A stretch of 64,000 nt of DNA from Gilliamella apicola. Its GTDB lineage: Bacteria > Pseudomonadota > Gammaproteobacteria > Enterobacterales > Orbaceae. The notes under the pieces were generated by a model, which was not told the DNA's origin, did no database searches, and saw nothing but the letters and a program-made list of their open reading frames with translations. Position 1 is the first letter of the stretch, and each line of letters opens with the position of its first letter. The stretch lies in contig NZ_CP007445.1 of NCBI RefSeq assembly GCF_000599985.1, positions 1,364,001-1,428,000 of the forward strand. Reading direction: 5' to 3'. The position numbers and the translations under genes were made by a program. Of the stretch, positions 1 through 64,000 are shown piece after piece.

Positions 1-55
1 GATACAGGTTAAAAGTGAATGAATTTGTCAAAAATCATTTAATCAGGAGATTATT

Positions 56-589
56 ATGCAACAATATGAACAAGCAACATTTGCCGGTGGCTGTTTTTGG
101 TGTATGGTAAAACCTTTTGATCAGTATGAAGGCGTGATAAATGTGGTATCTGGCTATACAGGCGGACATGTTGAAAATCCAACTTATCGACAAGTTTGTT
201 CGGGCACAACAGGGCATACCGAAGCTGTACAAATAACGTTTGACCCTAAAGTCATCAGCTACAAAAAATTGCTCGATATCTTTTGGCAACAAATCGATCC
301 TACTGATGGTAAAGGGCAGTTCGCTGATCGGGGGGATTCTTATCGACCTGCTATATTTTATCATAACGAATTTCAACATAAGCAAGCTATGGCGTCAAAG
401 CAAGCACTACAAGAAAGCGGACGATTTAACAAATCAATAGAAGTTTCAATTGAACCTGTGTTGACTTTTTATCCAGCAGAGGATTATCATCAAAATTATT
501 ACACAAAAAAGCCTTTGCATTATAATGAGTATTACCAACGATCAGGGCGAAGCCAGTTTATTGCTCAGCATTGGCCCAAAAATAAATAG
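56..589 (+). CDS. msrA: Peptide-methionine (S)-S-oxide reductase MsrA
   Basis: Reduces the S-epimer of methionine sulfoxide in proteins, a cytosolic repair function. The 177-residue protein has the catalytic motif GCFWC at residues 12-16 (Cys13 the nucleophile) close to the N-terminus, followed by the family's SGYTGG and GHTEAVQ motifs, and ends normally. The second Cys of the motif (GCFWCMV) is the form I associate with Firmicutes-type MsrA rather than E. coli MsrA. AGGAG lies about 8 bases before the ATG. A cytochrome b561 gene and msrB follow on the same strand with small gaps, so the three probably act together in oxidative repair. Confidence 0.95.
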
Positions 590-601
590 GATATATTGTT
601 T

Positions 602-1129
602 ATGGAAAACTACCCAGAGTATTGTAGCAAACAAAAATGGTTACACTGGTTAACTATTATACTAGTGTTTTTAGAAATTATCTTGTTGACATTTGAAGTG
701 AGGTTGTCACATTATTTGGGTGGGATGTTTATGATTTATCTTTTTCATAAATCATTTGGAATAGTGATCTTAATGTTAACGATCTTGCGCTTTATTGTAA
801 TCAAGGAATATGGTGTACCTGATGTTTTACCGAAAGATCGAAAATTTCAGCGCATTTTGTCAAAATCTGTGCAAGGATTTATATATATCCTATTGATAAT
901 TATACCTTTATCAGGCTACTTAATGAGTAGCCGTTCACTCAATGTATTTGGCATTATTTCGATACCAGCAATTGATATGACAAATACAATGCATCAATTA
1001 TTTCATCTTGTGCACGAAATGAGTTCATATTTATTAGCTACTTTATTTATTTTACATATAGTAGGTGTTTCATATCATTTTTTTTGGATGAAAGATAAAG
1101 TTTTACAATCAATGTTAAAAGGAAATTAG
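602..1129 (+). CDS. Cytochrome b561 family protein
   Basis: Membrane dihaem cytochrome of the prokaryotic b561 family (E. coli CybB/YodB type), thought to pass electrons between quinone and a periplasmic or membrane acceptor. About 175 residues with four hydrophobic segments. Haem-ligand-type histidines sit in the first helix (KWLHWL), second helix (LFHKSFG) and last two (HEMSS, LHIVG). A TTG at 596 is in frame, but the ATG at 602 fits the usual N-terminus better. It lies 12 bases after msrA and before msrB, which hints that it could feed reductant to a repair system. That link is inference only. Confidence 0.85.
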   Translation: MENYPEYCSKQKWLHWLTIILVFLEIILLTFEVRLSHYLGGMFMIYLFHKSFGIVILMLTILRFIVIKEYGVPDVLPKDRKFQRILSKSVQGFIYILLIIIPLSGYLMSSRSLNVFGIISIPAIDMTNTMHQLFHLVHEMSSYLLATLFILHIVGVSYHFFWMKDKVLQSMLKGN

Positions 1130-1173
1130 TTTTATTGATGACTCTTAAATAAATTAAAAAGGTTAGGTGATTT

Positions 1174-1617
1174 ATGAATAATACGTTGAAAGAAAAAGCG
1201 ATATCACGATTAACACCCATGCAATACTATGTAACGCAACAAAATGGTACCGAACCACCACATGAAAATGAATTCAATGATAATCATCAAGAAGGGTTGT
1301 ATGTGGATGTTGTATCTGGTGAACCATTATTTGCTTCATTTGATAAATTTGATTCAGGATGTGGTTGGCCAAGTTTTTCTAAATCAATAAATAATGGCAA
1401 CATAATCGAAAAAGCTGACCATAGTCATGGTATGAGCCGTGTTGAAGTACGTTCAACAAAAGCTGATTCTCATCTTGGTCATGTATTTAATGATGGTCCA
1501 AAAGCGTTGGGTGGTTTACGTTATTGTATTAACTCAGCAGCCTTACGTTTTATACCTAGAGAAGAACTTGAATCTGCCGGTTATGGTCAATATTTAAAAC
1601 TTTTTAAAAATACTTAA
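1174..1617 (+). CDS. msrB: Peptide-methionine (R)-S-oxide reductase MsrB
   Basis: Reduces the R-epimer of methionine sulfoxide, complementing MsrA. The 147-residue protein shows the SGCGWPSF motif (about residues 61-68), the [10 protein letters not shown] block and the RYCINSAAL catalytic-Cys block. The paired CxxC zinc-binding motifs of E. coli MsrB are absent (the region reads [13 protein letters not shown]), so this is the zinc-free form found in Firmicutes and in MsrAB fusions. GGTTAGG lies upstream of the ATG. It closes the msrA-b561-msrB cluster and is convergent with lptG. Confidence 0.95.
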
Positions 1618-1835
1618 TTCATCTGCTCAATACCAAAAATTGTTTAGGATGCATTAATTATTATTTATTTAAATATTTGCCGTTCAAATAAACCGATCAT
1701 AGCTATTTTAATTAGGCTAATACTACTGCTATTATCAATTAAGCATTCTTAATTATTTAATTAAGAACGCCTGTATATGATTTCAAATTTTTAACTGTCT
1801 ATTTATTTAAAGAACATCAGCATGCAATGATATAC
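1618..1835. terminator. Convergent gap with AT-rich hairpin
   Basis: Between the convergent msrB and lptG genes. A near-perfect inverted repeat at 1743-1770 (arms of about 12 bp including TTCTTAATTA and TAATTAAGAA, 2-base loop) could serve as a shared terminator, but no clear T-tract follows on the plus strand. Nothing else recognisable is seen. Confidence 0.35.
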
Positions 1836-2900
1836 TTAATTTTTTCTTTTAAACAAAATATAGCTAATTAAAAGAAATACCAGACTAGTTACCATAGAGC
1901 CCAATATAGGATATACCCCGACTACAATGCTGGCTTGAGCAAAAAGGTTATCAGCAATATAGAAGATAAATCCAAAACTGATACCAATAATCACTCTCAC
2001 TCCCATTGATACGCTGCGTAGTGGTCCAAAAATAAAAGACAACGCGAGAAGCATCATGACAGCCACGGAAAGTGGCTTGATTAATTTCTTCCAAAAAAGT
2101 AAATCATAATTTTTAGTGTCTTGACCTGAGCTTTTTAAATATTGTGAATATTTGTATAATCCAGAAGCAGATAGAGAATCTGGATCAAATGCTACAATGC
2201 TTAACTTGTCAGGGGTAATATTTGTTTTCCACTCCATTGTAAGAGTATTACTACTTTGAATTTTATCAATTTGAGTTAAATCACTTTTTTCAATTTGTGA
2301 TAACGTCCAAACATTATCTTTGAATATACCATTATCGGCATGCGTTATTGACAATAATTTATTGTTGTCTACCGAATAGATATCAATGTTAGATATTGAA
2401 CTATCACCATTAACATGGCCGATATAGACATAATCATTGCCATCTTTTGCCCATAAGCTACCTTGTTGTGCCATTAAAGAACTGCCGTAGAGTTTTTCTG
2501 AGCGCATATTTCGAGCAGTTTGCTCACTAATAGGCGCAATCCATTCGCCAATAGCCATAGTAAGAAACACAAGCGGTAATGCTGTTTTCATTACGGCTAA
2601 AGCAATTTTAAAACGGCTGAATCCAGCCGTTTCCATTACTATCAGTTCACTACGGGATGCTAACATACCTAATCCAATTAAAGCACCAAGTAAAGCTGCC
2701 ATTGGAAAAAAAACTTCTAAATCTTTCGGCACCATTAATAAAGAATAGATACCGACAGCAAAAGCATCGTAGTCAACTTTTATTTTTCTAAGTTGATCAA
2801 TGAAACGGATAATGCCTGATAAGCTGATTAATAAAAACAGGCTAATTCCAATAGTACTTATAATAGTTTTACCAATATAGCGATCTAAAATCGAAAACAT
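1836..2900 (-). CDS. lptG: LPS export ABC transporter permease LptG
   Basis: Inner-membrane permease of the LptB2FG complex that extracts lipopolysaccharide from the inner membrane and pushes it into the LptC-LptA bridge. It has 354 residues with the family layout: three N-terminal membrane helices (about 10-30, 55-80, 95-120), a periplasmic beta-jellyroll domain (about 130-265) and three C-terminal helices, ending IPYILFKRK-like in SYILFKRKN. GGAG lies 8-9 bases before the ATG. It follows lptF by 11 bases in the same transcription unit, as in E. coli. Confidence 0.95.
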   Translation of the reverse strand: MFSILDRYIGKTIISTIGISLFLLISLSGIIRFIDQLRKIKVDYDAFAVGIYSLLMVPKDLEVFFPMAALLGALIGLGMLASRSELIVMETAGFSRFKIALAVMKTALPLVFLTMAIGEWIAPISEQTARNMRSEKLYGSSLMAQQGSLWAKDGNDYVYIGHVNGDSSISNIDIYSVDNNKLLSITHADNGIFKDNVWTLSQIEKSDLTQIDKIQSSNTLTMEWKTNITPDKLSIVAFDPDSLSASGLYKYSQYLKSSGQDTKNYDLLFWKKLIKPLSVAVMMLLALSFIFGPLRSVSMGVRVIIGISFGFIFYIADNLFAQASIVVGVYPILGSMVTSLVFLLISYILFKRKN

Positions 2901-2911
2901 CCTTTTCTCCT

Positions 2912-4012
2912 TTATGATGCAATATATTTCAAACGAATTTTACGCATAAATAAGTTATCCCAACAATTTAAAATTATGGCAAGAATAAAATATCCTAGAT
3001 TGATTACATAAAACCATAAAGCTGGATCTAAACGCCCCTTGCCTGCATTGGCTTTAATCGAACTGGCTAATAAAAAATAGACCAAATAGAGCAACAATGC
3101 AGGGAGAATTTGCGCCAATCGTCCTTGTCTAGGATTCGACACGCTAAGAGGAATAACCAAAAATGCCATGAGAGGAACAGAGATAATAAGGGTTAACCGC
3201 CAATAAAACTCAGCTTCTGATTTGATTGTTTTTGTTTCATACAAATCCGTTAAACCGAGTTGTTGAACATCATTTATTTCATCATTATTTGAGTCGAGTT
3301 CTTTAGGTTTAATAATACCCATATAATTATGAAAGTTAGTTATGCGAAAATCTTTTAGTTGTGCAGTCCCTTCATAGCGATTAGCATCATCAAGTGTGAT
3401 AATTTGATTGCCTTGTGCATCATTTCCAGTCTTTCCCTTGTTGGCAATAATGATTGAAGGTCGTTGATTGTCCTTAGGATTAATTTTAGCAATAAAGACA
3501 TTTTCTAAATTATTTTTATCAACATTACTAATATAAATCACTGAATTTCCATCTGGTGTTTGCTGAAATTGACCCGCTAATAGACCTGCTAAACTTGGAT
3601 TGATTTTGGCATTTTCAACTAACTGGTCTTGTTTTAAGCTTGACCAAGGTCCAAACCAAATACAATTGATTGTCGTTAATGCGCAAGTGAGAATACAAAG
3701 AAAAAAAACTACTTGGTAATTCAAATTCTTTTTTACACCACAGGCATGCATGGCTACCATTTCACTATCAGAATATAAACGACCAAAAGTTACTAAAACG
3801 CCCAAAAATAAGCTTAATGGCAAAATCAAATCCGCCATATTTGATACGCCTAATACTAGCAAAGGCATGATTAAATCACGTGGAATATTTCCCTCTATCG
3901 CACTAGATAAAATTCTAATTAACTTTTGAGAAAAGAAAATTAGCAATAATATAAATAATATTGCACCTTGTGTTTTTAATGTTTCTTTCACTAAATATCG
4001 ACGGATTATCAC
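2912..4012 (-). CDS. lptF: LPS export ABC transporter permease LptF
   Basis: Partner of LptG in the LPS-exporting ABC transporter. The 366-residue protein begins MIIRRYLVKETLKTQ, the conserved LptF start, and has the same three-helix, jellyroll, three-helix layout. The conserved coupling helix region contains EMVAMHACG. The first gene of lptFG, it is transcribed divergently from pepA with a 138-bp gap, the same arrangement as in E. coli. Confidence 0.95.
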   Translation of the reverse strand: MIIRRYLVKETLKTQGAILFILLLIFFSQKLIRILSSAIEGNIPRDLIMPLLVLGVSNMADLILPLSLFLGVLVTFGRLYSDSEMVAMHACGVKKNLNYQVVFFLCILTCALTTINCIWFGPWSSLKQDQLVENAKINPSLAGLLAGQFQQTPDGNSVIYISNVDKNNLENVFIAKINPKDNQRPSIIIANKGKTGNDAQGNQIITLDDANRYEGTAQLKDFRITNFHNYMGIIKPKELDSNNDEINDVQQLGLTDLYETKTIKSEAEFYWRLTLIISVPLMAFLVIPLSVSNPRQGRLAQILPALLLYLVYFLLASSIKANAGKGRLDPALWFYVINLGYFILAIILNCWDNLFMRKIRLKYIAS

Positions 4013-4150
4013 ATTTTACCTATCTTCAATTTTTATAAATGGGACTATTATAATAGGATTTGCTTTGTTTAGTTATCTTTTTGTTGCTATCGCTAAATGA
4101 ACAGATAGAATGTTACTCATCATCATAAATTTCATAAAAAGAGAATATCT

Positions 4151-5632
4151 ATGGAAATTTTAATCAAAAACAGTAATTCAATTACAAAACCAAAATCAGA
4201 ATGTTTAGTTATTACCGTAAATTCAGATAAAAATCAGTCAGATATAGTAAAGGAAATTGATGAAGCGACTAATGGGTTGGTCAGTCAACTGATCAAATCT
4301 GGTGACATTAGTACTGAACTTGGTAAAACCACTTTTTTATATTCCTGTTCATCTAAATTAAACCAAGAACTATTATTTGTTGGTTGTGGAAAGTTGAAAG
4401 AATTTGACAGCAACCAATCCAAACAAATTATCCAAGCGGTAGTCAAAGAATTATTGGCAAAAAAAGTCAAAAGTGTGAATTGGGATTTATTAACGGTTAA
4501 ATCAACGGCAAATATTGAAATTGTTAAGCAACTTCCACAAATTATCAATAAGATGACCTATTGTTTTGATCAATTCAAAACCCAAAAATCGCCAACTCCA
4601 AATTTGGATAAAATTACCTTAATTTGCAATGACAAAAAGCAAAGCGAATCTTTAACAAACGGATTATTACAAGGTCAAATTATTGCCGATGCAATTAGTA
4701 CCACAAAAACAATTGCCAATATGCCTTCAAATGTTTGCAATGCACAATATCTAGCGGATCAGGCTAAACAATTAGGTAAAAAGCACTCATCTTTAAAAAT
4801 TTCATGCTTAGGTGAGAAAGAATTAGCTAAACTAAATATGAATGCCTATTTAGCGGTAGGGCGTGGTTCTGCAAATGAATCGATAATGACGATCATTGAA
4901 TATCATGGTGCAAAAGATAAAAAAGCCCAGCCTTATGTGCTTGTAGGTAAAGGTTTAACATTCGATTCAGGTGGTATTTCAATTAAACCTTCAGCGGGTA
5001 TGGATGAAATGAAATATGATATGTGCGGAGCCGCAACCGTTTATGGTGTTATGCAGGCAGTCGCAGAGCTTAAACTACCTATTAATGTCGTTGGGGTTAT
5101 GGCAGGTTGTGAAAACATGCCTGATGGCAATAGCTATCGACCAGGTGATATCTTAACAACCATGTCTGGAACTACAGTCGAAGTAATTAATACCGATGCG
5201 GAAGGGCGCTTGGTATTATGCGATGCTTTAACTTATGTTGAACGTTATAAACCAAAAACTGTTATTGATATAGCAACCTTAACTGGTGCCTGCATTGTTG
5301 CATTAGGTCACCACTATACAGGGGTGATGGGTAACAACAAAAATTTAGTTAATGAATTAATGTTAGCATCCAATAAAGCTGGCGATAAAGCATGGGAATT
5401 ACCGATTGATAATGATTTCCAAGAGCAGATTAAGTCAACTTGTGCAGATATTGTCAATGCTGGCGGTCGTGATGGTGGAACAATTACTGCAGCGTGTTTT
5501 TTATCACGGTTTACCGAAAAATATCACTGGGCGCATTTAGACATTGCTGGTACAGCTTGGCAATCAGGCGCTAAAAAAGGCGCGACAGGTCGCCCAGTTG
5601 CGATGTTGATTGAATACTTATTAACACAATAG
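4151..5632 (+). CDS. pepA: Leucyl aminopeptidase PepA
   Basis: Dizinc or dimanganese M17 aminopeptidase that releases N-terminal residues. In E. coli it also binds DNA at ColE1 cer and carAB. 493 residues. The catalytic C-terminal domain has the metal-binding Lys/Asp motif GKGLTFDSGG (about residue 267) and the M17 signature NTDAEGRL (about 346). The N-terminal macro-like domain occupies about residues 1-160. It is followed 17 bases later by holC, giving the E. coli pepA-holC order. Confidence 0.95.
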   Translation: MEILIKNSNSITKPKSECLVITVNSDKNQSDIVKEIDEATNGLVSQLIKSGDISTELGKTTFLYSCSSKLNQELLFVGCGKLKEFDSNQSKQIIQAVVKELLAKKVKSVNWDLLTVKSTANIEIVKQLPQIINKMTYCFDQFKTQKSPTPNLDKITLICNDKKQSESLTNGLLQGQIIADAISTTKTIANMPSNVCNAQYLADQAKQLGKKHSSLKISCLGEKELAKLNMNAYLAVGRGSANESIMTIIEYHGAKDKKAQPYVLVGKGLTFDSGGISIKPSAGMDEMKYDMCGAATVYGVMQAVAELKLPINVVGVMAGCENMPDGNSYRPGDILTTMSGTTVEVINTDAEGRLVLCDALTYVERYKPKTVIDIATLTGACIVALGHHYTGVMGNNKNLVNELMLASNKAGDKAWELPIDNDFQEQIKSTCADIVNAGGRDGGTITAACFLSRFTEKYHWAHLDIAGTAWQSGAKKGATGRPVAMLIEYLLTQ

Positions 5633-5649
5633 GTTGATCATTCATTTAT

Positions 5650-6105
5650 ATGAAAAAAGTGATTTTTTATCTTTTAGAAAACCAAAAACCGGCGAATGAA
5701 TCAGGTGTTTTATACCATGAGAAACTCGCTTGTGAAAAAATTGTTGAAATCTGGCAAGCAAATAAAAGAATCTTAGTTGCTTGCCAAGATCAACAACAAG
5801 CTGAACGTATAGATGAATACCTTTGGCAGCTTGATACCGACCATTTTGTACCACATAATTTAGCTGGTGAAGGTATGAAAGGTGGTTCGCCCGTCGAAAT
5901 TTGTTGGCCACAAAAACGCAGTAATGGCAATCGGCATGTATTGATTAATCTACAAGAGCAGTTTCCTGAATTTGCCGCAGTGTATTCTGATATTGTTGAT
6001 TTTGTACCAGTAGACGAAAGATTAAAAGAGTTGGCAAGAACAAGGTATAAATTATATAAAGAAGCTGGATTCAATTTAAAAACCATACCCGTGACTTGCG
6101 AGTAA
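5650..6105 (+). CDS. holC: DNA polymerase III chi subunit HolC
   Basis: Chi subunit of the clamp-loader complex, linking it to SSB through HolD. 151 residues, close to the 147 of E. coli. It starts MKKVIFYLLE and carries the VACQDQQQAERIDEYLW block and the LINL...VVDF-type strand pattern (FVPVDERLKELARTRYK) typical of the family. It lies directly downstream of pepA and is followed by a strong hairpin terminator. In E. coli valS comes next; here a pan operon intervenes. Confidence 0.92.
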   Translation: MKKVIFYLLENQKPANESGVLYHEKLACEKIVEIWQANKRILVACQDQQQAERIDEYLWQLDTDHFVPHNLAGEGMKGGSPVEICWPQKRSNGNRHVLINLQEQFPEFAAVYSDIVDFVPVDERLKELARTRYKLYKEAGFNLKTIPVTCE

Positions 6106-6106
6106 A

Positions 6107-6151
6107 TTTATACCATTGCGAAATAATATAAAGGCAATGGTATAAACTTTT
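6107..6151 (+). terminator. Rho-independent terminator after holC
   Basis: Perfect 13-bp inverted repeat (6107-6119 and 6134-6146; arm TTTATACCATTGC) with a 14-base loop, followed by CTTTTT. Confidence 0.75.
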
Positions 6152-6424
6152 TAGATTTGGTGATGGATCGATATTACGCAGGGTTAATGCGGTGATGACA
6201 AGCTAAAAAAATATTGTATTGGTTATAAGCAAAGCAAGTTTATTCGCTATTGGAGTCTACAGAAAAGATCTAACATTATTTAATAATGGTAAATTTTATT
6301 TTTACTCAACAGAGTAATAATCGCCGATAAATTATAAATATTGTTAATTTTATCAGAATTAATCTAATTGAATATCAATCGGATTAGGCTATAATGCGAT
6401 CTTTTTTAAAAAGATATAATAGTT
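6147..6424 (+). promoter_or_regulatory. Gap before the pan operon with promoter
   Basis: About 280 bases with no credible gene. A sigma70-type promoter is visible: TTGAAT at 6368-6373, 16-bp spacer, perfect TATAAT at 6390-6395, 30 bases before the panG-like ATG. It is the only good promoter seen for the three pan genes. Confidence 0.6.
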
Positions 6425-7267
6425 ATGATTATCGGTTTTATAGGTGCGGGTAAAGTTGGTTGTACGTTAGCGAAGTACTTTTCATTGAGTGGTTTTCGTA
6501 TTGCTGGTTTTTTTAGTCGAACTTATGAACATGCACAAGAAGCAAGTGATTTTACGCAAAGCAAAGCTTATTCATCACTTGGTGATTTAGTTAACGATTG
6601 TGATTGCATATTTGTTACTGTATCTGATAGTCAAATATTAGTTGTTTGGCAAGAACTGTGCCAGCTACCTATTGCGAATAAATGGATAGGTCACTGTAGT
6701 GGTTTATTAACATCTCATATCTTTAGCCAAAATAAGGTTGTTCATCCTTTAGCTTTTTCTTTACATCCTCTATATGCCATTTATGATCGGTTTGGTTGCT
6801 ATTCTGCCATGCCTGGTGTCTCTTTCACGCTTGAAGCCAATCCTAAAGTTATTTGCCAATTGCAAGCTGTGTTTACATCTTTAAAAAACCCTTTGGCAGT
6901 CCTTTCAGCTAGTAAAAAGCCTCTTTATCATGCAGCCTGTGTCATGCTTAGTAACCAAGTGATTGCTTTAGTACAAATAGGAATAGAATTATTGAATCAA
7001 TGTGATTTAAACAGTGAGTTTAGTGAACAAGCATGGCATCCGTTATTTTTAGGTAATGCCAACAATACTTGTAAACTAGGGGTGATTAATGCTTTAACAG
7101 GGCCGATTGAACGCGGTGATATTGATACTATCAAACAACATATAATGGTTATGCCAGATGAATTAAGACCGATTTATAAACAATTATCAACTATTTTACT
7201 TAATATTAGTCGAAAAAAACATCCGAACAAAAATTATCGACAACTGGAATTGGAGCTGTCTTCGTGA
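6425..7267 (+). CDS. panG: Rossmann-like DUF2520 oxidoreductase, probable ketopantoate reductase PanG
   Basis: Probably reduces 2-dehydropantoate to pantoate with NADPH. 280 residues: an N-terminal Rossmann fold with GFIGAGKVG (residues 4-12), then a DUF2520-type C-terminal helical domain containing NALTGPIERGD (about 219-229). This family, not the classic PanE fold, was shown to be the alternative ketopantoate reductase PanG in Francisella. The gene overlaps panB by four bases (GTGA) and is in one operon with panB and panC, exactly where the missing middle step of the pathway is expected. It could be another NADP-dependent enzyme, but context makes that unlikely. Confidence 0.8.
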   Translation: MIIGFIGAGKVGCTLAKYFSLSGFRIAGFFSRTYEHAQEASDFTQSKAYSSLGDLVNDCDCIFVTVSDSQILVVWQELCQLPIANKWIGHCSGLLTSHIFSQNKVVHPLAFSLHPLYAIYDRFGCYSAMPGVSFTLEANPKVICQLQAVFTSLKNPLAVLSASKKPLYHAACVMLSNQVIALVQIGIELLNQCDLNSEFSEQAWHPLFLGNANNTCKLGVINALTGPIERGDIDTIKQHIMVMPDELRPIYKQLSTILLNISRKKHPNKNYRQLELELSS

Positions 7268-8118
7268 AAAAAACTATTTTAACCTTACAACAACGTAAAG
7301 AAAATCAACAAAAAATCACTATGCTAACGGCGTATGATTATACAACTGCCAAGCTTATGGATGAAAGTGGGGTCGATTGTTTACTTGTTGGTGACTCTTT
7401 AGGAATGGTCATGCTAGGCTATGAAAGTACAGTGTTTGTTACTATGGAGGATATGATTCATCACTCGAAAGCAGTGGCAAAAGCAGCTAAAACAGCTTTT
7501 GTTATCACTGATTTACCATTCATGTCTTATCATACCTCCGTCTATAATGCTGTTTATAATGCCGGACGATTAATTAAAGAAGGGCAAGCGCAAGCTGTAA
7601 AACTTGAAGGAGGGCAAGCATTTTGTGAACATATTAAAATGATTGCTCAAGCTTCAATTCCCGTTGTTGCTCATATCGGTTTAATGCCGCAATCTGTTTT
7701 AGCTTTAGGCGGTTATAAAGTTCAAGGTAAAGATTATCAAAATGCTAAAAATATTGTGCTTGATGCCTTAGCTGTCGAACAAGCTGGTGCAGCTGCAATT
7801 TTATTAGAATGCGTCCCTGCCAAACTGGCTAAATTTATTACTGAGCTTGTCAATATTCCAACTATAGGTATTGGGGCTGGCGCTGGTTGTGATGGACAAG
7901 TATTGGTTTATCAAGACATGCTGTCAATGTATGATGGCGTATCTTCAAAATTTGTTAAATCTTTTGCACCAGTCGGGGAACAAATGAAAAAAGCGTTTGG
8001 TGATTATTGCCAAGAAGTCAAACAACAACAGTACCCTGCATCGATTCATGAATTTGCGATGGATGATGAAATTATGCAAAATCTGAAAAGTGAATTTTTG
8101 AATAACAAAAAAGGATGA
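7264..8118 (+). CDS. panB: 3-methyl-2-oxobutanoate hydroxymethyltransferase PanB
   Basis: First committed step of pantothenate synthesis, transferring a hydroxymethyl group from methylene-tetrahydrofolate to ketoisovalerate. 284 residues starting at GTG. Family motifs are MLTAYDYTTAKL near residue 20, LLVGDSLGMVMLGY (about 40-53), VKLEGG (about 112) and GIGAGAGCDGQVLVYQDML (about 201-219). It is translationally coupled to the upstream panG-like gene and followed four bases later by panC. The C-terminal extension is slightly longer than in E. coli PanB (264 residues). Confidence 0.96.
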   Translation: MKKTILTLQQRKENQQKITMLTAYDYTTAKLMDESGVDCLLVGDSLGMVMLGYESTVFVTMEDMIHHSKAVAKAAKTAFVITDLPFMSYHTSVYNAVYNAGRLIKEGQAQAVKLEGGQAFCEHIKMIAQASIPVVAHIGLMPQSVLALGGYKVQGKDYQNAKNIVLDALAVEQAGAAAILLECVPAKLAKFITELVNIPTIGIGAGAGCDGQVLVYQDMLSMYDGVSSKFVKSFAPVGEQMKKAFGDYCQEVKQQQYPASIHEFAMDDEIMQNLKSEFLNNKKG

Positions 8119-8122
8119 AATA

Positions 8123-8971
8123 ATGAAAGTAGTAACAACGATTAGAGAGGTGCGTGAGCAAGTTAACGCTTGGCGACAAGCTGATAATAGCATCGGTTTA
8201 GTACCGACAATGGGATTTTTGCATGAAGGTCATCAAAGTTTGATGCAAGCCGCTAAACAAGATAATCAAAAAGTTATTGTAACGATTTTTGTCAATCCTA
8301 TTCAATTTGGTCCTTCGGAAGATCTTGCCAGTTATCCACGAGATTTAGAACGTGATAAAATCGCCTGCGAACAAGTGGGTGTCGATCTGATTTTCTGCCC
8401 AGACGCCAGTGAAATGTATTCACCTAATTTTAATAGTTATGTTGATGTAAATGAGTTAACAGAAGCTTTATGTGGCAAAAGACGCCCAGGTCATTTTAAA
8501 GGCGTTTGTACGGTTGTTACAAAACTATTCAATATTGCTCAACCAGATCGTGCCTACTTTGGGCAAAAAGATGCCCAACAATTAGCGGTAATTAAACGTA
8601 TGGTAACGGATCTGAATTTTAATATTGAAATCATCGGATGTCCTATTGTACGTGAATCAGATGGACTGGCTAAAAGTTCTCGTAATAGTTATTTGTCTGA
8701 AAGTGAACGGGTGGCTGCGGTTTGTCTTTACCAAGCAATTGAATGTGCAAAAGCTATGATTCATAAAGGTGAAAAGTCAGTTAATGTGATCACCCAAGCC
8801 ATGCAAGAGTTGATCAGTAAACAACCTTTGGCAAAAGTTGATTATATTGAGTTTGTAGATTTAGCTACATTAAAATCAGTTGATTTACTTGCACAAGACA
8901 GTTTATGTGCTTTAGCTATTTATATTGGTAAAACACGATTAATCGATAATTTTATTTATCAACATGATTGA
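8123..8971 (+). CDS. panC: Pantothenate synthetase PanC
   Basis: Joins pantoate and beta-alanine with ATP to form pantothenate. 282 residues with the nucleotidyltransferase HIGH-like motif PTMGFLHEGH (about 29-38), FVNPIQFGPSEDL (about 57-69), HFKGVCTVV, YFGQKDAQQ and the KSSRNSYLS-type loop. AAGGA lies before the ATG. It is the last gene of the pan operon and is followed by a strong terminator. panD, for beta-alanine, is not in the window. Confidence 0.96.
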   Translation: MKVVTTIREVREQVNAWRQADNSIGLVPTMGFLHEGHQSLMQAAKQDNQKVIVTIFVNPIQFGPSEDLASYPRDLERDKIACEQVGVDLIFCPDASEMYSPNFNSYVDVNELTEALCGKRRPGHFKGVCTVVTKLFNIAQPDRAYFGQKDAQQLAVIKRMVTDLNFNIEIIGCPIVRESDGLAKSSRNSYLSESERVAAVCLYQAIECAKAMIHKGEKSVNVITQAMQELISKQPLAKVDYIEFVDLATLKSVDLLAQDSLCALAIYIGKTRLIDNFIYQHD

Positions 8972-9003
8972 TTTAACTATAAATTCAAACTTTATAAATT
9001 AAT

Positions 9004-9027
9004 ACCGCTTTTTAACAAGCGGTTTTT
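9004..9027 (+). terminator. Rho-independent terminator after panC
   Basis: Perfect 7-bp stem ACCGCTT/AAGCGGT (9004-9010, 9017-9023), 6-base loop, then a T-run to 9027. Confidence 0.85.
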
Positions 9028-9165
9028 ATATCAATTATCAATCTAATAAAGTTTTAATCATATATTAAATCAATGAGTTTATTAATCTGCTAATTTATTG
9101 TTTGGCTATTTTCCTGTAGAATATAGGGTATTTTTATGCCTTGAATTAGGATTTATTCATCAATT

Positions 9166-12024
9166 ATGAAAAACACGACTTACAATCCACAAGAAATTGA
9201 ACAACCTATTTATAAACATTGGGAAGAATGCGGTTATTTCAAACCCAATGGTGACAAATCTCAACCAAGTTACTGTATTGCCATTCCACCTCCGAATGTA
9301 ACCGGTAGTTTACATATGGGGCATGCATTTCAACAAACCATCATGGATGCATTAATTCGTTATCATCGTATGCAGGGTAACAATACCCTATGGCAATCGG
9401 GTACAGATCATGCTGGTATTGCTACTCAAATGGTTGTTGAACGTAAAATTGCCGCTGAGGAAAACAAAACTCGTCATGATTACGGTCGTGAAGCATTTAT
9501 TGATAAAATTTGGCAATGGAAAGCAGAGTCAGGTGGTAGTATCACTAAACAAATGCGTCGACTAGGTGATTCTGTTGATTGGGATCGCGAGCGATTCACC
9601 ATGGACGAAGGTCTATCCAATGCCGTGAAGGAAGTGTTTGTAAGATTATATCAAGAAGATTTGATTTATCGAGGAAAACGTCTAGTAAACTGGGATCCTA
9701 AACTTCGTACTGCCATATCAGATCTTGAGGTCGAAAACCGAGAAGTTAAAGGCTCAATGTGGTATTTACGCTATCCACTTGCTGATGGCGCTAAAACAGC
9801 AGAAGGTAAAGATTATTTAGTTGTTGCCACAACTCGACCAGAAACACTTTTAGGCGATACGGGGGTTGCAGTAAATCCGGAAGATCCGCGTTATAAAGAT
9901 TTAATTGGTAAACATATAATATTACCATTTGTAAATCGTTGTATTCCGATTATTGGTGATGAACATGCCGATATGACTAAAGGAACAGGTTGTGTAAAAA
10001 TCACACCAGCTCATGATTTTAATGACTATGAAGTAGGGCGTCGTCATCAATTACCGATGATCAATATTTTCACTTTTGACGGTGATATTCGTACACAAGC
10101 GGAAGTATTTGATACCAATGGCGAGGCATGCACTATTTATACGACAGAGATTCCAGAACAATTCCAAAATTTAGAACGCTTTGCAGCGCGTAAAGCCATT
10201 GTTGCTCAATGTGAAGCATTAGATATACTCGAAAAAATTGAACCACATGATCTTACTATTCCTTATGGCGATCGTGGCGGAGTGGTTATTGAACCTATGT
10301 TGACTGACCAATGGTATGTTCGTGCCAAAGTACTTGCTGAACCTGCTATTGATGCAGTAAAAAATGGTGACATCCAATTTGTACCAAAACAGTACGAAAA
10401 TATGTATTTTTCTTGGATGAATGATATTCAAGATTGGTGTATTTCTCGTCAATTATGGTGGGGGCATCGAATTCCTGCTTGGTATGACAATCAAGGTAAT
10501 GTTTATGTAGGTCGTAATGAAGCAGAAGTGCGACGTGAAAATAACCTATCTGACGACATTGAATTATCACAAGATGAAGATGTACTTGATACTTGGTTCT
10601 CATCAGCGCTATGGACATTTTCAACCTTAGGATGGCCAGAAAATACCGATGATTTAGCGACCTTTCATCCAACTAATGTATTAGTAACAGGGTTTGATAT
10701 TATTTTCTTCTGGGTGGCCAGAATGATTATGATGACGATGCACTTCATCAAAGATGAGCATGGTAAACCTCAAGTACCATTTAAAACTGTGTATGTTACA
10801 GGGTTGATTCGTGATGAAGAAGGGCAAAAAATGTCTAAATCTAAAGGTAACGTAATTGATCCTTTAGATATGATTGATGGTATTTCATTAGCTGATTTGT
10901 TAGAAAAACGTACTGGCAATATGATGCAACCACAGTTGGCTGAAAAAATTGCCAAACGGACTGAAAAGCAATTTCCAAATGGAATTGAAGCCCACGGTAC
11001 GGATGCACTACGCTTTACTTTAGCGGCACTGGCTTCAACTGGACGTGATATTAACTGGGATTTAAAACGCTTAGAGGGTTATCGTAACTTCTGTAACAAA
11101 TTATGGAATGCAAGCCGTTACGTATTAATGAATACCGAAGAACATGATTGTGGCTTTAAAGGCGGAGATTTAGATTATTCACTATCAGACAAATGGATCT
11201 TAGCGGAATTTAACCAAACCGTTAAAGCCTATCGTGAAGCATTTGATACTTATCGTTTCGATTTAGCTGCTAATATTTTATATGAGTTTACTTGGAATCA
11301 ATTTTGTGACTGGTATTTAGAACTTACTAAATCTGTATTAGCTAATGGTGAACAATCTGCACAACGTGCAGCTCGTCATACACTGGTGACAGTTTTGGAA
11401 GCATTATTGCGCCTTGCTCATCCAATTATTCCGTTTATCACTGAAGCAATTTGGCAAAATGTGAAAGGACTAATGAATATTAAAGCTGACACAATTATGC
11501 TACAACCAATGCCAGAATTTGATGAAAAATATATTAATGAAGAAGCGGTTGCTGATATTAATTGGATTAAAGATGCTGTTATTGCTGTGCGTAATATCCG
11601 TGCTGAAATGAACATTGCACCGAGTAAACCATTACAATTATTAATTCGTCAAGCTTCACCTACGGTTCATCGTATTGTAAGTGATAATATTACTTTTATT
11701 AAAACTTTGGCTAAACTTTCTGAAATTGTCTTACTTGATGAAGGTGAAAATAGTCCATTGTCTGTAACTAAATTGGTTGATGGTGCAGAGTTACTCATAC
11801 CAATGGCGGGATTAATCAATAAAGAAGATGAATTAGCTCGTCTTGAAAAAGAGATTGCTCGGATTGATAGCGAAATAACTCGTATTACAAATAAATTATC
11901 AAACGCTAGTTTTGTTGACAAAGCACCAGCCGCAGTGGTTGCTAAAGAAAAAGAAAAACAGCAAGGTTACATTGATGATAAAGCAAAACTGCAAGAGCAG
12001 TATGTAGCAATCAAGAATCTATAA
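9166..12024 (+). CDS. valS: Valine-tRNA ligase ValS
   Basis: Class I aminoacyl-tRNA synthetase that charges tRNA-Val and edits misactivated threonine. 952 residues, the same length class as E. coli ValS (951). It has the HIGH-box variant [12 protein letters not shown] (about 43-54), the CP1 editing domain (about 190-345), KMSKS within [10 protein letters not shown] (about 552-561), the anticodon-binding domain and the C-terminal coiled-coil arm (about 880-950, rich in E, K and R). In E. coli it lies just after pepA-holC; here the pan operon separates them. A bidirectional terminator follows. Confidence 0.98.
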
Positions 12025-12035
12025 GATTGATATAT

Positions 12036-12075
12036 AAAATCTCTCGTTAATTTTATTAGCGAGAGATTTTTTTAT
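12036..12075. terminator. Bidirectional terminator valS / ompW
   Basis: Perfect 11-bp stem AAAATCTCTCG/CGAGAGATTTT (12036-12046, 12060-12070), 13-base loop. A T-run follows on the plus strand, and the A-run on the left arm serves ompW read from the minus strand. Confidence 0.85.
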
Positions 12076-12086
12076 TCAGCAAAAGT

Positions 12087-12758
12087 CTAGAATTTATAAC
12101 CTACACCAATCATTGCAACCCATGGGTCTAACTTATAATTAGCCGTTACTTTAGTGTTTCCTAAATGCGTTGTTGCTTTAGTTTCAATATTTATATAACG
12201 TAACTGTGCATTTAAGAGCCAATTTTCATTAATGGAATAGTCAGCACCAATTTGTGCAGCTAAGCCCCAAGAACTGTCTAAATCTAAACCATGGAATCCT
12301 GCTTTTTTAGCCTCACCGCTAAGTTTTTCATCAAAGAAGAATGTATAGTTCACCCCAACACCAACATACGGTTGAAATTCAAATTTCGAATCAAGTGGAT
12401 ACCAAACAGCACTTAATGTAGGTGGTAAATGTTTAATTTTACCAAGATGAGCGCCAGCCAAACCAGTTGAATTACCACCGCCGAGTTTAACTTGATGACT
12501 AAATGGTGTTGCACCTAACAGCTCTATACCAATATTATCCGTTATCATATATTGAAAATTGAGACCAAGTTGAGTTTCATTATCGGCTTTGGCTCTTAAA
12601 TCACTTTTTGCTCCACCAACTTTTACATGATCACTTTTATCTTTTGGATGAACATATACAGGCCCACCACGAACTATTATTTCATTCGCTTGATGTGCAT
12701 AAGCCATTGAACTAGCTAACCCCATTGAAATAAGCATTGCAACTGATGATATCTTCAT
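12087..12758 (-). CDS. ompW: OmpW family outer-membrane protein
   Basis: Small eight-stranded outer-membrane beta-barrel thought to pass hydrophobic small molecules. 223 residues. A signal peptide of about 21 residues ends at MAYA-HQ. The family features are a barrel with alternating hydrophobic strands, the LPPTLSAVWYPL-like segment (about residue 111) and the terminal aromatic VGYKF, the beta-barrel assembly signal. A TTTTGCC-type region precedes it, and GGAGG lies about 10 bases before the ATG. It lies just outside the tRNA-Lys integration site. Confidence 0.9.
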   Translation of the reverse strand: MKISSVAMLISMGLASSMAYAHQANEIIVRGGPVYVHPKDKSDHVKVGGAKSDLRAKADNETQLGLNFQYMITDNIGIELLGATPFSHQVKLGGGNSTGLAGAHLGKIKHLPPTLSAVWYPLDSKFEFQPYVGVGVNYTFFFDEKLSGEAKKAGFHGLDLDSSWGLAAQIGADYSINENWLLNAQLRYINIETKATTHLGNTKVTANYKLDPWVAMIGVGYKF

Positions 12759-12981
12759 TTTTTGCCTCCTGATTTTACCTTATAACCTATAATTGAATGA
12801 TTATTGAATATGACGTTAATTAATTTTTATTAACTAATTGTCCATTCATACTTTTGTTGATGTTATATTAAGCTAATTAAAGAATTTGTAGGATGATTAT
12901 AACTCATTTAATTTTTTAATAATATCACAAAAAATTTGATAAATCTGAGATATAGGTCAAAATTAATATAAAATATAAAGC

Positions 12982-13010
12982 TTGCATTAACCTTATAGCT
13001 TAGATACAAT
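12982..13010 (+). promoter_or_regulatory. Promoter of tRNA-Lys
   Basis: TTGCAT at 12982-12987, 17-bp spacer, TACAAT at 13005-13010, 18 bases before the mature tRNA 5' end. Confidence 0.65.
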
Positions 13011-13027
13011 ATAGGAAATATTTTAGT

Positions 13028-13103
13028 GGGTTGTTAGCTCAGTCGGTAGAGCAGTTGACTCTTAATCAATTTGTCGCGGGTTCGATCCCCTCACAACCCA
13101 CCA
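13028..13103 (+). tRNA. tRNA-Lys (anticodon CTT)
   Basis: 76 bases including encoded CCA. The acceptor stem GGGTTGT/ACAACCC is perfect, the anticodon stem GTTGA/TCAAT encloses CTCTTAA with anticodon CTT, and the T-loop is TTCGATC. The T-stem reads GCGGG against CCCTC, leaving one C-U mismatch. The 3' end from 13081 is the left attachment site of the integrated element. Confidence 0.93.
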
Positions 13104-13105
13104 TT
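13081..13105 (+). repeat. attL, left attachment core
   Basis: 25-base segment forming the T-loop to CCA end of tRNA-Lys. It matches 27631-27655 at 24 of 25 positions (C at 13087 against T at 27637), after which similarity stops. Confidence 0.9.
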
Positions 13106-13215
13106 CATTAATCCATCCAAATTCAAAAACGTTCAAAAAACCTTTATATAACAAGCTTTCTAACTAATTTACTGTTTATCTAAGTTCAAGAAGATTTAGC
13201 GAAATTCAAACTTTT

Positions 13216-13235
13216 ATGTTATATATTATGTTATA
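13216..13235 (+). repeat. Probable arm-type integrase site, left
   Basis: ATGTTATATATTATGTTATA: two ATGTTATA units 12 bases apart. The same 20 bases with one change occur at 27556-27575 just inside attR in the same orientation. The position between attL and the integrase gene fits an arm site for the integrase's N-terminal domain. Confidence 0.5.
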
Positions 13236-13264
13236 CGCTCAAATATAACTTAAATTCGTATAAC

Positions 13265-14497
13265 ATGGCAAAGATTATAAAACCTCTAAATGATACTCAA
13301 ATCAAGTCAGCCAAGCCAAAGGGAAAGGATTTTACTTTATCAGATGGCAACGGTTTATATTTATTAATTAAATCTAATGGTTCTAAAATTTGGCGATTTA
13401 ATTATATTAGTCCTGATTCAAAAAAACGCACATTAGTTAGCTTTGGAAGCTATCCAGAAATCACATTATTTAACGCAAGACAAAAAAGAGATGAATATCG
13501 TTCTTTAGTATCTCAAGGAGTAGATCCACAACAGCATAAACAATCTATACAAAACCAATCAAAAAAAGAGAAAGATAATACATTTTATAAAGTGGCTGAA
13601 AGATGGCTTGAGCAACAGAACTCAAGAGATATCACTAGTGGAACAATTAGGCGAATAAAAAATTCATTTGTTAATTATATTTATCCTAGCCTTGGCGATA
13701 TACCCATCTCACAGCTAAAAGCAAAAGATTTTATTGAAGCTTTAAAACCTCTTGAATGTGCCGGTAAACTAGATACAGTTAAGAGGATATCACAACGAAT
13801 TAATAGAGTAATGACTTATGCTGTTAACAATGATCTGATTGAATATAATCCAGCTGGTAAAATAGGAGCTGTGTTTAAAGTTGCCCATAAGCAAAATATG
13901 CCCTCTTTACCACCTTCAGAGTTACCAAGAATAATGAAAGCCATTTCTTTGGCTAGTATTGAATTACAAACAAGATGCTTGATTGAGTGGCAACTACTTA
14001 CCATAACAAGACCAATTGAGGCAGTATCTGCATTATGGAGCGAAATAGACCTAAAAAATGAATTATGGACGATACCAGCAGACAAAATGAAAATGAGAAG
14101 AGATCATACTATCCCACTAAATAAACAGGCGATAAGGATAATTGAGATTATGAAGCCTATTAGCGGTCATGGTGAACATGTTTTTCCAACATTAAAAGCA
14201 CCTTTCAATAAACATATGAATAAAGAAACAGTCAATACAGCATTAAAACGAATGGGCTTTAAAGGTGAGTTAGTTGCTCATGGCTTTAGATCATTAGCAT
14301 CTACAGCATTAAATGAACATGGCTTTGATTATGATTTAATTGAAGTCTCGCTTGCCCACGTCGATAGGAATGCAGTAAGAGCAATTTACAATAGAGCAAC
14401 CTATTTAGATAAACGCCGTGACATGATGCAATGGTGGGGTGATTTTGTAGAGCAAGCTAGCCAAGGAAATTTATCACTGTCAGCAGCTCAAAAATGA
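13265..14497 (+). CDS. int: P4-type tyrosine integrase
   Basis: Catalyses integration and excision at tRNA-Lys. 410 residues with three parts: an N-terminal arm-DNA-binding domain (DUF4102 type, about 5-85, including SDGNGLYLLIKSNGSKIW-like strands), a SAM-like core-binding domain (about 100-190) and the catalytic domain. Catalytic residues visible are the first Arg in TRPIEA (about 243), HGFR (about 339-342) and the Tyr in AIYNRATY (about 373). It lies 162 bases from the tRNA and reads away from it, as usual for P4/CP4-type islands. A terminator follows. Confidence 0.95.
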   Translation: MAKIIKPLNDTQIKSAKPKGKDFTLSDGNGLYLLIKSNGSKIWRFNYISPDSKKRTLVSFGSYPEITLFNARQKRDEYRSLVSQGVDPQQHKQSIQNQSKKEKDNTFYKVAERWLEQQNSRDITSGTIRRIKNSFVNYIYPSLGDIPISQLKAKDFIEALKPLECAGKLDTVKRISQRINRVMTYAVNNDLIEYNPAGKIGAVFKVAHKQNMPSLPPSELPRIMKAISLASIELQTRCLIEWQLLTITRPIEAVSALWSEIDLKNELWTIPADKMKMRRDHTIPLNKQAIRIIEIMKPISGHGEHVFPTLKAPFNKHMNKETVNTALKRMGFKGELVAHGFRSLASTALNEHGFDYDLIEVSLAHVDRNAVRAIYNRATYLDKRRDMMQWWGDFVEQASQGNLSLSAAQK

Positions 14498-14531
14498 GCC
14501 TCTTGATTTTATTCATAGAACCAGATTTAAG

Positions 14532-14554
14532 CCAGTCAATTAGACTGGTTTTTT
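14532..14554 (+). terminator. Terminator after the integrase gene
   Basis: Perfect CCAGTC/GACTGG stem (14532-14537, 14543-14548), loop AATTA, then six T. Confidence 0.85.
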
Positions 14555-14805
14555 ATTACCTATTATTTAATAAATACTTTATATATATATTTTAATAACA
14601 CTAACAACACTAATAACATAATATAATTGATTTATATATATTTTTTTAAGTGTTATTAAAAGAAAGTAATAACATATATAACATTAAAACATGTCATTAG
14701 GTCGGATTTCAAATCCGTGCTGATTTCTAAATAAGAGCCTTTCCTTTGGCTAGCTAAATACCACCATTTAGTGGGATTTAGGTTAATGTTTTTTTATACA
14801 GTATA
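14555..14805. repeat. Repeat-rich control region (possible origin)
   Basis: No gene is seen. It contains a 19-base motif at 14598-14616 whose exact reverse complement lies near attR (27435-27453); a 13-bp inverted repeat pair TTTTAATAACACT (14590-14602) and its complement (14649-14661); a 20-base palindromic repeat at 14698-14717 shared with the primase gene; and a hairpin at 14754-14781. Clustered repeats between integrase and regulatory genes could be a replication origin or an excisionase binding region; no function is proven. Confidence 0.4.
14698..14717 (+). repeat. 20-base palindromic repeat, copy 1
   Basis: TAGGTCGGATTTCAAATCCG, containing a 7-bp perfect hairpin around a single C. The exact reverse complement lies at 18321-18340 inside the primase gene. 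It is a REP-like unit. Confidence 0.7.
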
Positions 14806-14814
14806 TGATATAAT
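14806..14814 (+). promoter_or_regulatory. Extended -10 promoter of the satellite leader
   Basis: TGATATAAT gives an extended -10 (TGnTATAAT) with a perfect hexamer. No good -35 is seen, which is normal for this class. Predicted start is near 14821, upstream of a structured leader. Confidence 0.6.
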
Positions 14815-14820
14815 AATGCT

Positions 14821-14931
14821 CAATAATGTTTAACTGACTAAATTAGTTACGTCTAGGGTAGCTCCTGAACATTCGTAACCCTAACGAATTGGCGTAACTT
14901 CTTCATTAGGGTTATTGTTTGAGGGAGACGA
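14821..14931 (+). ncRNA. Structured leader RNA, P4-CI/C4-like antisense immunity candidate
   Basis: The leader can form AGTTACG(14845-14851)/CGTAACT(14893-14899) enclosing ATTCGT(14871-14876)/ACGAAT(14884-14889). The loop sequence ACCCTA (14878-14883) can pair with TAGGGT upstream (14854-14859) or with TAGGGT downstream (14907-14912; extended arm TTAGGGTTA 14906-14914). One internal segment matched to two flanking targets is the seqA-seqB-seqC logic of the phage P4 CI RNA and of C4 antisense RNAs. Pairings are read from sequence; the regulatory role is inferred from the P4-like context. Confidence 0.5.
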
Positions 14932-15792
14932 ATGGCATTACCAGCATTAGAGTATTGTAATTTAACTAGAGCTAGTCGGTTATTAGGATGTGAAATTGAT
15001 GATTTAATTCACTGGTGGTTAATCGGAACTATAGAATTACATATATGCTTGGATGGCAAAAAATCTATTTTGGTTGGACAAAACAAAAGTGATAAACCTT
15101 TACCTATTGCTGAGGCTTTTGAAAAAATGTTTAAGGAAACGGGAGATATCACATCATCTAAATTATCAAAATTATACAAGATGAAATCATTTGATTATAG
15201 TAGATATCCTTCAAATCGCTGTTATCATTGTATTGCATATGGTTTGTGGAAAGTTTTGCCTAGCTCAGTTACCAGAGAATTGAAAGAAAGAAAAATAAGA
15301 TTAATTTCTGAATATCATTTTAAAAATAGTGAAAGAAAAGAGGGTGTAGCTCTCTTATCCCATGATGTTGATAATTTTTATTTAATATTCGACGAAATTG
15401 ATACAGAGGAAGGACTCGAAATAAATGTCGAAGATTTAATCATTACAAAAAGACATATTGATCGCTTGAATCCCGAAATAAATAAAAATTCACAAAATTT
15501 ACCTAATTGGATAAAACAAGATGAATTTGACGATAAACCTAATAATACCGATGAAAAAACGATACCATTAACTATAATGGCTGAAAAACAAGAAAGAATA
15601 CAGAATCCTGAAAGAATATTATGGCAAATTTATTTAAAAGAGCACTTTACTCTTATGTGGAATAATTCAAATTCGACAACATTAACAAACGAATTAAATT
15701 TTCTTGCTTCCAAGCATGGTTTTGGTGAAAAAATTTTTAATGAAAAAACAGTTTCAGGATGGATAAGTAGGTATAGTCTTAATAAGAGATAA
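14932..15792 (+). CDS. Unknown satellite protein, possible DNA-binding
   Basis: 286 residues, not recognised. The N-terminus (about residues 8-40; LTRASRLLGCEIDDLIHWW) looks like a MerR/AlpA-style helix-turn-helix in which a short helix recognises a site and a Trp pair packs the wing. The middle is acidic and lysine-rich. The C-terminal 55 residues (about 230-286) form a predicted helical block ending KTVSGWISRYSLNKR, again like a small DNA-binding helix pair. GAGGGAG lies five bases before the ATG. It is the first gene after the structured leader, so its expression is probably what the leader controls. Confidence 0.7.
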   Translation: MALPALEYCNLTRASRLLGCEIDDLIHWWLIGTIELHICLDGKKSILVGQNKSDKPLPIAEAFEKMFKETGDITSSKLSKLYKMKSFDYSRYPSNRCYHCIAYGLWKVLPSSVTRELKERKIRLISEYHFKNSERKEGVALLSHDVDNFYLIFDEIDTEEGLEINVEDLIITKRHIDRLNPEINKNSQNLPNWIKQDEFDDKPNNTDEKTIPLTIMAEKQERIQNPERILWQIYLKEHFTLMWNNSNSTTLTNELNFLASKHGFGEKIFNEKTVSGWISRYSLNKR

Positions 15793-15846
15793 ATAGTCTT
15801 ATTAAGAGTTTATCTATTTGAAATAAAAAGATTTAAATTCTAAACT

Positions 15847-15881
15847 CCTCATTAAGTTAAACACAAACGAACTTAATGAGG
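15847..15881 (+). promoter_or_regulatory. Hairpin sequestering the alpA ribosome-binding site
   Basis: Perfect 12-bp inverted repeat CCTCATTAAGTT/AACTTAATGAGG (15847-15858, 15870-15881) with an 11-base loop. The right arm contains the GAGG Shine-Dalgarno of the ATG at 15888, so folding would block translation. Confidence 0.6.
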
Positions 15882-15887
15882 TAAACA

Positions 15888-16067
15888 ATGCAATTAAACA
15901 CTCCAAAATACTATTCTCTTGATGAACTGGCGTTAATCTTAGGCTGTGCTAAGAACACATTACGCTATGACCCAAACTTCCCAAAAGGTTTAAAAGTAGG
16001 TAAACGTCGTGTCGTTTATGATATGGCTGAGGTTAAAACCTACTTAGAAAGCAACCGAGTACAGTAG
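15888..16067 (+). CDS. AlpA/excisionase-like small DNA-binding protein
   Basis: 59 residues. It begins MQLNTPKYYSLDELALILG and has the helix-turn-helix typical of MerR-like excisionases and AlpA proteins: SLDELALILGCAKNTLR, a basic KVGKRRVVYD wing and a final helix MAEVKTYLES. The Shine-Dalgarno GAGG lies six bases before the ATG, inside a hairpin. Such proteins in P4-like islands act as excisionase and as activator of integrase or replication genes. It is followed 10 bases later by a second AlpA-like gene. Confidence 0.8.
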   Translation: MQLNTPKYYSLDELALILGCAKNTLRYDPNFPKGLKVGKRRVVYDMAEVKTYLESNRVQ

Positions 16068-16077
16068 GAGGCTTTCA

Positions 16078-16365
16078 ATGTCATATTCAATCACACCTGA
16101 ACAACACAAAGCCATTAGGGATAAATACGGTATCCAATATGATCGCCTTGTTCGTGAAAATGAGAGATACAAAATTACTAGTATCGCCCGTTCAACAGCA
16201 TGGCAACTTGAGAAAGACGGTAAATATCCATTAAGAAAATCATTAGGTGCTAACTCATGCGGTTGGTCATTAGTGGAATTACTTCACTGGATCGACAATC
16301 CGCCAACAGTTGAAAAGATAAATCAACCGACTAAACGCCGAGGGTTTGCTAATGGGAGCTACTAA
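16078..16365 (+). CDS. AlpA family phage regulatory protein
   Basis: 95 residues. After an N-terminal extension (1-30) comes an AlpA-type domain: YKITSIARSTAWQLEKDGKYP, then LRKSLGANSCGWSLVELLHWI, where a helix-turn-helix is followed by a G-W wing. GGAGG lies 7 bases upstream of ATG. AlpA proteins of P4-like elements regulate excision and integrase transcription. Two consecutive AlpA-like genes suggest that one is the excisionase and the other a transcription regulator; which is which cannot be told. Confidence 0.75.
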   Translation: MSYSITPEQHKAIRDKYGIQYDRLVRENERYKITSIARSTAWQLEKDGKYPLRKSLGANSCGWSLVELLHWIDNPPTVEKINQPTKRRGFANGSY

Positions 16366-16366
16366 G

Positions 16367-16891
16367 ATGATTGTTAAACAAGATGAATTGAGTGTAATTA
16401 AATTTGATGGCATCGATGTAAGAATCATTACTCATTTGGGTGAACCTTGGTTTATTGCTAACGATGTGTGTTTGGCGTTAGAGCATAGCAATCCAACCAA
16501 AGCAATTAAATCATTAAATAGCCTTGAATTAATGACCCTAACTTTAAGTTATAGTCATTCAGGCAAAAGAGGCGGGGCAAGAAAATTGTTAGCTGTATCT
16601 GAATCAGGATTTTACAAGTTGATCGCTAGAAGCAGAAAAGCAATTCAACAAGGAACATTTGCTTATCGATTTAGTAACTGGGTATTTGGTGAAGTTATTC
16701 CAGCAATTCGCAAAACTGGTGCTTATGGTGTGCCTTGGGCTTTCTTGAATGATCATGCTAAACGTGAAAAAGAATATCTTATTGAATCAAGCAAAAGAGG
16801 ACGTAATTTAGAAGCTTGTAAAAAATGGAAAGCTAATTTGATAGCAGAAGAGCAAGCACTATGGAAAAAATATCAACCAGAATTGATTTAA
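16367..16891 (+). CDS. BRO-N domain protein, antirepressor-like
   Basis: 174 residues with an N-terminal BRO domain (about 1-110): VIKFDGIDVRIITHLGEPWF, NDVCLALEHSNP, the LLAVSESGFYKLIARSRK block and VFGEVIPAIRKTG. A short lysine-rich C-terminal helical tail follows. BRO-N proteins bind DNA and act in phages as antirepressors or transcription modulators. The start is set at 16367 because GGGAG lies 8 bases upstream and the preceding gene stops at 16365; an in-frame TTG at 16346 and ATG at 16352 lack better sites. Confidence 0.85.
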   Translation: MIVKQDELSVIKFDGIDVRIITHLGEPWFIANDVCLALEHSNPTKAIKSLNSLELMTLTLSYSHSGKRGGARKLLAVSESGFYKLIARSRKAIQQGTFAYRFSNWVFGEVIPAIRKTGAYGVPWAFLNDHAKREKEYLIESSKRGRNLEACKKWKANLIAEEQALWKKYQPELI

Positions 16892-17082
16892 TAAAAAAGG
16901 CAACTTATCACAGTTGCCCATATTCAATCACTAAAATCAATTAATTAAGGTATATTAATGTCAATAGAACTAATCAAAAGCATTGAACTTGTGCCAAAGC
17001 GTAACACGTTTAAAGCACGTTCTTATAATAACGCAGTGTTAAAAAAATGGGTAGATTTCGGAAGCGTTCGAGAGCATTTTAG

Positions 17083-17256
17083 TTATGCTTTTGGAGTGAT
17101 TCCTCTTGATTGCAATTCTTTTCTTAAAACTCTTTTTATCCAAGTTGCTAAATTTGTATCGCCATCTTTTGCAGCTTCTTCTTCTAGTTGTTGCCTAAAT
17201 TCTTCAGTTAACCGCATTTGGTATTGTGGTGATCTTTTTCCCTTTGGTGTTGACAT
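17083..17256 (-). CDS. Small ribbon-helix-helix (Arc-like) repressor
   Basis: 57 residues, the only minus-strand gene in the control region. The protein starts MSTPKGKRSPQYQMRLTEEF; the beta strand QYQMRL is followed by two helices (EEFRQQLEEEAAKDG and LATWIKRVLRKELQ), the Arc/MetJ layout also seen in YlcI/YnfO-type phage proteins. It is transcribed away from a pair of 13-bp repeats that could be its operators and is divergent from the downstream small-gene operon. It probably represses that operon and its own gene. A plus-strand reading frame over the same bases is a shadow. Confidence 0.75.
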   Translation of the reverse strand: MSTPKGKRSPQYQMRLTEEFRQQLEEEAAKDGDTNLATWIKRVLRKELQSRGITPKA

Positions 17257-17284
17257 GGTACTTACCCTATATTATTATAATTAC

Positions 17285-17315
17285 ATGGTAACGACCATTA
17301 TAATGGTAACGACCA
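17285..17315 (+). promoter_or_regulatory. Tandem operator-like repeats
   Basis: ATGGTAACGACCA occurs exactly twice (17285-17297 and 17303-17315), 18 bp apart; each has TGGT-4-ACCA dyad symmetry. A partial copy, TGGTACTTACC, lies over the start codon of the ribbon-helix-helix gene (17256-17266). Spacing and symmetry fit cooperative ribbon-helix-helix binding. Confidence 0.6.
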
Positions 17316-17389
17316 AAAAAGCAATCCCTCGAAGTGGTGGAACACTATCGAGGGATCTAACCACAATAACATTAAATGAGGTAATGATT

Positions 17390-17608
17390 ATGGCTAACCG
17401 CTATGATAGCGCACACCTACGTGCAAGACAATCCAAACTATATAAATTCTATGACCTTTCAACCGCTCAAGTTATCCAAACTACAGCAACAACCGAACGC
17501 CAAGCACGGAAAAATTTAGGCAAGCAATCTCTTATTTTTATTGCCAGAATTCAAATAACGCCAATCATTGAACGAGTCAGAACTTGGGGAGGTTACAGTC
17601 ATGAATAA
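17390..17608 (+). CDS. Small protein, possible Icd-like host division inhibitor
   Basis: 72 residues starting MANRYDSAHLRARQSKLYKF. The body, with a strand-rich YKFYDLSTAQVIQTTATTERQ followed by ARKNLG and LIFIARIQI, resembles in pattern the Icd-like/Ash proteins that P4- and P1-type elements carry. The similarity is by eye only. TGAGGT lies 7 bases before the ATG at 17390. It is divergent from the ribbon-helix-helix gene across the tandem operators and overlaps the next gene by 8 bases. Confidence 0.55.
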   Translation: MANRYDSAHLRARQSKLYKFYDLSTAQVIQTTATTERQARKNLGKQSLIFIARIQITPIIERVRTWGGYSHE

Positions 17609-17837
17609 TGCTCATAACCACCGATTAATAAATAATATTGAAACTAAACTAGCACAAGCACAAAGCATGATTAAGGTAATTTTGGATAATCACAATTATA
17701 AAGATGAGGGATTAGATGAGCCTTTTATTGATCATTGCGATACAGGTAATTTACTTTGGGCAGCTGGTGACTTAATCGAAGATGCTTACAAGGAACTATT
17801 AAATATCGATTTCAAGGGAGATGAGAATAATGCCTAA
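17601..17837 (+). CDS. Small helical protein of the satellite (paralogue 1)
   Basis: 78 residues, function unknown. Predicted to be two long helices: INNIETKLAQAQSMIKVIL, then LLWAAGDLIEDAYKELL. The start is set at 17601 because GGGAGG lies about 8 bases upstream. Its layout matches that of the next gene (INSKLDQANAIATLL then VLWSISDLITDSKKLF), so the two look like a tandem duplication. Operon with the division-inhibitor-like gene and the primase. Confidence 0.65.
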   Translation: MNNAHNHRLINNIETKLAQAQSMIKVILDNHNYKDEGLDEPFIDHCDTGNLLWAAGDLIEDAYKELLNIDFKGDENNA

Positions 17838-18051
17838 TATTTCTTTAGATGCAGTTGATACTATCAACTCTAAACTCGATCAAGCTAACGCTATTGCAAC
17901 CCTATTAATATGTGAATGTAATGAAGATACCAAATTAAGTAATGAGTTACGCTCATATGTGCTTTGGTCTATATCAGACTTAATAACTGATTCTAAGAAA
18001 CTATTTAGTAGTGAAACTGAATCTAAAGGTCGAAAAAATGAAAATCAATGA
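17830..18051 (+). CDS. Small helical protein of the satellite (paralogue 2)
   Basis: 73 residues, function unknown. It shares with its upstream neighbour a helix beginning IN-S/N-KL, an acidic turn, and a second helix beginning LW and containing DLI. AAGGGAG lies 10 bases before the ATG at 17830; an in-frame ATG at 17821 is too close to it. It overlaps the neighbour by 8 bases and the primase start by 14, so translation is coupled. Confidence 0.65.
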   Translation: MPNISLDAVDTINSKLDQANAIATLLICECNEDTKLSNELRSYVLWSISDLITDSKKLFSSETESKGRKNENQ

Positions 18052-20398
18052 AATTACAACCCAAGCAGTAGATAAATGGCAATCAATTTTTAATTCATTA
18101 GGTATTGTGGTGGGCAATGGTAAGCATTGTCCTTGCCCTGTCTGCGGTGGTAAAGATAGATTTAGGTTTGATAATAAAAATGGGCGCGGTACTTATATCT
18201 GCAATCAATGCGGTAGCGGTGACGGCTTAAATCTTATCAAAAACTATTATCATTGTGATGCTAAAGAAGCTAGTAGTAAAGTAGCGGAATGCTTAAATTT
18301 AAGAAACACTTCCACAAACTCGGATTTGAAATCCGACCTACAAGACAACATACCAGAGAATCCTGTATGTAAAAAGGTTAAGTATTTGCTATCTAAAGCA
18401 ATATTAGGTCAATCGGATTACCTCACTGAAAAAGGGTTAACCTTTGATTTACCCTTGTTAGATAACGGGCGCATTTTTGCGCCTATGCTGAATCTTCATA
18501 ATGAATACGCAGGTGGTCAATTTATCGAACCTGACGGCAGTAAGCACTTAATGAAAGGTTCAAATAAGAAAAGTGCTTTTATATTAGTGCGCTCAGTTTT
18601 GAGCAGACCTGCCGAGGTGTGCGCAAATTTGCTCGCACATAATGAAATTATTATCTGTGAGGGGTTGGCTACAGGGATATCAATAGCAGAATTCCGCCTG
18701 CAGTCTATTGTTATATCCGCCATTGATGCAGGCAACCTTATTCATGTAGCTAAAGGCATTCGTGAGTTAAATCCTACTGCTAAAATCATTATCGCAGGTG
18801 ATAACGATATTGGTCAAAGCCCTAATACGGGCTTAGCTAAAGCAATAGAAGCGTCTCAAGCGGTAAATGGTTATTACTCCGTTCCTGATACAGATTATAA
18901 ATGTGATTGGGATGATTATAGGCAACAATTTGGACTTGAAAAAGTTAAGCAATATTTTGATAGCAATATCAAAAATTCACTTAAGGGAAGTTTTTCCGAA
19001 ATTAAACTAAAATCTATACCCGACTTATCACAGATGCAAGCCAGTCAGAAAGCTGATGTACTCATAGAGCATTATGAGAATAATCTATCCTTAGATATGG
19101 TGACAAATGAGGTATATATCTATAAAGATAATGTTTGGCAAATGATTTCTGAAATGGATCTTAAACGTGAACTAGTCCAGTTGTTTCGACAATCAAATGC
19201 TCATTATTCAGAAAAAGGCATTAAATCGACCATTGATACAATGAAGCTTCAAATACCATTAAAAAACGAACCAGCGAGAAATTTAATAGGTTTTAAAAAC
19301 GGTGTATTTGATCTTGATACTCGGACTTTTAAATCTCATTCAAAAAATCACTGGTTACAATCAATTAACAATGTTAATTTTATTGATAGTGTATCGAATG
19401 AAAATTTAGAGCATCATGCGCCTAATTTTTATCAATGGTTGTCACGTTCCGCTAAAAAAGACACTATCAAGATGGATGCTATAAAAGCAGCATTATATAT
19501 GATATTGGCTAATCGTTATGACTGGCAATTATTTTTAGAAGTAACAGGCGCAGGTGGTAGCGGTAAAAGTGTCTTTGCTGATATTGCCACAATGTTAGCT
19601 GGTAAAAACAATACAGTATCCGCCAATATGGAAGCCTTAGAAAAACCAAGAGAACGGTCGCTTATTGTTGGGCAGTCGTTAATTATTTTACCGGATCAAG
19701 CAAAATATATTGGTGAGGGTAACGGTATTAAGGCAATTACGGGTGGTGACGATGTGGCGATAGATGAAAAATACAAGAAACCTTATTCAACTAAGATACA
19801 GGGGGTTATATTAGCGATTAACAATAACCCGATGACATTTAGCAATGATGACGGGGGAATATCTAGGCGGAGGGTAATCTTTCACTTTGGCGAGCCAGTT
19901 CCTGCTAATGAACGCGACCCAATCCTAAAAGATAAAATACGTGGTGAATTGTCTGTGATAATCCGTCATTTATTCAATTATTTTGAAGATGATAACAAAG
20001 CTAAATTACTGTTAATTGAGCAACAAAAATCATCTGAGGCAATTGAAGTTAAGCGATTAACCAATCCACTTATTGATTTTTGTAGTTATCTCTTTGCAAC
20101 CGATAAACCTGACGGCATGATGATAGGAAAATACTCAACGCCAGTACAATTTAAGAGATTTCTATATCATGCCTATATTACATTTATCGAAAACAATAAT
20201 CTAAAAAATCCGTTATCACTTAGGAACTTTGTTAATGCTCTACCTGCTGCAATGAAAGAGTACGGCTTGGAAGTCATTATAAGGGCAAGGCATGGTGAGG
20301 GACGTAGGACTAACTTACATCTTGATTATGACAAGTGTAATGACTGGTTCCCTGATGCTGCGTTAGAAGAAAGTAATATTAACTATAATAAAAGGTAA
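18038..20398 (+). CDS. P4-alpha-like primase-helicase
   Basis: Replication initiator of the satellite. 786 residues in three parts: a zinc-ribbon primase domain (about 20-70) with CPCPVCGG and CNQCGSGDG; a Toprim region (about 195-300) with IIICEGLATG and IIAGDNDIG; and a superfamily 3 helicase (about 470-690) with Walker A VTGAGGSGKS (about residue 508) and the downstream GGDDVAIDEKYK and NNNPM blocks of D5-type ATPases. The linker at about residues 88-103 carries the 20-base palindromic repeat. ATG 18038 is preceded by AAAGG. In P4 the alpha protein also binds the origin, so the origin should be near. Confidence 0.93.
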   Translation: MKINEITTQAVDKWQSIFNSLGIVVGNGKHCPCPVCGGKDRFRFDNKNGRGTYICNQCGSGDGLNLIKNYYHCDAKEASSKVAECLNLRNTSTNSDLKSDLQDNIPENPVCKKVKYLLSKAILGQSDYLTEKGLTFDLPLLDNGRIFAPMLNLHNEYAGGQFIEPDGSKHLMKGSNKKSAFILVRSVLSRPAEVCANLLAHNEIIICEGLATGISIAEFRLQSIVISAIDAGNLIHVAKGIRELNPTAKIIIAGDNDIGQSPNTGLAKAIEASQAVNGYYSVPDTDYKCDWDDYRQQFGLEKVKQYFDSNIKNSLKGSFSEIKLKSIPDLSQMQASQKADVLIEHYENNLSLDMVTNEVYIYKDNVWQMISEMDLKRELVQLFRQSNAHYSEKGIKSTIDTMKLQIPLKNEPARNLIGFKNGVFDLDTRTFKSHSKNHWLQSINNVNFIDSVSNENLEHHAPNFYQWLSRSAKKDTIKMDAIKAALYMILANRYDWQLFLEVTGAGGSGKSVFADIATMLAGKNNTVSANMEALEKPRERSLIVGQSLIILPDQAKYIGEGNGIKAITGGDDVAIDEKYKKPYSTKIQGVILAINNNPMTFSNDDGGISRRRVIFHFGEPVPANERDPILKDKIRGELSVIIRHLFNYFEDDNKAKLLLIEQQKSSEAIEVKRLTNPLIDFCSYLFATDKPDGMMIGKYSTPVQFKRFLYHAYITFIENNNLKNPLSLRNFVNALPAAMKEYGLEVIIRARHGEGRRTNLHLDYDKCNDWFPDAALEESNINYNKR
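18321..18340 (-). repeat. 20-base palindromic repeat, copy 2 (within primase)
   Basis: Exact reverse complement of 14698-14717. In frame it encodes part of the linker SDLKSDL between the zinc-ribbon and Toprim domains, so insertion did not break the gene. Confidence 0.7.
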
Positions 20399-20402
20399 CA
20401 AA

Positions 20403-20723
20403 ATGAAAAGACTAATTGATACTAAAATTATGGCGATTGCATTAGATGAAATGTTGCATGATCCTATTAAAATAAATCAAATAACAAACGAATTTAGCAA
20501 TCTAAAAAAGTATGTGCAAAACCAGCGTAAAATTTTGGATAGGAAACGAACTAATAATGAGTTAACTGAATTAGAGGAATATTTTATCTTCCCCGCTTTA
20601 GATGATGCTTATTTTTATTTATTAGATAGCCTAAAAAGTAACGCCAGACCTAGTGGCGAAATGAAGAGAATTGTTAGTGATATACCAAGTAGAATTGATT
20701 ATTGGCTAATACAAATAAAATAA
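20403..20723 (+). CDS. Unknown small protein after the primase
   Basis: 106 residues, not recognised. Predicted mostly helical (LEEYFIFPALDDAYFYLLDS in the middle), neutral to basic, no membrane segment. It begins four bases after the primase stop and is probably cotranscribed. Position at the end of the replication operon and before the head module suggests a replication or switch role, but nothing in the sequence proves it. Confidence 0.6.
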   Translation: MKRLIDTKIMAIALDEMLHDPIKINQITNEFSNLKKYVQNQRKILDRKRTNNELTELEEYFIFPALDDAYFYLLDSLKSNARPSGEMKRIVSDIPSRIDYWLIQIK

Positions 20724-20949
20724 TTCTGTTCTGATGCTTTCTGATTAATTTTACCTAATTCATTGAATTAACAATATTATTTTGTTTTGTTAGACTGCAG
20801 TTTGGGTTAATAGTATAACCACGAATTAGCGCAGATATGGCAGTCTAAAACCTAAGCGCAGCATCTTTCATAGCCTAATCGCTATTCCCACTTAAAGCCT
20901 TTCATATCTCGCTGTAAATAAAGAATAAATAAAGGTAAATAATAACGAT
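20724..20949 (+). promoter_or_regulatory. Gap before the head module
   Basis: 226 bases with no gene. A 9-bp inverted repeat TTAGACTGC (20790-20798) / GCAGTCTAA (20840-20848) encloses 41 bases, and GCGCAG occurs twice (20829-20834 and 20855-20860). It separates replication from packaging genes, so a late promoter or regulatory site is expected here. No convincing promoter was found. Confidence 0.35.
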
Positions 20950-22107
20950 ATGAAAAAACTTATTGAATTACGTCAATTAAAAGCGACCAAAGTAGCAGAA
21001 ATGCGCTCAATGCTTGACAAAGCAGAGCAAGAAAACCGCAGTATGACACCAGAAGAAAAGACACAATTTGATACTATAAAAGCAAAAGTTGAAGAGTTGA
21101 ACACTGAAATTTCTAACTATGAAACTTTAGCCAATGAAGAGCGAAGTTTAGCAGATAAGAGCAAACCAGTAGATAAAAAGCTTACTAACGAAGAATTACG
21201 CAACTATATCCGTACTGGTGAGGCTCGTTCATTGTCTACTGCTGTACCTGCTGATGGTGGTTATACAGTAATACCTGAATTAGACAAAGAAATTATGCGT
21301 CAGTTATCTGATGAATCAGAAATGCGTGCAATTTGTACCGTTAAAAAAATCGGCTCAAATGAATATAAAAAGTTGGTATCAGTTGGTGGTGCGATAGTTA
21401 ATCACGGCGAAGAGGCAACGGCACGAACAGAAACGGCTACACCTAATCTTGAAGAAGTATCAATTAAGTTATATCCAATTTACGCTTATCCTAAGACTAC
21501 CCAAGAAATTCTAGATTTTAGTGATTTAGATGTTTTGAGTTGGTTAACGGATGAAATCAAAGATACTTTTGTCGAAACAGAAGAAATTGATCTTATTAGT
21601 GGTAATGGAACCAAGAAAGCTAAGGGATTTTTATCATATCCACAAGCGGTACAATCTGATAAAGAGCGTCCATTTGGCACTTTAGAAAAAATGACAGTAA
21701 CAGCTATCACCGCAGACAGTTTAATTGATTTACTTTTTAAACTTAAAAAGAAATATCGTAAAAATGCTGTATGGACAATGAACTCAAATACTGCAGCAAC
21801 ATTACAAAAACTTAAAAATGGTAATGGCGATTATATTTGGCGTGATGGCTTGAAAGCTGGCGATCCCGATATGCTTTTAGGTAAACCTGTTCATTATTTA
21901 GAAAATATGAATGATAAAGGTGCTGTTGTTGCAGTTGGTGATTTTAAACGCGGTTACTATATTGTTGATCATGAAACAGGTGTAAGAACTCGCCCAGATA
22001 ACATCACCGAACCAGGATTCTATAAAGTCCATACTGATAAATATCTCGGTGGTGGTTTAGTCGATTCTAACGCTATCAAAATCTTAGAAGTATCTGCTGG
22101 TAAATAA
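20950..22107 (+). CDS. HK97-type major capsid protein
   Basis: Builds the satellite's own icosahedral head. 385 residues. The N-terminal 1-100 region is a charged coiled coil (a delta scaffold domain, removed by protease in this family), then the HK97 fold begins near STAVPADGGYTVIPE (about 96-110), with N-arm, E-loop and P-domain (YAYPKTTQEILDFSDLDV, TEEIDLISGNG). The C-terminal axial domain ends VDSNAIKILEVSA. It is the first gene of the head operon. A weak ribosome-binding site precedes the ATG. Confidence 0.92.
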   Translation: MKKLIELRQLKATKVAEMRSMLDKAEQENRSMTPEEKTQFDTIKAKVEELNTEISNYETLANEERSLADKSKPVDKKLTNEELRNYIRTGEARSLSTAVPADGGYTVIPELDKEIMRQLSDESEMRAICTVKKIGSNEYKKLVSVGGAIVNHGEEATARTETATPNLEEVSIKLYPIYAYPKTTQEILDFSDLDVLSWLTDEIKDTFVETEEIDLISGNGTKKAKGFLSYPQAVQSDKERPFGTLEKMTVTAITADSLIDLLFKLKKKYRKNAVWTMNSNTAATLQKLKNGNGDYIWRDGLKAGDPDMLLGKPVHYLENMNDKGAVVAVGDFKRGYYIVDHETGVRTRPDNITEPGFYKVHTDKYLGGGLVDSNAIKILEVSAGK

Positions 22108-22138
22108 TAACAGGGCTATATGCCCTTTTGAGGTTGAT

Positions 22139-22693
22139 ATGGATAAGAAAAAATATGAAATCAGAAGTACCGAAGTCGTTAGGGACGATACTAAGCTGGT
22201 CGGTTATGTGGTGAAGTGGAATAGCCGTTCACAATTGATATGGGGTGAATTTTATGAGCAGTTCGCACCAAAAGCATTTAGCCAATCATTGAGTAATAAT
22301 CCTGATATTCGCGCTTTATTTGAACATGACCACAAAGCCCTATTAGGTCGGACTATCTCTAATACCTTAATTCTGGCTGAGGATGATATTGGTTTGCGAT
22401 TTGAATTAACACCGCCAGACACTCAATTAGGGCGTGATTTGCTCGTTAGCGTGGATCGTGGTGATATTCGTGGTATGTCATTTGGTTTTATAGCCACAGC
22501 TGAATCATGGGATTTTAATCAAGAGCCATGTTTAAGAACGGTAAATACTGCTGAACTATTTGAAATAACTGTCACGAGTATGCCGGCATACCAAGAAAGT
22601 GATATACAAATAGCCAAACGTCCTATGCTTGAAGCTAAAGCCAAATTTCAGCCTGATTTAAGTAAAGCATGGCTTGACCTTATGGAGTTATAA
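22139..22693 (+). CDS. HK97-type prohead protease
   Basis: Serine protease that removes the scaffold part of the capsid protein during head maturation. 184 residues with the U35 family motifs: GYVVKWNSRSQLIWGEFYEQ, catalytic His in FEHDHKALLGRT (about 60-71) and catalytic Ser in GDIRGMSFGF (about 105-114). It lies between capsid and portal, reversed relative to many HK97-like phages, where the protease comes before the capsid gene. Confidence 0.92.
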   Translation: MDKKKYEIRSTEVVRDDTKLVGYVVKWNSRSQLIWGEFYEQFAPKAFSQSLSNNPDIRALFEHDHKALLGRTISNTLILAEDDIGLRFELTPPDTQLGRDLLVSVDRGDIRGMSFGFIATAESWDFNQEPCLRTVNTAELFEITVTSMPAYQESDIQIAKRPMLEAKAKFQPDLSKAWLDLMEL

Positions 22694-22695
22694 AC

Positions 22696-23895
22696 ATGGG
22701 ATTATTTAGCCGTAAGAAGAAAGAGCAACGAAGCATGACGGTGGACGAGTTAATCTCTTACCTTGGCTTGTCTAATACAAATTCGGGCGAATATGTATCG
22801 CCTAGCTCAGCCGAGGCATTACCTGCCGTGATGAATGCGGTCACGGTAATCAGTGAAGCTGTTGCCTCAATGCCGTGTTATCTCTACAAGCTCAACAAAA
22901 AAGGCGAACGTGAACGCATATCAAGCCATCCTGTTGAATATTTGCTAAATGAGATGCCAAACACCAAACAGACACCTTACCAGTTTAAACGCACGATGAT
23001 GCGCCACTGTTTATTAGGTGGTAATGCTTATGCGGTCATTCACTGGGGTAATGACGGGCGACCTAGTGGGCTTGAAAGCTTCCCACCTTATGCTGTTACT
23101 CCAAAACGATTGGGTAATGGGCGTTATGCTTACTCCATTATTGATGAGGATGGTAATATCACAAATTACTTACAAGATGAGGTATTACATTTACGTTATG
23201 CGAGTGATGACGGTTTTCTCGGACGTTCTCCTGTTACTATTTGTCGGGAAGCGATAGGATTAGGACTTGCCCAGCAACGCCATGGCTCATCTATCATGAA
23301 AAACGGACTAATGGCAAGTGGTTATGTCTCTATGGCTGAATGGATGGATGATGCAAAAGGGAAAAAAGCCTTAAATGCATTAGAACGTTACAAAGGTGCA
23401 AAAAATGCAGGTAAAACACCAATACTTGAAGGAGGAATGAAATACGAGCAGTTAGGCATGAGCAATCAAGATGCCGAGTGGCTGCAAAGTAGACGGTTTA
23501 CTATTGAGGACATAGCTCGAATATTTAACATTAGCCCGATGTTTCTACAAGAATATTCCCATAGTTCATATAGTAACTTTTCAGAAGCTACACGTTCATT
23601 TTTAACTTTAACGCTTAGACCATGGCTTACCAATTTTGAACAGCAATTAAAAGACGCATTAATGATTGATATTAACAATGATAAAAGCCGTTATCTAATT
23701 GAGTTTGATACATCGGACTTGATGCGTACCAGCCCAATAGATCGCTTTAACAGCTATAACATAGCGATTAAATCAGGAGTAATGAATCCTAATGAAGCAA
23801 GATTAAGAGAGGGTTTACTACCTTATGAGGGCGGAGAAGAATTTAGCCAAGCGTGGAAGCAAACAGTAGAAGTTAAAAAGGATAATGCTGAATGA
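22696..23895 (+). CDS. HK97-type portal protein
   Basis: Dodecameric ring at the head vertex through which DNA enters. 399 residues with the family start (short basic MGLFSRKKK, then NAVTVISEAVASMPCYLYK at about 50-68) and the clip/stem blocks (NIAPMFLQEY-type, here ARIFNISPMFLQEYSHSS near 275, and NPNEARLREGLLPYEGG near 362). It follows the protease by 2 bases and overlaps the adaptor gene by 4 (ATGA). Confidence 0.93.
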   Translation: MGLFSRKKKEQRSMTVDELISYLGLSNTNSGEYVSPSSAEALPAVMNAVTVISEAVASMPCYLYKLNKKGERERISSHPVEYLLNEMPNTKQTPYQFKRTMMRHCLLGGNAYAVIHWGNDGRPSGLESFPPYAVTPKRLGNGRYAYSIIDEDGNITNYLQDEVLHLRYASDDGFLGRSPVTICREAIGLGLAQQRHGSSIMKNGLMASGYVSMAEWMDDAKGKKALNALERYKGAKNAGKTPILEGGMKYEQLGMSNQDAEWLQSRRFTIEDIARIFNISPMFLQEYSHSSYSNFSEATRSFLTLTLRPWLTNFEQQLKDALMIDINNDKSRYLIEFDTSDLMRTSPIDRFNSYNIAIKSGVMNPNEARLREGLLPYEGGEEFSQAWKQTVEVKKDNAE

Positions 23896-24224
23896 TTATA
23901 GGGCGATTAAGACAGCGCATTATCTTACAGAAATTTGAGAGCTACCGAGATCCATTTGGTCAAATTATTAAAGGATGGAAAGATATTGCAAACGTATGGG
24001 CTGAGGTTAAAGCAGTAACTGGTAAAGAGCTTATGTTATCACAGCAAGAGATGAGCGGTACCACTATAAGGGTTTATATTCGCTACCGTAAGGATATTGA
24101 TACCACTTGGCGGATTAAGTACCTGATAGCTGGCTCACAATATTTAAATATTAAAGCTGTATTACCTGACGCCAAAAGAACTTATTTAGAATTGTTATGT
24201 GAGGCTGGTTTAAACGATGGCTAA
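23892..24224 (+). CDS. Head-tail adaptor (SPP1 gp16/HK97 gp7-like)
   Basis: Stopper/closure protein placed under the portal. 110 residues beginning MIIGRLRQRIILQKFESYRD, the classic start of the head-closure family, followed by a WKDIANVWAEV block and a small beta barrel. It overlaps the portal stop by 4 bases and the following connector gene by 8. Present although no tail genes exist, which fits a satellite that docks a helper's tails onto its own heads. Confidence 0.88.
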   Translation: MIIGRLRQRIILQKFESYRDPFGQIIKGWKDIANVWAEVKAVTGKELMLSQQEMSGTTIRVYIRYRKDIDTTWRIKYLIAGSQYLNIKAVLPDAKRTYLELLCEAGLNDG

Positions 24225-24510
24225 TATTACCTTACAAGAAGTTAAGTTACATTGCCGTATTGATGACAGTGACACCTTAGAAGATAGCTTACTTCAAATC
24301 TATATAGATGCTGCTCTTGAAGTTTGTCAAAAGCATATAGGAAAATCATTTGATATACAGGAATTCACGCCAGCAATCAAAGCAGGTTGTCTTATGTATA
24401 TAGCTCATCTATATGAGAACCGAGAAATGGTTAGTACTAACACCGTAAGCGAAGTGCCGTTAGCTATTTCTTCATTGTGGAGTATCTACCGTGACCCAGC
24501 TATCTATTAG
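24217..24510 (+). CDS. Head-tail connector protein (gp6/gp15-like)
   Basis: 97-residue protein beginning MANITLQEVKLHCRID; all-helical, with LLQIYIDAALEVCQKHIGKS and a VPLAISSLWSIYRDP ending, as in the HK97 gp6 and SPP1 gp15 connector family. It overlaps the adaptor gene by 8 bases and is followed by the HNH gene. Confidence 0.88.
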   Translation: MANITLQEVKLHCRIDDSDTLEDSLLQIYIDAALEVCQKHIGKSFDIQEFTPAIKAGCLMYIAHLYENREMVSTNTVSEVPLAISSLWSIYRDPAIY

Positions 24511-24514
24511 GTGA

Positions 24515-24886
24515 ATGATGCCAATACAACCATTAAAGAGATGTTCATATCCTAATTGTCGTAACCGTGTTAAATCAGGGCGATGTAATGAGCATAGAAG
24601 AGATAAACAGCAAGATAAAGCACGAGGAACAGCAGCACAACGAGGCTATAATCATCGATGGCAAATATATCGAGCTGAGTACCTTAGGCATAACCCACTA
24701 TGCAAGATGTGTAATGATAAAGGATTACTCACTCCTGCTACTGTGATAGACCATATCAAACCGATTGAGGATGGACAAAGTGATCCTCTCTTTTGGCAAG
24801 CAAGTAATCATCAACCATTATGCCGTGATTGTCATAGCTATAAGACAAGAGTAATCGATAAACGAGGATTTGGGTCATCTTCATAA
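24515..24886 (+). CDS. HNH endonuclease
   Basis: 123 residues. After a basic N-terminus with a CSYPNC..CNEH zinc-type cluster (about 10-27), the HNH core reads CKMCNDKG, VIDHIKPIEDG and NHQPLCRDCHS (about 62-108), including two CxxC pairs. In HK97-like and cos-packaging phages an HNH protein next to terminase helps cut DNA at cos. Two ATGs begin the frame; either could start it. Confidence 0.9.
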   Translation: MMPIQPLKRCSYPNCRNRVKSGRCNEHRRDKQQDKARGTAAQRGYNHRWQIYRAEYLRHNPLCKMCNDKGLLTPATVIDHIKPIEDGQSDPLFWQASNHQPLCRDCHSYKTRVIDKRGFGSSS

Positions 24887-25028
24887 TAAAGACAACTGAT
24901 AGCAGTCCTCAGATATGATGAGTGGGTAGGGGGGAATGTTCAAAGAAATTCAAAAAGCTAAAAGACCACCACCCTCCTCAAATTTTTATGCACAGTGATT
25001 TTTTAGAAAGTAGAGAGAAAACAATAAT
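24887..25028 (+). other. Short gap before terS with G- and C-rich runs
   Basis: 142 bases without a gene. A G-rich stretch (24921-24934, GTGGGTAGGGGGGA) and a C-rich one (24967-24979, CACCACCCTCC) stand out in AT-rich surroundings. Position between HNH and terminase genes makes it a candidate packaging site (cos), but no direct proof is seen. Confidence 0.3.
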
Positions 25029-25373
25029 ATGAAAGCACCTAAATATTTGGATAAATTGGCAAAGGAGCAATGGAAACTTAGAGCAGACCAGTTAGCTAGT
25101 CGTGATGATATTCAGCCTGCCGATTGGACTAATTTAGAATTGTTTTGTGTTAATTATTCTATGTACCGTAAAGCAATGGAAGATATTGCAAAGCGTGGAT
25201 TTTCAATTGTTAACTCACAAGGTACTGAAAGTCGCAATCCTGCACTTAGTGCAAAGTCAGAAGCTGAAAAAATCATGATTAAAATGGCTTCATTGCTTGG
25301 CTTTGATCCTGTAAGTCGTCGTAAGAATCCAGTTGAAGCGAATGAGGAAGATGAGCTTGACCGATTGGCATAA
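25029..25373 (+). CDS. terS: P27-family small terminase subunit
   Basis: Recognises packaging DNA and feeds it to the large subunit. 114 residues with the P27/terS_2 layout: KAPKYLDKLAKEQWK, a helix with LASRDDIQPADWTNLELFC (about 27-45), NSQGTESRNPALSAKSEAEK and the LLGFDPVSRRK end block. The C-terminus is acidic, as usual. It overlaps the start of terL. Confidence 0.9.
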   Translation: MKAPKYLDKLAKEQWKLRADQLASRDDIQPADWTNLELFCVNYSMYRKAMEDIAKRGFSIVNSQGTESRNPALSAKSEAEKIMIKMASLLGFDPVSRRKNPVEANEEDELDRLA

Positions 25374-27024
25374 TTACGCATTATCGGTTAAAAATGGTGA
25401 TATTCCTGCTTGTAAACGCTTAAAACAGGCAGTAAACCGCTATTTTATTGATTTGGATAATCCTAATTATTATTTTGATAGTGAAATTGTCACTAAATTT
25501 GTTTCATTCTCAAAAGTCTGTCCACACGTTAAAGGTCATTTAAGAGCTAAACCTATTGTGCTTGAGCCGTGGCAGCAATTCTTATTTGCTAATCTGCTGG
25601 GATTTAAGCACATTAAAACAGGATTACGCAAATACCGTAGTGCTTATGTGCAAGTACCGAGAAAGAACGCAAAATCGACTACAGCAGCAATTCTTGCTAA
25701 CTGGTTTTTAGTCATGGAAAAAGGTCAACAAGATATCTATACTGCAGCTGTTAGCCGTGATCAAGCTCGAATTGTGTTTGATGATGCTAGACAAATGGCG
25801 ATACTTAGCAAGCCAATAAAGAAAAGAGTCACCATTCAACAACATAAAATCATTAATCCTAAAAGTAATAGTATATTAAGACCACTTGCCTCAAAAGCTT
25901 CAACGATAGAGGGAACTAATCCTAGTTTATCAATTGTAGATGAATACCACTTACACCCTGATAATGGCGTTTATTCAGCTCTTGAATTAGGAATGGGAGC
26001 AAGACCAGAGGGCATTTTATTTGCTATCACCACCGCTGGCAGTAATACCATATCAGCCTGTAAACAGCATTACGATTATTGTTGCCAGATTTTAGCAGGT
26101 GACGAAGTTAACGAATCGCAATTTGTGCTTATTTACGAATTGGACGATGAAAATGAAATTGATAACCCTGATTTATGGATAAAAGCGAATCCTAACCTTG
26201 ATATATCGGTTGATAGGGTCGCCTTAGAGGACACGATTAAGAAAGCCAGAGGTATACCCTCCCAGTGGGTCGAAATGCTCACTAAACGCTTCAATATTTG
26301 GTGTAATGGAGCTACGCCTTGGGTAAATACTGGTAGCTGGGTTGCGTGTAAGGCTGATTATGCAGAAGATGATTTAAAAGGGTTAGATTGCTATGCTGGA
26401 TTAGATTTATCATCTACTAGTGATATTACTAGCGTCTGTTATTCGTTTCCTTTTGAAACCGAGGTAAGATTATTAACACGGCATTACATTCCTGAATATC
26501 AGCTTACTAACGTGGCTAACAAAAATAGGGAAATGTACCGTAAGTGGGTTAATCAGGGCTGGATACGAGTAACTAAAGGCGACTGTATCGATTATGACCA
26601 AATTCGTGATGATATTTTAAAAGACAGTGAGCAATTTAATATCAAATTAATTGGCTTTGATGTGTGGAACGCCACACAATTGAGAACGCAGTTACAAAAT
26701 ATCGGCTTAGACGTTGAGCCGTTCCCACAAACATACGCACGTTATAGCCCAACATCGAAAACTGCTGAGGTATTTATTAGTCGTAAACGGATTAAACATA
26801 ATGGCGATCCTGTTTTGGCTTGGGCTATAGGTAATGTAGTAATGGAAACAGATGCAAATGCCAACATCAAGCCCAATAAAAAGAAAGCAGCCAACAAGAT
26901 AGACCCTGCAGTTGCTTTCCTCATGTCATTCGGTACCTACTTACTTGAATATGGCGAGATAGATATCAACCTATCAGATGAACAAAAACAAGTATTAGAC
27001 AATTTTAAAGGGATTGTTTTGTAG
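25351..27024 (+). CDS. terL: Large terminase subunit TerL
   Basis: ATPase-nuclease motor that packages the satellite genome. The 557-residue protein has a Walker-A-like VPRKNAKSTTAA (about 106-117), Walker B-type SIVDEYHLHP (about 191-200) and a RNase H-like nuclease domain with CYAGLDLSSTSDI (about 347-359), metal Asp residues and GFDVWNATQL (about 435-444). Two earlier in-frame starts (TTG 25333, ATG 25342) exist; MSLTDWHNYAL at 25351 is the usual start. It overlaps terS by 23 bases and is the last gene of the head module. Confidence 0.93.
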   Translation: MSLTDWHNYALSVKNGDIPACKRLKQAVNRYFIDLDNPNYYFDSEIVTKFVSFSKVCPHVKGHLRAKPIVLEPWQQFLFANLLGFKHIKTGLRKYRSAYVQVPRKNAKSTTAAILANWFLVMEKGQQDIYTAAVSRDQARIVFDDARQMAILSKPIKKRVTIQQHKIINPKSNSILRPLASKASTIEGTNPSLSIVDEYHLHPDNGVYSALELGMGARPEGILFAITTAGSNTISACKQHYDYCCQILAGDEVNESQFVLIYELDDENEIDNPDLWIKANPNLDISVDRVALEDTIKKARGIPSQWVEMLTKRFNIWCNGATPWVNTGSWVACKADYAEDDLKGLDCYAGLDLSSTSDITSVCYSFPFETEVRLLTRHYIPEYQLTNVANKNREMYRKWVNQGWIRVTKGDCIDYDQIRDDILKDSEQFNIKLIGFDVWNATQLRTQLQNIGLDVEPFPQTYARYSPTSKTAEVFISRKRIKHNGDPVLAWAIGNVVMETDANANIKPNKKKAANKIDPAVAFLMSFGTYLLEYGEIDINLSDEQKQVLDNFKGIVL

Positions 27025-27328
27025 ATTCATAAGTAAATATAAAAATAATAGATACATATACTATAATTAACAATCCTATAGAAATAGCTTCTTTTTTCAC
27101 ATGATTTCTTGATGTAATTTTATTATAAGCATGAAATCCCCATATCCCCCAAACAGTAAGAATTTCAATGATAAAAATAGGAATGCTGCTAAATCCTACT
27201 TGTTTAAATGTAAAGTAGTAAAACATAATTGTAAGAGCTATACTTCCAGTTGAACTATTTACTATTTCAACAATGTCTGAACATATTTTAGGTAACCCTT
27301 TTATTTGTTCTTTAAATGGTTTTATCAT
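27005..27328 (-). CDS. Small membrane protein, satellite cargo candidate
   Basis: 107 residues, not recognised. Two or three hydrophobic segments (about 28-42, 48-66, 82-100) with a basic loop between them and a short basic N-terminus. AAGGA lies about 8 bases before ATG. It reads opposite to the head module and overlaps the end of terL by 20 bases, next to attR, the position where satellites often carry accessory genes such as anti-phage or superinfection-exclusion functions. Function cannot be assigned. Confidence 0.6.
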   Translation of the reverse strand: MIKPFKEQIKGLPKICSDIVEIVNSSTGSIALTIMFYYFTFKQVGFSSIPIFIIEILTVWGIWGFHAYNKITSRNHVKKEAISIGLLIIVYVSIIFIFTYESTKQSL

Positions 27329-27630
27329 TTTTCATTCCTTATATCAAAAATAATCATTTTATTTTACTATGTCATTAACAACATACAACACTATAATAAC
27401 ACGAGATTAATTTATTGATTATTAATAACAAATTTTATTAGTGTTGTTAGTGTCATAAAATCACAAAAAAGAAGTTTTCTTTTAACTTTTTACTTTATTG
27501 TTAATAGATGATATATTACATATCGGTGATAAGTTGAGTGGGTCATCAATATTTAATGTTATACATTATGTTATATGTTTAGCATATTGTTTTTATAATA
27601 TCATTACATATCAATATGTTATCATTATAA
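27329..27630. repeat. Right-end control region of the satellite
   Basis: About 300 bases without a credible gene. It holds TTATTAGTGTTGTTAGTGT (27435-27453), the exact reverse complement of 14598-14616; a related motif ACAACACTATAATAAC (27385-27400); and an arm-site-like repeat at 27556-27575. A 63-codon frame here is not supported because it runs through attR. Confidence 0.45.
27556..27575 (+). repeat. Probable arm-type integrase site, right
   Basis: ATGTTATACATTATGTTATA, one mismatch from 13216-13235, same orientation, 55 bases inside attR. Confidence 0.5.
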
Positions 27631-27655
27631 TTCGATTCCCTCACAACCCACCATT
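27631..27655 (+). repeat. attR, right attachment core
   Basis: Second copy of the 25-base tRNA-Lys 3' end with a single difference from attL; beyond it the sequence is no longer similar. It marks the element's right boundary. Confidence 0.9.
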
Positions 27656-27857
27656 AAATTCATCCTTTTCAGTAATATTCAAGAGTTAGCAGCTATCTAC
27701 TTTACTAATCATATTAAAAATAATATAGATATAAAACTCTAGCAGGTTTTAATGTTATACCTTATAAGCTTACCAAATTAAACAATTCAAGCTTTTAAAC
27801 CTGATTTATTGAAAGTTAGGAATAAGACTATCGTTTTAAACAATTGTGGGTATTAGC

Positions 27858-28190
27858 ATGAATTCATATTTACTTCTTTTTCTAGCTATTATTTGTGAGG
27901 TGATTGCAACTTCTTCATTGAAGCTATCTAATGGCTTTACTCATTTGTTTTTTTCAATCATTACTATCATTGGATACAGCGCTTCTTTTTATGTACTTTC
28001 ATTAGCATTAAAAACTATTCCTGTTGGAATAGCCTATGCGATCTGGTCTGGCATCGGAATTGTGCTTATTAGTTTAATTGCTTGGATTTTTATGAAACAG
28101 ACTTTAGATCTTGCTGCTTTAATAGGGATGGGATTTATTATGTTTGGCGTTGTCATCATTAATCTTTTTTCGAAAGTAGCAGGGCATTAA
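27858..28190 (+). CDS. Small multidrug resistance (SMR) transporter, EmrE-like
   Basis: Proton-coupled exporter of cationic drugs and possibly guanidinium or osmolytes. 110 residues, four transmembrane helices, with the conserved membrane-embedded acidic residue Glu14 ([13 protein letters not shown]), the [16 protein letters not shown] signature (about 57-72) and a normal C-terminus. It aligns well by eye with E. coli EmrE along its whole length. The start at 27858 is preferred; an upstream in-frame GTG would add four residues. It stands alone, first chromosomal gene after attR. Confidence 0.93.
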
Positions 28191-28598
28191 AATATAAAAA
28201 ATATTCGTTAAAAGACACATTACTTAGTTTGGATCTCTTTATTTCGTAAAATTATTCGGCCAATTATTTCATATTGGTAATATAAGTATTTCGACTTGCG
28301 TAGGATAAAAAATTAGGATATTTACTTTAATTGTTTTCGTGGAAAACTGCCTTTTTTATTCTGAAAAAGGCAACACAGGATTCATAATAAACTTTTCTTT
28401 AAATCGAATTGTATTAAATATTAAAAAACTGAAAGTATAGGTTCGTTGTTTATTATAATGACGAAATTTAAAATAGAGTTTTTTAATTTTTATTTAAATT
28501 GATTTATTTTTTTAACTGTCCGAACGCAAAATTGCCATTTATCTTATTTATTGTTCAGAGTTAAAGCATTTCTAAAAGCCTTTTATCTTTAAGTCCAT
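28191..28598. other. Gene-free gap
   Basis: About 410 AT-rich bases between the SMR transporter gene and a convergent unknown gene. No promoter, hairpin or gene remnant was recognised. Confidence 0.4.
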
Positions 28599-29729
28599 TT
28601 ATTTTTTATTGATAACTGTTTTTAATCGTCTTATTTCATTAAGCAACTTAGGAATATCTTGGCATGCATGTACAATAAAATCATACTCGGCATCTGTTGC
28701 ATCAATCAGTTTGATATCTTTGTTTCGTTGTTGTTCTGACCTAAGGCTAATAAAATTGTTACTAATATGCTCATGAGCCGCCAAATCCACTTGCAATGGA
28801 GCAAAGGTTACATTGTCACTCCTTTTTTGAATTTGCTTTAGTTCATCTTCTGACAAAGTGCTAATTTGTGGTATTAATTGCTCAGCAAACACAGGATAGT
28901 TTTGAGCAACTTCTGGATCATCAATGTTTTTACATTGATTTATAAACTGTTCGATCAAAAAAGAATTATTTAAATCATGCAACAATTCAGTCATTCTACG
29001 ATAGATAATCTCATCGTAATAATTGAGATCATCAATATAATTAATTTGTAATAAATTAGCGATTTTTTGATTAATAGATTGATTATTTTTGTTTTTCACT
29101 AAAATTTTATGTGCAATAACACTCTGTTCGTCATTGCCTTCTAAAGCAATATTGATAAGAGTGGATAGTAACTGGCTTAATTGATCATCATTCAATCCAT
29201 CATCATGGATTAATGTTAATGCGTATGTTTGTTGTGATGAAGAATTGAGAGCGATTTGTAGTTGTATAAAAAAATCAGGACATTGTCGAAAATTCTGTTT
29301 CGCAATCAATAAATTTTGTTGAGCCTGATTTAAAGCAAGCCATTCATGGGCATTTGCAAGATATTTTTGCCTCAGTTTTCTTATTTCTGACGTTATCTCA
29401 AAGCAATCCTCTAGTGGTTCATCGGGTAATGCCCAATAATCAATAAGTTGCCAATGCTGAGCATAATTGTTATAAAGGATATTTAATACTTGGCGAATAA
29501 TAGATTGATTTTGATTAGGATCAGCGGTGAATAAATCATTACAAATATCGATACATAAATTCATTAATATGTGTTTTTGAAATGTTGAGTAATTATTATG
29601 AAGATATGCAGACAAATATTTAGCTAACCATTGCGGTGTTCGATATTCGTTCGCTAATTCATATTCCCAATCCTGTCCATTACCAAGTGGTACTTTTAAA
29701 TCTTGGCACAGTTTTTCTAATTCATTCAT
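28599..29729 (-). CDS. Unknown cytosolic protein
   Basis: 376 residues, not recognised. Predicted almost wholly alpha-helical, acidic overall, without signal peptide or membrane helix. Polar repeats rich in N, Q and D (for example QNQSIIRQVLNILYNN) suggest an alpha-solenoid or a helical scaffold. The N-terminus MNELEKLCQDLKVPLGNGQDW shows no known motif. It is alone on the minus strand with long gaps on both sides. It may belong with the nearby Imm10-like gene in a polymorphic-toxin island, but that is speculation. Confidence 0.7.
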   Translation of the reverse strand: MNELEKLCQDLKVPLGNGQDWEYELANEYRTPQWLAKYLSAYLHNNYSTFQKHILMNLCIDICNDLFTADPNQNQSIIRQVLNILYNNYAQHWQLIDYWALPDEPLEDCFEITSEIRKLRQKYLANAHEWLALNQAQQNLLIAKQNFRQCPDFFIQLQIALNSSSQQTYALTLIHDDGLNDDQLSQLLSTLINIALEGNDEQSVIAHKILVKNKNNQSINQKIANLLQINYIDDLNYYDEIIYRRMTELLHDLNNSFLIEQFINQCKNIDDPEVAQNYPVFAEQLIPQISTLSEDELKQIQKRSDNVTFAPLQVDLAAHEHISNNFISLRSEQQRNKDIKLIDATDAEYDFIVHACQDIPKLLNEIRRLKTVINKK

Positions 29730-30278
29730 AATTATGACTCAACATTATTGTTTATCTAAATTTTTCACATAAAGTGATGCAAGATTTAGGCAAAAAGCGC
29801 TTTATTTTAGTATCTGAATTTCATGAGGTAAACACATTTCTTTTTTATAAAAAAGAAATTTTATCCATGTTCACTTAAATCACAGAGAGTTATTTTAATT
29901 AACTCTTATGCCATGTTCATTATCACCTGACCATTAAACATAAAACCATACTCATCTGGTTTATCGGTTGCTAAGCAAATTTTGATTAATGATATGTTTT
30001 ATAGTGCTTTAATATCTCATAAATTATAAACGTTTGTGATATAAGTTATGATTTAATGATTAATTATATTTTGTAGTATAATTTACTGAGGCTAATGAAA
30101 TTTATCGCATTTTACATTTCTTGATTGTAGTCTAATGATTCTAAATAGATGATAGTCCTCTCATGTTGGCTAGATTATCCAAAAGAAAATCTTGGCCATA
30201 CTTTCATCTTGAATAATATAATTTAGAATATTTTAATTATGGATAAATGTTTTCGTTAATCGAAACTGATACATCATT
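29730..30278. other. Long gap with a possible gene remnant
   Basis: About 550 bases. A short minus-strand open stretch at 29906-30001 would encode LIKICLATDKPDEYGFMF and the run-out to a stop, coding-like but with no start and a stop just upstream, so it may be the degraded end of a lost gene. A 7-bp hairpin (AGAGTTA/TAACTCT) lies nearby. Nothing else recognisable. Confidence 0.25.
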
Positions 30279-30650
30279 TTATACATCAATCGAGAGATTG
30301 ACTGAACTATCTAAAAAAATTTTTTTGATATATTCAGTTAACAATGTAATGTTTTGATCAGTAAATTCAGCTGTCAACCTTTGCTCACCCACTAAATGTT
30401 GTTTATCCGCTTTAATTTCTACTGTTAGAGAATTTTTTCGTAAAAACAGATTACTAATTGCATTAGCAACTTCCATCGTTGAATTATTAGTTTGTATACC
30501 TATTGCATCATCAATTACACCATCATCAAAGCGCGAAATAATTAAATAACGATCGGGTGATATGGGATGGTTGCCAATACCAACAATCAAGACGTCATTC
30601 TCGGTATAACAGTTTATAGTAGTAGCAAAAAAGCGTGATTCTTTTTTCAT
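30279..30650 (-). CDS. Imm10-like immunity protein candidate
   Basis: 123 residues. The N-terminal half, with FFATTINCYTENDVLIVGIG and RYLIISRFDD (about 33-44), has the strand pattern and DVLIVG-x9-YLI spacing I recall for the Imm10 immunity family. It continues to helical ANAISNLFLRKNSLTVEIK and ends LTEYIKKIFLDSS. Such genes protect against cognate toxins of polymorphic secretion systems; no toxin gene is adjacent, so this may be an orphan acquired for defence. Family assignment is by eye and moderate. Confidence 0.45.
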   Translation of the reverse strand: MKKESRFFATTINCYTENDVLIVGIGNHPISPDRYLIISRFDDGVIDDAIGIQTNNSTMEVANAISNLFLRKNSLTVEIKADKQHLVGEQRLTAEFTDQNITLLTEYIKKIFLDSSVNLSIDV

Positions 30651-31179
30651 ATTTAATTTTTACAACCTCATCACATTAAACGAATTCATTTTATAAATAA
30701 TTTGTTATTGTAATTATATTTCTTATTGTTGTATCTGAATTTGTAATAAAAGCAATAAACTATCTTCAAATAATTAAACATCAATTGAAAAAGTTATTAA
30801 TAAAAAATATTAAAACTTGCTGGAGTCTATCAAAAAACGTTTTTTAGCTAATTTTGATGTCTTATTTGAGAAATAAAATGTTTCAATTTATATGCAATTT
30901 GTATCATATATTCTCAATCTTATAGTAGACTAACCACATCTTATCTGAAATGGCATGTGCGTTTTATCGTCTGTTGATGAACTATTCATTTATTAAAATA
31001 GAACTGTAGATATAACCCTAAAAGGTTATAAACGCTTTTTTATTCTTTAAGATCTACAAAAAGTACCTACTTAAGTATATACTATTTATCAATTTAATTG
31101 GTTTACCGTAGCATTTTTTTGTTGTGAGTAATTCAATTACCCGTATTTGTTTTCATCAATTTGTAAAGGATCATTGAGT
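30651..31179. other. Gene-free gap upstream of yhcH-kdgK
   Basis: About 530 AT-rich bases between divergent genes. It must hold promoters for the Imm10-like gene and the yhcH-kdgK operon, but none is clear enough to place. Confidence 0.35.
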
Positions 31180-31650
31180 ATGATTTTAGGTAATATTAAT
31201 CATTTGGATTTAGTCCCATATTTACCCGCCAAAATTAAGCAATCAATAGAATATATTAAAGATAACGTTAATAGCAATACACCAGTAGGACGCCATGATA
31301 TTGACGGTGATAATATGTTTTTTATGGTATCTGATAGTACTTTGCGTCATATTCACGAAGCTAATCCTGAATTTCATAAAAAATACCTTGATGTACAAGT
31401 TGTATTGGAAGGGCAAGAGGGGATGGCAGTAAGCACATTACCACCCCATACTAAGGTGTTAGATGATAAATTAGCAGATAATGATATCGCTTTTATCGAA
31501 ACACCCTCAGAAGAAACTATGCTAATATTGCAGTCGAACGATTTTATCGTATTTTTACCCAACGAGGTCCATAAACCGCTATGTTCTATAAATAATAAGA
31601 TTACAACGGTTCACAAAGTTGTGGTTAAAATTGCATTGGATTATTTATAA
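31180..31650 (+). CDS. YhcH/YjgK/YiaL family protein
   Basis: 156 residues of the DUF386 family: MILGNINHLD start, GRHDIDGDNMFFMV (about 33-46) and HKKYLDVQVVLEG (about 66-78), and a cupin-like fold with a metal-binding His/Glu pattern ending in PLCSINNKITTVHKVVVKI. Members sit with sugar-acid or sialic-acid genes and may act on anomeric sugars. Here it is 24 bases upstream of kdgK, so a role in hexuronate/KDG handling is likely. ATG at 31180 is chosen over an upstream in-frame start because AAAGGA is well placed for it. Confidence 0.85.
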   Translation: MILGNINHLDLVPYLPAKIKQSIEYIKDNVNSNTPVGRHDIDGDNMFFMVSDSTLRHIHEANPEFHKKYLDVQVVLEGQEGMAVSTLPPHTKVLDDKLADNDIAFIETPSEETMLILQSNDFIVFLPNEVHKPLCSINNKITTVHKVVVKIALDYL

Positions 31651-31674
31651 TTAAGTCAAGGATATAGGTACAAT

Positions 31675-32610
31675 ATGACTATAAATATCGCTATTATTGG
31701 CGAATGTATGATTGAATTGTCGATGAAGCAAGATTCGACAACACGCAGTTTTGGTGGTGATACACTTAATACTTCTGTCTATTTATCACGTTTATTACAA
31801 GGTAAAGATTTCGCAATTCACTATGTAACTGGATTAGGCACCGATCCTTTCAGCCAAGAGATGTTGGAGAGTTGGCAAAAAGAGCATATTAAAACTGATT
31901 TAGTACAAAGAATGTCGGATAAGATGCCAGGACTGTATACAATTGTTACAGATGATCAGGGGGAACGTTCTTTCTATTATTGGCGTAATGATGCTGCGGC
32001 TAAGTTTTGGTTAAAAACAGCCGAAACAGACAAGGTAGCCGAACGGATTGCTCAATGTGATTATGTCTATTTAAGTGGTATCAGTATTGCAATTTTAGAT
32101 GCGGAAAGTATTGATAAATTGTTAGATCTTTTAAAACGAGTTAAAGCTAACGGTGGTAAAGTTATTTTCGATAATAATTTCCGACCACGTTTATGGAGTA
32201 GTCTTGATTTAGCACGAAGTGTTTACAGTGATATTCTTAGTTTTACCGATATTGCATTTTTAACACTAGATGATGAAGATTTACTATGGGGTAAATTGCC
32301 TTATGAGCAAGTGATTGAGCGCACTAAAAACTTTGGTGTGACTGAAATCATCATCAAACGTGGTAGCGATAGCTGTATTGTTGATTGTGCTGATGGTCGC
32401 TTTGAAGTACCCGCTAATAAAATCGCCAAAGATAAAGTCATCGATACAACAGCAGCTGGCGATTCATTTAGTGCCGGATATCTTGGTGCACGCTTAAGTG
32501 GGCGCAATCCATCACAATCAGCATTACAAGGCCATTTAGTTGCTGGTACGGTGATTCAATACCGTGGTGCGATTATTCCTTTAGATGCAACTCCGAAATT
32601 AATTGATTAA
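31675..32610 (+). CDS. kdgK: 2-dehydro-3-deoxygluconokinase KdgK
   Basis: PfkB-family kinase that phosphorylates 2-keto-3-deoxygluconate to KDPG, joining uronate catabolism to the Entner-Doudoroff aldolase. 311 residues with the PfkB motifs: FGGDTLNTSVYLSRLL (about 22-37), NNFRPRLW (about 167-174) and the catalytic DTTAAGDSFSAGYL (about 257-270). GGATATAGG region precedes the ATG. It is in operon with yhcH and ends at a clear terminator. Confidence 0.9.
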   Translation: MTINIAIIGECMIELSMKQDSTTRSFGGDTLNTSVYLSRLLQGKDFAIHYVTGLGTDPFSQEMLESWQKEHIKTDLVQRMSDKMPGLYTIVTDDQGERSFYYWRNDAAAKFWLKTAETDKVAERIAQCDYVYLSGISIAILDAESIDKLLDLLKRVKANGGKVIFDNNFRPRLWSSLDLARSVYSDILSFTDIAFLTLDDEDLLWGKLPYEQVIERTKNFGVTEIIIKRGSDSCIVDCADGRFEVPANKIAKDKVIDTTAAGDSFSAGYLGARLSGRNPSQSALQGHLVAGTVIQYRGAIIPLDATPKLID

Positions 32611-32621
32611 TATCAACGATT

Positions 32622-32648
32622 AAAACGGTCATTAAAGACCGTTTTTAT
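32622..32648 (+). terminator. Terminator after kdgK
   Basis: AAAACGGTC/GACCGTTTT stem, 6-base loop, followed by T-run. Confidence 0.85.
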
Positions 32649-32750
32649 TTTAAAATAATCTTGTTAAAAAGTTTCAGGTTAACTATACGTTTGAGTATAT
32701 AATAGTAAATAGCTTGTTCAATTATATATGTGGTATATTTAATCGATTAT

Positions 32751-32770
32751 TACTGGTATAATATACAGTT
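32751..32770 (+). promoter_or_regulatory. LexA (SOS) box upstream of uvrA
   Basis: TACTGGTATAATATACAGTT has the gammaproteobacterial CTG-N10-CAG core with an AT-rich centre, 42 bases before the uvrA ATG. uvrA is SOS-regulated in E. coli. One base of the CTGT half-site differs. Confidence 0.7.
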
Positions 32771-32812
32771 TATTTCCAATTTATTTCGTTTAAAACACAC
32801 AAGAAGAGATCT

Positions 32813-35650
32813 ATGTCAATCAAAGATATCGATATTCGTGGTGCGCGAACGCACAATCTAAAAAATATTAATGTCATTATTCCAAGAGATAAACTAGTTG
32901 TAATAACTGGACTTTCTGGATCAGGTAAATCTTCGTTAGCATTTGATACTCTCTATGCTGAAGGGCAACGACGTTATGTTGAGTCATTATCGGCGTATGC
33001 ACGTCAATTTTTATCATTGATGGAAAAACCCGATGTTGATCATATTGAAGGTTTATCGCCAGCGATTTCGATCGAGCAAAAATCAACTTCACACAATCCA
33101 CGTTCAACAGTTGGAACGATTACTGAAATTTATGATTATTTACGTCTGCTTTTCGCTCGAATTGGCGAGCCACGCTGTCCGAAACATGATTTACCTTTAG
33201 CGGCTCAAACAGTATCACAAATGGTTGATAGCATCATGGAATTACCTGTCGAAAACCGTTATATGCTACTTGCACCTGTCGTGACGGAACGTAAAGGTGA
33301 ATTTGTTAAGTTGTTTGAGCAATTATCAGCGAGTGGTTATATTCGAGTTAGGGTCGATGGTGATGTCTATGACCTGTCTGATCCGCCGACATTAGAACTG
33401 CAAAAAAAGCATACTATTGAAGTTGTTGTTGACCGTTTTCGTATTCGTGATGATTTAAAACTGCGCCTTGCTGAATCAATTGAAACCGTACTTTCTATTA
33501 CCAACGGGATTGTTAAAGTTGCTAATTTGGATGATCCACAAGCTGAAGAGCATCTTTTTTCGGCTAATTTTGCTTGTCCAATTTGTGGTTACAGTATTTC
33601 AGAACTAGAGCCACGATTATTTTCATTTAATAATCCAGCTGGAGCTTGTCCAGAATGTGATGGTCTTGGTGTGCAACAATATTTTGATGCCAAACGCATC
33701 GTTCAAATGCCTGAAGTTTCGTTAGCCGCAGGTGCGATTAAAGGCTGGGATCGCCGTAATTTTTACTATTTTCAGATGTTAACATCGCTGGCTGATCACT
33801 ATAAATTCGATATCGATCAACCATACGAAAAATTACCTGAAAAAGTGAAAGATATTCTATTGAATGGATCAGGTAAAACTGAAATCCAATTTACTTATTC
33901 AAATGACCGTGGCGATGTTGTCAAACGCGTTCACCCATTTGAAGGAATTATTAATAATCTAGCACGACGTTACAAAGAAACTGAATCACAGACCATTCGT
34001 GAAGAGTTAGCTAAATATATCAGTAATCGTCCTTGTCCTTGTTGTCATGGATCGAGATTATGTACAACGGCAAGACATGTATTTATTAATGACACCAATT
34101 TGCCAACTATTAGTGATTTAAGCACTCAACAGGCAAAAGACTTTTTTGATAAGTTATCATTAACAGGACAGCGTGCACAAATAGCTGAAAAAATCTTAAA
34201 AGAGATTAACGACCGTTTACAGTTTTTAATTAATGTTGGACTCAATTATTTAACACTTTCACGTTCAGCTGAAACATTATCAGGTGGTGAAGCGCAACGT
34301 ATACGATTAGCTAGTCAAATTGGAGCGGGTTTAGTTGGGGTGATGTATGTGCTTGATGAACCTTCTATCGGTTTACATCAACGAGATAATACCCGACTTA
34401 TTGATACATTAACGCATTTACGTGATTTAGGTAATACAGTTATTGTAGTTGAACACGATGAAGAGGCCATTTTAGCGGCAGATTATGTTATCGATATTGG
34501 GCCTGGGGCTGGTGTACATGGTGGTGAAGTAGTTGCACAAGGTACCCCTAAACAGATTATGGCGTGTAAATCATCGTTGACGGGGCAGTATTTGTCAGGA
34601 AAACAAAAAATTGAAATTCCTGCTAATCGTACAAAAGTCGATAAGACAAAAATATTATCTCTTATTGGTGCAACGGGTAATAATCTTAAAGATGTGACAT
34701 TAAATATTCCCGTTGGATTATTCACCTGTATTACTGGAGTATCAGGGTCGGGTAAATCAACATTAATTAATGATACTTTATATCCATTAGCACAGAATGA
34801 ACTCAATGGCGCAGAAAAAAGTGACATAGCACCTTATAAAGCTATTGAAGGGTTGAATTATTTTGATAAAGTTATTGCGATTGATCAAAGTCCTATTGGG
34901 CGTACACCTCGCTCAAATCCAGCCACTTATACGGGATTCTTTACTTCTATTCGTGAGCTTTATGCTGGTGTACCCGAAGCCCGAGCTCGAGGTTACAACC
35001 CAGGACGCTTTAGCTTTAATGTTAAAGGAGGGCGCTGTGAAGCTTGCCAAGGTGATGGTTTAATAAAAGTTGAAATGCATTTTTTACCAGATATTTATGT
35101 TCCTTGTGATCAGTGTCATGGTGCACGCTATAATCGTGAAACGCTTGAAATTAAATATAAAGGCAAATCAATTAATGAAATTTTAAATATGACAGTTGAA
35201 GAAGGTCGAGAATTCTTCGATGCTGTACCAATGATTGCCCGCAAATTGCAGACGTTGATTGATGTAGGATTGGCTTATATTACAATTGGTCAATCTGCCA
35301 CAACATTATCGGGTGGTGAAGCTCAGCGAGTAAAACTTGCCAAAGAGCTATCTAAGCGCGATACTGGTAGCACTTTGTATATTTTAGATGAACCGACCAC
35401 AGGCTTACATTTTGCTGATGTAAAACAATTGCTTGCACAACTTCACTCGCTACGAGATAAAGGCAATACTATCGTTGTGATTGAACATAATTTGGATGTG
35501 GTTAAAACAGCAGATTGGATTGTCGATTTAGGTCCTGAAGGTGGAAATGGTGGTGGTGAGATCATTGCAGAAGGTACACCTGAAGAGGTTGCAAAATCAA
35601 AACAATCTTATACTGGACAATATTTAAAACCGTTACTTGAGAAACTATAA
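32813..35650 (+). CDS. uvrA: Excinuclease ABC subunit UvrA
   Basis: Damage-recognising ATPase of nucleotide-excision repair. 945 residues (E. coli 940). It has two ABC cassettes: Walker [11 protein letters not shown] (about 31-40) and [10 protein letters not shown] (about 642-651), signatures [12 protein letters not shown] (about 488) and [12 protein letters not shown] (about 831). It also has the zinc modules CPICGYS (about 258) and CEACQGDG with CDQCHG (about 743, 766). Start [17 protein letters not shown] is the family norm. LexA box upstream. Confidence 0.98.
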
Positions 35651-35702
35651 TATAAATCAACTTTAATATTATTATAAAATAAGTGAACTATAGGAGGACA
35701 TT

Positions 35703-36305
35703 TTGACATTACTAGTTTTATTGATGATCATCATTGCCTATTTCACTGGTTCACTTTCAGGCGCTCTAATTATCAGTCGAATAATGCATTTGCCCAATCC
35801 ATCGAAGTATGGTTCACATAATCCTGGGGCAACTAATATGTTACGAATTAATGGTAAGCTTCCAGCTATTATGGTGCTAGTGTTTGATATGTTAAAAGGC
35901 GCAATACCTGTTTATATCGCTTATCAAATGGGTATTTCACCTTTTTTCCTTGGCATTGTTGGAATTGCAGCATGCCTTGGGCATATTTTCCCTTGTTTTT
36001 TTGATTTTCATGGTGGTAAGGGGGTCGCAACAGCATTGGGCATGATGATACCAATAGGTTTGGATTTCACAGGCTGCTTTATTTTAACATGGTTATTGAC
36101 AGTGTTAGTAACGGGGTATTCATCGGTTGCATCAATTGTTGCTTTTCTTTTTACGCCATTGTTTGTTTGGCTGTTTAAACCAGAATTGACTTTGCCTGTT
36201 ACAATGCTCTCTTGTGTTATTTTAATTCGTCATAGTAGCAATGTTATACGACTTTTTAGAGGGCAGGAACCGAAAAGTTTGCATTTCAAAAGAAAAAATA
36301 AATAG
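35703..36305 (+). CDS. plsY: Glycerol-3-phosphate acyltransferase PlsY
   Basis: Inner-membrane enzyme that acylates glycerol-3-phosphate from acyl-phosphate, first step of phospholipid synthesis. 200 residues, five to six membrane segments, with conserved loops GSHNPGATNMLR (about 39-50), CLGHIFPCFFDFHGGKGVATALG (about 90-112, the catalytic His-Gly region) and the final H-rich end. Start is TTG at 35703, 5-6 bases after a strong AGGAGG. It lies 52 bases after uvrA and could share its transcript. Confidence 0.94.
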   Translation: MTLLVLLMIIIAYFTGSLSGALIISRIMHLPNPSKYGSHNPGATNMLRINGKLPAIMVLVFDMLKGAIPVYIAYQMGISPFFLGIVGIAACLGHIFPCFFDFHGGKGVATALGMMIPIGLDFTGCFILTWLLTVLVTGYSSVASIVAFLFTPLFVWLFKPELTLPVTMLSCVILIRHSSNVIRLFRGQEPKSLHFKRKNK

Positions 36306-36513
36306 TTAAATCATTTCTAATAAGCATTAGTAACGTTTTTTTATTTTTGTTATTTTGCGATTAACGGTCAACTTAATTTTTATAATTTTATCTCAATGGT
36401 TTTTTATAAAAAATCATAATTAAATTGAAATAATAACGTATTTCTTGTTTTATAGATTATTGAAACAAGGTATCATTAATATTAAATAAAATAGATGGTA
36501 ACAAAATAGATTC

Positions 36514-37119
36514 ATGCAAATTAGCCCATTATTAGACTCCCTTATGGAAGCACTACGCTGTTTACCTGGGGTTGGACCCAAATCCGCACAAAGAATGGCC
36601 TTTCATTTATTACAACGCAATCGTCAAGGTGGTATTAAATTAGCTCATGAACTTCATGAAGCGATGATTAATATTGGTCATTGTAATGAATGTCGAACCT
36701 TTACTGAACAAGAAACCTGTACGATTTGTACCAATGTTCGACGTCAAAGCAGTGGACAACTTTGTGTGGTTGAAACACCTGCAGATATTGTTGCTATTGA
36801 GCAAACAGGTCAGTATAGTGGACGTTACTTTGTTTTGTTAGGGCACCTATCACCATTAGATGGCATTGGTCCTAGTGATATAGGGCTAGATTTATTGAAA
36901 AAAAAATTAGCGTCAGAAGCGATTAACGAAGTGATTTTGGCTACTAACCCGACTGTTGAAGGTGATGCTACAGCTAATTATATCGCGCAAATGTGTGGTG
37001 AATTTAACGTTGTGGCAACAAGAATTGCTCATGGCGTACCTGTTGGCGGTGAGCTTGAAATGGTTGATGGTACAACTTTATCACACTCATTTGTTGGTCG
37101 CCAAAAAATTGAATTTTAA
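36514..37119 (+). CDS. recR: Recombination protein RecR
   Basis: Ring-forming mediator that with RecO (and RecF) loads RecA at gaps. 201 residues: a helix-hairpin-helix ([19 protein letters not shown], about 17-35), the four-cysteine zinc finger ([16 protein letters not shown], about 57-72) and a Toprim domain with [14 protein letters not shown] (about 88-101) and [13 protein letters not shown] (about 147-159). In E. coli recR follows dnaX and ybaB; here it is separate. Confidence 0.97.
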
Positions 37120-37212
37120 CCCGATAATTAATAAGATAACTTTTTGCATTGTTTAAATAATTATCAATAATGTGTTTAGCTGGTTCGATATAAAAGATAG
37201 AAGAGGGATTAT

Positions 37213-38031
37213 ATGAAGTATAAAGCTGTTGCGTTCGATATGGATGGTACATTATTAACAACTGATCGGCTTTTATTACCTGAAACCGTCGAAATGATAA
37301 AAAAAATCAGTTCGAAAGGAGTTAAAGTTATATTAGTATCTGGTCGCCACCATAGTGCTATTTATCCTTATTATTATCAACTTCAATTATCAACACCCGC
37401 GATCTGTTGTAATGGAACTTATCTATATGATTTCGAAAAGCAACAATCATTAGCGGCCAAACCAATGACCAAAGATCAAGCTAGAACTCTACTTAATTTA
37501 GTTCATCAATTTGGTATTAATACCTTAATTTATACCGATAGAATGATGACATATGAAGTGCTTGACGATCATCTTGAAGGATTTTTTAAATGGGTTCATT
37601 CATTACCAGATTTTTTACAGCCAAAAATTGGTAAAGTAGAGAGCTTTGAAAACATTATTGAAGAAGCTAAAGCCGTATACAAATTTGCAACCAGTAGTGA
37701 CAACATTCCTTTGTTAAAAGAATTTTCTAAGTCGGTTGATGCACTAGGTTGTTTTTCATGTGAATGGTCTTGGTTTAACCGTGCTGATGTTGCAATAAAA
37801 GGTAATACTAAAGGTAATGGTCTAAGTCATTGGGCTGATCTTGAAAACATCAAATTGAGTGAAATCGTTGCTTTTGGCGATAGCTATAACGATATTAGTA
37901 TGTTATCAATTGCTGGATTAGGGATTGCGATGGGTAATGCCGATGAAGAAGTCAAAGCTCAAGCCAATTATGCAATAGGTGACAATAATAGTCCGAGTAT
38001 TGCAGCAGAACTTGAAAAACTGTTTTTATAA
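37213..38031 (+). CDS. Cof-type HAD-IIB phosphatase
   Basis: Haloacid dehalogenase-like phosphatase of the Cof/YidA/YbhA group; substrate unknown, often sugar phosphates or flavin nucleotides. 272 residues with motif I DMDGTLL (about 9-15), motif II SGR (about 43), motif III Lys in AIKGNTKG (about 195) and motif IV FGDSYNDISML (about 218-228). The cap domain (about 85-185) is type IIB. AGAGGG lies before the ATG. It is followed 10 bases later by truC. Confidence 0.88.
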   Translation: MKYKAVAFDMDGTLLTTDRLLLPETVEMIKKISSKGVKVILVSGRHHSAIYPYYYQLQLSTPAICCNGTYLYDFEKQQSLAAKPMTKDQARTLLNLVHQFGINTLIYTDRMMTYEVLDDHLEGFFKWVHSLPDFLQPKIGKVESFENIIEEAKAVYKFATSSDNIPLLKEFSKSVDALGCFSCEWSWFNRADVAIKGNTKGNGLSHWADLENIKLSEIVAFGDSYNDISMLSIAGLGIAMGNADEEVKAQANYAIGDNNSPSIAAELEKLFL

Positions 38032-38041
38032 TTAATACGCT

Positions 38042-38749
38042 GTGTTTGAAATCCTATATCAAGATAATGACTTAATTGCTATAAACAAGCCAAGTGGTTG
38101 GCTTGTGCATCGCAGTTGGTTAGATAAACATGAAACTGTGGTGGTGATGCAAACGTTGCGTGATCAAATTGGTCAACATGTGTTTCCAGTACATAGGCTT
38201 GATAGACCTACTTCTGGTGTATTACTCTTTGCACTATCGAGTGAAATTGCTCGTTTAATGTCTGAACAGTTTGCTACAAAGCAGATTGAAAAAACATATC
38301 ATGCCATTGTGCGTGGTTATGTTGAAGGTGAAGCCACCATTGATTATCCATTAGTTGAAGAGCTTGATAAAATCGCGGATAAATTTTCTGACAATAATAA
38401 ACCTGCTCAAGACGCAGTAACTACTTATCGAGGGATTAGTAAAATTGAAATCCCAATAAAAGTGGGCAAATTTGATACCGCCCGATATAGCTTTGTTGAA
38501 TTAAAACCTAAAACTGGCCGTAAACATCAGTTACGTCGACATATGAAACACATTTTCCATCCTATCTTAGGCGACAGTAAACATGGCGATTTACATCAAA
38601 ATCGTGCATTTGCCGAGTTCTTCTCTATAAAGCGACTGATGTTGCATGCGAGCAAGTTACAAATCACTCATCCAATTAATCATGATCCAATTATCATAGA
38701 AGCTAATTTAGATCAGCAATGGCAAGATATCCTCTTGAAATTTATTTAA
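38042..38749 (+). CDS. truC: tRNA pseudouridine(65) synthase TruC
   Basis: Converts U65 of certain tRNAs to pseudouridine. 235 residues of the RluA family: INKPSGWLVHRS (about 17-28), catalytic Asp in HRLDRPTSGVLLF (about 50-62), KTYHAIVRGY and the C-terminal GRKHQLRRHMKHIFHP (about 161-176). The LVHRSW variant and short length point to TruC rather than RluA/C/D. Starts GTG; closely linked to the HAD phosphatase gene. Confidence 0.9.
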   Translation: MFEILYQDNDLIAINKPSGWLVHRSWLDKHETVVVMQTLRDQIGQHVFPVHRLDRPTSGVLLFALSSEIARLMSEQFATKQIEKTYHAIVRGYVEGEATIDYPLVEELDKIADKFSDNNKPAQDAVTTYRGISKIEIPIKVGKFDTARYSFVELKPKTGRKHQLRRHMKHIFHPILGDSKHGDLHQNRAFAEFFSIKRLMLHASKLQITHPINHDPIIIEANLDQQWQDILLKFI

Positions 38750-38886
38750 TAAAATCGAATTTGTATAAAAGTTAGCTTGCAAATATTTTTATACATAGTA
38801 TTATTCTAACGCTTTCTTTTTGATATCTCTATTGAAGGGAGAGTAAGCTATTACATGAATTTATAACAACACGATTGGAAATAAAA

Positions 38887-39315
38887 ATGAAATTATTAAT
38901 GAAATTTTTTAGTGTTTTTTTATTAGCACTTATGATAACAGCATGCTCTTCGCAAGAAGAAAGTCCAGAAGCCGCCGCCAAAGAATTTATTTCTGCTATG
39001 TATAAAGGTGATATTGATAAAGTTACTGGTTTGCTTTATTTTCCTGAAGAGAAGGGTGCTTCTGATATGATATCAGTGGAAGGTATGGTAAAAAGCAAAA
39101 TGAAAATGGCTATAGATCAAGCCGTAGATTATGGCAAAGGGCATGGTGGGGTTGATAAAATTGAATGTACTCTTGTTAACTATACCAATGAAGAAAAAAC
39201 AGAAGCAAAAGTTCAAGCTACTACTTATTTCAAAGATGGTACTAAAGATGAAGGACGAGGTGCAACAACTCTTGTTAAAGTTAATGGTAAATGGCTAATA
39301 GCATTTAAAATTTAA
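38887..39315 (+). CDS. Lipoprotein with a DUF4878-like domain
   Basis: 142 residues. The signal peptide ends with lipobox ITAC (Cys at about 19), followed by SSQEESPEAAAKEFISAMYKGD, the AAKEF..AMYKGDIDKV pattern of the DUF4878/NTF2-like family, ending in KVNGKWLIAFKI, the usual final strand. Likely periplasmic, membrane-anchored; function unknown. Start is ATG 38887; an upstream in-frame TTG lacks support. Confidence 0.75.
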   Translation: MKLLMKFFSVFLLALMITACSSQEESPEAAAKEFISAMYKGDIDKVTGLLYFPEEKGASDMISVEGMVKSKMKMAIDQAVDYGKGHGGVDKIECTLVNYTNEEKTEAKVQATTYFKDGTKDEGRGATTLVKVNGKWLIAFKI

Positions 39316-39359
39316 ATAGATAGTATATTTGAATAATATTGATTGATATAATTGATAAT

Positions 39360-39386
39360 AAAAGGGCAAAATAGTTTTGCCCTTTT
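39360..39386. terminator. Terminator after the DUF4878-like gene
   Basis: Perfect 12-bp stem AAAAGGGCAAAA/TTTTGCCCTTTT with TAG loop; the symmetric A and T ends make it usable from both strands. Confidence 0.85.
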
Positions 39387-39406
39387 ATATTTTGGAAATT
39401 ACTTTA

Positions 39407-40018
39407 ATGAAAGCTTATCGTTTTATTCCTATTATTTTTGTTCTGTTAGTCAATTTAGTTTGGGCTGATGAAAGGGAGCAATTTACGCATCAACACGATA
39501 ATTTATCTTATAGCATCAAAGTCGGAGATTGGATTTTTAGAAAAGGAGTACAAGTAGATAGCCTAATTGCTCATCAATTTAGTGGAGGTGAATTTTCCCA
39601 TATTGGGATGGTGTTATCAATCAACCCAGATATCAAAATTATTCATGCCACTACTAGCGATGATGACAATTACCCTAATCAAGTCATTATTTCAAGTTTT
39701 GATGAATTCATCACACCAGAACTCGCTGAAAAATATGCGATAGCAAGACCCAATTTTTTATCTGAAATTCAAAACCAGCAAATCGTTAATGAGCTTTTAA
39801 CTAAACAAGGACAAGCTTTTGTTTTAGCTTCTCGTGAGGAACCTCATTTATATTGTACTACATTGCTTTATGACGCGATTATAAAGTACCAGCCAGACTT
39901 TACAGTTCAATGGCAGCGTACCCATTTCCCTTTCTTTACTGGTGACTATCTATTCCCGAGTGCTTTTGCCAATCATCCTGATATTACTTGGATCTATCAT
40001 TATCCAACATTAAATTGA
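39407..40018 (+). CDS. YiiX/YebB-like secreted cysteine hydrolase
   Basis: 203 residues with a signal peptide ending VWA. The mature part matches the C92/NlpC-like YiiX family in motif order: GDWIFRKGVQVDSLIAHQ, FSHIGMVL (catalytic His at about 66-67) and the LYCTTLLYDAI block (about 150, with the catalytic Cys), with IARPNF-like segments between. Members cleave unknown amides or lipids in the periplasm. The start at 39407 (MKAYRFIPIIF) is chosen because upstream codons are part of the preceding terminator. Confidence 0.75.
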   Translation: MKAYRFIPIIFVLLVNLVWADEREQFTHQHDNLSYSIKVGDWIFRKGVQVDSLIAHQFSGGEFSHIGMVLSINPDIKIIHATTSDDDNYPNQVIISSFDEFITPELAEKYAIARPNFLSEIQNQQIVNELLTKQGQAFVLASREEPHLYCTTLLYDAIIKYQPDFTVQWQRTHFPFFTGDYLFPSAFANHPDITWIYHYPTLN

Positions 40019-40137
40019 TGCATTGTTTATTAAACAAAATAAGATCACAACTCATTGAATATTAATCGAATAAACTTTGACCGTGCTTAACACTTGGATT
40101 ACACTAAGAAAAAGATTTATTACTTACTAGATTCATT

Positions 40138-43100
40138 ATGATACCTCGACTATCAAATTCGCCTCAACTTGATGAGGTTACAAAAACATATTTAAATACA
40201 CTAAAAGATTCTGGCTTTACGGGTGATATAGCAAGTGATTATGCTTCGTGTTTGACGATGGCAACTGATAACAGTATTTATCAGTTAATGCCTCAAGCAA
40301 TATTGTTTCCTCGTTCAACTGAGGATATCCAATTGATAACGCATTTAGCCAATCAAGACACGTTTCAAACTTTAAAGTTTACGCCACGTGGTGGTGGCAC
40401 AGGAACAAATGGACAATCTTTAAATCGTGGTATCGTAGTTGATCTTTCTCGTTATATGAATCGAATTTTAGCTGTCAATATTGAAGAGGGCTGGGTCAAA
40501 GTTGAAGCCGGAGTGATTAAAGATCAACTTAATGAATATTTAAAACAGTACGATTACTTTTTTGCACCCGAATTATCTACCAGTAATCGAGCCACGATTG
40601 GTGGTATGATAAATACCGATGCCTCTGGACAAGGCTCAATGGTTTATGGAAAAACATCCGATCATGTTTTAAGTGTTAAAGCTGTATTAATTAATGGTGA
40701 GATCCTTGAAACGAGCAAAAAAAGCATTGCAGAAGTTGAAAATATAGCAAACAATTCAATAAGTTACCGAACTACATATGAATATTGTAAAAATCACCGC
40801 CAACTCATTCTAAATAAATTCCCAAAATTAAATCGCTTTTTAACTGGTTATGATTTAAAAAATGTATTTAATGATAATTTAACCGAATTTGACTTAACGC
40901 GTATTCTTACTGGTAGTGAAGGTTCATTAGCCTTCATTACCGAAGCTAAATTAAATATTATTCCCAAGCCAAAGTATCGTTTTTTAATGAATATTAAATA
41001 CGATTCTTTTCAATCCGCATTGTCTAACGCCCCTTTTTTAGTAAAAGCTGAAGCATTGTCTGTTGAAACTGTCGATTCAAAGGTTTTAGGATTGGCTAAA
41101 GAAGATATTATTTGGCAATCAATTAAAGAGTTAATTACCAATGTTAGTGGGCATGATATGCAAGGTATCAATATTGTTGAGTTTGCAGGTAACGATTATG
41201 AATTGACTAAAGGTAAACTCGATAACTTAAGTAAGCAAATCGATAAACTCATGATGAATCATTGCTTAGGTATCATAGGCTATCAAACGTGTGAAAATTT
41301 AGATGAAATTGAAAAGATCTATGCTATGCGAAAAAAAGCGGTTGGATTACTTGGTAATGCTAAAGGAACGCGTAAACCGATTCCTTTTGTTGAAGATACT
41401 TGTGTGCCTCCTGAGCATTTAGCGGATTATATAACTGAATTTCGTGCTTTGCTTGATAGTTATCATTTAACTTATGGTATGTTTGGTCATGTTGATTCAG
41501 GAGTATTGCATGTTCGCCCAGCTTTGGATATGTGCGATCCTGAACAAGAAAAACTGATGAAAACTATTTCTGATCAAGTTGTCGGTTTAACCGCTAAATA
41601 TGGCGGACTGCTATGGGGTGAACATGGTAAAGGTTTTCGTAGTGAATATAGTCCTGCTTTTTTTGGTGAAGAGTTATATCAGGGGTTAAGGACAATCAAA
41701 ACTGCTTTTGACCCTCATAATCGTTTAAATCCAGGAAAAATTTGTCCACCTTTAGGTGTTGATGATGGTATGTTATCAGTTAATTCTACTACACGGGGCT
41801 TTTATGATCGCCAAATTCCATTGAGTATTAAAGAAGTTTTTCACGGAGCAACTGAATGTAATGGTAATGGCCTCTGTTTCAATTTTGATGTGAATAGTCC
41901 CATGTGCCCATCGATGAAGTTATCAGGTAATCGAGTTTATTCGCCAAAAGGTCGAGCAACCTTAGTGCGCGAATGGCTACGTTTAATGATTGAATCAGGT
42001 GTGACGGAGCAAGAACTTAATTCGCTATTACCAACAAAACACAGTACTTTAGTTGCCTTTGCTAAAAAAATAGCTAACACCGTCAAAGCAAAATTTGGAG
42101 AATATGACTTTTCACATGATGTAAAAGATTCGATGAATCATTGCTTGTCATGTAAAGCGTGTTCAACACAATGTCCAATTAAGATCGATGTGCCAGATTT
42201 CAAAGCCCGTTTTTTGCAGCTATATCACACCCGTTATTTAAGGCCAGTGCGTGATTACTTGGTGGGAAATATAGAGTCATACCTACCTTTAATGGCAAAA
42301 GCGCCACGCTTTTTTAATTTTTTTATGAAGATGCCCGTCACAGAATATATTACTAATAAAACCGTGGGTATGGCTAGTTTACCTATGTTGTCCGTGCCAA
42401 CATTAAAAAAACAGTTAGTCGGTCATAATAGTGCGAATATCAAACTTGAACAATTACAAAAATTTTCAGAACAAGAACGTTCGCAATATGTTTTAGTCGT
42501 TCAAGATCCTTTTACGAGTTATTATGATGCCAAAGTAGTCTATGATTTTGTCTGCCTAATTGAAACGTTAGGATATAAACCTGTGGTCTTACCATTTGTA
42601 CCAAACGGTAAAGCTCAACATATAAAAGGTTTTTTAAAGCAATTTGCCAAAACAGCACATACAGCTTCACAAGTATTATCACAAATTGCTCAATTGGGTA
42701 TACCCATGGTAGGAGTTGATCCCGCATTGGTACTTTGCTATCGAGATGAATATAAACTTATACTTCAAGATAAAGTCAGTGATTTTAAAGTATTACTTTC
42801 ACATGAATGGTTAACTAATATAGCTGACCATCTACCAAACAGCACGCAATTAAAAACAATAGATAGAGAAAAATGGTACTTGCTTGGGCATTGTAGCGAA
42901 ACGACGCAATTACCTGCTAGTAATCAGCAGTGGCAACAGATTTTTAAACAGTTTGGCACTGACTTACAACCAATTCGAGTAGGGTGTTGTGGTATGGCGG
43001 GTACTTATGGACATGAGGTTAATAATCTTGCTACATCAAAACAGTTGTATGAGTTATCTTGGCAAAAAGCATTGACCAACTATCCAAAAGAACGTTGTTT

Positions 43101-43203
43101 GACAACTGGGTATTCTTGTCGTAGTCAGGTTAAACGATTTGATAAATTTATTATGAAACATCCGATCCAAGCATTACTAGGAATGATTCAAGTGAATTGT
43201 TAA
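40138..43203 (+). CDS. ydiJ: FAD- and Fe-S-linked 2-hydroxyacid dehydrogenase YdiJ
   Basis: Large flavoprotein dehydrogenase, reported as a D-2-hydroxyglutarate dehydrogenase in related organisms. The 1021-residue protein (E. coli 1018) has an FAD-binding PCMH domain with PRGGGTGTNGQSLNRG (about 84-99) and ATIGGMINTDASGQGS (about 153-168), an FAD-oxidase C domain (about 260-540), a 4Fe-4S ferredoxin motif CLSCKACSTQCPI (about 672-684) and CCG-type domains with VGCCGMAGTYGHE (about 952) near the end. It may pass electrons to quinone. Confidence 0.95.
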   Translation: MIPRLSNSPQLDEVTKTYLNTLKDSGFTGDIASDYASCLTMATDNSIYQLMPQAILFPRSTEDIQLITHLANQDTFQTLKFTPRGGGTGTNGQSLNRGIVVDLSRYMNRILAVNIEEGWVKVEAGVIKDQLNEYLKQYDYFFAPELSTSNRATIGGMINTDASGQGSMVYGKTSDHVLSVKAVLINGEILETSKKSIAEVENIANNSISYRTTYEYCKNHRQLILNKFPKLNRFLTGYDLKNVFNDNLTEFDLTRILTGSEGSLAFITEAKLNIIPKPKYRFLMNIKYDSFQSALSNAPFLVKAEALSVETVDSKVLGLAKEDIIWQSIKELITNVSGHDMQGINIVEFAGNDYELTKGKLDNLSKQIDKLMMNHCLGIIGYQTCENLDEIEKIYAMRKKAVGLLGNAKGTRKPIPFVEDTCVPPEHLADYITEFRALLDSYHLTYGMFGHVDSGVLHVRPALDMCDPEQEKLMKTISDQVVGLTAKYGGLLWGEHGKGFRSEYSPAFFGEELYQGLRTIKTAFDPHNRLNPGKICPPLGVDDGMLSVNSTTRGFYDRQIPLSIKEVFHGATECNGNGLCFNFDVNSPMCPSMKLSGNRVYSPKGRATLVREWLRLMIESGVTEQELNSLLPTKHSTLVAFAKKIANTVKAKFGEYDFSHDVKDSMNHCLSCKACSTQCPIKIDVPDFKARFLQLYHTRYLRPVRDYLVGNIESYLPLMAKAPRFFNFFMKMPVTEYITNKTVGMASLPMLSVPTLKKQLVGHNSANIKLEQLQKFSEQERSQYVLVVQDPFTSYYDAKVVYDFVCLIETLGYKPVVLPFVPNGKAQHIKGFLKQFAKTAHTASQVLSQIAQLGIPMVGVDPALVLCYRDEYKLILQDKVSDFKVLLSHEWLTNIADHLPNSTQLKTIDREKWYLLGHCSETTQLPASNQQWQQIFKQFGTDLQPIRVGCCGMAGTYGHEVNNLATSKQLYELSWQKALTNYPKERCLTTGYSCRSQVKRFDKFIMKHPIQALLGMIQVNC

Positions 43204-43237
43204 TAATCAACTGAAACAAAATTAGATTAATTTAAAA

Positions 43238-43264
43238 AAAAGCGCAAATTTATTTGCGCTTTTG
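43238..43264. terminator. Bidirectional terminator ydiJ / PTS phosphatase
   Basis: Perfect 11-bp stem AAAAGCGCAAA/TTTGCGCTTTT with a 4-base loop; serves both convergent genes. Confidence 0.85.
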
Positions 43265-43286
43265 AAAGAATGATCACTGTAAATTG

Positions 43287-44351
43287 TTATTCTAAATAAA
43301 GATTTTGCATGGTTTTAAAGTCTTGATCGGTAAAACCTAACTCTTGCTTAATATAATTCGCTGGTGAGCCAGCAACTTTTTTCATAGTATCTAGAATTTC
43401 AATCATAAAACTGACTCGGGTATCGATCAAACTCAATAAATAACCGAGTACATCTTCATCATCGGTAATCTTACGATAGGCTGCCATTTTGATTTTATTT
43501 CGCTCTAAACGATTTTCATGAGTCAGCATATAATCATAAATAATATCGGATTCAGATACACCTAACATAATTTGGATCAATAATACACCATATCCCGTTC
43601 TATCTTTACCACCACGACAATGTTGAAGACTTGGGCTATTATTGCCATCTAAAACGACTTTTAACATTTGCCGATAAGCATTCTTAGATTTTTCACTCAA
43701 AACAAAGTTACGATATTGTTCAAGGACTTGTATTCCTTCGCCATTAACTAATTCCCGAGGAATATCTCTTAATACACTTTCAATTAATGCTTGATCTTCA
43801 TTACTTGGATCTGCTGCAAATTGAGCTGCAAGTTCAGCGGTTTGAGCTGATGCATCTAAATGAAAAGTCTGATTTTCCCCAATTGATGAATTAGGATTGG
43901 TTTTAATTTCGTTAGCACTACGATAATCAATAATTGTTTTAATATTCAATGAAGTAATGTATTGTTGTGCGTCTGGTTTTAAACCATGTAGGTGATTGGA
44001 ACGGTATAATTGTCCCCATTTGACACGTTTACCGTTAGCACCAACATAACCACCAAAATCACGGAAATTATTCAAACCTGGTATTGGAAGTGTTCTTTCA
44101 CCAAATATTAATGGTGGTTTTCCTTCCTTGTGTAAAATGAAATAAATACGTTTTTTCGCTTGTAACGGATCATCAAAAATCACCGGACTTTGTACATCTT
44201 TGCCGATCAATGTTTTATTTTGGGTATGGGCATTAGCCTCTTGAGTCCAATAAAGATCAACAGATTGTTGATCGAATGGATCAAATGTTATGACAATTTG
44301 TCCTTGATTATTACGTACCGCTGTTACAACTTCTTTATTTTGTTTTTCCAT
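43287..44351 (-). CDS. Tyrosine phosphatase-like protein of the PTS operon
   Basis: 354 residues. The CX5R loop HCRGGKDRTGYG (about 254-265) plus the preceding AYRQMLKVVLDG places it in the tyrosine/serine phosphatase family (Y_phosphatase3). The N-terminal third may be a beta-sandwich. PIPGLNNFRDFGGYVGANGK (about 87-106) is the conserved N-terminal block. It is the last gene of a mannose-family PTS operon, 14 bases after IID, suggesting action on a phosphorylated sugar or on a PTS component rather than a classic signalling role. That is inferred only from location. Confidence 0.85.
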   Translation of the reverse strand: MEKQNKEVVTAVRNNQGQIVITFDPFDQQSVDLYWTQEANAHTQNKTLIGKDVQSPVIFDDPLQAKKRIYFILHKEGKPPLIFGERTLPIPGLNNFRDFGGYVGANGKRVKWGQLYRSNHLHGLKPDAQQYITSLNIKTIIDYRSANEIKTNPNSSIGENQTFHLDASAQTAELAAQFAADPSNEDQALIESVLRDIPRELVNGEGIQVLEQYRNFVLSEKSKNAYRQMLKVVLDGNNSPSLQHCRGGKDRTGYGVLLIQIMLGVSESDIIYDYMLTHENRLERNKIKMAAYRKITDDEDVLGYLLSLIDTRVSFMIEILDTMKKVAGSPANYIKQELGFTDQDFKTMQNLYLE

Positions 44352-44365
44352 TGTTTTTTACCTAA

Positions 44366-45181
44366 TTAATGTAATATACCCAACATCGAAAAAATGACTC
44401 CAATTACCATTACCGCTATAATTAATGAAACGGTATATTTCCCTTGGAATTTTTTGACTAAATAAAACACCCCCAAAGCAAAAAGGATAGTTAATAAATT
44501 TGGCATGACTTTATCGAACATATCTTGCACTTTGATTGATTGTTCACCAACTTCTATTAATAGGGGCGTTGAAACTTTTACAGTCGTGGCAATTAAGGAA
44601 CCGAGCACCATAACACCCACAACATTGGCTAAATTACTAATTCTTTGAATAATATTTGAATTTTTAGATTGTTCAATTAGATCAACTCCTTTATTATAGC
44701 CATAATGAACAAAGAAATATTTGGTGAAAATATTGACTAAGTTATAAATAAAGAACATCAATATCGGTCCAATCACATTACCTTGTAAAGCAAAAGCAGC
44801 ACCGATACTCCCGCAAATTGGCATCCAAGTGAATTTTAATAAGCTATCGCCTAATCCAGCAAAAGGTCCCATTAATCCAGCTTTTAAAGAAATTACTGCA
44901 TCTTTTTCTTCTTCTGTGGTTTTTTCCTCCATTGCAGCAGTTACACCTAATACTAATGCACCAGCGTTAACTTGGGTGTTAAAAAACTCAAAGTGACGTT
45001 TCATCGCACGGATGCGTGTTTCTTTATCCGCATCTTTATAAAGTCGATCTAAAATAGGGATCATGCAATGCGCAAAACCGATGGTTTGTAATTTTTCATA
45101 ATTAAAAGAAAAAGGTATGGTTTGTATACGCCAAAAGACACTATTTAGATCTTTTTTGGTAATTTTCTTTTCGTTATTCAT
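44366..45181 (-). CDS. PTS mannose-family IID component
   Basis: Membrane subunit that with IIC forms the sugar channel. 271 residues with the family blocks: IQTIPFSFNYEKLQTIGFAH, the VNAGALVLGVTAAMEE segment (about 75-90), GLMGPFAGLGDSLLKFTWMP (about 106-125), and several C-terminal helices. It overlaps IIC by 4 bases. Sugar specificity cannot be read from the sequence. Confidence 0.93.
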   Translation of the reverse strand: MNNEKKITKKDLNSVFWRIQTIPFSFNYEKLQTIGFAHCMIPILDRLYKDADKETRIRAMKRHFEFFNTQVNAGALVLGVTAAMEEKTTEEEKDAVISLKAGLMGPFAGLGDSLLKFTWMPICGSIGAAFALQGNVIGPILMFFIYNLVNIFTKYFFVHYGYNKGVDLIEQSKNSNIIQRISNLANVVGVMVLGSLIATTVKVSTPLLIEVGEQSIKVQDMFDKVMPNLLTILFALGVFYLVKKFQGKYTVSLIIAVMVIGVIFSMLGILH

Positions 45182-45984
45182 AGATCATACTCCTCTTCAA
45201 CTGCACTATTATTATTCACTGTAGATTTGTCCTCTGTATTACCATTTGAATTTTCATTCTTTTTACCAGCCATAAACGCCATGTCATATAAAACCGCAAA
45301 TGCCAGTGCAATGAAGGTAATTGGGATAATCGGTAATTTAAGATAACTGGTTAATACAAAACCGAGTAAAAAGAAAAACCACATGGTACCTTTTAAAAGC
45401 ATGAGTAATAAAATACAGATACCCACAGCAGGTATTAATTTTGATGCAACTCCCATTCCTGTAATAATATCTTTTGGAATAGCATCTAAGATAGTTTTGA
45501 TAAGATCACTACCAAAATAGATTGCTAAGAAACAAGGTACAGCACGAATCAGAAACCAAACAGGTGTAGAAAAGTAATGAACTTTGACTAATCCTTTATA
45601 ACTCCCATTTTGAATACTTTTTTCAGCCAATGGATTTAAGAAACAGGCAAAAGATCGCCAAATTATTAATAGTTGTTGGCAAAGTATTGAAACAGGAAGG
45701 GCTAATGCGACACCAGCAGCAATTCCTCCTTCAGTGGCAATGCCTAACGATACGCCAATTATTGAACCCGCAACAATATCCGGTGCGGAATAAGCTCCCA
45801 CATTACCAATGCCCATCCACATAAGCTCAAGTGTGGCACTTATTGCAAGTCCTTGAACTAGATCGCCCATAATAATGCCAGCTATAGTTCCTGTTAATAA
45901 TGGTCTACGTAACATTTGTGGACCAACATCATCTAATGAACAGATTCCCGCCCAAATGGCGACAAGAATAGCCTGTGTTAACAT
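45178..45984 (-). CDS. PTS mannose-family IIC component
   Basis: 268 residues, seven to eight membrane helices. Family features include the GICSLDDVGPQMLRRPLLTG start block (about 14-33), GTIAGIIMGDL and the GNVGAYSAPDIVAGSIIG segment (about 60-77). The C-terminus is a charged, Asn-rich tail (about 238-268). Together with IID it forms the permease. The gap to IIB is 41 bases. Confidence 0.93.
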   Translation of the reverse strand: MLTQAILVAIWAGICSLDDVGPQMLRRPLLTGTIAGIIMGDLVQGLAISATLELMWMGIGNVGAYSAPDIVAGSIIGVSLGIATEGGIAAGVALALPVSILCQQLLIIWRSFACFLNPLAEKSIQNGSYKGLVKVHYFSTPVWFLIRAVPCFLAIYFGSDLIKTILDAIPKDIITGMGVASKLIPAVGICILLLMLLKGTMWFFFLLGFVLTSYLKLPIIPITFIALAFAVLYDMAFMAGKKNENSNGNTEDKSTVNNNSAVEEEYDL

Positions 45985-46025
45985 AGGTTAACCTCCAAAT
46001 ATAATTAATAAATAGTTAATTAAGA

Positions 46026-46499
46026 CTAATTAATTAGTGTTTTGAGTAAAACAACAGGATCTTTGGGAACCATTTGAACCTCAACAACCACATTTTTTTC
46101 AATCAGATTTTTGAATGCTTGTTCTTCTTCAGGCGTGACAGAAACAGCCCGTGATAATTGATGACGTCCTTCCTGCATACGCATTCCTCCAACGTTGAGT
46201 TTTTCTAGCTCTAATCCTCCTGTTACAAGAGCATCGACATCAATACTGTTGGTAAATAACAACATAGTGCGTTTTTTGATAGGTGTTTTTTTGAGAATTT
46301 CAATAAATTGTTGAACGCCAAATACTAAAACTTTTAATTCAGGTGGGGCAGACATGGTTAATACCGATTGTTGAACTTTATCGTTGGCAACTTTATCGTT
46401 AATTACTAGGACTTGTTCAATATTATAATTTTTTACCCAAGTGGTGATAACTTGTCCATGAATAAGACGATCGTCAATTCTAGCTACATTAATTGGCAT
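46026..46499 (-). CDS. PTS mannose-family IIB component
   Basis: 157 residues; cytosolic phosphocarrier. The active-site His is in DRLIHGQV (about 9-16), the family hallmark, after MPINVARID. It receives phosphate from IIA and gives it to the sugar. The start at 46499 is chosen since AAGGAG lies 7 bases upstream; an upstream in-frame start (46532) overlaps the end of IIA and is not favoured. Confidence 0.93.
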   Translation of the reverse strand: MPINVARIDDRLIHGQVITTWVKNYNIEQVLVINDKVANDKVQQSVLTMSAPPELKVLVFGVQQFIEILKKTPIKKRTMLLFTNSIDVDALVTGGLELEKLNVGGMRMQEGRHQLSRAVSVTPEEEQAFKNLIEKNVVVEVQMVPKDPVVLLKTLIN

Positions 46500-46509
46500 A
46501 TTGTTCTCC

Positions 46510-46941
46510 TTACAAATCAGTAGATTGTTCACGTTGAGAATTTAGTACTTGTGCAACGTCAACACAGCTTTGCGGAAAAACTTCTTCAATGGCAGCTTTA
46601 ACGTCGTTAAGTGATCCTTCTCGATTATTTAAAACTTCAAGCAATACAGGAATATTAAACCCACTAAATAGCAATACATCACTATGTTGTATTAATAATT
46701 CACCGGCAAGATTACACGGTGTACCACCCATAATATCAACGAGAATAATGACACCGTCACCTTTATTCAGACTCTGATAACTTTCAGACATCTGCTGGCG
46801 TAGATTATCGATATTGCTATCCACTAAAACCGATATTACTTTGATATCTTGTTGTTGTCCCATAAGCATCTGCGCACACTCAAGCGCACCTTGAGCAAAA
46901 GGCCCATGACTGGCTAAAATAATGGGTAATTGTTGTTCCAT
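46510..46941 (-). CDS. PTS mannose-family IIA component
   Basis: 143 residues; accepts phosphate from HPr on the His in ILASHGPFAQGAL (about residue 12). The DIMGGTPCNLA block (about 68-78) and GFNIPVLLEVL are family motifs. IIA and IIB are separate proteins here, unlike E. coli ManX. It is the first PTS gene, downstream of an RpiR-like regulator gene with 300 bases of control region between. Confidence 0.93.
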   Translation of the reverse strand: MEQQLPIILASHGPFAQGALECAQMLMGQQQDIKVISVLVDSNIDNLRQQMSESYQSLNKGDGVIILVDIMGGTPCNLAGELLIQHSDVLLFSGFNIPVLLEVLNNREGSLNDVKAAIEEVFPQSCVDVAQVLNSQREQSTDL

Positions 46942-46974
46942 ATTCAATTTCCTTTATCAAACTAGATTATCACT

Positions 46975-47028
46975 AAATGTAATAATGTTACTTTAAATTA
47001 AAAATTATTTAGTAATAAAATTACATCT
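46975..47028. promoter_or_regulatory. Candidate RpiR operator upstream of the PTS operon
   Basis: An imperfect inverted repeat with arms of 18 bases: AAATGTAATAATGTTACT (46975-46992) and AGTAATAAAATTACATCT (47011-47028), agreeing at about 14 of 18 positions after complementing. It lies 34-87 bases before the IIA start, where an RpiR regulator would bind. The gap 46942-47245 has no gene. Confidence 0.45.
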
Positions 47029-47072
47029 AAGTGAAAATTAAGTCATCTTTTTTTTTTAGATTTTTAGGAATT

Positions 47073-47088
47073 TGTGAACTGGATCATG
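47073..47088. promoter_or_regulatory. CRP-like site
   Basis: TGTGAACTGGATCATG, i.e. TGTGA-N6-TCATG, 8 of 10 bases of the CRP half-site consensus, upstream of the PTS genes. Suggests catabolite control. Confidence 0.4.
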
Positions 47089-47245
47089 TTTAATTTAAAA
47101 AGTCATTAAATAACATGATATTGTATTAATAATGTGAGAGGTTTAAACAATTTAGTGACAAGAAAAATGCGACAACATTAAAGACTAATGAGTAAAAATC
47201 AATAATGTATCTTTAAGAAAAATTATGAAAATATTCTTTGAGTCA

Positions 47246-48091
47246 TTATTTATGATGAGGGTATTTACGTTTTTCACGATTTTGAGTTTGCTCAAGCAAA
47301 TGTTTATCATATTTTCTGATAAATAAATTTGTCAGTAACATATTCATAACCGATATTTGTGAAATTTTAGAACGAATTGGAATCAGTCGTGAAGCATGCT
47401 CCATCGAGGTAGTATGTAACACAATGTTTGCTAATAGAGATATCTGACTTTGCCCCATTTTTGTGATTGCAATAGAGGGAACTTTTAAACTTTCGGCAAG
47501 TTTTAATAACTCTACACATTCTGGCGTTTCACCTGAATGTGAAATAATAATGATTAAATCATTTTTACCGAGTGTGCTAACAATACTTCGACTGATGTGA
47601 GCATCAAAATGGCAGTTAACATCTTTTTTAATTTTAATGAGTTGATACTCCAACTCTTTTCCAACTAAACCGCTACTGCCCACCCCAAAAATAACGATCT
47701 TATTACTCGTTATAATCAAATCAATAGCGTTATCCAATGCTTTAAGGTTGACGATAGAATGAGTCTCATCGATAGAGGATTTTTCCATAGCCTGAACTTT
47801 TCTATTTACATCTTCCAAGGTATCATTAAGGTTAATATCATCTTGTAAGATATCGGTACTAAATTTTTGTGGTGATGATGAAATAAGATCAACTTTAAAA
47901 TCGCTAAATCCACTATAACCGAGTTTATTGCATAATCTTAAAATTGTACTAGTACTAACATAATTAAGCTTAGCTAATGTTTGAATACTCATATTTTTTA
48001 CCGCTTGAGAATGGCTTATAATGTACTGCGCAACCTCTAATTCTTTTATCGATAGATCATTTTTCACTTCTCTGAGTTTCAAGTTAATCAT
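47246..48091 (-). CDS. RpiR-type transcription regulator
   Basis: 281 residues: an N-terminal helix-turn-helix of the RpiR class (about 1-75; MSIQTLAKLNYVSTSTILRL...CNKLGYSGFSDFK) and a C-terminal SIS sugar-phosphate domain (about 115-255) with VIFGVGSSGLVGKE and IIISHSGETPE. It is likely to sense a phosphosugar from the PTS beside it and to regulate that operon. Same strand, upstream of IIA, separated by about 300 bases. Confidence 0.9.
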   Translation of the reverse strand: MINLKLREVKNDLSIKELEVAQYIISHSQAVKNMSIQTLAKLNYVSTSTILRLCNKLGYSGFSDFKVDLISSSPQKFSTDILQDDINLNDTLEDVNRKVQAMEKSSIDETHSIVNLKALDNAIDLIITSNKIVIFGVGSSGLVGKELEYQLIKIKKDVNCHFDAHISRSIVSTLGKNDLIIIISHSGETPECVELLKLAESLKVPSIAITKMGQSQISLLANIVLHTTSMEHASRLIPIRSKISQISVMNMLLTNLFIRKYDKHLLEQTQNREKRKYPHHK

Positions 48092-48342
48092 AACTTACCT
48101 CTAAATTTAAATACTTAAACATCAGTATAGTAAATAAGTTCAAAAATTGAAAAATATTTTAAATTGCATCTAAAGAAGGCACAAATCAACATTGAACCTA
48201 TTATTTAAAACAGTGATAGTTTAAATAATAAAATAGATTAATGCTTATCTAAAATTTAATTGGTTAATTATTTTGAATAGAGAAAATAAACGATAACTTA
48301 AAAGGGAGTGGATATTAACGATGGGTTATTTTGAGAAGTTTA

Positions 48343-48416
48343 TGGAGGCGCGTCCCGGAGTCGAACCGAGGTAGACGGATTTGCAATCCGCAGCATGGCC
48401 ACTCTGCCAACGCGCC
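48343..48416 (-). tRNA. tRNA-Cys (anticodon GCA)
   Basis: 74 bases on the minus strand including CCA. Acceptor GGCGCGT/ACGCGCC, U73 discriminator, anticodon loop with GCA flanked by stem CGGAT/ATCCG, and T-loop TTCGACT. Normal tRNA-Cys. Confidence 0.95.
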
Positions 48417-49226
48417 GTAGTGCTCTGTCTCAACAGGTGGCAAATAGTAGCATTGGCTTTATTAATCGTCAAGGCTTAATAGACTATAATTACAGCAGTC
48501 ATAATAAATTGATTTAAAATGATGCATTTTTCTTGTAAAAAAGTTTTAAGTCATGCATGTGTTTCAGTAGAAAATCGATTTTAGGCCACAATTACTTGAT
48601 ATAAATTGAGTACAAAATAATTAATAAAAATCGTAAAATCTAAAATTTGATTTAAATGATGTAAACGAACAACCAATCCTTAGTACCATTGAGAGGGAAG
48701 TGGTCACTTATTAAACATGCTAATTATCAAAAAATTGGCTCTAGTCAGCTCTAATTTTTAACCCATCTTGTTCTTATAAACTTTTACTTGATATGGCGAG
48801 GAAAATTGGGTGATAGTCTATTAACTATAACGATAAGAGATGCATCACATTCATCAATAATTTTTTACAGGTTTAAGGTTAATTATTTAATTAATCAAAT
48901 TTATCATTCAACATCCATTTATCTTTTTAACAGTAATTAAACCTTATTTACTGTCTATCGGAATGCTATAAAAATAAAATGATATAGACATCTGAATAAT
49001 TTTTACATGTTTAATATTAATTAGTTAATATTAAAAGATTTATTATTTAACTTCCGTTTATCTATTTATGATTAATTAAGCCTTATTTACTGTTTACTGG
49101 ATTTAATAAAATGAACTTTTCGGAATCGATAAAAGGGTATTTGTCAAAAAGTGTCAGTTTATGTTTGGAGTTCAGAAAAAAATAGAGTTAAGTAAAACAG
49201 TATATTCTTTGTTCAACTTGAATAAA
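48417..49226. other. Long gap with duplicated AT-rich segment
   Basis: About 810 bases with no gene. Most of its right half consists of two degenerate copies of a 106-base unit (48856-48961 and 48995-49100) sharing AATAATTTTTTACA-like starts and CCTTATTTACTG ends. Confidence 0.5.
48856..49100 (+). repeat. Two imperfect copies of a 106-base unit
   Basis: Unit 1 is at 48856-48961 and unit 2 at 48995-49100, in the same orientation with a 33-base spacer. Shared stretches include TTTTTACA, TTTAATATTAATTA-like blocks, CCATTTATCT/CCGTTTATCT and ACCTTATTTACTGT versus GCCTTATTTACTGT. No coding capacity. Confidence 0.55.
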
Positions 49227-50108
49227 TTAGTATTTCAACGCTTCTAAAATCAATTTAAATACATTTGAATGACCTTTTCGGCTTGGGTAATAGATATAAA
49301 ATGGTTCATAGGTCATGGCAAAATCCTCTAATAATTCAACTAATGTTCCTTCTGCTAATTCTTCTTCTACTTCTAACCGACCCACCCAAGTAATACCTAA
49401 ACCGTCTAATGCTGCCTGTTTACGGAGGTGATTATTAAAAATTAATTGTGATGAAGGATGATAAACTAGGGTGTTACCATTATCGCTAAATTCCCATGAT
49501 AATTCTGCACCATGATGAGAAGAGATCCTTAATCCTATTAATTTATGATGATCTAAATCATTAATATGCTTAGGTTTTGTGGTATTTTTTAAATAATCTG
49601 GGCTGGCAACCAATGCCATTTTTAACGGCTCTGATATTTTTACTGCAACCATATCTTTAGCGAGATCGTCACCGATACGGCAGCCCATATCAAAACCTTG
49701 TTCAACAATATCGACCCAGCTATTGTCAGCTTGAATTTCAACTTTTATTTGAGGATATTGAGTTAAAAAATCGCGCAATTTAGGATAGAGAATCATTTCT
49801 ACCGCAAGACTGGTCGAATTAATTCTGATTGTTCCCGACGGTGTTTCAAGAAAGTTTGCTAAGGCATTAACTTCGTCATTAATCGATTTGAATAAGGGGG
49901 CAACTTGTTTAAATAACTGTTCGCCAGCTTCGGTTAATGACATACTGCGGGTGGTACGATTAAATAATCGTAAATCAAGACGGCTCTCTAAATTACGCAT
50001 ACTATGGCTCAGTGCCGAGGGTGAAATTTGTAAAGATTTGGCCGCTTTTACAAAACTGCCCGCTTGGGCTATCGTTATAAAGTAATTTAGTTCATTAAAG
50101 TTATACAT
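49227..50108 (-). CDS. LysR-type regulator
   Basis: 293 residues. Typical LTTR N-terminal helix-turn-helix (about 4-60; FVKAAKSLQISPSALSHSMR) and substrate-binding domain. It is divergent from an aldo/keto reductase gene with a 160-bp intergenic region, so it probably regulates that gene. Confidence 0.9.
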   Translation of the reverse strand: MYNFNELNYFITIAQAGSFVKAAKSLQISPSALSHSMRNLESRLDLRLFNRTTRSMSLTEAGEQLFKQVAPLFKSINDEVNALANFLETPSGTIRINSTSLAVEMILYPKLRDFLTQYPQIKVEIQADNSWVDIVEQGFDMGCRIGDDLAKDMVAVKISEPLKMALVASPDYLKNTTKPKHINDLDHHKLIGLRISSHHGAELSWEFSDNGNTLVYHPSSQLIFNNHLRKQAALDGLGITWVGRLEVEEELAEGTLVELLEDFAMTYEPFYIYYPSRKGHSNVFKLILEALKY

Positions 50109-50269
50109 ATCGAGTTGGATTAATGAATTTTATTCATCATACTATAAATCAATACCCTGTTTATCTCAATAAAATTACTGTTTAAAATCAGTATATAAAA
50201 ACACTGTGATCGGTTTTTTTGAAGCAATCGTTTACCTAAGTCAATTTAGCAGCAAGAAAGGAGGAAGTT

Positions 50270-51232
50270 ATGGATTACATTAAACTTGGCACGTCGAACA
50301 TTGAAGTGTCGCGATTTTGTTTAGGGTGTATGAGTTTTGGCGATCCAGCCAGTCAAATGCATGCATGGACACTTGATCCTGATCAAAGTGAAGCGATTAT
50401 CAAACACGCTCTTGATTTAGGCATTAATTTTATTGATACCGCGAATACTTATTCGGCGGGTACCAGTGAAGAATATGTAGGACGAGCAATAAAAAGAAAC
50501 ATTGCCCGCGATAAAGTTGTTATTGCAACTAAAGTTTACTTTAATGAAGGCCATCTATCCAAAAAAGCGATCGAAACAGAAATAAACGGATCACTTAAAC
50601 GCCTTGGCACTGATTATGTGGATTTATATATTATCCACCGTTTTGACTCTAGCACGCCGATAGACGAAACAATGGAAGCATTACATAATTTGGTTAAAGC
50701 AGGAAAAGTCCGTGCATTAGGTGCGTCAGCAATGTATGGTTATCAATTTCATAATATGCAATTAGCTGCCCAGCAAAATCACTGGACACAATTTGTATCG
50801 ATGCAAAATCATTATAATTTATTGTATCGGGAAGATGAACGTGAGCTCATTCCAGTTTGCAAGCAATTTAATGTTTCATTAACGCCATATAGCCCTTTAG
50901 CGGCAGGTAGATTGTCTCGTTTAGAGTGGAAAGCTGATACATTACGCAGTAAAACCGATAAGGTCGCTATCTCTAAATACGACAGAACCCAAAATACCGA
51001 TATTAATATTGTAAAAAGAGTTCATGAAATTGCCGAAAAATATAATGTAACTATGACACAAGTGGCTTTAGCATGGCAGTTTGCTAAAGGGGTTGCTTCA
51101 CCTATAATTGGTGCAACTAAAACTCAATATCTCGACGATGCAGTAGGGGCATTGAAGGTTAAATTAACGCAAGAAGATGTTACTTATCTTGAGCAACTTT
51201 ACATGCCACATCGTATTGTGGGCGCTTTATAA
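50270..51232 (+). CDS. Aldo/keto reductase
   Basis: NADPH-dependent carbonyl reductase, 320 residues. The family start YIKLGTSNIEVSRFCLGCMSFG, catalytic Asp/Tyr (FIDTANTYSAG, about 50-60; Tyr58) and Lys (VIATKVYF), the His in YIIHRF (about 122), and the GATK NADP-binding end. AAGGAGG just before the ATG. Divergent LysR gene upstream. Substrate unknown; a general detoxification reductase is plausible. Confidence 0.93.
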   Translation: MDYIKLGTSNIEVSRFCLGCMSFGDPASQMHAWTLDPDQSEAIIKHALDLGINFIDTANTYSAGTSEEYVGRAIKRNIARDKVVIATKVYFNEGHLSKKAIETEINGSLKRLGTDYVDLYIIHRFDSSTPIDETMEALHNLVKAGKVRALGASAMYGYQFHNMQLAAQQNHWTQFVSMQNHYNLLYREDERELIPVCKQFNVSLTPYSPLAAGRLSRLEWKADTLRSKTDKVAISKYDRTQNTDINIVKRVHEIAEKYNVTMTQVALAWQFAKGVASPIIGATKTQYLDDAVGALKVKLTQEDVTYLEQLYMPHRIVGAL

Positions 51233-51713
51233 CTCAAATTGAGTGATTAAAATTATTACCCTTAAAATGGCCTAATAACCTTTTAAGGGTAATTATCAAA
51301 AAACTTGAAATAGATAGGAAAATATTGGTTCAATGGTTGAACGTTATAATAGCGAAAACTAGCAAAGATATTAATTTAAAATGCATCATAAAAGAGGCAA
51401 TTGTACAATCACATCTTCTTCTTTAAAACTAGTGGTAATAATAGAATTATTGATAATGTTAATTTTAGATTAATATTATTTTTATATCATTTTTTAGTTC
51501 ATTGTTTTTTATGTAATAGTATTTTAGGCAAGTGTTATCGTTACATAACGATCGAACAAGAGGGTGGCAAGAATTTAACTAATTAATAGATAAAATAACT
51601 AAATTGGCAGATAAAGCTTTAATATTGATCGATCAAAGTTAAACTGCGAAATAGTTAATTGTCTAATATCATTAATAACCATTTAAATATAATTTCATTG
51701 CCACAATCCTTAA
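51233..51713. terminator. Gap with hairpin after the aldo/keto reductase gene
   Basis: 481 bases. A 13-bp inverted repeat (51255-51267 / 51281-51293; ATTACCCTTAAAA) follows the reductase gene; no clean T-run, but it could stop transcription. The remainder is AT-rich with no supported gene; a 61-codon frame at 51401-51586 lacks a ribosome-binding site and looks random. Confidence 0.5.
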
Positions 51714-52793
51714 TTAAACACTACCATAATTAAAATCGATGTTTATCCCTTCTGTTTTAAGTATTTTGATAACAAAATCTTTATTAGGCAGTGTTTCGCC
51801 AAAATAAACCTGATTGGTTAATCTCATGTTAAGTATTGAATGGATTTGTATAAATGTGCCAATAGCAGTAAGATGAGACTGACCTTTAGGCGAAGTAATT
51901 GATAAGGTAGATTTGATTGGATTGTTAAGTGAATCTAACCCATTAATCTCAATTAAAATATTGTGTTCATCACCTTTCCCTGGACTATAAAGGAGTTTTT
52001 GGCGAAATGAGTTGAAACTTTTACCAGATATTAGATGCCAGATACCACTCCTGATTAAAAAATGGAAAAACCTATTTATCATATTATTATTGAAACCAAT
52101 TCGTGTGGATACTGACTTAGCTTTAATAAACAGTGGTAATATTAACTGATCAGGAGTATCAAATCGATACACCCAAAAATGTTTGTCTTTTTTAAAAGTT
52201 ACTTGTTTACCATCCGAAAAAGGCATAAAACTTTGTGTATGTCCGTCAATTATCACTTCAAAAGGAATCAACATTCTGTCCATATACTCAACCGAGTTAA
52301 TTCCTGCTTTATCCTGCATTGAATAAAGAATATTGATATCTATATTTTCCACATGACTAAATTTAGTTGCATATTGGATAATTATATTGTCAATGATTCC
52401 GGCCATCCATGAAGATGAAAAAACTATAGGGGCATGCAGTTGACTGGACGAATGCGTATGGGTAATCGCGGTTTTTAATTTATCTGTCCAGCGAGTGATA
52501 TCAAGATAAGCAATTTGATTTTCTATTGCAAAATGTAATACTTTATTATCAGGATCGTTGGCCAATGTTACTATTATTTGTGGTTGAACATTTGACGGTA
52601 GCTGTGGTGAGTGAATATCAAAGTTAATTGCAGTTGCATTTGATAACGAGTTAGCAAATTGTGTCGCGGCGGTTAAATTTCGTCCTCCAATGATAAGATT
52701 TATTTCAGGGTAATATTGATTTAGCAGTACTGCAACTTGTTTACCGACAATGCCATAACCACCAATTAATAATACCATTAGTTGGTTGTTCAT
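51714..52793 (-). CDS. Saccharopine dehydrogenase-like NAD(P)-binding protein
   Basis: 359 residues. An N-terminal Rossmann fold begins with LMVLLIGGYGIVGKQVAVLL (about residues 4-23) and continues to INFDIHSPQL and IIVTLANDPDNKV, a pattern seen in trans-acting enoyl reductase/saccharopine dehydrogenase-like proteins. The C-terminal part is not clear. It is divergent from a TetR gene across about 87 bases, making that regulator its likely control. Function unknown. Confidence 0.75.
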   Translation of the reverse strand: MNNQLMVLLIGGYGIVGKQVAVLLNQYYPEINLIIGGRNLTAATQFANSLSNATAINFDIHSPQLPSNVQPQIIVTLANDPDNKVLHFAIENQIAYLDITRWTDKLKTAITHTHSSSQLHAPIVFSSSWMAGIIDNIIIQYATKFSHVENIDINILYSMQDKAGINSVEYMDRMLIPFEVIIDGHTQSFMPFSDGKQVTFKKDKHFWVYRFDTPDQLILPLFIKAKSVSTRIGFNNNMINRFFHFLIRSGIWHLISGKSFNSFRQKLLYSPGKGDEHNILIEINGLDSLNNPIKSTLSITSPKGQSHLTAIGTFIQIHSILNMRLTNQVYFGETLPNKDFVIKILKTEGINIDFNYGSV

Positions 52794-52880
52794 GAAGAGT
52801 TCCTCTTTTAAATTTATAAAACGATATATAATATATGAAATTTAATAATTTTGGTCAAGTGACCTATTTGAGAAAAAATT

Positions 52881-53453
52881 ATGACAGCTAAAATTAGTCA
52901 AAAGAAAAACAAAATACTTACTACAGCCGCGAATTTACTTGTGAAACAAGGAGGGATAAACTTTAGCATGCGCACATTGGCTGATGAACTAGGTATTCGA
53001 TTAAGTAATTTACAATACTATTTTCCTACGCTAGACACATTGTATAGTGCAATAGTAACAAACATTTTGCTGTTGGTTGAAGATAAATTAGATCAGGCTA
53101 TGACTTATAGTGATGAAACATTAAAAATACTGATTGATATTGTTTGCTCTGAGCTTGATAACGTCTATAACTGTCAATTAATGTGGGAAATTTGGGCATT
53201 ATCTGAAAGAACGCCAGAAGCTCGTAATGCTATTGATCTGTTTTATCAACACTACATCGAAAAAATCTCCCATATAATTAAGCTACAAAATCCAACATTA
53301 AATAGTAATACTATACAACGAAGAGCATTGATTATTGTAAGTTTGCTTGAAGGCATATGGGTAGTTATGGGGAAAAATCAAAAGGATGTTGAATTGGATA
53401 CAATTAAAATTGATTTAATGACAACCATTAATCTTATTATTAATAATCCTTAA
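52881..53453 (+). CDS. TetR family regulator
   Basis: 190 residues with an N-terminal TetR helix-turn-helix (about 10-60; ILTTAANLLVKQGGINFSMRTLADELG) and C-terminal helical ligand domain. Divergent from the saccharopine dehydrogenase-like gene; likely represses it and itself. Inducer unknown. Confidence 0.9.
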   Translation: MTAKISQKKNKILTTAANLLVKQGGINFSMRTLADELGIRLSNLQYYFPTLDTLYSAIVTNILLLVEDKLDQAMTYSDETLKILIDIVCSELDNVYNCQLMWEIWALSERTPEARNAIDLFYQHYIEKISHIIKLQNPTLNSNTIQRRALIIVSLLEGIWVVMGKNQKDVELDTIKIDLMTTINLIINNP

Positions 53454-53898
53454 TGACAAGATATTAATAAATTATCCTTAATACATAGTTCGTAATATAC
53501 AGCCTTTAAGGTTAATTCTAATTTAATTTTAATAAAATTAATAAGAGATAAAATCTAATTTAATATTAAGTTTAAGGAAGGCAAATTATAAAATTCAATT
53601 TGAAACCTAGTACTAACAAATCGAAAACATATTGAATAATTTATGTATTTTAGCTTCTGTTATGAACAGTGAAAATTTTTGTTCTACTTTTTTGTAATTA
53701 GTAATCAATTGATTATGTACTATTTCGATTTTATTGATACTAAAATACTTTTTAATTAATCTTATTTGCATATATCCAATTTGCATAATGATATAATTTT
53801 TTTGTATTAAACGATTGCTACCTTAGTCACTATAATGTTATTGGTAAAAATAATAAATATTGTATAGATATATTTAATATACTCAAATTTAAGGATTA
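53454..53898. other. Gene-free gap upstream of the MetQ-like gene
   Basis: 445 AT-rich bases. No recognisable MetJ boxes, hairpin or gene remnant were seen, despite the downstream methionine-type lipoprotein gene. Confidence 0.35.
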
Positions 53899-54732
53899 AT
53901 GATGCGAAGGATTTTTAATTTAACTATTTTAATATTGAGCGGCCTATTTTTATTTGGTTGTGAGCAAAAAACAGATAGTGAAGCAGCCAATAAAACTGAC
54001 AAAAAAGAGATCGTTGTTGGTTTACCGCCGAGTATGCACAATATTTTGATGGAGCGAGTGGTAAAACCTGAATTAGAACAAAAAGGTTACACAGTAAAAT
54101 TGGTTAATTTTAGTTCTTTAAGAGATTCGAATACTGCATTAGTTGAAGGTAGTATTGACATGAATGCGGCTCAGCATCAAGCCTATTTAGATGTTTATAA
54201 TAAAGAAACGAATAACGATTTAGTCTCATTAGTGCATATTCCATCCATTTCGGCTGCTCTGTTTTCACAGTCGCATCGGTCCGTTAATGAGATCGCACCA
54301 AATCAAACAATTGCTATTCCTAATGATCCCTCTAATACCGCTAGAGCGCTGTTATTGTTGCAAAAATTAAATTGGATCACCCTTAAACCAGATACAAAAT
54401 CTGGTACGGCAAATATCAATGATATTGCTGAAAATAAGTATGACTTAAAATTCAGATTATTATTATCAGAAATCATACCCAGAACTTTAGGCGAAGTGGA
54501 TTATGCCATTATGCCGGGAGGTGTAGCATGGTTAAGCAAGATACCCGCTGATAATGTTTTATTTCAAGAACAGTTATCCACTAATTTGGAATTAATGGTC
54601 GTTGTAAAAAAAGAGAATTTAAATACCGCATGGGCTAAAGATGTCAAAGTGCTTTATCAGTCGGATGCTTTAAAAAGATTTATTAACGAAGATCCAGATG
54701 CTAAAGGTCGATTTATTTGGCCTCAACAGTAG
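53899..54732 (+). CDS. MetQ/NlpA-like substrate-binding lipoprotein
   Basis: 277 residues with a lipobox (LFLFGCEQK) and the NLPA fold: VVGLPPSMHNILMERVVKPELEQKG start of mature domain, DMNAAQHQAYLD, TIAIPNDPSNTARALLLLQK (about 133-152). Binding proteins of this family deliver methionine or related compounds to MetNI transporters; no ABC ATPase or permease gene is adjacent. So it is an orphan that may share another system. Two ATGs begin the frame. Confidence 0.85.
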   Translation: MMRRIFNLTILILSGLFLFGCEQKTDSEAANKTDKKEIVVGLPPSMHNILMERVVKPELEQKGYTVKLVNFSSLRDSNTALVEGSIDMNAAQHQAYLDVYNKETNNDLVSLVHIPSISAALFSQSHRSVNEIAPNQTIAIPNDPSNTARALLLLQKLNWITLKPDTKSGTANINDIAENKYDLKFRLLLSEIIPRTLGEVDYAIMPGGVAWLSKIPADNVLFQEQLSTNLELMVVVKKENLNTAWAKDVKVLYQSDALKRFINEDPDAKGRFIWPQQ

Positions 54733-54936
54733 ATTGCTGTATTGAAATTTTTTGAAGTGATAACATTATTATTAATAGAAAAATATCTATTTATTAATCA
54801 ATGAGTTTTATATTTATTATATAATGCTTGTATCGAGTTATTTATATCTGTAGTAATTAAAAAGTAGTCATTTAAAATAGATATATATTAATGATAAAAT
54901 TTAAATAACTCATTGATAATTTGAAAATTTAATGCT

Positions 54937-55044
54937 ATGAAAAAAATAAAATATACTTTACTTTTTACTTGTAGTTTAAGTTTAGTGGGCTGCTTTGAAA
55001 GTAGTTCACTTGATCGTTGGATAGATAACCCGACAACTAATTAA
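54937..55044 (+). pseudogene. Truncated lipoprotein paralogue
   Basis: Encodes only MKKIKYTLLFTCSLSLVGCF and 15 more residues to a stop: signal peptide, lipobox and a SSSLDRWIDNPTTN stretch matching the next gene's SSVDRWIDNPTAN, then TAA where the intact copy has GAA. The following bases are scrambled relative to the intact gene. A degraded duplicate. Confidence 0.7.
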
Positions 55045-55244
55045 ATTAACTATTTTACCCACTAAACATTAAAAATTTGTTATCTAAAAAACGATAAAAA
55101 AATTCAAGACAATCAATCAACAATCAGATAATAGTATGATGAATATTTGCTCTTTATTCTAAAACCATTAAGTAACATTATAACTTTGTAAGTGATCATG
55201 TTATTATTTACACCTTATTTTAACAAGATTAACAAATGAATGTG

Positions 55245-56156
55245 ATGAAAAAACTTAAACCTACTTTAACTCTAATTTGTAGTTTAACTTTAGTTGGCTG
55301 TTTCGACTCTACTTTTAGCAATAGCTCTGTTGATCGCTGGATTGACAATCCTACTGCAAACGAAATAAAAGTAACTATCGATGATAAAGAACTCACCATT
55401 CCTGCAAAATCTGGCATTAAATATGCCTTTGAGTATGGCAAACACACTTTAAAATATAATGGTGATTCGCTTACTTTTATGGCTAAACCTTCAATATCAA
55501 ACAATACTGGATTTATTAATCCAACACAAAGTAATTATATTTTGTTAACCACCTTCTATACCAACAGTGATAAAGTTTATGAAGAAATGATTAAACCTTA
55601 TCTCAAAATTATTCAAGTTTCCGTAAACGGCGAACCCGCTGAGATGGAATTACCAGTAAAAATTATTAATGATGTATTTATCGAAAAAAATGGCAATTCT
55701 TGGGATTATTCAGTCGATGAAGAACTACCTGATTCTGTAACGGTTCGAGGTGAAAACCAATATCAAGCACACAAGCGTAAAATGTATCGCGAAAGTGATT
55801 TTCTTGATACCATAAATTCAGAAGATATCGATGAAAAAGTGAGTCTTCCTTATACTCCTAAAAAATTTTCTGAAATCACGAAATATGTATTACCAACCAT
55901 TGATTTAGATAAAATTGAATGCCAAGAGGGACGCGAGTTTCTGGCATCACAACTTCAAGACTGGAATAAATTTTTTACCACTAAGGGCAGTGAATCAGGT
56001 GATACTTATAACCAGTTGACTTCACACGAAACTTTCAAGAAAAAACATTCACTATGTTCTGGCCAAGACCCAAATCATACTTACCAATGGGCGACCAGAG
56101 AAATTGAAGACGTAATGGATGGTTTAAGACAAATAAATTTCTATGTTACCGAATAG
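55245..56156 (+). CDS. Lipoprotein of unknown function
   Basis: 303 residues from MKKLKPTLTL (an in-frame ATG at 55236 also exists). Signal peptide with lipobox SLTLVGC, then SSVDRWIDNPTANEIKVTID (about 25-44), a likely beta-rich domain to residue 115, and a mostly helical C-terminus with conserved-looking YQWATREIEDVMDGLRQ. Not recognised. A truncated copy lies upstream, and a secreted nuclease-fold protein gene lies downstream, so it may be part of a secreted factor set. Confidence 0.7.
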   Translation: MKKLKPTLTLICSLTLVGCFDSTFSNSSVDRWIDNPTANEIKVTIDDKELTIPAKSGIKYAFEYGKHTLKYNGDSLTFMAKPSISNNTGFINPTQSNYILLTTFYTNSDKVYEEMIKPYLKIIQVSVNGEPAEMELPVKIINDVFIEKNGNSWDYSVDEELPDSVTVRGENQYQAHKRKMYRESDFLDTINSEDIDEKVSLPYTPKKFSEITKYVLPTIDLDKIECQEGREFLASQLQDWNKFFTTKGSESGDTYNQLTSHETFKKKHSLCSGQDPNHTYQWATREIEDVMDGLRQINFYVTE

Positions 56157-56482
56157 GTGAATCTTTACCTAATAGACCAAAGGGATTATTGAAGCCTAAT
56201 AACGCTTCATAAAAACTTACTAAGTGGGCATAAAATCAGTTTAATTTTATGCCCGTATTTCTAGTCCTATTTAATCTTATATAACGATAAAATCGTTTAT
56301 TCATTTTTTACTTTACAAGTTATTTTGCAATTTAATACCTTAAGTGAAGGTTCAGTAAAACAACCAATCATACGTAATTCGAATAAAATTATTGAGCTAT
56401 ATCACACAAATTATAAAAAAAGGTTTATTTATAAATCATTCAAGATAATATTTATCAAAAGAATAAATGAAAGGAATATCGT
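56157..56482. other. Gene-free gap before the EEP gene
   Basis: 326 AT-rich bases. A weak dyad near 56219-56256 (AAGTGGGCATAAAATC ... TTTTATGCCCG) could terminate the lipoprotein gene; no other feature recognised. Confidence 0.4.
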
Positions 56483-57382
56483 ATGGGTAAAACTAAATTA
56501 AAATTAGCCGCTATTATTGGTGCTGTAATTCTTAGCTCTTCGACAGCTTTTGCTTCACTTGAGGATGCAAAAGATTTAAAAATTATTAGTTATAATGTTT
56601 ACAATGGCATGAAATTGGATGAGTCAGAAGGAAAGCAAAAATTTATTGATTGGGCGAAAATGCAAGATGCTGATATTATTGCTTGGCAAGAAATGAATTT
56701 TTTTACTCGTGAAAAACTTGAAAAATTTGCAGCAAGTTATGGTCACAATTATGCAGTATTATTAAAAGAGGCACCAGATGATCCCGCTTCTTTCCCTGTT
56801 GCGATCACTTCAAAGTATCCGATCGTTAATGTAAATAAAGTTGTTGATAATCTGTGGCATGGCGCATTATATGCGGATGTGGGTAAATATCATTTTGTCA
56901 TAACCCATATGAATCCATTTTGGACGTCAAAAAGAATAGACGAAATCAACTTGATTATTGATTCAATTAAATATAGTTCAGATCCACAAGGAAAATGGAT
57001 TATTGCCGGTGATTTAAATTCGTTCTCTCCAGCAGACAAAAGTGAATATGACAATAGCAAATTATTGGAAGATATCAAAGATAAACAAAAGAAACGTCCA
57101 ATCTTAGATAATCTTGTAAATGGTCAATTAAGTTATACTGTTCAACAAAATTTGCTGGATGCGGGTTATATTGATGCTTTAAAACTGAAAAACAAACAAT
57201 TTATTTCAACAGCACCGACTAAAGTATTTTATGATCAGGCATCAACACCATTGCGCTACGACTATATTTATGTTTCTCCAAAACTTAAAGATAATGTCGT
57301 TGATGTTAAAGTTTTGAAAGATGAATTTACTGATACCTATTCTGATCATTATCCAGTGCAAATGATCATTCATAATAAATAA
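56483..57382 (+). CDS. Secreted endonuclease/exonuclease/phosphatase-fold protein
   Basis: 299 residues. Signal peptide ends AFA. Mature part has the EEP order: LKIISYNVYNG (about 31-41), metal Glu in IIAWQEMNF (about 62-70), the catalytic-His-type THMNPFW (about 138-144), IIAGDLNSFS (about 172-181) and the C-terminal SDHYPVQM (about 288-295). Same fold as DNase I, CdtB and bacterial sphingomyelinase. Target unknown: nucleic acid, phospholipid or a phosphoinositide. AAGGAAT lies before the ATG. The gene is followed by an 8-bp tandem repeat and a decayed paralogue. Confidence 0.85.
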   Translation: MGKTKLKLAAIIGAVILSSSTAFASLEDAKDLKIISYNVYNGMKLDESEGKQKFIDWAKMQDADIIAWQEMNFFTREKLEKFAASYGHNYAVLLKEAPDDPASFPVAITSKYPIVNVNKVVDNLWHGALYADVGKYHFVITHMNPFWTSKRIDEINLIIDSIKYSSDPQGKWIIAGDLNSFSPADKSEYDNSKLLEDIKDKQKKRPILDNLVNGQLSYTVQQNLLDAGYIDALKLKNKQFISTAPTKVFYDQASTPLRYDYIYVSPKLKDNVVDVKVLKDEFTDTYSDHYPVQMIIHNK

Positions 57383-57393
57383 TATCAATACAA

Positions 57394-57489
57394 CTTAATA
57401 ACTTAATAACTTAATAACTTAATAACTTAATAACTTAATAACTTAACTACTTAACTACTTAACTACTTAACAACTTAACTACTTAATAA
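57394..57489 (+). repeat. Tandem repeat of 8-bp units
   Basis: Twelve consecutive units: CTTAATAA six times (57394-57441), CTTAACTA three times (57442-57465), CTTAACAA (57466-57473), CTTAACTA (57474-57481), CTTAATAA (57482-57489). It fills the space between the EEP stop codon and a terminator. Confidence 0.95.
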
Positions 57490-57491
57490 GT

Positions 57492-57521
57492 AAGCCATGT
57501 TGCAATAGCATGGCTTTTTTT
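57492..57521 (+). terminator. Terminator after the EEP gene
   Basis: AAGCCATG/CATGGCTT stem (57492-57499, 57509-57516), 9-base loop, then seven T. Confidence 0.85.
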
Positions 57522-57648
57522 ATATTCATCAGTTTTAATGCTAAAAGTGACAGGCTGTGATAGGACTCTCAAAAACAAAATAGGATTTAAAATAATATTA
57601 TTAATTAGTAATCTTAATTCGCTAAATCTTTTTAAAGGATAAATAACG

Positions 57649-57862
57649 ATGAAAAAATTTTTTTGTAGTTAGTTTGATAGGTCTGTTTTCACTCTGTTTT
57701 AATGTCTATGCAGATGAAGATCTGGTAAAAACACAATATCAAAGTTCGGCTAATTAAGTCTATGCCGAAGGTAAACAACCGCAAATAACGGTGGCTAACT
57801 ACAATATTGCTGGTGGACTTAGAAAGCACAAGATGGATCTAGATTTAGTCGCTAATGCTATT
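57649..57862 (+). pseudogene. Decayed secreted EEP paralogue
   Basis: A signal-peptide-like start MKKFF then, one base shifted after a T7 run (57658-57664), VVSLIGLFSLCFNVYADEDL; an in-frame TAA follows at about 57753-57755, and QITVANYNIAGGLRKHKMDL has the EEP first-strand motif. The rest of the domain is missing: the reading frame enters an IS3-family remnant. So it is a truncated duplicate of the neighbouring EEP gene. Confidence 0.7.
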
Positions 57863-57956
57863 AAAGCCAAATTAAAAGGCCTGACTCCGGTTGAATATCG
57901 AAATCAGGCCTTACAAACCGCTTAATAAAAGTGTCCAACTTTATGTGGTCACTTCA
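57860..57956 (+). mobile_element. IS3-family element remnant (3' end)
   Basis: The frame ends with AKLKGLTPVEYRNQALQTA, the usual C-terminus of IS3-family (IS150-like) OrfB transposase, and is followed by GTGTCCAACTTTATGTGGTC, a typical IS3-group terminal sequence. Everything upstream of the transposase C-terminus is missing, so only a right-end scar remains. Confidence 0.65.
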
Positions 57957-58104
57957 ATTGGCGGTTTTTTGTTTTTATGTACAGTACGAATGAAGAGTTA
58001 AAATATAGACCGTACATGGCGATTATTTAGCAATATAAATTTTAATTTTAATATCATTTTGTTCATTATAAATTAAATAACAAAATTGGCTGTTATTTTC
58101 GTAT

Positions 58105-58725
58105 TTATGCTTTGACCCAAATCGGGGCTACTGTTGGTCCTTGCCCAAGGAAAAAGGCAAAATGAATATTCATTGCACCAATAGGTTCAATAAAACGACT
58201 ATTACACAAAGGACCAGCGTCAATCGGTTCAAATCCAATTGAATTAGCAATGTTTGATACAACGGTTTTCGCGTTATCATCATCAGAAGCAATAAAAACT
58301 TGCAAAGTTTGTTTTGTTCGTGCTGATGTAGGTAATAATTGAGCAAAGATAGTATTAAATGCTTTTACGATTTTCGCCTTTGGTGCCAATGCTTGAATTT
58401 CTTCTGCGCCTGATGTGACATGACCAATCAGTAACTCTTTAAAGTCTTCCGTAACTGGGTTAGTTATATCAATTAATATTTTATCGGTTAAATCACCACA
58501 AGAGAGTAATACCTCTTTTACGGCTTGATAAGGTAGTGCTAAAATCACCATTTCGGCTGATTTTACCGCGGTTTCAATACAACCACTTTCAGCGCCTATA
58601 TTTTTTGCGAGAGTCTGAGCTTTTGCTGAGTTTCTGCTTGCAATTACAATATCATGTTTTGTTGTGGCAAGTACATTTGCAAGTCCTGTCCCCATATTTC
58701 CTGTTCCAATAATAGCAATTTTCAT
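58105..58725 (-). CDS. NADPH-dependent F420 reductase-like oxidoreductase
   Basis: 206 residues. The Rossmann motif IGTGNMGTGLA (about 6-16) and the family's VIASRNSAKA (basic SRN) and DITNPVTEDF (about 91-100) blocks, and APKAKIVKAFNT. Members act as NAD(P)-binding reductases of unknown substrate. It is divergent from a LysR gene 100 bases away. Confidence 0.85.
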   Translation of the reverse strand: MKIAIIGTGNMGTGLANVLATTKHDIVIASRNSAKAQTLAKNIGAESGCIETAVKSAEMVILALPYQAVKEVLLSCGDLTDKILIDITNPVTEDFKELLIGHVTSGAEEIQALAPKAKIVKAFNTIFAQLLPTSARTKQTLQVFIASDDDNAKTVVSNIANSIGFEPIDAGPLCNSRFIEPIGAMNIHFAFFLGQGPTVAPIWVKA

Positions 58726-58825
58726 TTTTATCTCCTGTTTATGAATGAATTGATAAAACTATACAATAGAAATAAAAAGTGATAAATTTCAGTTATATTT
58801 CATATTTAAAAACAAATTGTTTCTA

Positions 58826-59722
58826 ATGGATAGATTAACTTCTATGTCTGTTTTTGTGAAAGCCGTTGAATTAGGCTCATTTTCGGCTACAGCAAACGTA
58901 TTTAATATGTCACCACAATTAGTTGGTAAACATGTCCGCATGCTTGAAGAACACCTAAATGTTCGTTTATTAAATAGAACAACTCGTCACCAGAGCTTAA
59001 CCGAAGTAGGACGTGCATTTTATGAACGAGCCAAAAATATTCTTGCCGAAGTTGAAGAGTCAGAAGCGATTGCAGCACAGATTAATGCCACACCTCGAGG
59101 GCGAATTAAGATTAGTGCACCAACAACATTTGGCACTCATGCATTAGCACCTCTGTTACCCGAGTTTTTAAGCACTTATCCAGAAATTTCCATTGATTTA
59201 TCACTTACTAATCGTATTGTTGATTTAATTGATGAAGGATTTGATTTAGTTTTCAGAGTTGGCGAATTACCTGATAGTGGACTAATTGCAAGAAAATTAA
59301 AACCTTATCAATTGATTTTGTGTGCAGCTCCTTTATATCTAAAATCCTCGCCACCGATTAATTCGCCAAAAGATCTTAAATATCACGAATGTTTAGGTTT
59401 TTCTCACACAACATTACAAACTCATTGGCAATTTGAGGGAGCTGAGGGGCATTTTTCTGTGCCTGTATCAGGGCGATTCATGACCGACAGTGGTGATGCA
59501 CTATTACCAGCAGCCATTGCTGGATTAGGTATTATGTTACAATCAGCCGAAATGGTGACACCAGCAATAGAAAAAGGACTGTTAGTTCATCTTTTACCTG
59601 ACTATCATGTACCAACCCGACCCATGCATATTCTTTATGCATCTAATCGCCATGTTTTACCTAAACTAAGATGTTTTATTGATTTTTGTATTAAAAAATT
59701 TGGTGAATGTGAACAAAGTTAG
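58826..59722 (+). CDS. LysR-type regulator
   Basis: 298 residues beginning MDRLTSMSVFVKAVELGSFS, with the LTTR helix-turn-helix (about 18-58; ATANVFNMSPQLVGKHVRML) and effector domain. ATG 58826 is preferred over an in-frame TTG at 58817. Divergent from the F420-reductase-like gene, which it probably regulates. A hairpin terminator follows. Confidence 0.9.
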   Translation: MDRLTSMSVFVKAVELGSFSATANVFNMSPQLVGKHVRMLEEHLNVRLLNRTTRHQSLTEVGRAFYERAKNILAEVEESEAIAAQINATPRGRIKISAPTTFGTHALAPLLPEFLSTYPEISIDLSLTNRIVDLIDEGFDLVFRVGELPDSGLIARKLKPYQLILCAAPLYLKSSPPINSPKDLKYHECLGFSHTTLQTHWQFEGAEGHFSVPVSGRFMTDSGDALLPAAIAGLGIMLQSAEMVTPAIEKGLLVHLLPDYHVPTRPMHILYASNRHVLPKLRCFIDFCIKKFGECEQS

Positions 59723-59794
59723 AAATCATAATAGGCTGTATAAATTGGTTACCTAAAGCAGATAAGCCTGCTTAATTTTTTTTATGAGTATTCT

Positions 59795-59818
59795 AACCGC
59801 CTTGATTGGCGGTTTTTT
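59795..59818 (+). terminator. Terminator after the second LysR gene
   Basis: AACCGCC/GGCGGTT stem (59795-59801, 59808-59814), loop TTGATT, then a T-run. Confidence 0.85.
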
Positions 59819-59877
59819 GTATTATACAAAATAGATACTTAAGGAAATAAACAAATATATTAAAGCTAAGGCTAAAA

Positions 59878-60020
59878 TTACTTTGGAGTTAAGTGATAAC
59901 TTTCGGTAAGTAAATCGAATATTTCTTTATCTGATAAATGTTCAGAAAGAATAATGCTGATCCAATGAAATTACCCCAAATCTAGCATTAAATCGGATAC
60001 CAAACAGGATACAGAAAAAG
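59878..60020 (-). pseudogene. MmcQ/YjbR-like gene fragment
   Basis: On the minus strand the frame reads HWISIILSEHLSDKEIFDLL and TESYHLTPK to a stop at 59878, matching the C-terminus of the MmcQ/YjbR DNA-binding family (HWNSV..L..LPDELL..LI..SY). Upstream of it stops interrupt the frame and the N-terminal half is gone. Confidence 0.5.
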
Positions 60021-60178
60021 ACATTAACTAAATTTTTTATTTTTTATTCAACATATTAGTTAAGTTATTCGAGTCCTATAACAGGGCTAGAAAAATAGAT
60101 TTTATAACTTTGCCTTAATAACGATTATAATTTTATTTCTTAAAAATTGAACAATCCTCTAAATCTTCGTATTAAAAT

Positions 60179-61063
60179 TTAAACCCTCAACGTATTCACC
60201 ACAACCCGTAATGCGGATGATATATTGCGATGTGGATAGTAGAGGTATAAAGGTGGAAAAGTATAGCTATACTCATTAAAAATGCGGATGAGTTGACCAT
60301 TAGCCAGTTCCTTTGCAATCAGTTCTTCGGGTAAATAAGCAATCCCTAATCCCATTTTTGCGGCAACGAGCGTTGGATAATCATCATTTAAAATCCATTG
60401 TCCTTGTGGGGTGATTTTAATAATTTGACCTGAGTACTTAAATTCCCACTGAAAAAGATGTCCGTTGGATAAACGATAACCAATACACTGATGTTGTGTT
60501 AACTCTTGTATCGTGCTAGGAAATCCCTTTTTTTGAAAATAATCAGCCGTTGCTACCACCGCCATTTTCATAGGTTGACTAATGCAAACAGCGACCATAT
60601 CCTCGGCAACATCACTACCAAAACGAATACCCGCATCAAATCCTTTTGCAACAATATCAACAAAACGATTATCACTAATAAACTCAAACTGAATATCAGG
60701 ATATTTGTCCTTAAAATGGGCTAATTTAGGGAGTAGTAGCGTTTCAATCACTTGTAGTCCACAGTTAATACGCACTAAGCCAGATGGTGAATTTCGATAG
60801 TGTTCAATCAGTTGAAGTTCGTTATCTATTTTAGCAAAACTTGTTTCAACAGTGCGAAATAGCTGCTCGCCAACTTGGGTAAGCGAAACGCTTCTTGTCG
60901 TACGATTAAATAACTGTACCCCTAAACGCTGTTCCAATTGATGAATTTTTTTACTTAGTGCAGGGGAAGAGATCCCCAGTTTTTGTGATGCTTTATTAAA
61001 ATTTTTTTCTTGTGCAACCTTTAAGAAGGCAAGTAGATCATTATAGTTTTCACGTTTAAGCAT
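60179..61063 (-). CDS. LysR-type regulator
   Basis: 294 residues from MLKRENYNDLLAFLKVAQEK; LTTR helix-turn-helix (about 20-58; FNKASQKLGISSPALSKKI) and effector domain. An in-frame ATG at 61087 adds eight residues. Divergent from the alpha/beta hydrolase gene at 61234 with 170 bases between, suggesting control of it. Confidence 0.9.
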   Translation of the reverse strand: MLKRENYNDLLAFLKVAQEKNFNKASQKLGISSPALSKKIHQLEQRLGVQLFNRTTRSVSLTQVGEQLFRTVETSFAKIDNELQLIEHYRNSPSGLVRINCGLQVIETLLLPKLAHFKDKYPDIQFEFISDNRFVDIVAKGFDAGIRFGSDVAEDMVAVCISQPMKMAVVATADYFQKKGFPSTIQELTQHQCIGYRLSNGHLFQWEFKYSGQIIKITPQGQWILNDDYPTLVAAKMGLGIAYLPEELIAKELANGQLIRIFNEYSYTFPPLYLYYPHRNISSALRVVVNTLRV

Positions 61064-61233
61064 AAAAATCGTAATTAATGACGTCATTTGATATTAGTCA
61101 GTAGTAAAATTTACTAATAACTCCAAGTTAATAGTATATGAACTTTTTTGCATATTATCATTATATTATTAACCGATATAATTTATGTCTAGCAACAAAA
61201 TGGGTAACACATTCTTTTCTAAAGGAAACATAA

Positions 61234-62322
61234 ATGAAACTAAAAGTCATTACTTCAGCGTTATTATTTAGTACAACTTTATTTGGAGCAACCGCTATGG
61301 CAGATATTCATTCACAAACTGTTATTGAAATTCCGACACAAACGATTCAATTGGAACAAAATTGGGATAAAATTTTCCCTAAAAGCGATAAAGTTGAACA
61401 CCATAAAGTTACCTTCAAAAACCGCTATGGTATTACACTTGCCGCTGACTTATATATTCCTAAGGACGTTATTGGCAAATTACCGGCGGTTGCAGTGAGT
61501 GGTCCATTTGGCGCAGTAAAAGAGCAATCATCAGGTTTATACGCACAAACGCTAGCTGAACGTGGATTTATTACTGTAGCATTTGACCCGTCATTTACGG
61601 GGGAAAGTAGTGGCTTGCCACGTAATCAAGCCTCTGGTGATATCAATACTGAAGATTTTAGTGCTGCAATTGATTATCTTGGCTCCCTCGATAATGTTGA
61701 TCAAAACAGAATCGGTATTTTAGGGGGATGTGGTTGGGGTGGAATGGCGTTAAATGCAGCAGCAATTGATACTCGAATTAAAGCCGTAGCCACCAGTGTT
61801 ATGTATGATATGAGTCGTGTTATATCAAAAGGTTATAATGATAGCATGACTAAAGAACAACGATTAGCTATGAAACAAGCCTTAAATGATAGCCGTTGGG
61901 ATGATGCAAAAAATGGTTATGCCACTAAAAATCCGAGAAATAACATTCCGGCAGATCAAATAACCGATGAAACACCTAAATTTATGGCTGATTATTCCCG
62001 TTTTTATACCACTGAACGTGGATTCCATATTCGAGCGGCTAATTCTAATCCCGATGGTTCTTGGGTATTAACAATGCCGCTTTCATTTGCCAATATGCCA
62101 CTATTAAGCTATGCCAATGAAATCAGTGCAGCAACATTAATTGTAGCGGGTGAAAAAGCCCATTCTCGTTACTTCTCGGAAGATGCTTTTAAAGCGGTTG
62201 GTAGCCAAAATAAAGAATTAGTCATTGTTCCTGATGCTAGCCATACTGACTTATATGACAATAGAACTAACAAAATTCCATTTGATAAATTTGAACAGTT
62301 CTTTAAAGACAATTTGAAATAA
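61234..62322 (+). CDS. Secreted alpha/beta hydrolase (YcjY-like)
   Basis: 362 residues with a signal peptide ending AMA. The mature domain has the dienelactone hydrolase-like order: RYGITLAADLYIP (about 69-81), PAVAVSGPFGAVKEQ, FDPSFTGESSGLP (about 115-127), then the nucleophile elbow GILGGCGWGGMAL (about 161-173), which has Cys where most esterases have Ser, and HTD with the catalytic His (about 332). Cys nucleophiles are known in dienelactone hydrolases. Function unknown, probably detoxification. AAAGGAA lies before the ATG. Divergent LysR gene upstream. Confidence 0.85.
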   Translation: MKLKVITSALLFSTTLFGATAMADIHSQTVIEIPTQTIQLEQNWDKIFPKSDKVEHHKVTFKNRYGITLAADLYIPKDVIGKLPAVAVSGPFGAVKEQSSGLYAQTLAERGFITVAFDPSFTGESSGLPRNQASGDINTEDFSAAIDYLGSLDNVDQNRIGILGGCGWGGMALNAAAIDTRIKAVATSVMYDMSRVISKGYNDSMTKEQRLAMKQALNDSRWDDAKNGYATKNPRNNIPADQITDETPKFMADYSRFYTTERGFHIRAANSNPDGSWVLTMPLSFANMPLLSYANEISAATLIVAGEKAHSRYFSEDAFKAVGSQNKELVIVPDASHTDLYDNRTNKIPFDKFEQFFKDNLK

Positions 62323-62355
62323 TCATACTTAATCAATTTAGCTTATTCACATTGT

Positions 62356-62384
62356 AAAAAGCCACCAAAATTTGGAGGCTTTTG
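62356..62384 (+). terminator. Terminator after the hydrolase gene
   Basis: AAAAGCC-A-CC / GG-A-GGCTTTT stem with one mismatch and an AAAATTT loop, ending in TTTTG. Confidence 0.55.
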
Positions 62385-62462
62385 TGTTTTTACGATAAGT
62401 TATTTAAAAGTTTTTAAACATTTTATTTATGACTAAATATCAACATAATTAAAGAATTACTC

Positions 62463-63501
62463 CTGTTTCCACCAGTGAGTAAAATGCTTTTCTCGTCCGT
62501 CTAGCCAAATGGGTTGGACAATGATCGGGGGTAAATAAGTCAAACTAAGGATCTTGACTGTTATCGGTAATGCGTTTAAATGGCTCATATCAAGGATGAT
62601 TTGAGATTGAGAAACGCCCTACATGCGCAGGCATTAACGCATTGGCCTGTAAATCTTTAGCCGCAAGTATGGCTTGTTTAGGAGTCATGTGAATATCCGC
62701 TCAACGCGCATCGTATTGACCACTATCTAAAATACCAAATCAAAGCCATTAATTAGATTCGCTATCTGTTTAAAGTGCGGTCCATAGTGGCGGGCAGGTA
62801 AAACATAATGCGTAAAATCATTGTCTAATGTTAATTCGCTATACCTGTCATACGATTTTTCGAATATCTCCAATAATGTAAATGGGCTCCAACACCCAAT
62901 GGAACAATTGCTTGTTTGACTTTATTATATAAACCAGTCACGGTTGGATAATCGAGATGATCCCAGTGATCATGTAATATCAGTAAATAATCAATCTCTG
63001 GCAAATCTATTACACGATATGATGTTGTGCCACTAAAGGCTTTATTTAAAAAAAGAGAATGAGGTGCATAATCACTTAATACCAGATCGATTAAGATACG
63101 TTTACCATGTAATTGTACATAATAATAGGAGTGACCAAGCCATATAAGCAAATCTTCGTTACTTGCTAAAGCATTAAGATCTGTTTTTATTGCAGGCAAA
63201 TTCTGACTGCGGACGGTTTCTTTATTACCATAAAAAAAATCATTCCACAAAATGGAAAAGATGTAGGAATCATTTGCTAATTTTTGTGTTGGAATAAGAT
63301 TATGAAATTGACCATTCGTATAATTAGGGGGGAACTTGTGATTTGTGCCAACAGTTCGTCTTGTGGCGATTGACCAAATTTGGGAGCGCGTAAAATAATC
63401 CATGCCGTGATTGCCAGTGCAACGGATAAAAGTAATAATATTACCACCATTTTATAAATCCACTTTTCATATTTTAATGCCTTATTTAATTTACTCCACA
63501 C
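62463..63501 (-). pseudogene. Broken MBL-fold hydrolase gene (UlaG/NAPE-PLD type)
   Basis: The minus strand retains a membrane-anchored N-terminus (MWSKLNKALKYEKWIYKMVV), then a one-base shift in a 6-C run (minus strand; 63327-63332) to the frame carrying WLGHSYYYVQLHGKRILID and the MBL metal motif LHDHWDHLDYPTV (HxHxDH). Further frameshifts and stops follow from about 62830 to 62463, where only pieces such as HYVLPARHYGPHFK and WLDGREKHFTHWWKQE remain. Intact relatives are about 350 residues long. The cyclophilin-like gene upstream overlaps its start by about 11 bases. Confidence 0.75.
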
Positions 63502-63949
63502 GACTTATTGTTGCCACAAAATCCTGTTTTAAATTTGCTAATACCGATCGGCCAGACTCAATATGACCCAATGTATACAATTGTGAATTTGTTCCTACAC
63601 CTTGATAAAACAGAGCCAAATTGCCCCAAGGCGCATAATAAGTAAAATCTCCAGAAATATGAGCGGCACTTGCCATACCTTGAGTAATTAAGCGTTGTGG
63701 CAGATAAGCGATCTTCTCGGCACCAACATAATCACTAAAAGTCAGTGTTAAAGGTAGTAGTGCCAGTAGCTGATGACTGGCAGGAGTACCGAGCAAATTG
63801 ACTATCACTTGCTGATCGTCAATAGTCAGTTTTATTTTTGCTAATGTTGTACTTTCAGTTTTTTGACTAAACGCCGAGAAACTCATCAAAAGTGTAATAA
63901 ATGCGGTTATAAACAAGTTTAATTGTCGTAATAGATGTCTATTTATCAT
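63491..63949 (-). CDS. Secreted cyclophilin-like fold protein
   Basis: 152 residues with a signal peptide of about 28 residues (SFSAFS). The mature protein has the cyclophilin-like domain seen in DUF-type small secreted proteins: IKLTIDDQQVIVNL start, SHQLLALLPLTLTFSDYVG and YYAPWGNLALFYQGVG (about 104-119), the last block being most characteristic. Ligand unknown. It lies just upstream of the broken MBL-fold gene, with which it was probably once in an operon. The window ends 51 bases beyond its start. Confidence 0.75.
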   Translation of the reverse strand: MINRHLLRQLNLFITAFITLLMSFSAFSQKTESTTLAKIKLTIDDQQVIVNLLGTPASHQLLALLPLTLTFSDYVGAEKIAYLPQRLITQGMASAAHISGDFTYYAPWGNLALFYQGVGTNSQLYTLGHIESGRSVLANLKQDFVATISRVE

Positions 63950-64000
63950 GATGATATCGCCTAGAGTGAGAATTATAATGTAATAAGATACGATTTTGAT

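Follow-up and report, generated by a model that had tools for sequence, protein, structure and literature searches.

A probable capsid-forming phage satellite of the cf-PICI kind in the tRNA-Lys gene of Gilliamella

Capsid-forming phage satellites of the cf-PICI type are already known as a kind of element, and a member of this kind is probably present in Gilliamella, a genus of the Orbaceae. In the window, the whole 64-kb stretch of DNA that was analysed, positions 13028-27655 hold a 14.55-kb element inserted in a tRNA-Lys(CTT) gene. Its assignment to the cf-PICIs is given a probability of about 0.88, with excision, particles and helper being deduced from its genes. The host group is apparently new, as an earlier report for Orbaceae or Gilliamella was not found. 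A preliminary description had proposed a complete cf-PICI-type satellite in a probable Orbaceae genome; the host is indeed of this family, and gene content, order, size and relatives agree with cf-PICI descriptions. A mobile family of satellites that would borrow tails is now placed in Gilliamella and Frischella, two symbionts of the bee gut, whose simple community is used to study phage-bacteria ecology.

The borders of the element are well defined. Coordinates are those of the window and refer to the plus strand unless stated otherwise. The tRNA-Lys gene (anticodon CTT; 13028..13103, ARAGORN) is the integration target, and the att cores form a 25-nt direct repeat at 13081..13105 (left) and 27631..27655 (right), with 24/25 positions identical and a spacing of 14,550 bp, as expected from the 25-base repeats at tRNA-Lys described before. 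A search of all 64 kb of the window for the 25-mer, tolerating as many as 6 mismatches, found no third copy. The size is close to the published cf-PICI mean of 14 kb (PMC10803314). A search of the clade, as proposed in the preliminary description, covered 44 Orbaceae genomes: in seven the element is present and its terminase is open, in three there are remnants (G004, G038 and G040), and empty tRNA-Lys sites were found in nine, with a gap of 178-213 bp versus 190 expected. The Frischella element also sits at tRNA-Lys, its att cores being 14,579 bp apart. The same tRNA-Lys is used by the Pra-s52 element, in which the capsid and integrase frames are split, and the element of Choc4-2 carries a large deletion.

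Site-specific integration with an integrase and AlpA, a mark of cf-PICIs, is found in the left part of the element. A tyrosine integrase (13265..14497; PF00589, E 1.5e-27, with PF13356 and PF22022) is followed by a 286-aa protein (14932..15792) that matches no Pfam family and whose slot, located between integrase and AlpA, has divergent occupants in 7 relatives (16-40% identity to it). The AlpA regulators proposed earlier are confirmed for one gene, an AlpA-type regulator/excisionase (16078..16365; PF05930, E 1.8e-12; phrog_2790), while the other, a small weakly AlpA/HTH_17-like protein (15888..16067), stays under both the PF12728 and PF05930 cut-offs. Regulation may further involve a Bro-N antirepressor (16346..16891, scanned from 16349; PF02498, E 8.3e-16; phrog_2593, anti-repressor) and a candidate repressor, a 57-aa Arc-like protein on the minus strand (17083..17256; phrog_228, Arc-like repressor, E 1.2e-5) with an 83% homologue in the Pasteurella record Pmp8. 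The P4-alpha-like primase-helicase of the preliminary description corresponds to a P4-type enzyme (18011..20398; phrog_2249) with Zn ribbon, Toprim, D5_N, DUF5906 and Pox_D5 domains (PF08273, PF13362, PF08706, PF19263 and PF03288).

According to PMC10690885, cf-PICIs encode their own capsid, protease and portal together with head-tail connectors, HNH, TerS and TerL, and all of these head and packaging genes are present in the element by Pfam and PHROG. They comprise an HK97-type major capsid protein (20950..22107; PF05065, E 4.8e-64), a head maturation protease (22139..22693; PF04586, E 1.7e-45), a portal protein (22696..23895; PF04860, E 1.7e-95), a head-closure protein (Hc1), proposed as the tail-docking part from its similarity pattern (23892..24224; PF05521, E 8.8e-25; phrog_25), a gp6-like head-tail adaptor (Ad1; 24217..24510; PF05135, E 1.3e-12; phrog_40), an HNH endonuclease (24515..24886; PF01844, E 9.6e-9; phrog_144), the small terminase TerS (25029..25373; PF05119, E 2.7e-24) and the large terminase TerL (25333..27024; PF03354 and PF20441). 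Every one of them lies over the Pfam cut-off, with PHROG in agreement. The intact HK97-type order from capsid to TerL that had been described stands, but the names of the two neck proteins had to be changed, the first being the head-closure protein and the second the adaptor.

These genes also bear on the most serious of the alternatives, a prophage in decay, in which the genes for tail and lysis have gone and the head module has survived by chance. The head genes are of phage type, and decay is known in the group, as seen in the three remnants, in the split frames of Pra-s52 and in the Choc4-2 deletion. However, the reading frames of protease, portal and capsid are uninterrupted, and all packaging genes tested are under purifying selection (dN/dS 0.019-0.173 versus three Orbaceae relatives), which is not the relic with disabled protease or portal that the preliminary description had named as a sign of decay. 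In addition, the tail-less set recurs in Enterobacterales and Pasteurellaceae with TerL at 72-77%, and also in Escherichia coli PE15. TerL identity was 71.9-76.8% in all 74 named loci outside Orbaceae; of 50,697 phage records, five had 60-80% identity (four of these are among the matches listed), and the match listed after them was at 35.5%. For TerL, portal and capsid together, medians to satellites outside Orbaceae were 62-76%, versus at most 39% for the ordinary phages listed. The capsid itself had group medians of 62-70% to these satellites (range 48-74%) and 38.7% to the next ordinary phage among the matches listed; on percent identities, it thus appears to belong to a lineage apart from phages, as in cf-PICIs. 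Because the set recurs, is under selection and lies far from ordinary phages, a decayed prophage is rejected as improbable.

The absence of tail genes, a further cf-PICI feature, was found both inside and around the element. As had been described for the 14.55 kb, Pfam and PHROG scans of the encoded proteins detected no tail, lysis or baseplate families at the thresholds applied. Tail or lysis genes of the element just beyond its borders, named beforehand as evidence against a satellite, were likewise rejected, since 44 flanking ORFs of at least 80 aa gave none (23 PHROG families listed, 17 of them without description, and 25 of 68 Pfam families shown). The element has its own head and packaging machine and no tail, and its tails are therefore very probably borrowed from a helper virus. 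A helper prophage in the same genome was rejected: searches for five tail families (PF04883, PF10145, PF09718, PF04984 and PF13550) gave no match in the host genome, and its sole PF04860 portal is the element's copy. Other elements may exist in this genome because eight integrase-family matches lie over the cut-off.

Tail functions could also be hidden in the unassigned genes, so that the satellite would be less helper-dependent than supposed. Three proteins are without family, namely the 286-aa protein, a 106-aa protein in a slot ahead of the capsid gene that varies among relatives (20403..20723) and a 107-aa protein on the minus strand behind TerL (27005..27328), where relatives carry other genes; in addition, a tape-measure gene is present in one Klebsiella relative. 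Yet the unassigned genes are short and vary among relatives, and therefore leave no space for a tail operon, which makes this reading very unlikely. The three proteins yielded three usable homologue rows, at 23-26% identity, and the 106-aa protein had an insignificant match to a 'virion structural protein' (E 0.11). PADLOC found nothing convincing as defence cargo on the element; its best match, DndF at 15.6 bits for the 106-aa protein, was judged chance.

Within the cf-PICI reading, the head-closure protein may indicate how heads and tails are joined. Hc1 is the sole packaging gene in which satellites no longer stand apart from ordinary phages: the window protein is 42-48% identical to the listed HK97-type siphophages, with medians of 43-45% to enterobacterial satellites outside Orbaceae and 31% to Pasteurellaceae satellites. 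As its similarity to HK97-type siphophages is about that to satellites of other hosts, a tail-docking interface is suggested, and it is tentatively proposed, from these identities, that Hc1 could be an exchangeable coupling of satellite heads to helper tails. The Hc1 gene is absent in seven elements of several genera, and in six of these the portal and connector genes abut or overlap, as if the closure ring, too, came from the helper. One shared cassette among them was rejected, as their connectors fall in more than one clade. If the proposal is true, helper choice would be readable from one small gene, and the pattern makes the question of which phage lends its tail testable.

A 43-nt conserved motif between HNH and TerS (24970..25012) is likely to be the cos site. 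The window copy agrees with the family consensus at 36/43 positions and differs at seven. The motif is found at the equivalent place in 76 of the 80 named relatives, scoring 31-43 of 43 against a consensus derived from the very loci afterwards scored. Among the 44 Orbaceae genomes it occurs in exactly the seven with an open terminase, in viral contigs 93/95 sites lie upstream of TerS, and the record of the packaged relative vB_KppS-Ant ends on both sides of the motif. As a DNA probe, this signature could be used to find such elements in genomes and viromes.

Systems of the GTA type also show head-cluster fragments that lack tails, which would fit a gene transfer agent or a domesticated particle with host DNA as its cargo. 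This is the least credible alternative: a cf-PICI capsid groups with a GTA capsid in a published tree (PMC12846349), but the element has an intact integrase, att repeats and its own primase, empty sites exist, its distribution is patchy (intact in 7/44 genomes), and a sequence-specific motif lies at the packaging locus.

For the satellite, a life cycle can be proposed in which a helper siphophage would derepress the element, which would excise, replicate with its own primase and build its own HK97-type heads. Concatemers would then be cleaved by HNH, TerS and TerL at the cos-like motif of 43 nt and packaged into these heads, the head-closure ring would dock tails that the helper supplies and that are of the HK97 siphophage type, and cell lysis would be left to the helper.

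The element can be compared with several known systems. P4-like satellites use the helper's capsid and lack capsid genes of their own; the Gilliamella element, with its full head set, differs from this class and has the primase type alone in common. The E. coli PE15 element shares the order of integrase, unknown protein, HTH/AlpA, small genes, P4-family primase and a small gene, followed by capsid, protease, portal, head closure, connector, HNH, TerS and TerL, and likewise has no annotated tail gene; it sits beside fis instead of in tRNA-Lys, and accessory genes and host also differ. Likeness to the prototype EcCIEDL933 is by published description only. The Vibrio satellite-plasmids (cf-PISP) also have own head genes and no tails, but are described in PMC13230959 as episomes that carry plasmid genes and lack an integrase, whereas the Gilliamella element is integrated. 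vB_KppS-Ant (LR881103), which its publication calls a filamentous phage, is 67% (MCP), 66% (portal) and 72% (TerL) identical to the element, has an equal gene order in circular permutation and is also without a tail operon, but carries a tape-measure gene behind TerL that the element lacks. The Pasteurella records Pmp7 and Pmp8 have TerL at 73%, with a complete head set in Pmp8; unlike in Gilliamella, the terminase is followed by the genes for integrase and primase, with the integrase on the other strand.

The element occupies window positions 13028-27655 and begins with a tRNA-Lys(CTT) gene, followed by an integrase. A 25-nt stretch at the end of the tRNA-Lys has a second copy 14,550 bp further on that differs at one position, and no third copy of this 25-mer was found in the window with up to six mismatches allowed. 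The gene set agrees with the preliminary description: integrase, AlpA, antirepressor and P4-type primase, then the HK97-type capsid, S78 protease, portal, head closure (window 23892-24224), gp6-like adaptor or connector (window 24217-24510), HNH, TerS and TerL. As had also been claimed, no tail, lysis or baseplate family was observed among the proteins of the element. The possibility of a larger, hidden prophage was tested by scanning the 44 ORFs of at least 80 aa outside the borders. These matched 23 PHROGs families, 17 without description and none labelled tail, lysis or head, and 68 Pfam families, of which the 25 listed are cellular or general. The window belongs to one 3.14-Mb contig, and the host is a Gilliamella. 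The capsid genes do not appear to be the relic of a decayed prophage either, as pairwise dN/dS of the packaging genes against three Orbaceae relatives (L116, L120 and L121) was low, at 0.019-0.173, leaving out HNH for L120, where the frame had been truncated by the ORF caller. The primase had a dN/dS of 0.070-0.136, and the integrase one of 0.117-0.197 in the two relatives so compared.

Judged by its nearest relatives, the head module is of a satellite lineage, because TerL, capsid and portal are near those of satellites and far from those of the ordinary phages listed. Against 50,697 phage records, TerL had five matches within the 60-80% identity band, and the next among the matches listed reached 35.5%; the four listed from this band are vB_KppS-Ant (16.5 kb), Pasteurella Pmp7 (10.7 kb) and Pmp8 (15.3 kb), and a 106-kb Klebsiella record. 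For the capsid, four records fell in the same band (61.6-67.4%) and the next among the matches listed was at 38.7%, and for the portal these values were four records at 65.7-67.9% and 33.4%. Short matches of intermediate identity may exist beyond those listed. In genome contigs, the best 80 of 146 TerL matches comprise six loci from Orbaceae (91-95% identity) and 74 from Enterobacterales, Aeromonas and Pasteurellaceae (72-77%). The head module is consistent with the separate clades described for cf-PICI capsids (PMC11389934). DNA similar to the terminase genes of vB_KppS-Ant is present in 473 of 5,426 complete E. coli genomes; in one of these, E. coli PE15, an element beside fis has the gene order of the window element.

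The search of the same clade recovered the element in 7 of 44 Orbaceae genomes, as an open terminase frame at 91% identity or more, and remnants in three (terminase fragments only in G004, G038 and G040). In Pra-s52, the capsid and integrase frames are split. Seven further terminase matches, at 29-35%, lie within HK97-type head modules, and one genome (G011) carries both such a match and a satellite. Empty tRNA-Lys sites, also proposed as a check, were found in nine of the 44 genomes. In these nine, 178-213 bp separate the tRNA-Lys end from the next host gene (SMR), compared with the 190 bp that excision would be expected to leave in the window, which makes these gaps empty sites. In the remaining genomes, tRNA-Lys and SMR are farther apart, on separate contigs or unresolved. 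The Frischella japonica element is also located at tRNA-Lys, with att cores 14,579 bp apart and an integrase that is 95% identical. The elements of Gilliamella Choc4-2 and wkB178, with integrases 58% identical, adjoin tRNA-Met and not tRNA-Lys, and the tRNA-Lys site of wkB178 is empty. In the Choc4-2 element (L118:7285-15976), no primase, capsid, protease or portal was matched, but it has kept connector, HNH, TerS, TerL and the motif discussed below, indicating either decay or a capsid-less satellite with its own packaging specificity retained.

A description of a phage satellite from Gilliamella was not found in the literature searched, outside of which two primary cf-PICI papers lie. Titles on Gilliamella and satellites dealt with satellite plasmids, antagonism between bacteria and resistance to antimicrobials, and the matches listed of a broader search contained no phage-satellite or PICI term. 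A paper on PICMIs gives the cf-PICI hosts as 'primarily' Enterobacteriaceae, Pasteurella, Morganellaceae and several Firmicutes, a list in which Orbaceae do not appear (PMC10803314).

A motif between HNH and TerS (window 24970-25012), a candidate cos site, was condensed to a 43-nt consensus. HNH, TerS and TerL act jointly at cos sites. The best match was 31-43 of 43 in 76 of the 80 named genome loci, scores that are not independent, as the consensus was built from the same loci. In three of the other four (L021, L027 and L037), the sequence starts at a contig end that lies within or close to TerS or TerL, and in L050, with 132 bp ahead of TerS, the motif is absent. Control scores reached at best 25-26 in three shuffled windows and 24-25 in the window outside the element. 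In less circular tests, a 28-nt version with at most two mismatches matched seven of the 44 Orbaceae genomes once each, the same seven that have an open terminase, and its reversed control matched none of the 44. Two exact motif patterns found 9 and 78 stretches in 2.9 million viral contigs; in the viral loci, overlaps included, 93 of 95 motif sites are followed by a same-strand TerS 52-145 bp downstream, and the other two reach the locus end. The 15,995-bp circular 'plasmid unnamed2' of K. pneumoniae FDAARGOS_1323 (NZ_CP069874.1) holds a whole integrase-bearing satellite with a 43/43 motif and is probably an excised satellite circle deposited as a plasmid.

The ends of the vB_KppS-Ant record (L082, LR881103) were compared with the integrated copy in K. 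pneumoniae ATCC 13883 (L054), which we take to be the same strain as DSM 30104. They flank an absent 69-bp stretch with the motif inside it, a gap that would be expected if the molecule was linear, had been cleaved at the motif and had then lost a few tens of bases from each end. vB_KppS-Ant looks like a cf-PICI, having head and packaging genes of its own as well as an integrase, an AlpA-type regulator and a primase. Behind TerL, a tape-measure gene of 765 aa is present (L082:2036-4333, L054:11698-13992; phrog_2854, E 2e-176), for which no Pfam match was found. Along 71% of this protein, identity is 54-63% to tape measures from siphophages of Klebsiella and Escherichia, which are longer, and full-length copies occur only in these two of 299 loci, apparently one strain. 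If this satellite sets tail length, it would, as far as we know, be novel. The authors of vB_KppS-Ant, who sequenced it with Nextera XT, judged it to be a prophage induced from its isolation host, K. pneumoniae DSM 30104, in which a region more than 99% identical to it is present, and published it as a filamentous ssDNA phage representing a new genus (PMC8006926).

The packaging genes were compared with those of the window across 55 loci that have the complete set of eight and a TerL at 65-85%. The median identities were 74% for TerL, 69% each for portal, TerS and capsid, 60% for protease and connector, 58% for HNH and 43% for head closure. Exchange at the neck of satellites is suggested by three observations. 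First, head closure is the packaging gene nearest to ordinary phages, at 42-48% along some 80% of the protein in the siphophages, enterobacterial and other, among the matches listed (20 of 142 records), for example Morganella IME1369_02, Proteus Pm34, HK140 and mEp235, and at up to 45% to Gilliamella prophages; for the connector, the best ordinary phage among the matches listed is at 36%. Second, a head-closure match is absent in 8 of 74 rows, representing seven distinct elements (Gilliamella App6-5, Pantoea rodasii, Candidatus Pantoea formicae, Serratia oryzae, Erwinia psidii, Xenorhabdus khoisanae and Yersinia aleksiciae), and there the portal-connector gap is between -4 and 3 bp, except in P. 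rodasii, where it is 55 bp. Third, the portal of App6-5 is 99.7% identical to that of a sister element, whereas its connector is just 66-67% identical to those of other Orbaceae elements. Against exchange, small, fast-evolving proteins may resemble each other for other reasons, the connectors of the elements lacking head closure do not group as one clade, and the link to a helper would be indirect.

The search for a helper, also proposed earlier, was carried out in the host genome and yielded none: PF04883, PF10145, PF09718, PF04984 and PF13550 had no match, and the sole PF04860 portal is that of the element. HK97-gp10-type tail genes are present in 6 of the 44 Orbaceae genomes. A comparable situation is described in a review for EcCIEDL933, which HK106 and HK446 mobilised but none of the 17 prophages of its own strain did at detectable frequency (PMC11389934).

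The 15,977-bp circular plasmid pArsFIN15 of Arsenophonus nasoniae (NZ_CP038627.1) carries a satellite-type capsid (67%), protease, portal, connector, HNH, TerS and TerL (77%), together with a replicase-family protein and a HigA-type addiction module. Matches to integrase and head closure are absent, and the best motif match is just 27/43. It resembles the satellite-plasmids of Vibrio, of which their authors found no example beyond that genus (PMC13230959). A 57-aa Arc-like protein (window 17083-17256, minus strand) is encoded in the direction opposite to the other early genes and is 83% identical in a Pasteurella satellite (L083:10139-10315, minus strand) and 68% in pArsFIN15, well above neighbouring genes; it is a candidate satellite repressor. 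Between integrase and AlpA, a protein of 263-286 aa (window 14932-15792) occupies the same slot in L116-L121, which include the three Orbaceae relatives above, and in E. coli PE15. These slot proteins are just 16-40% identical to that of the window; the window protein and its counterparts in L121 and E. coli PE15 start alike and vary in the C-terminus.
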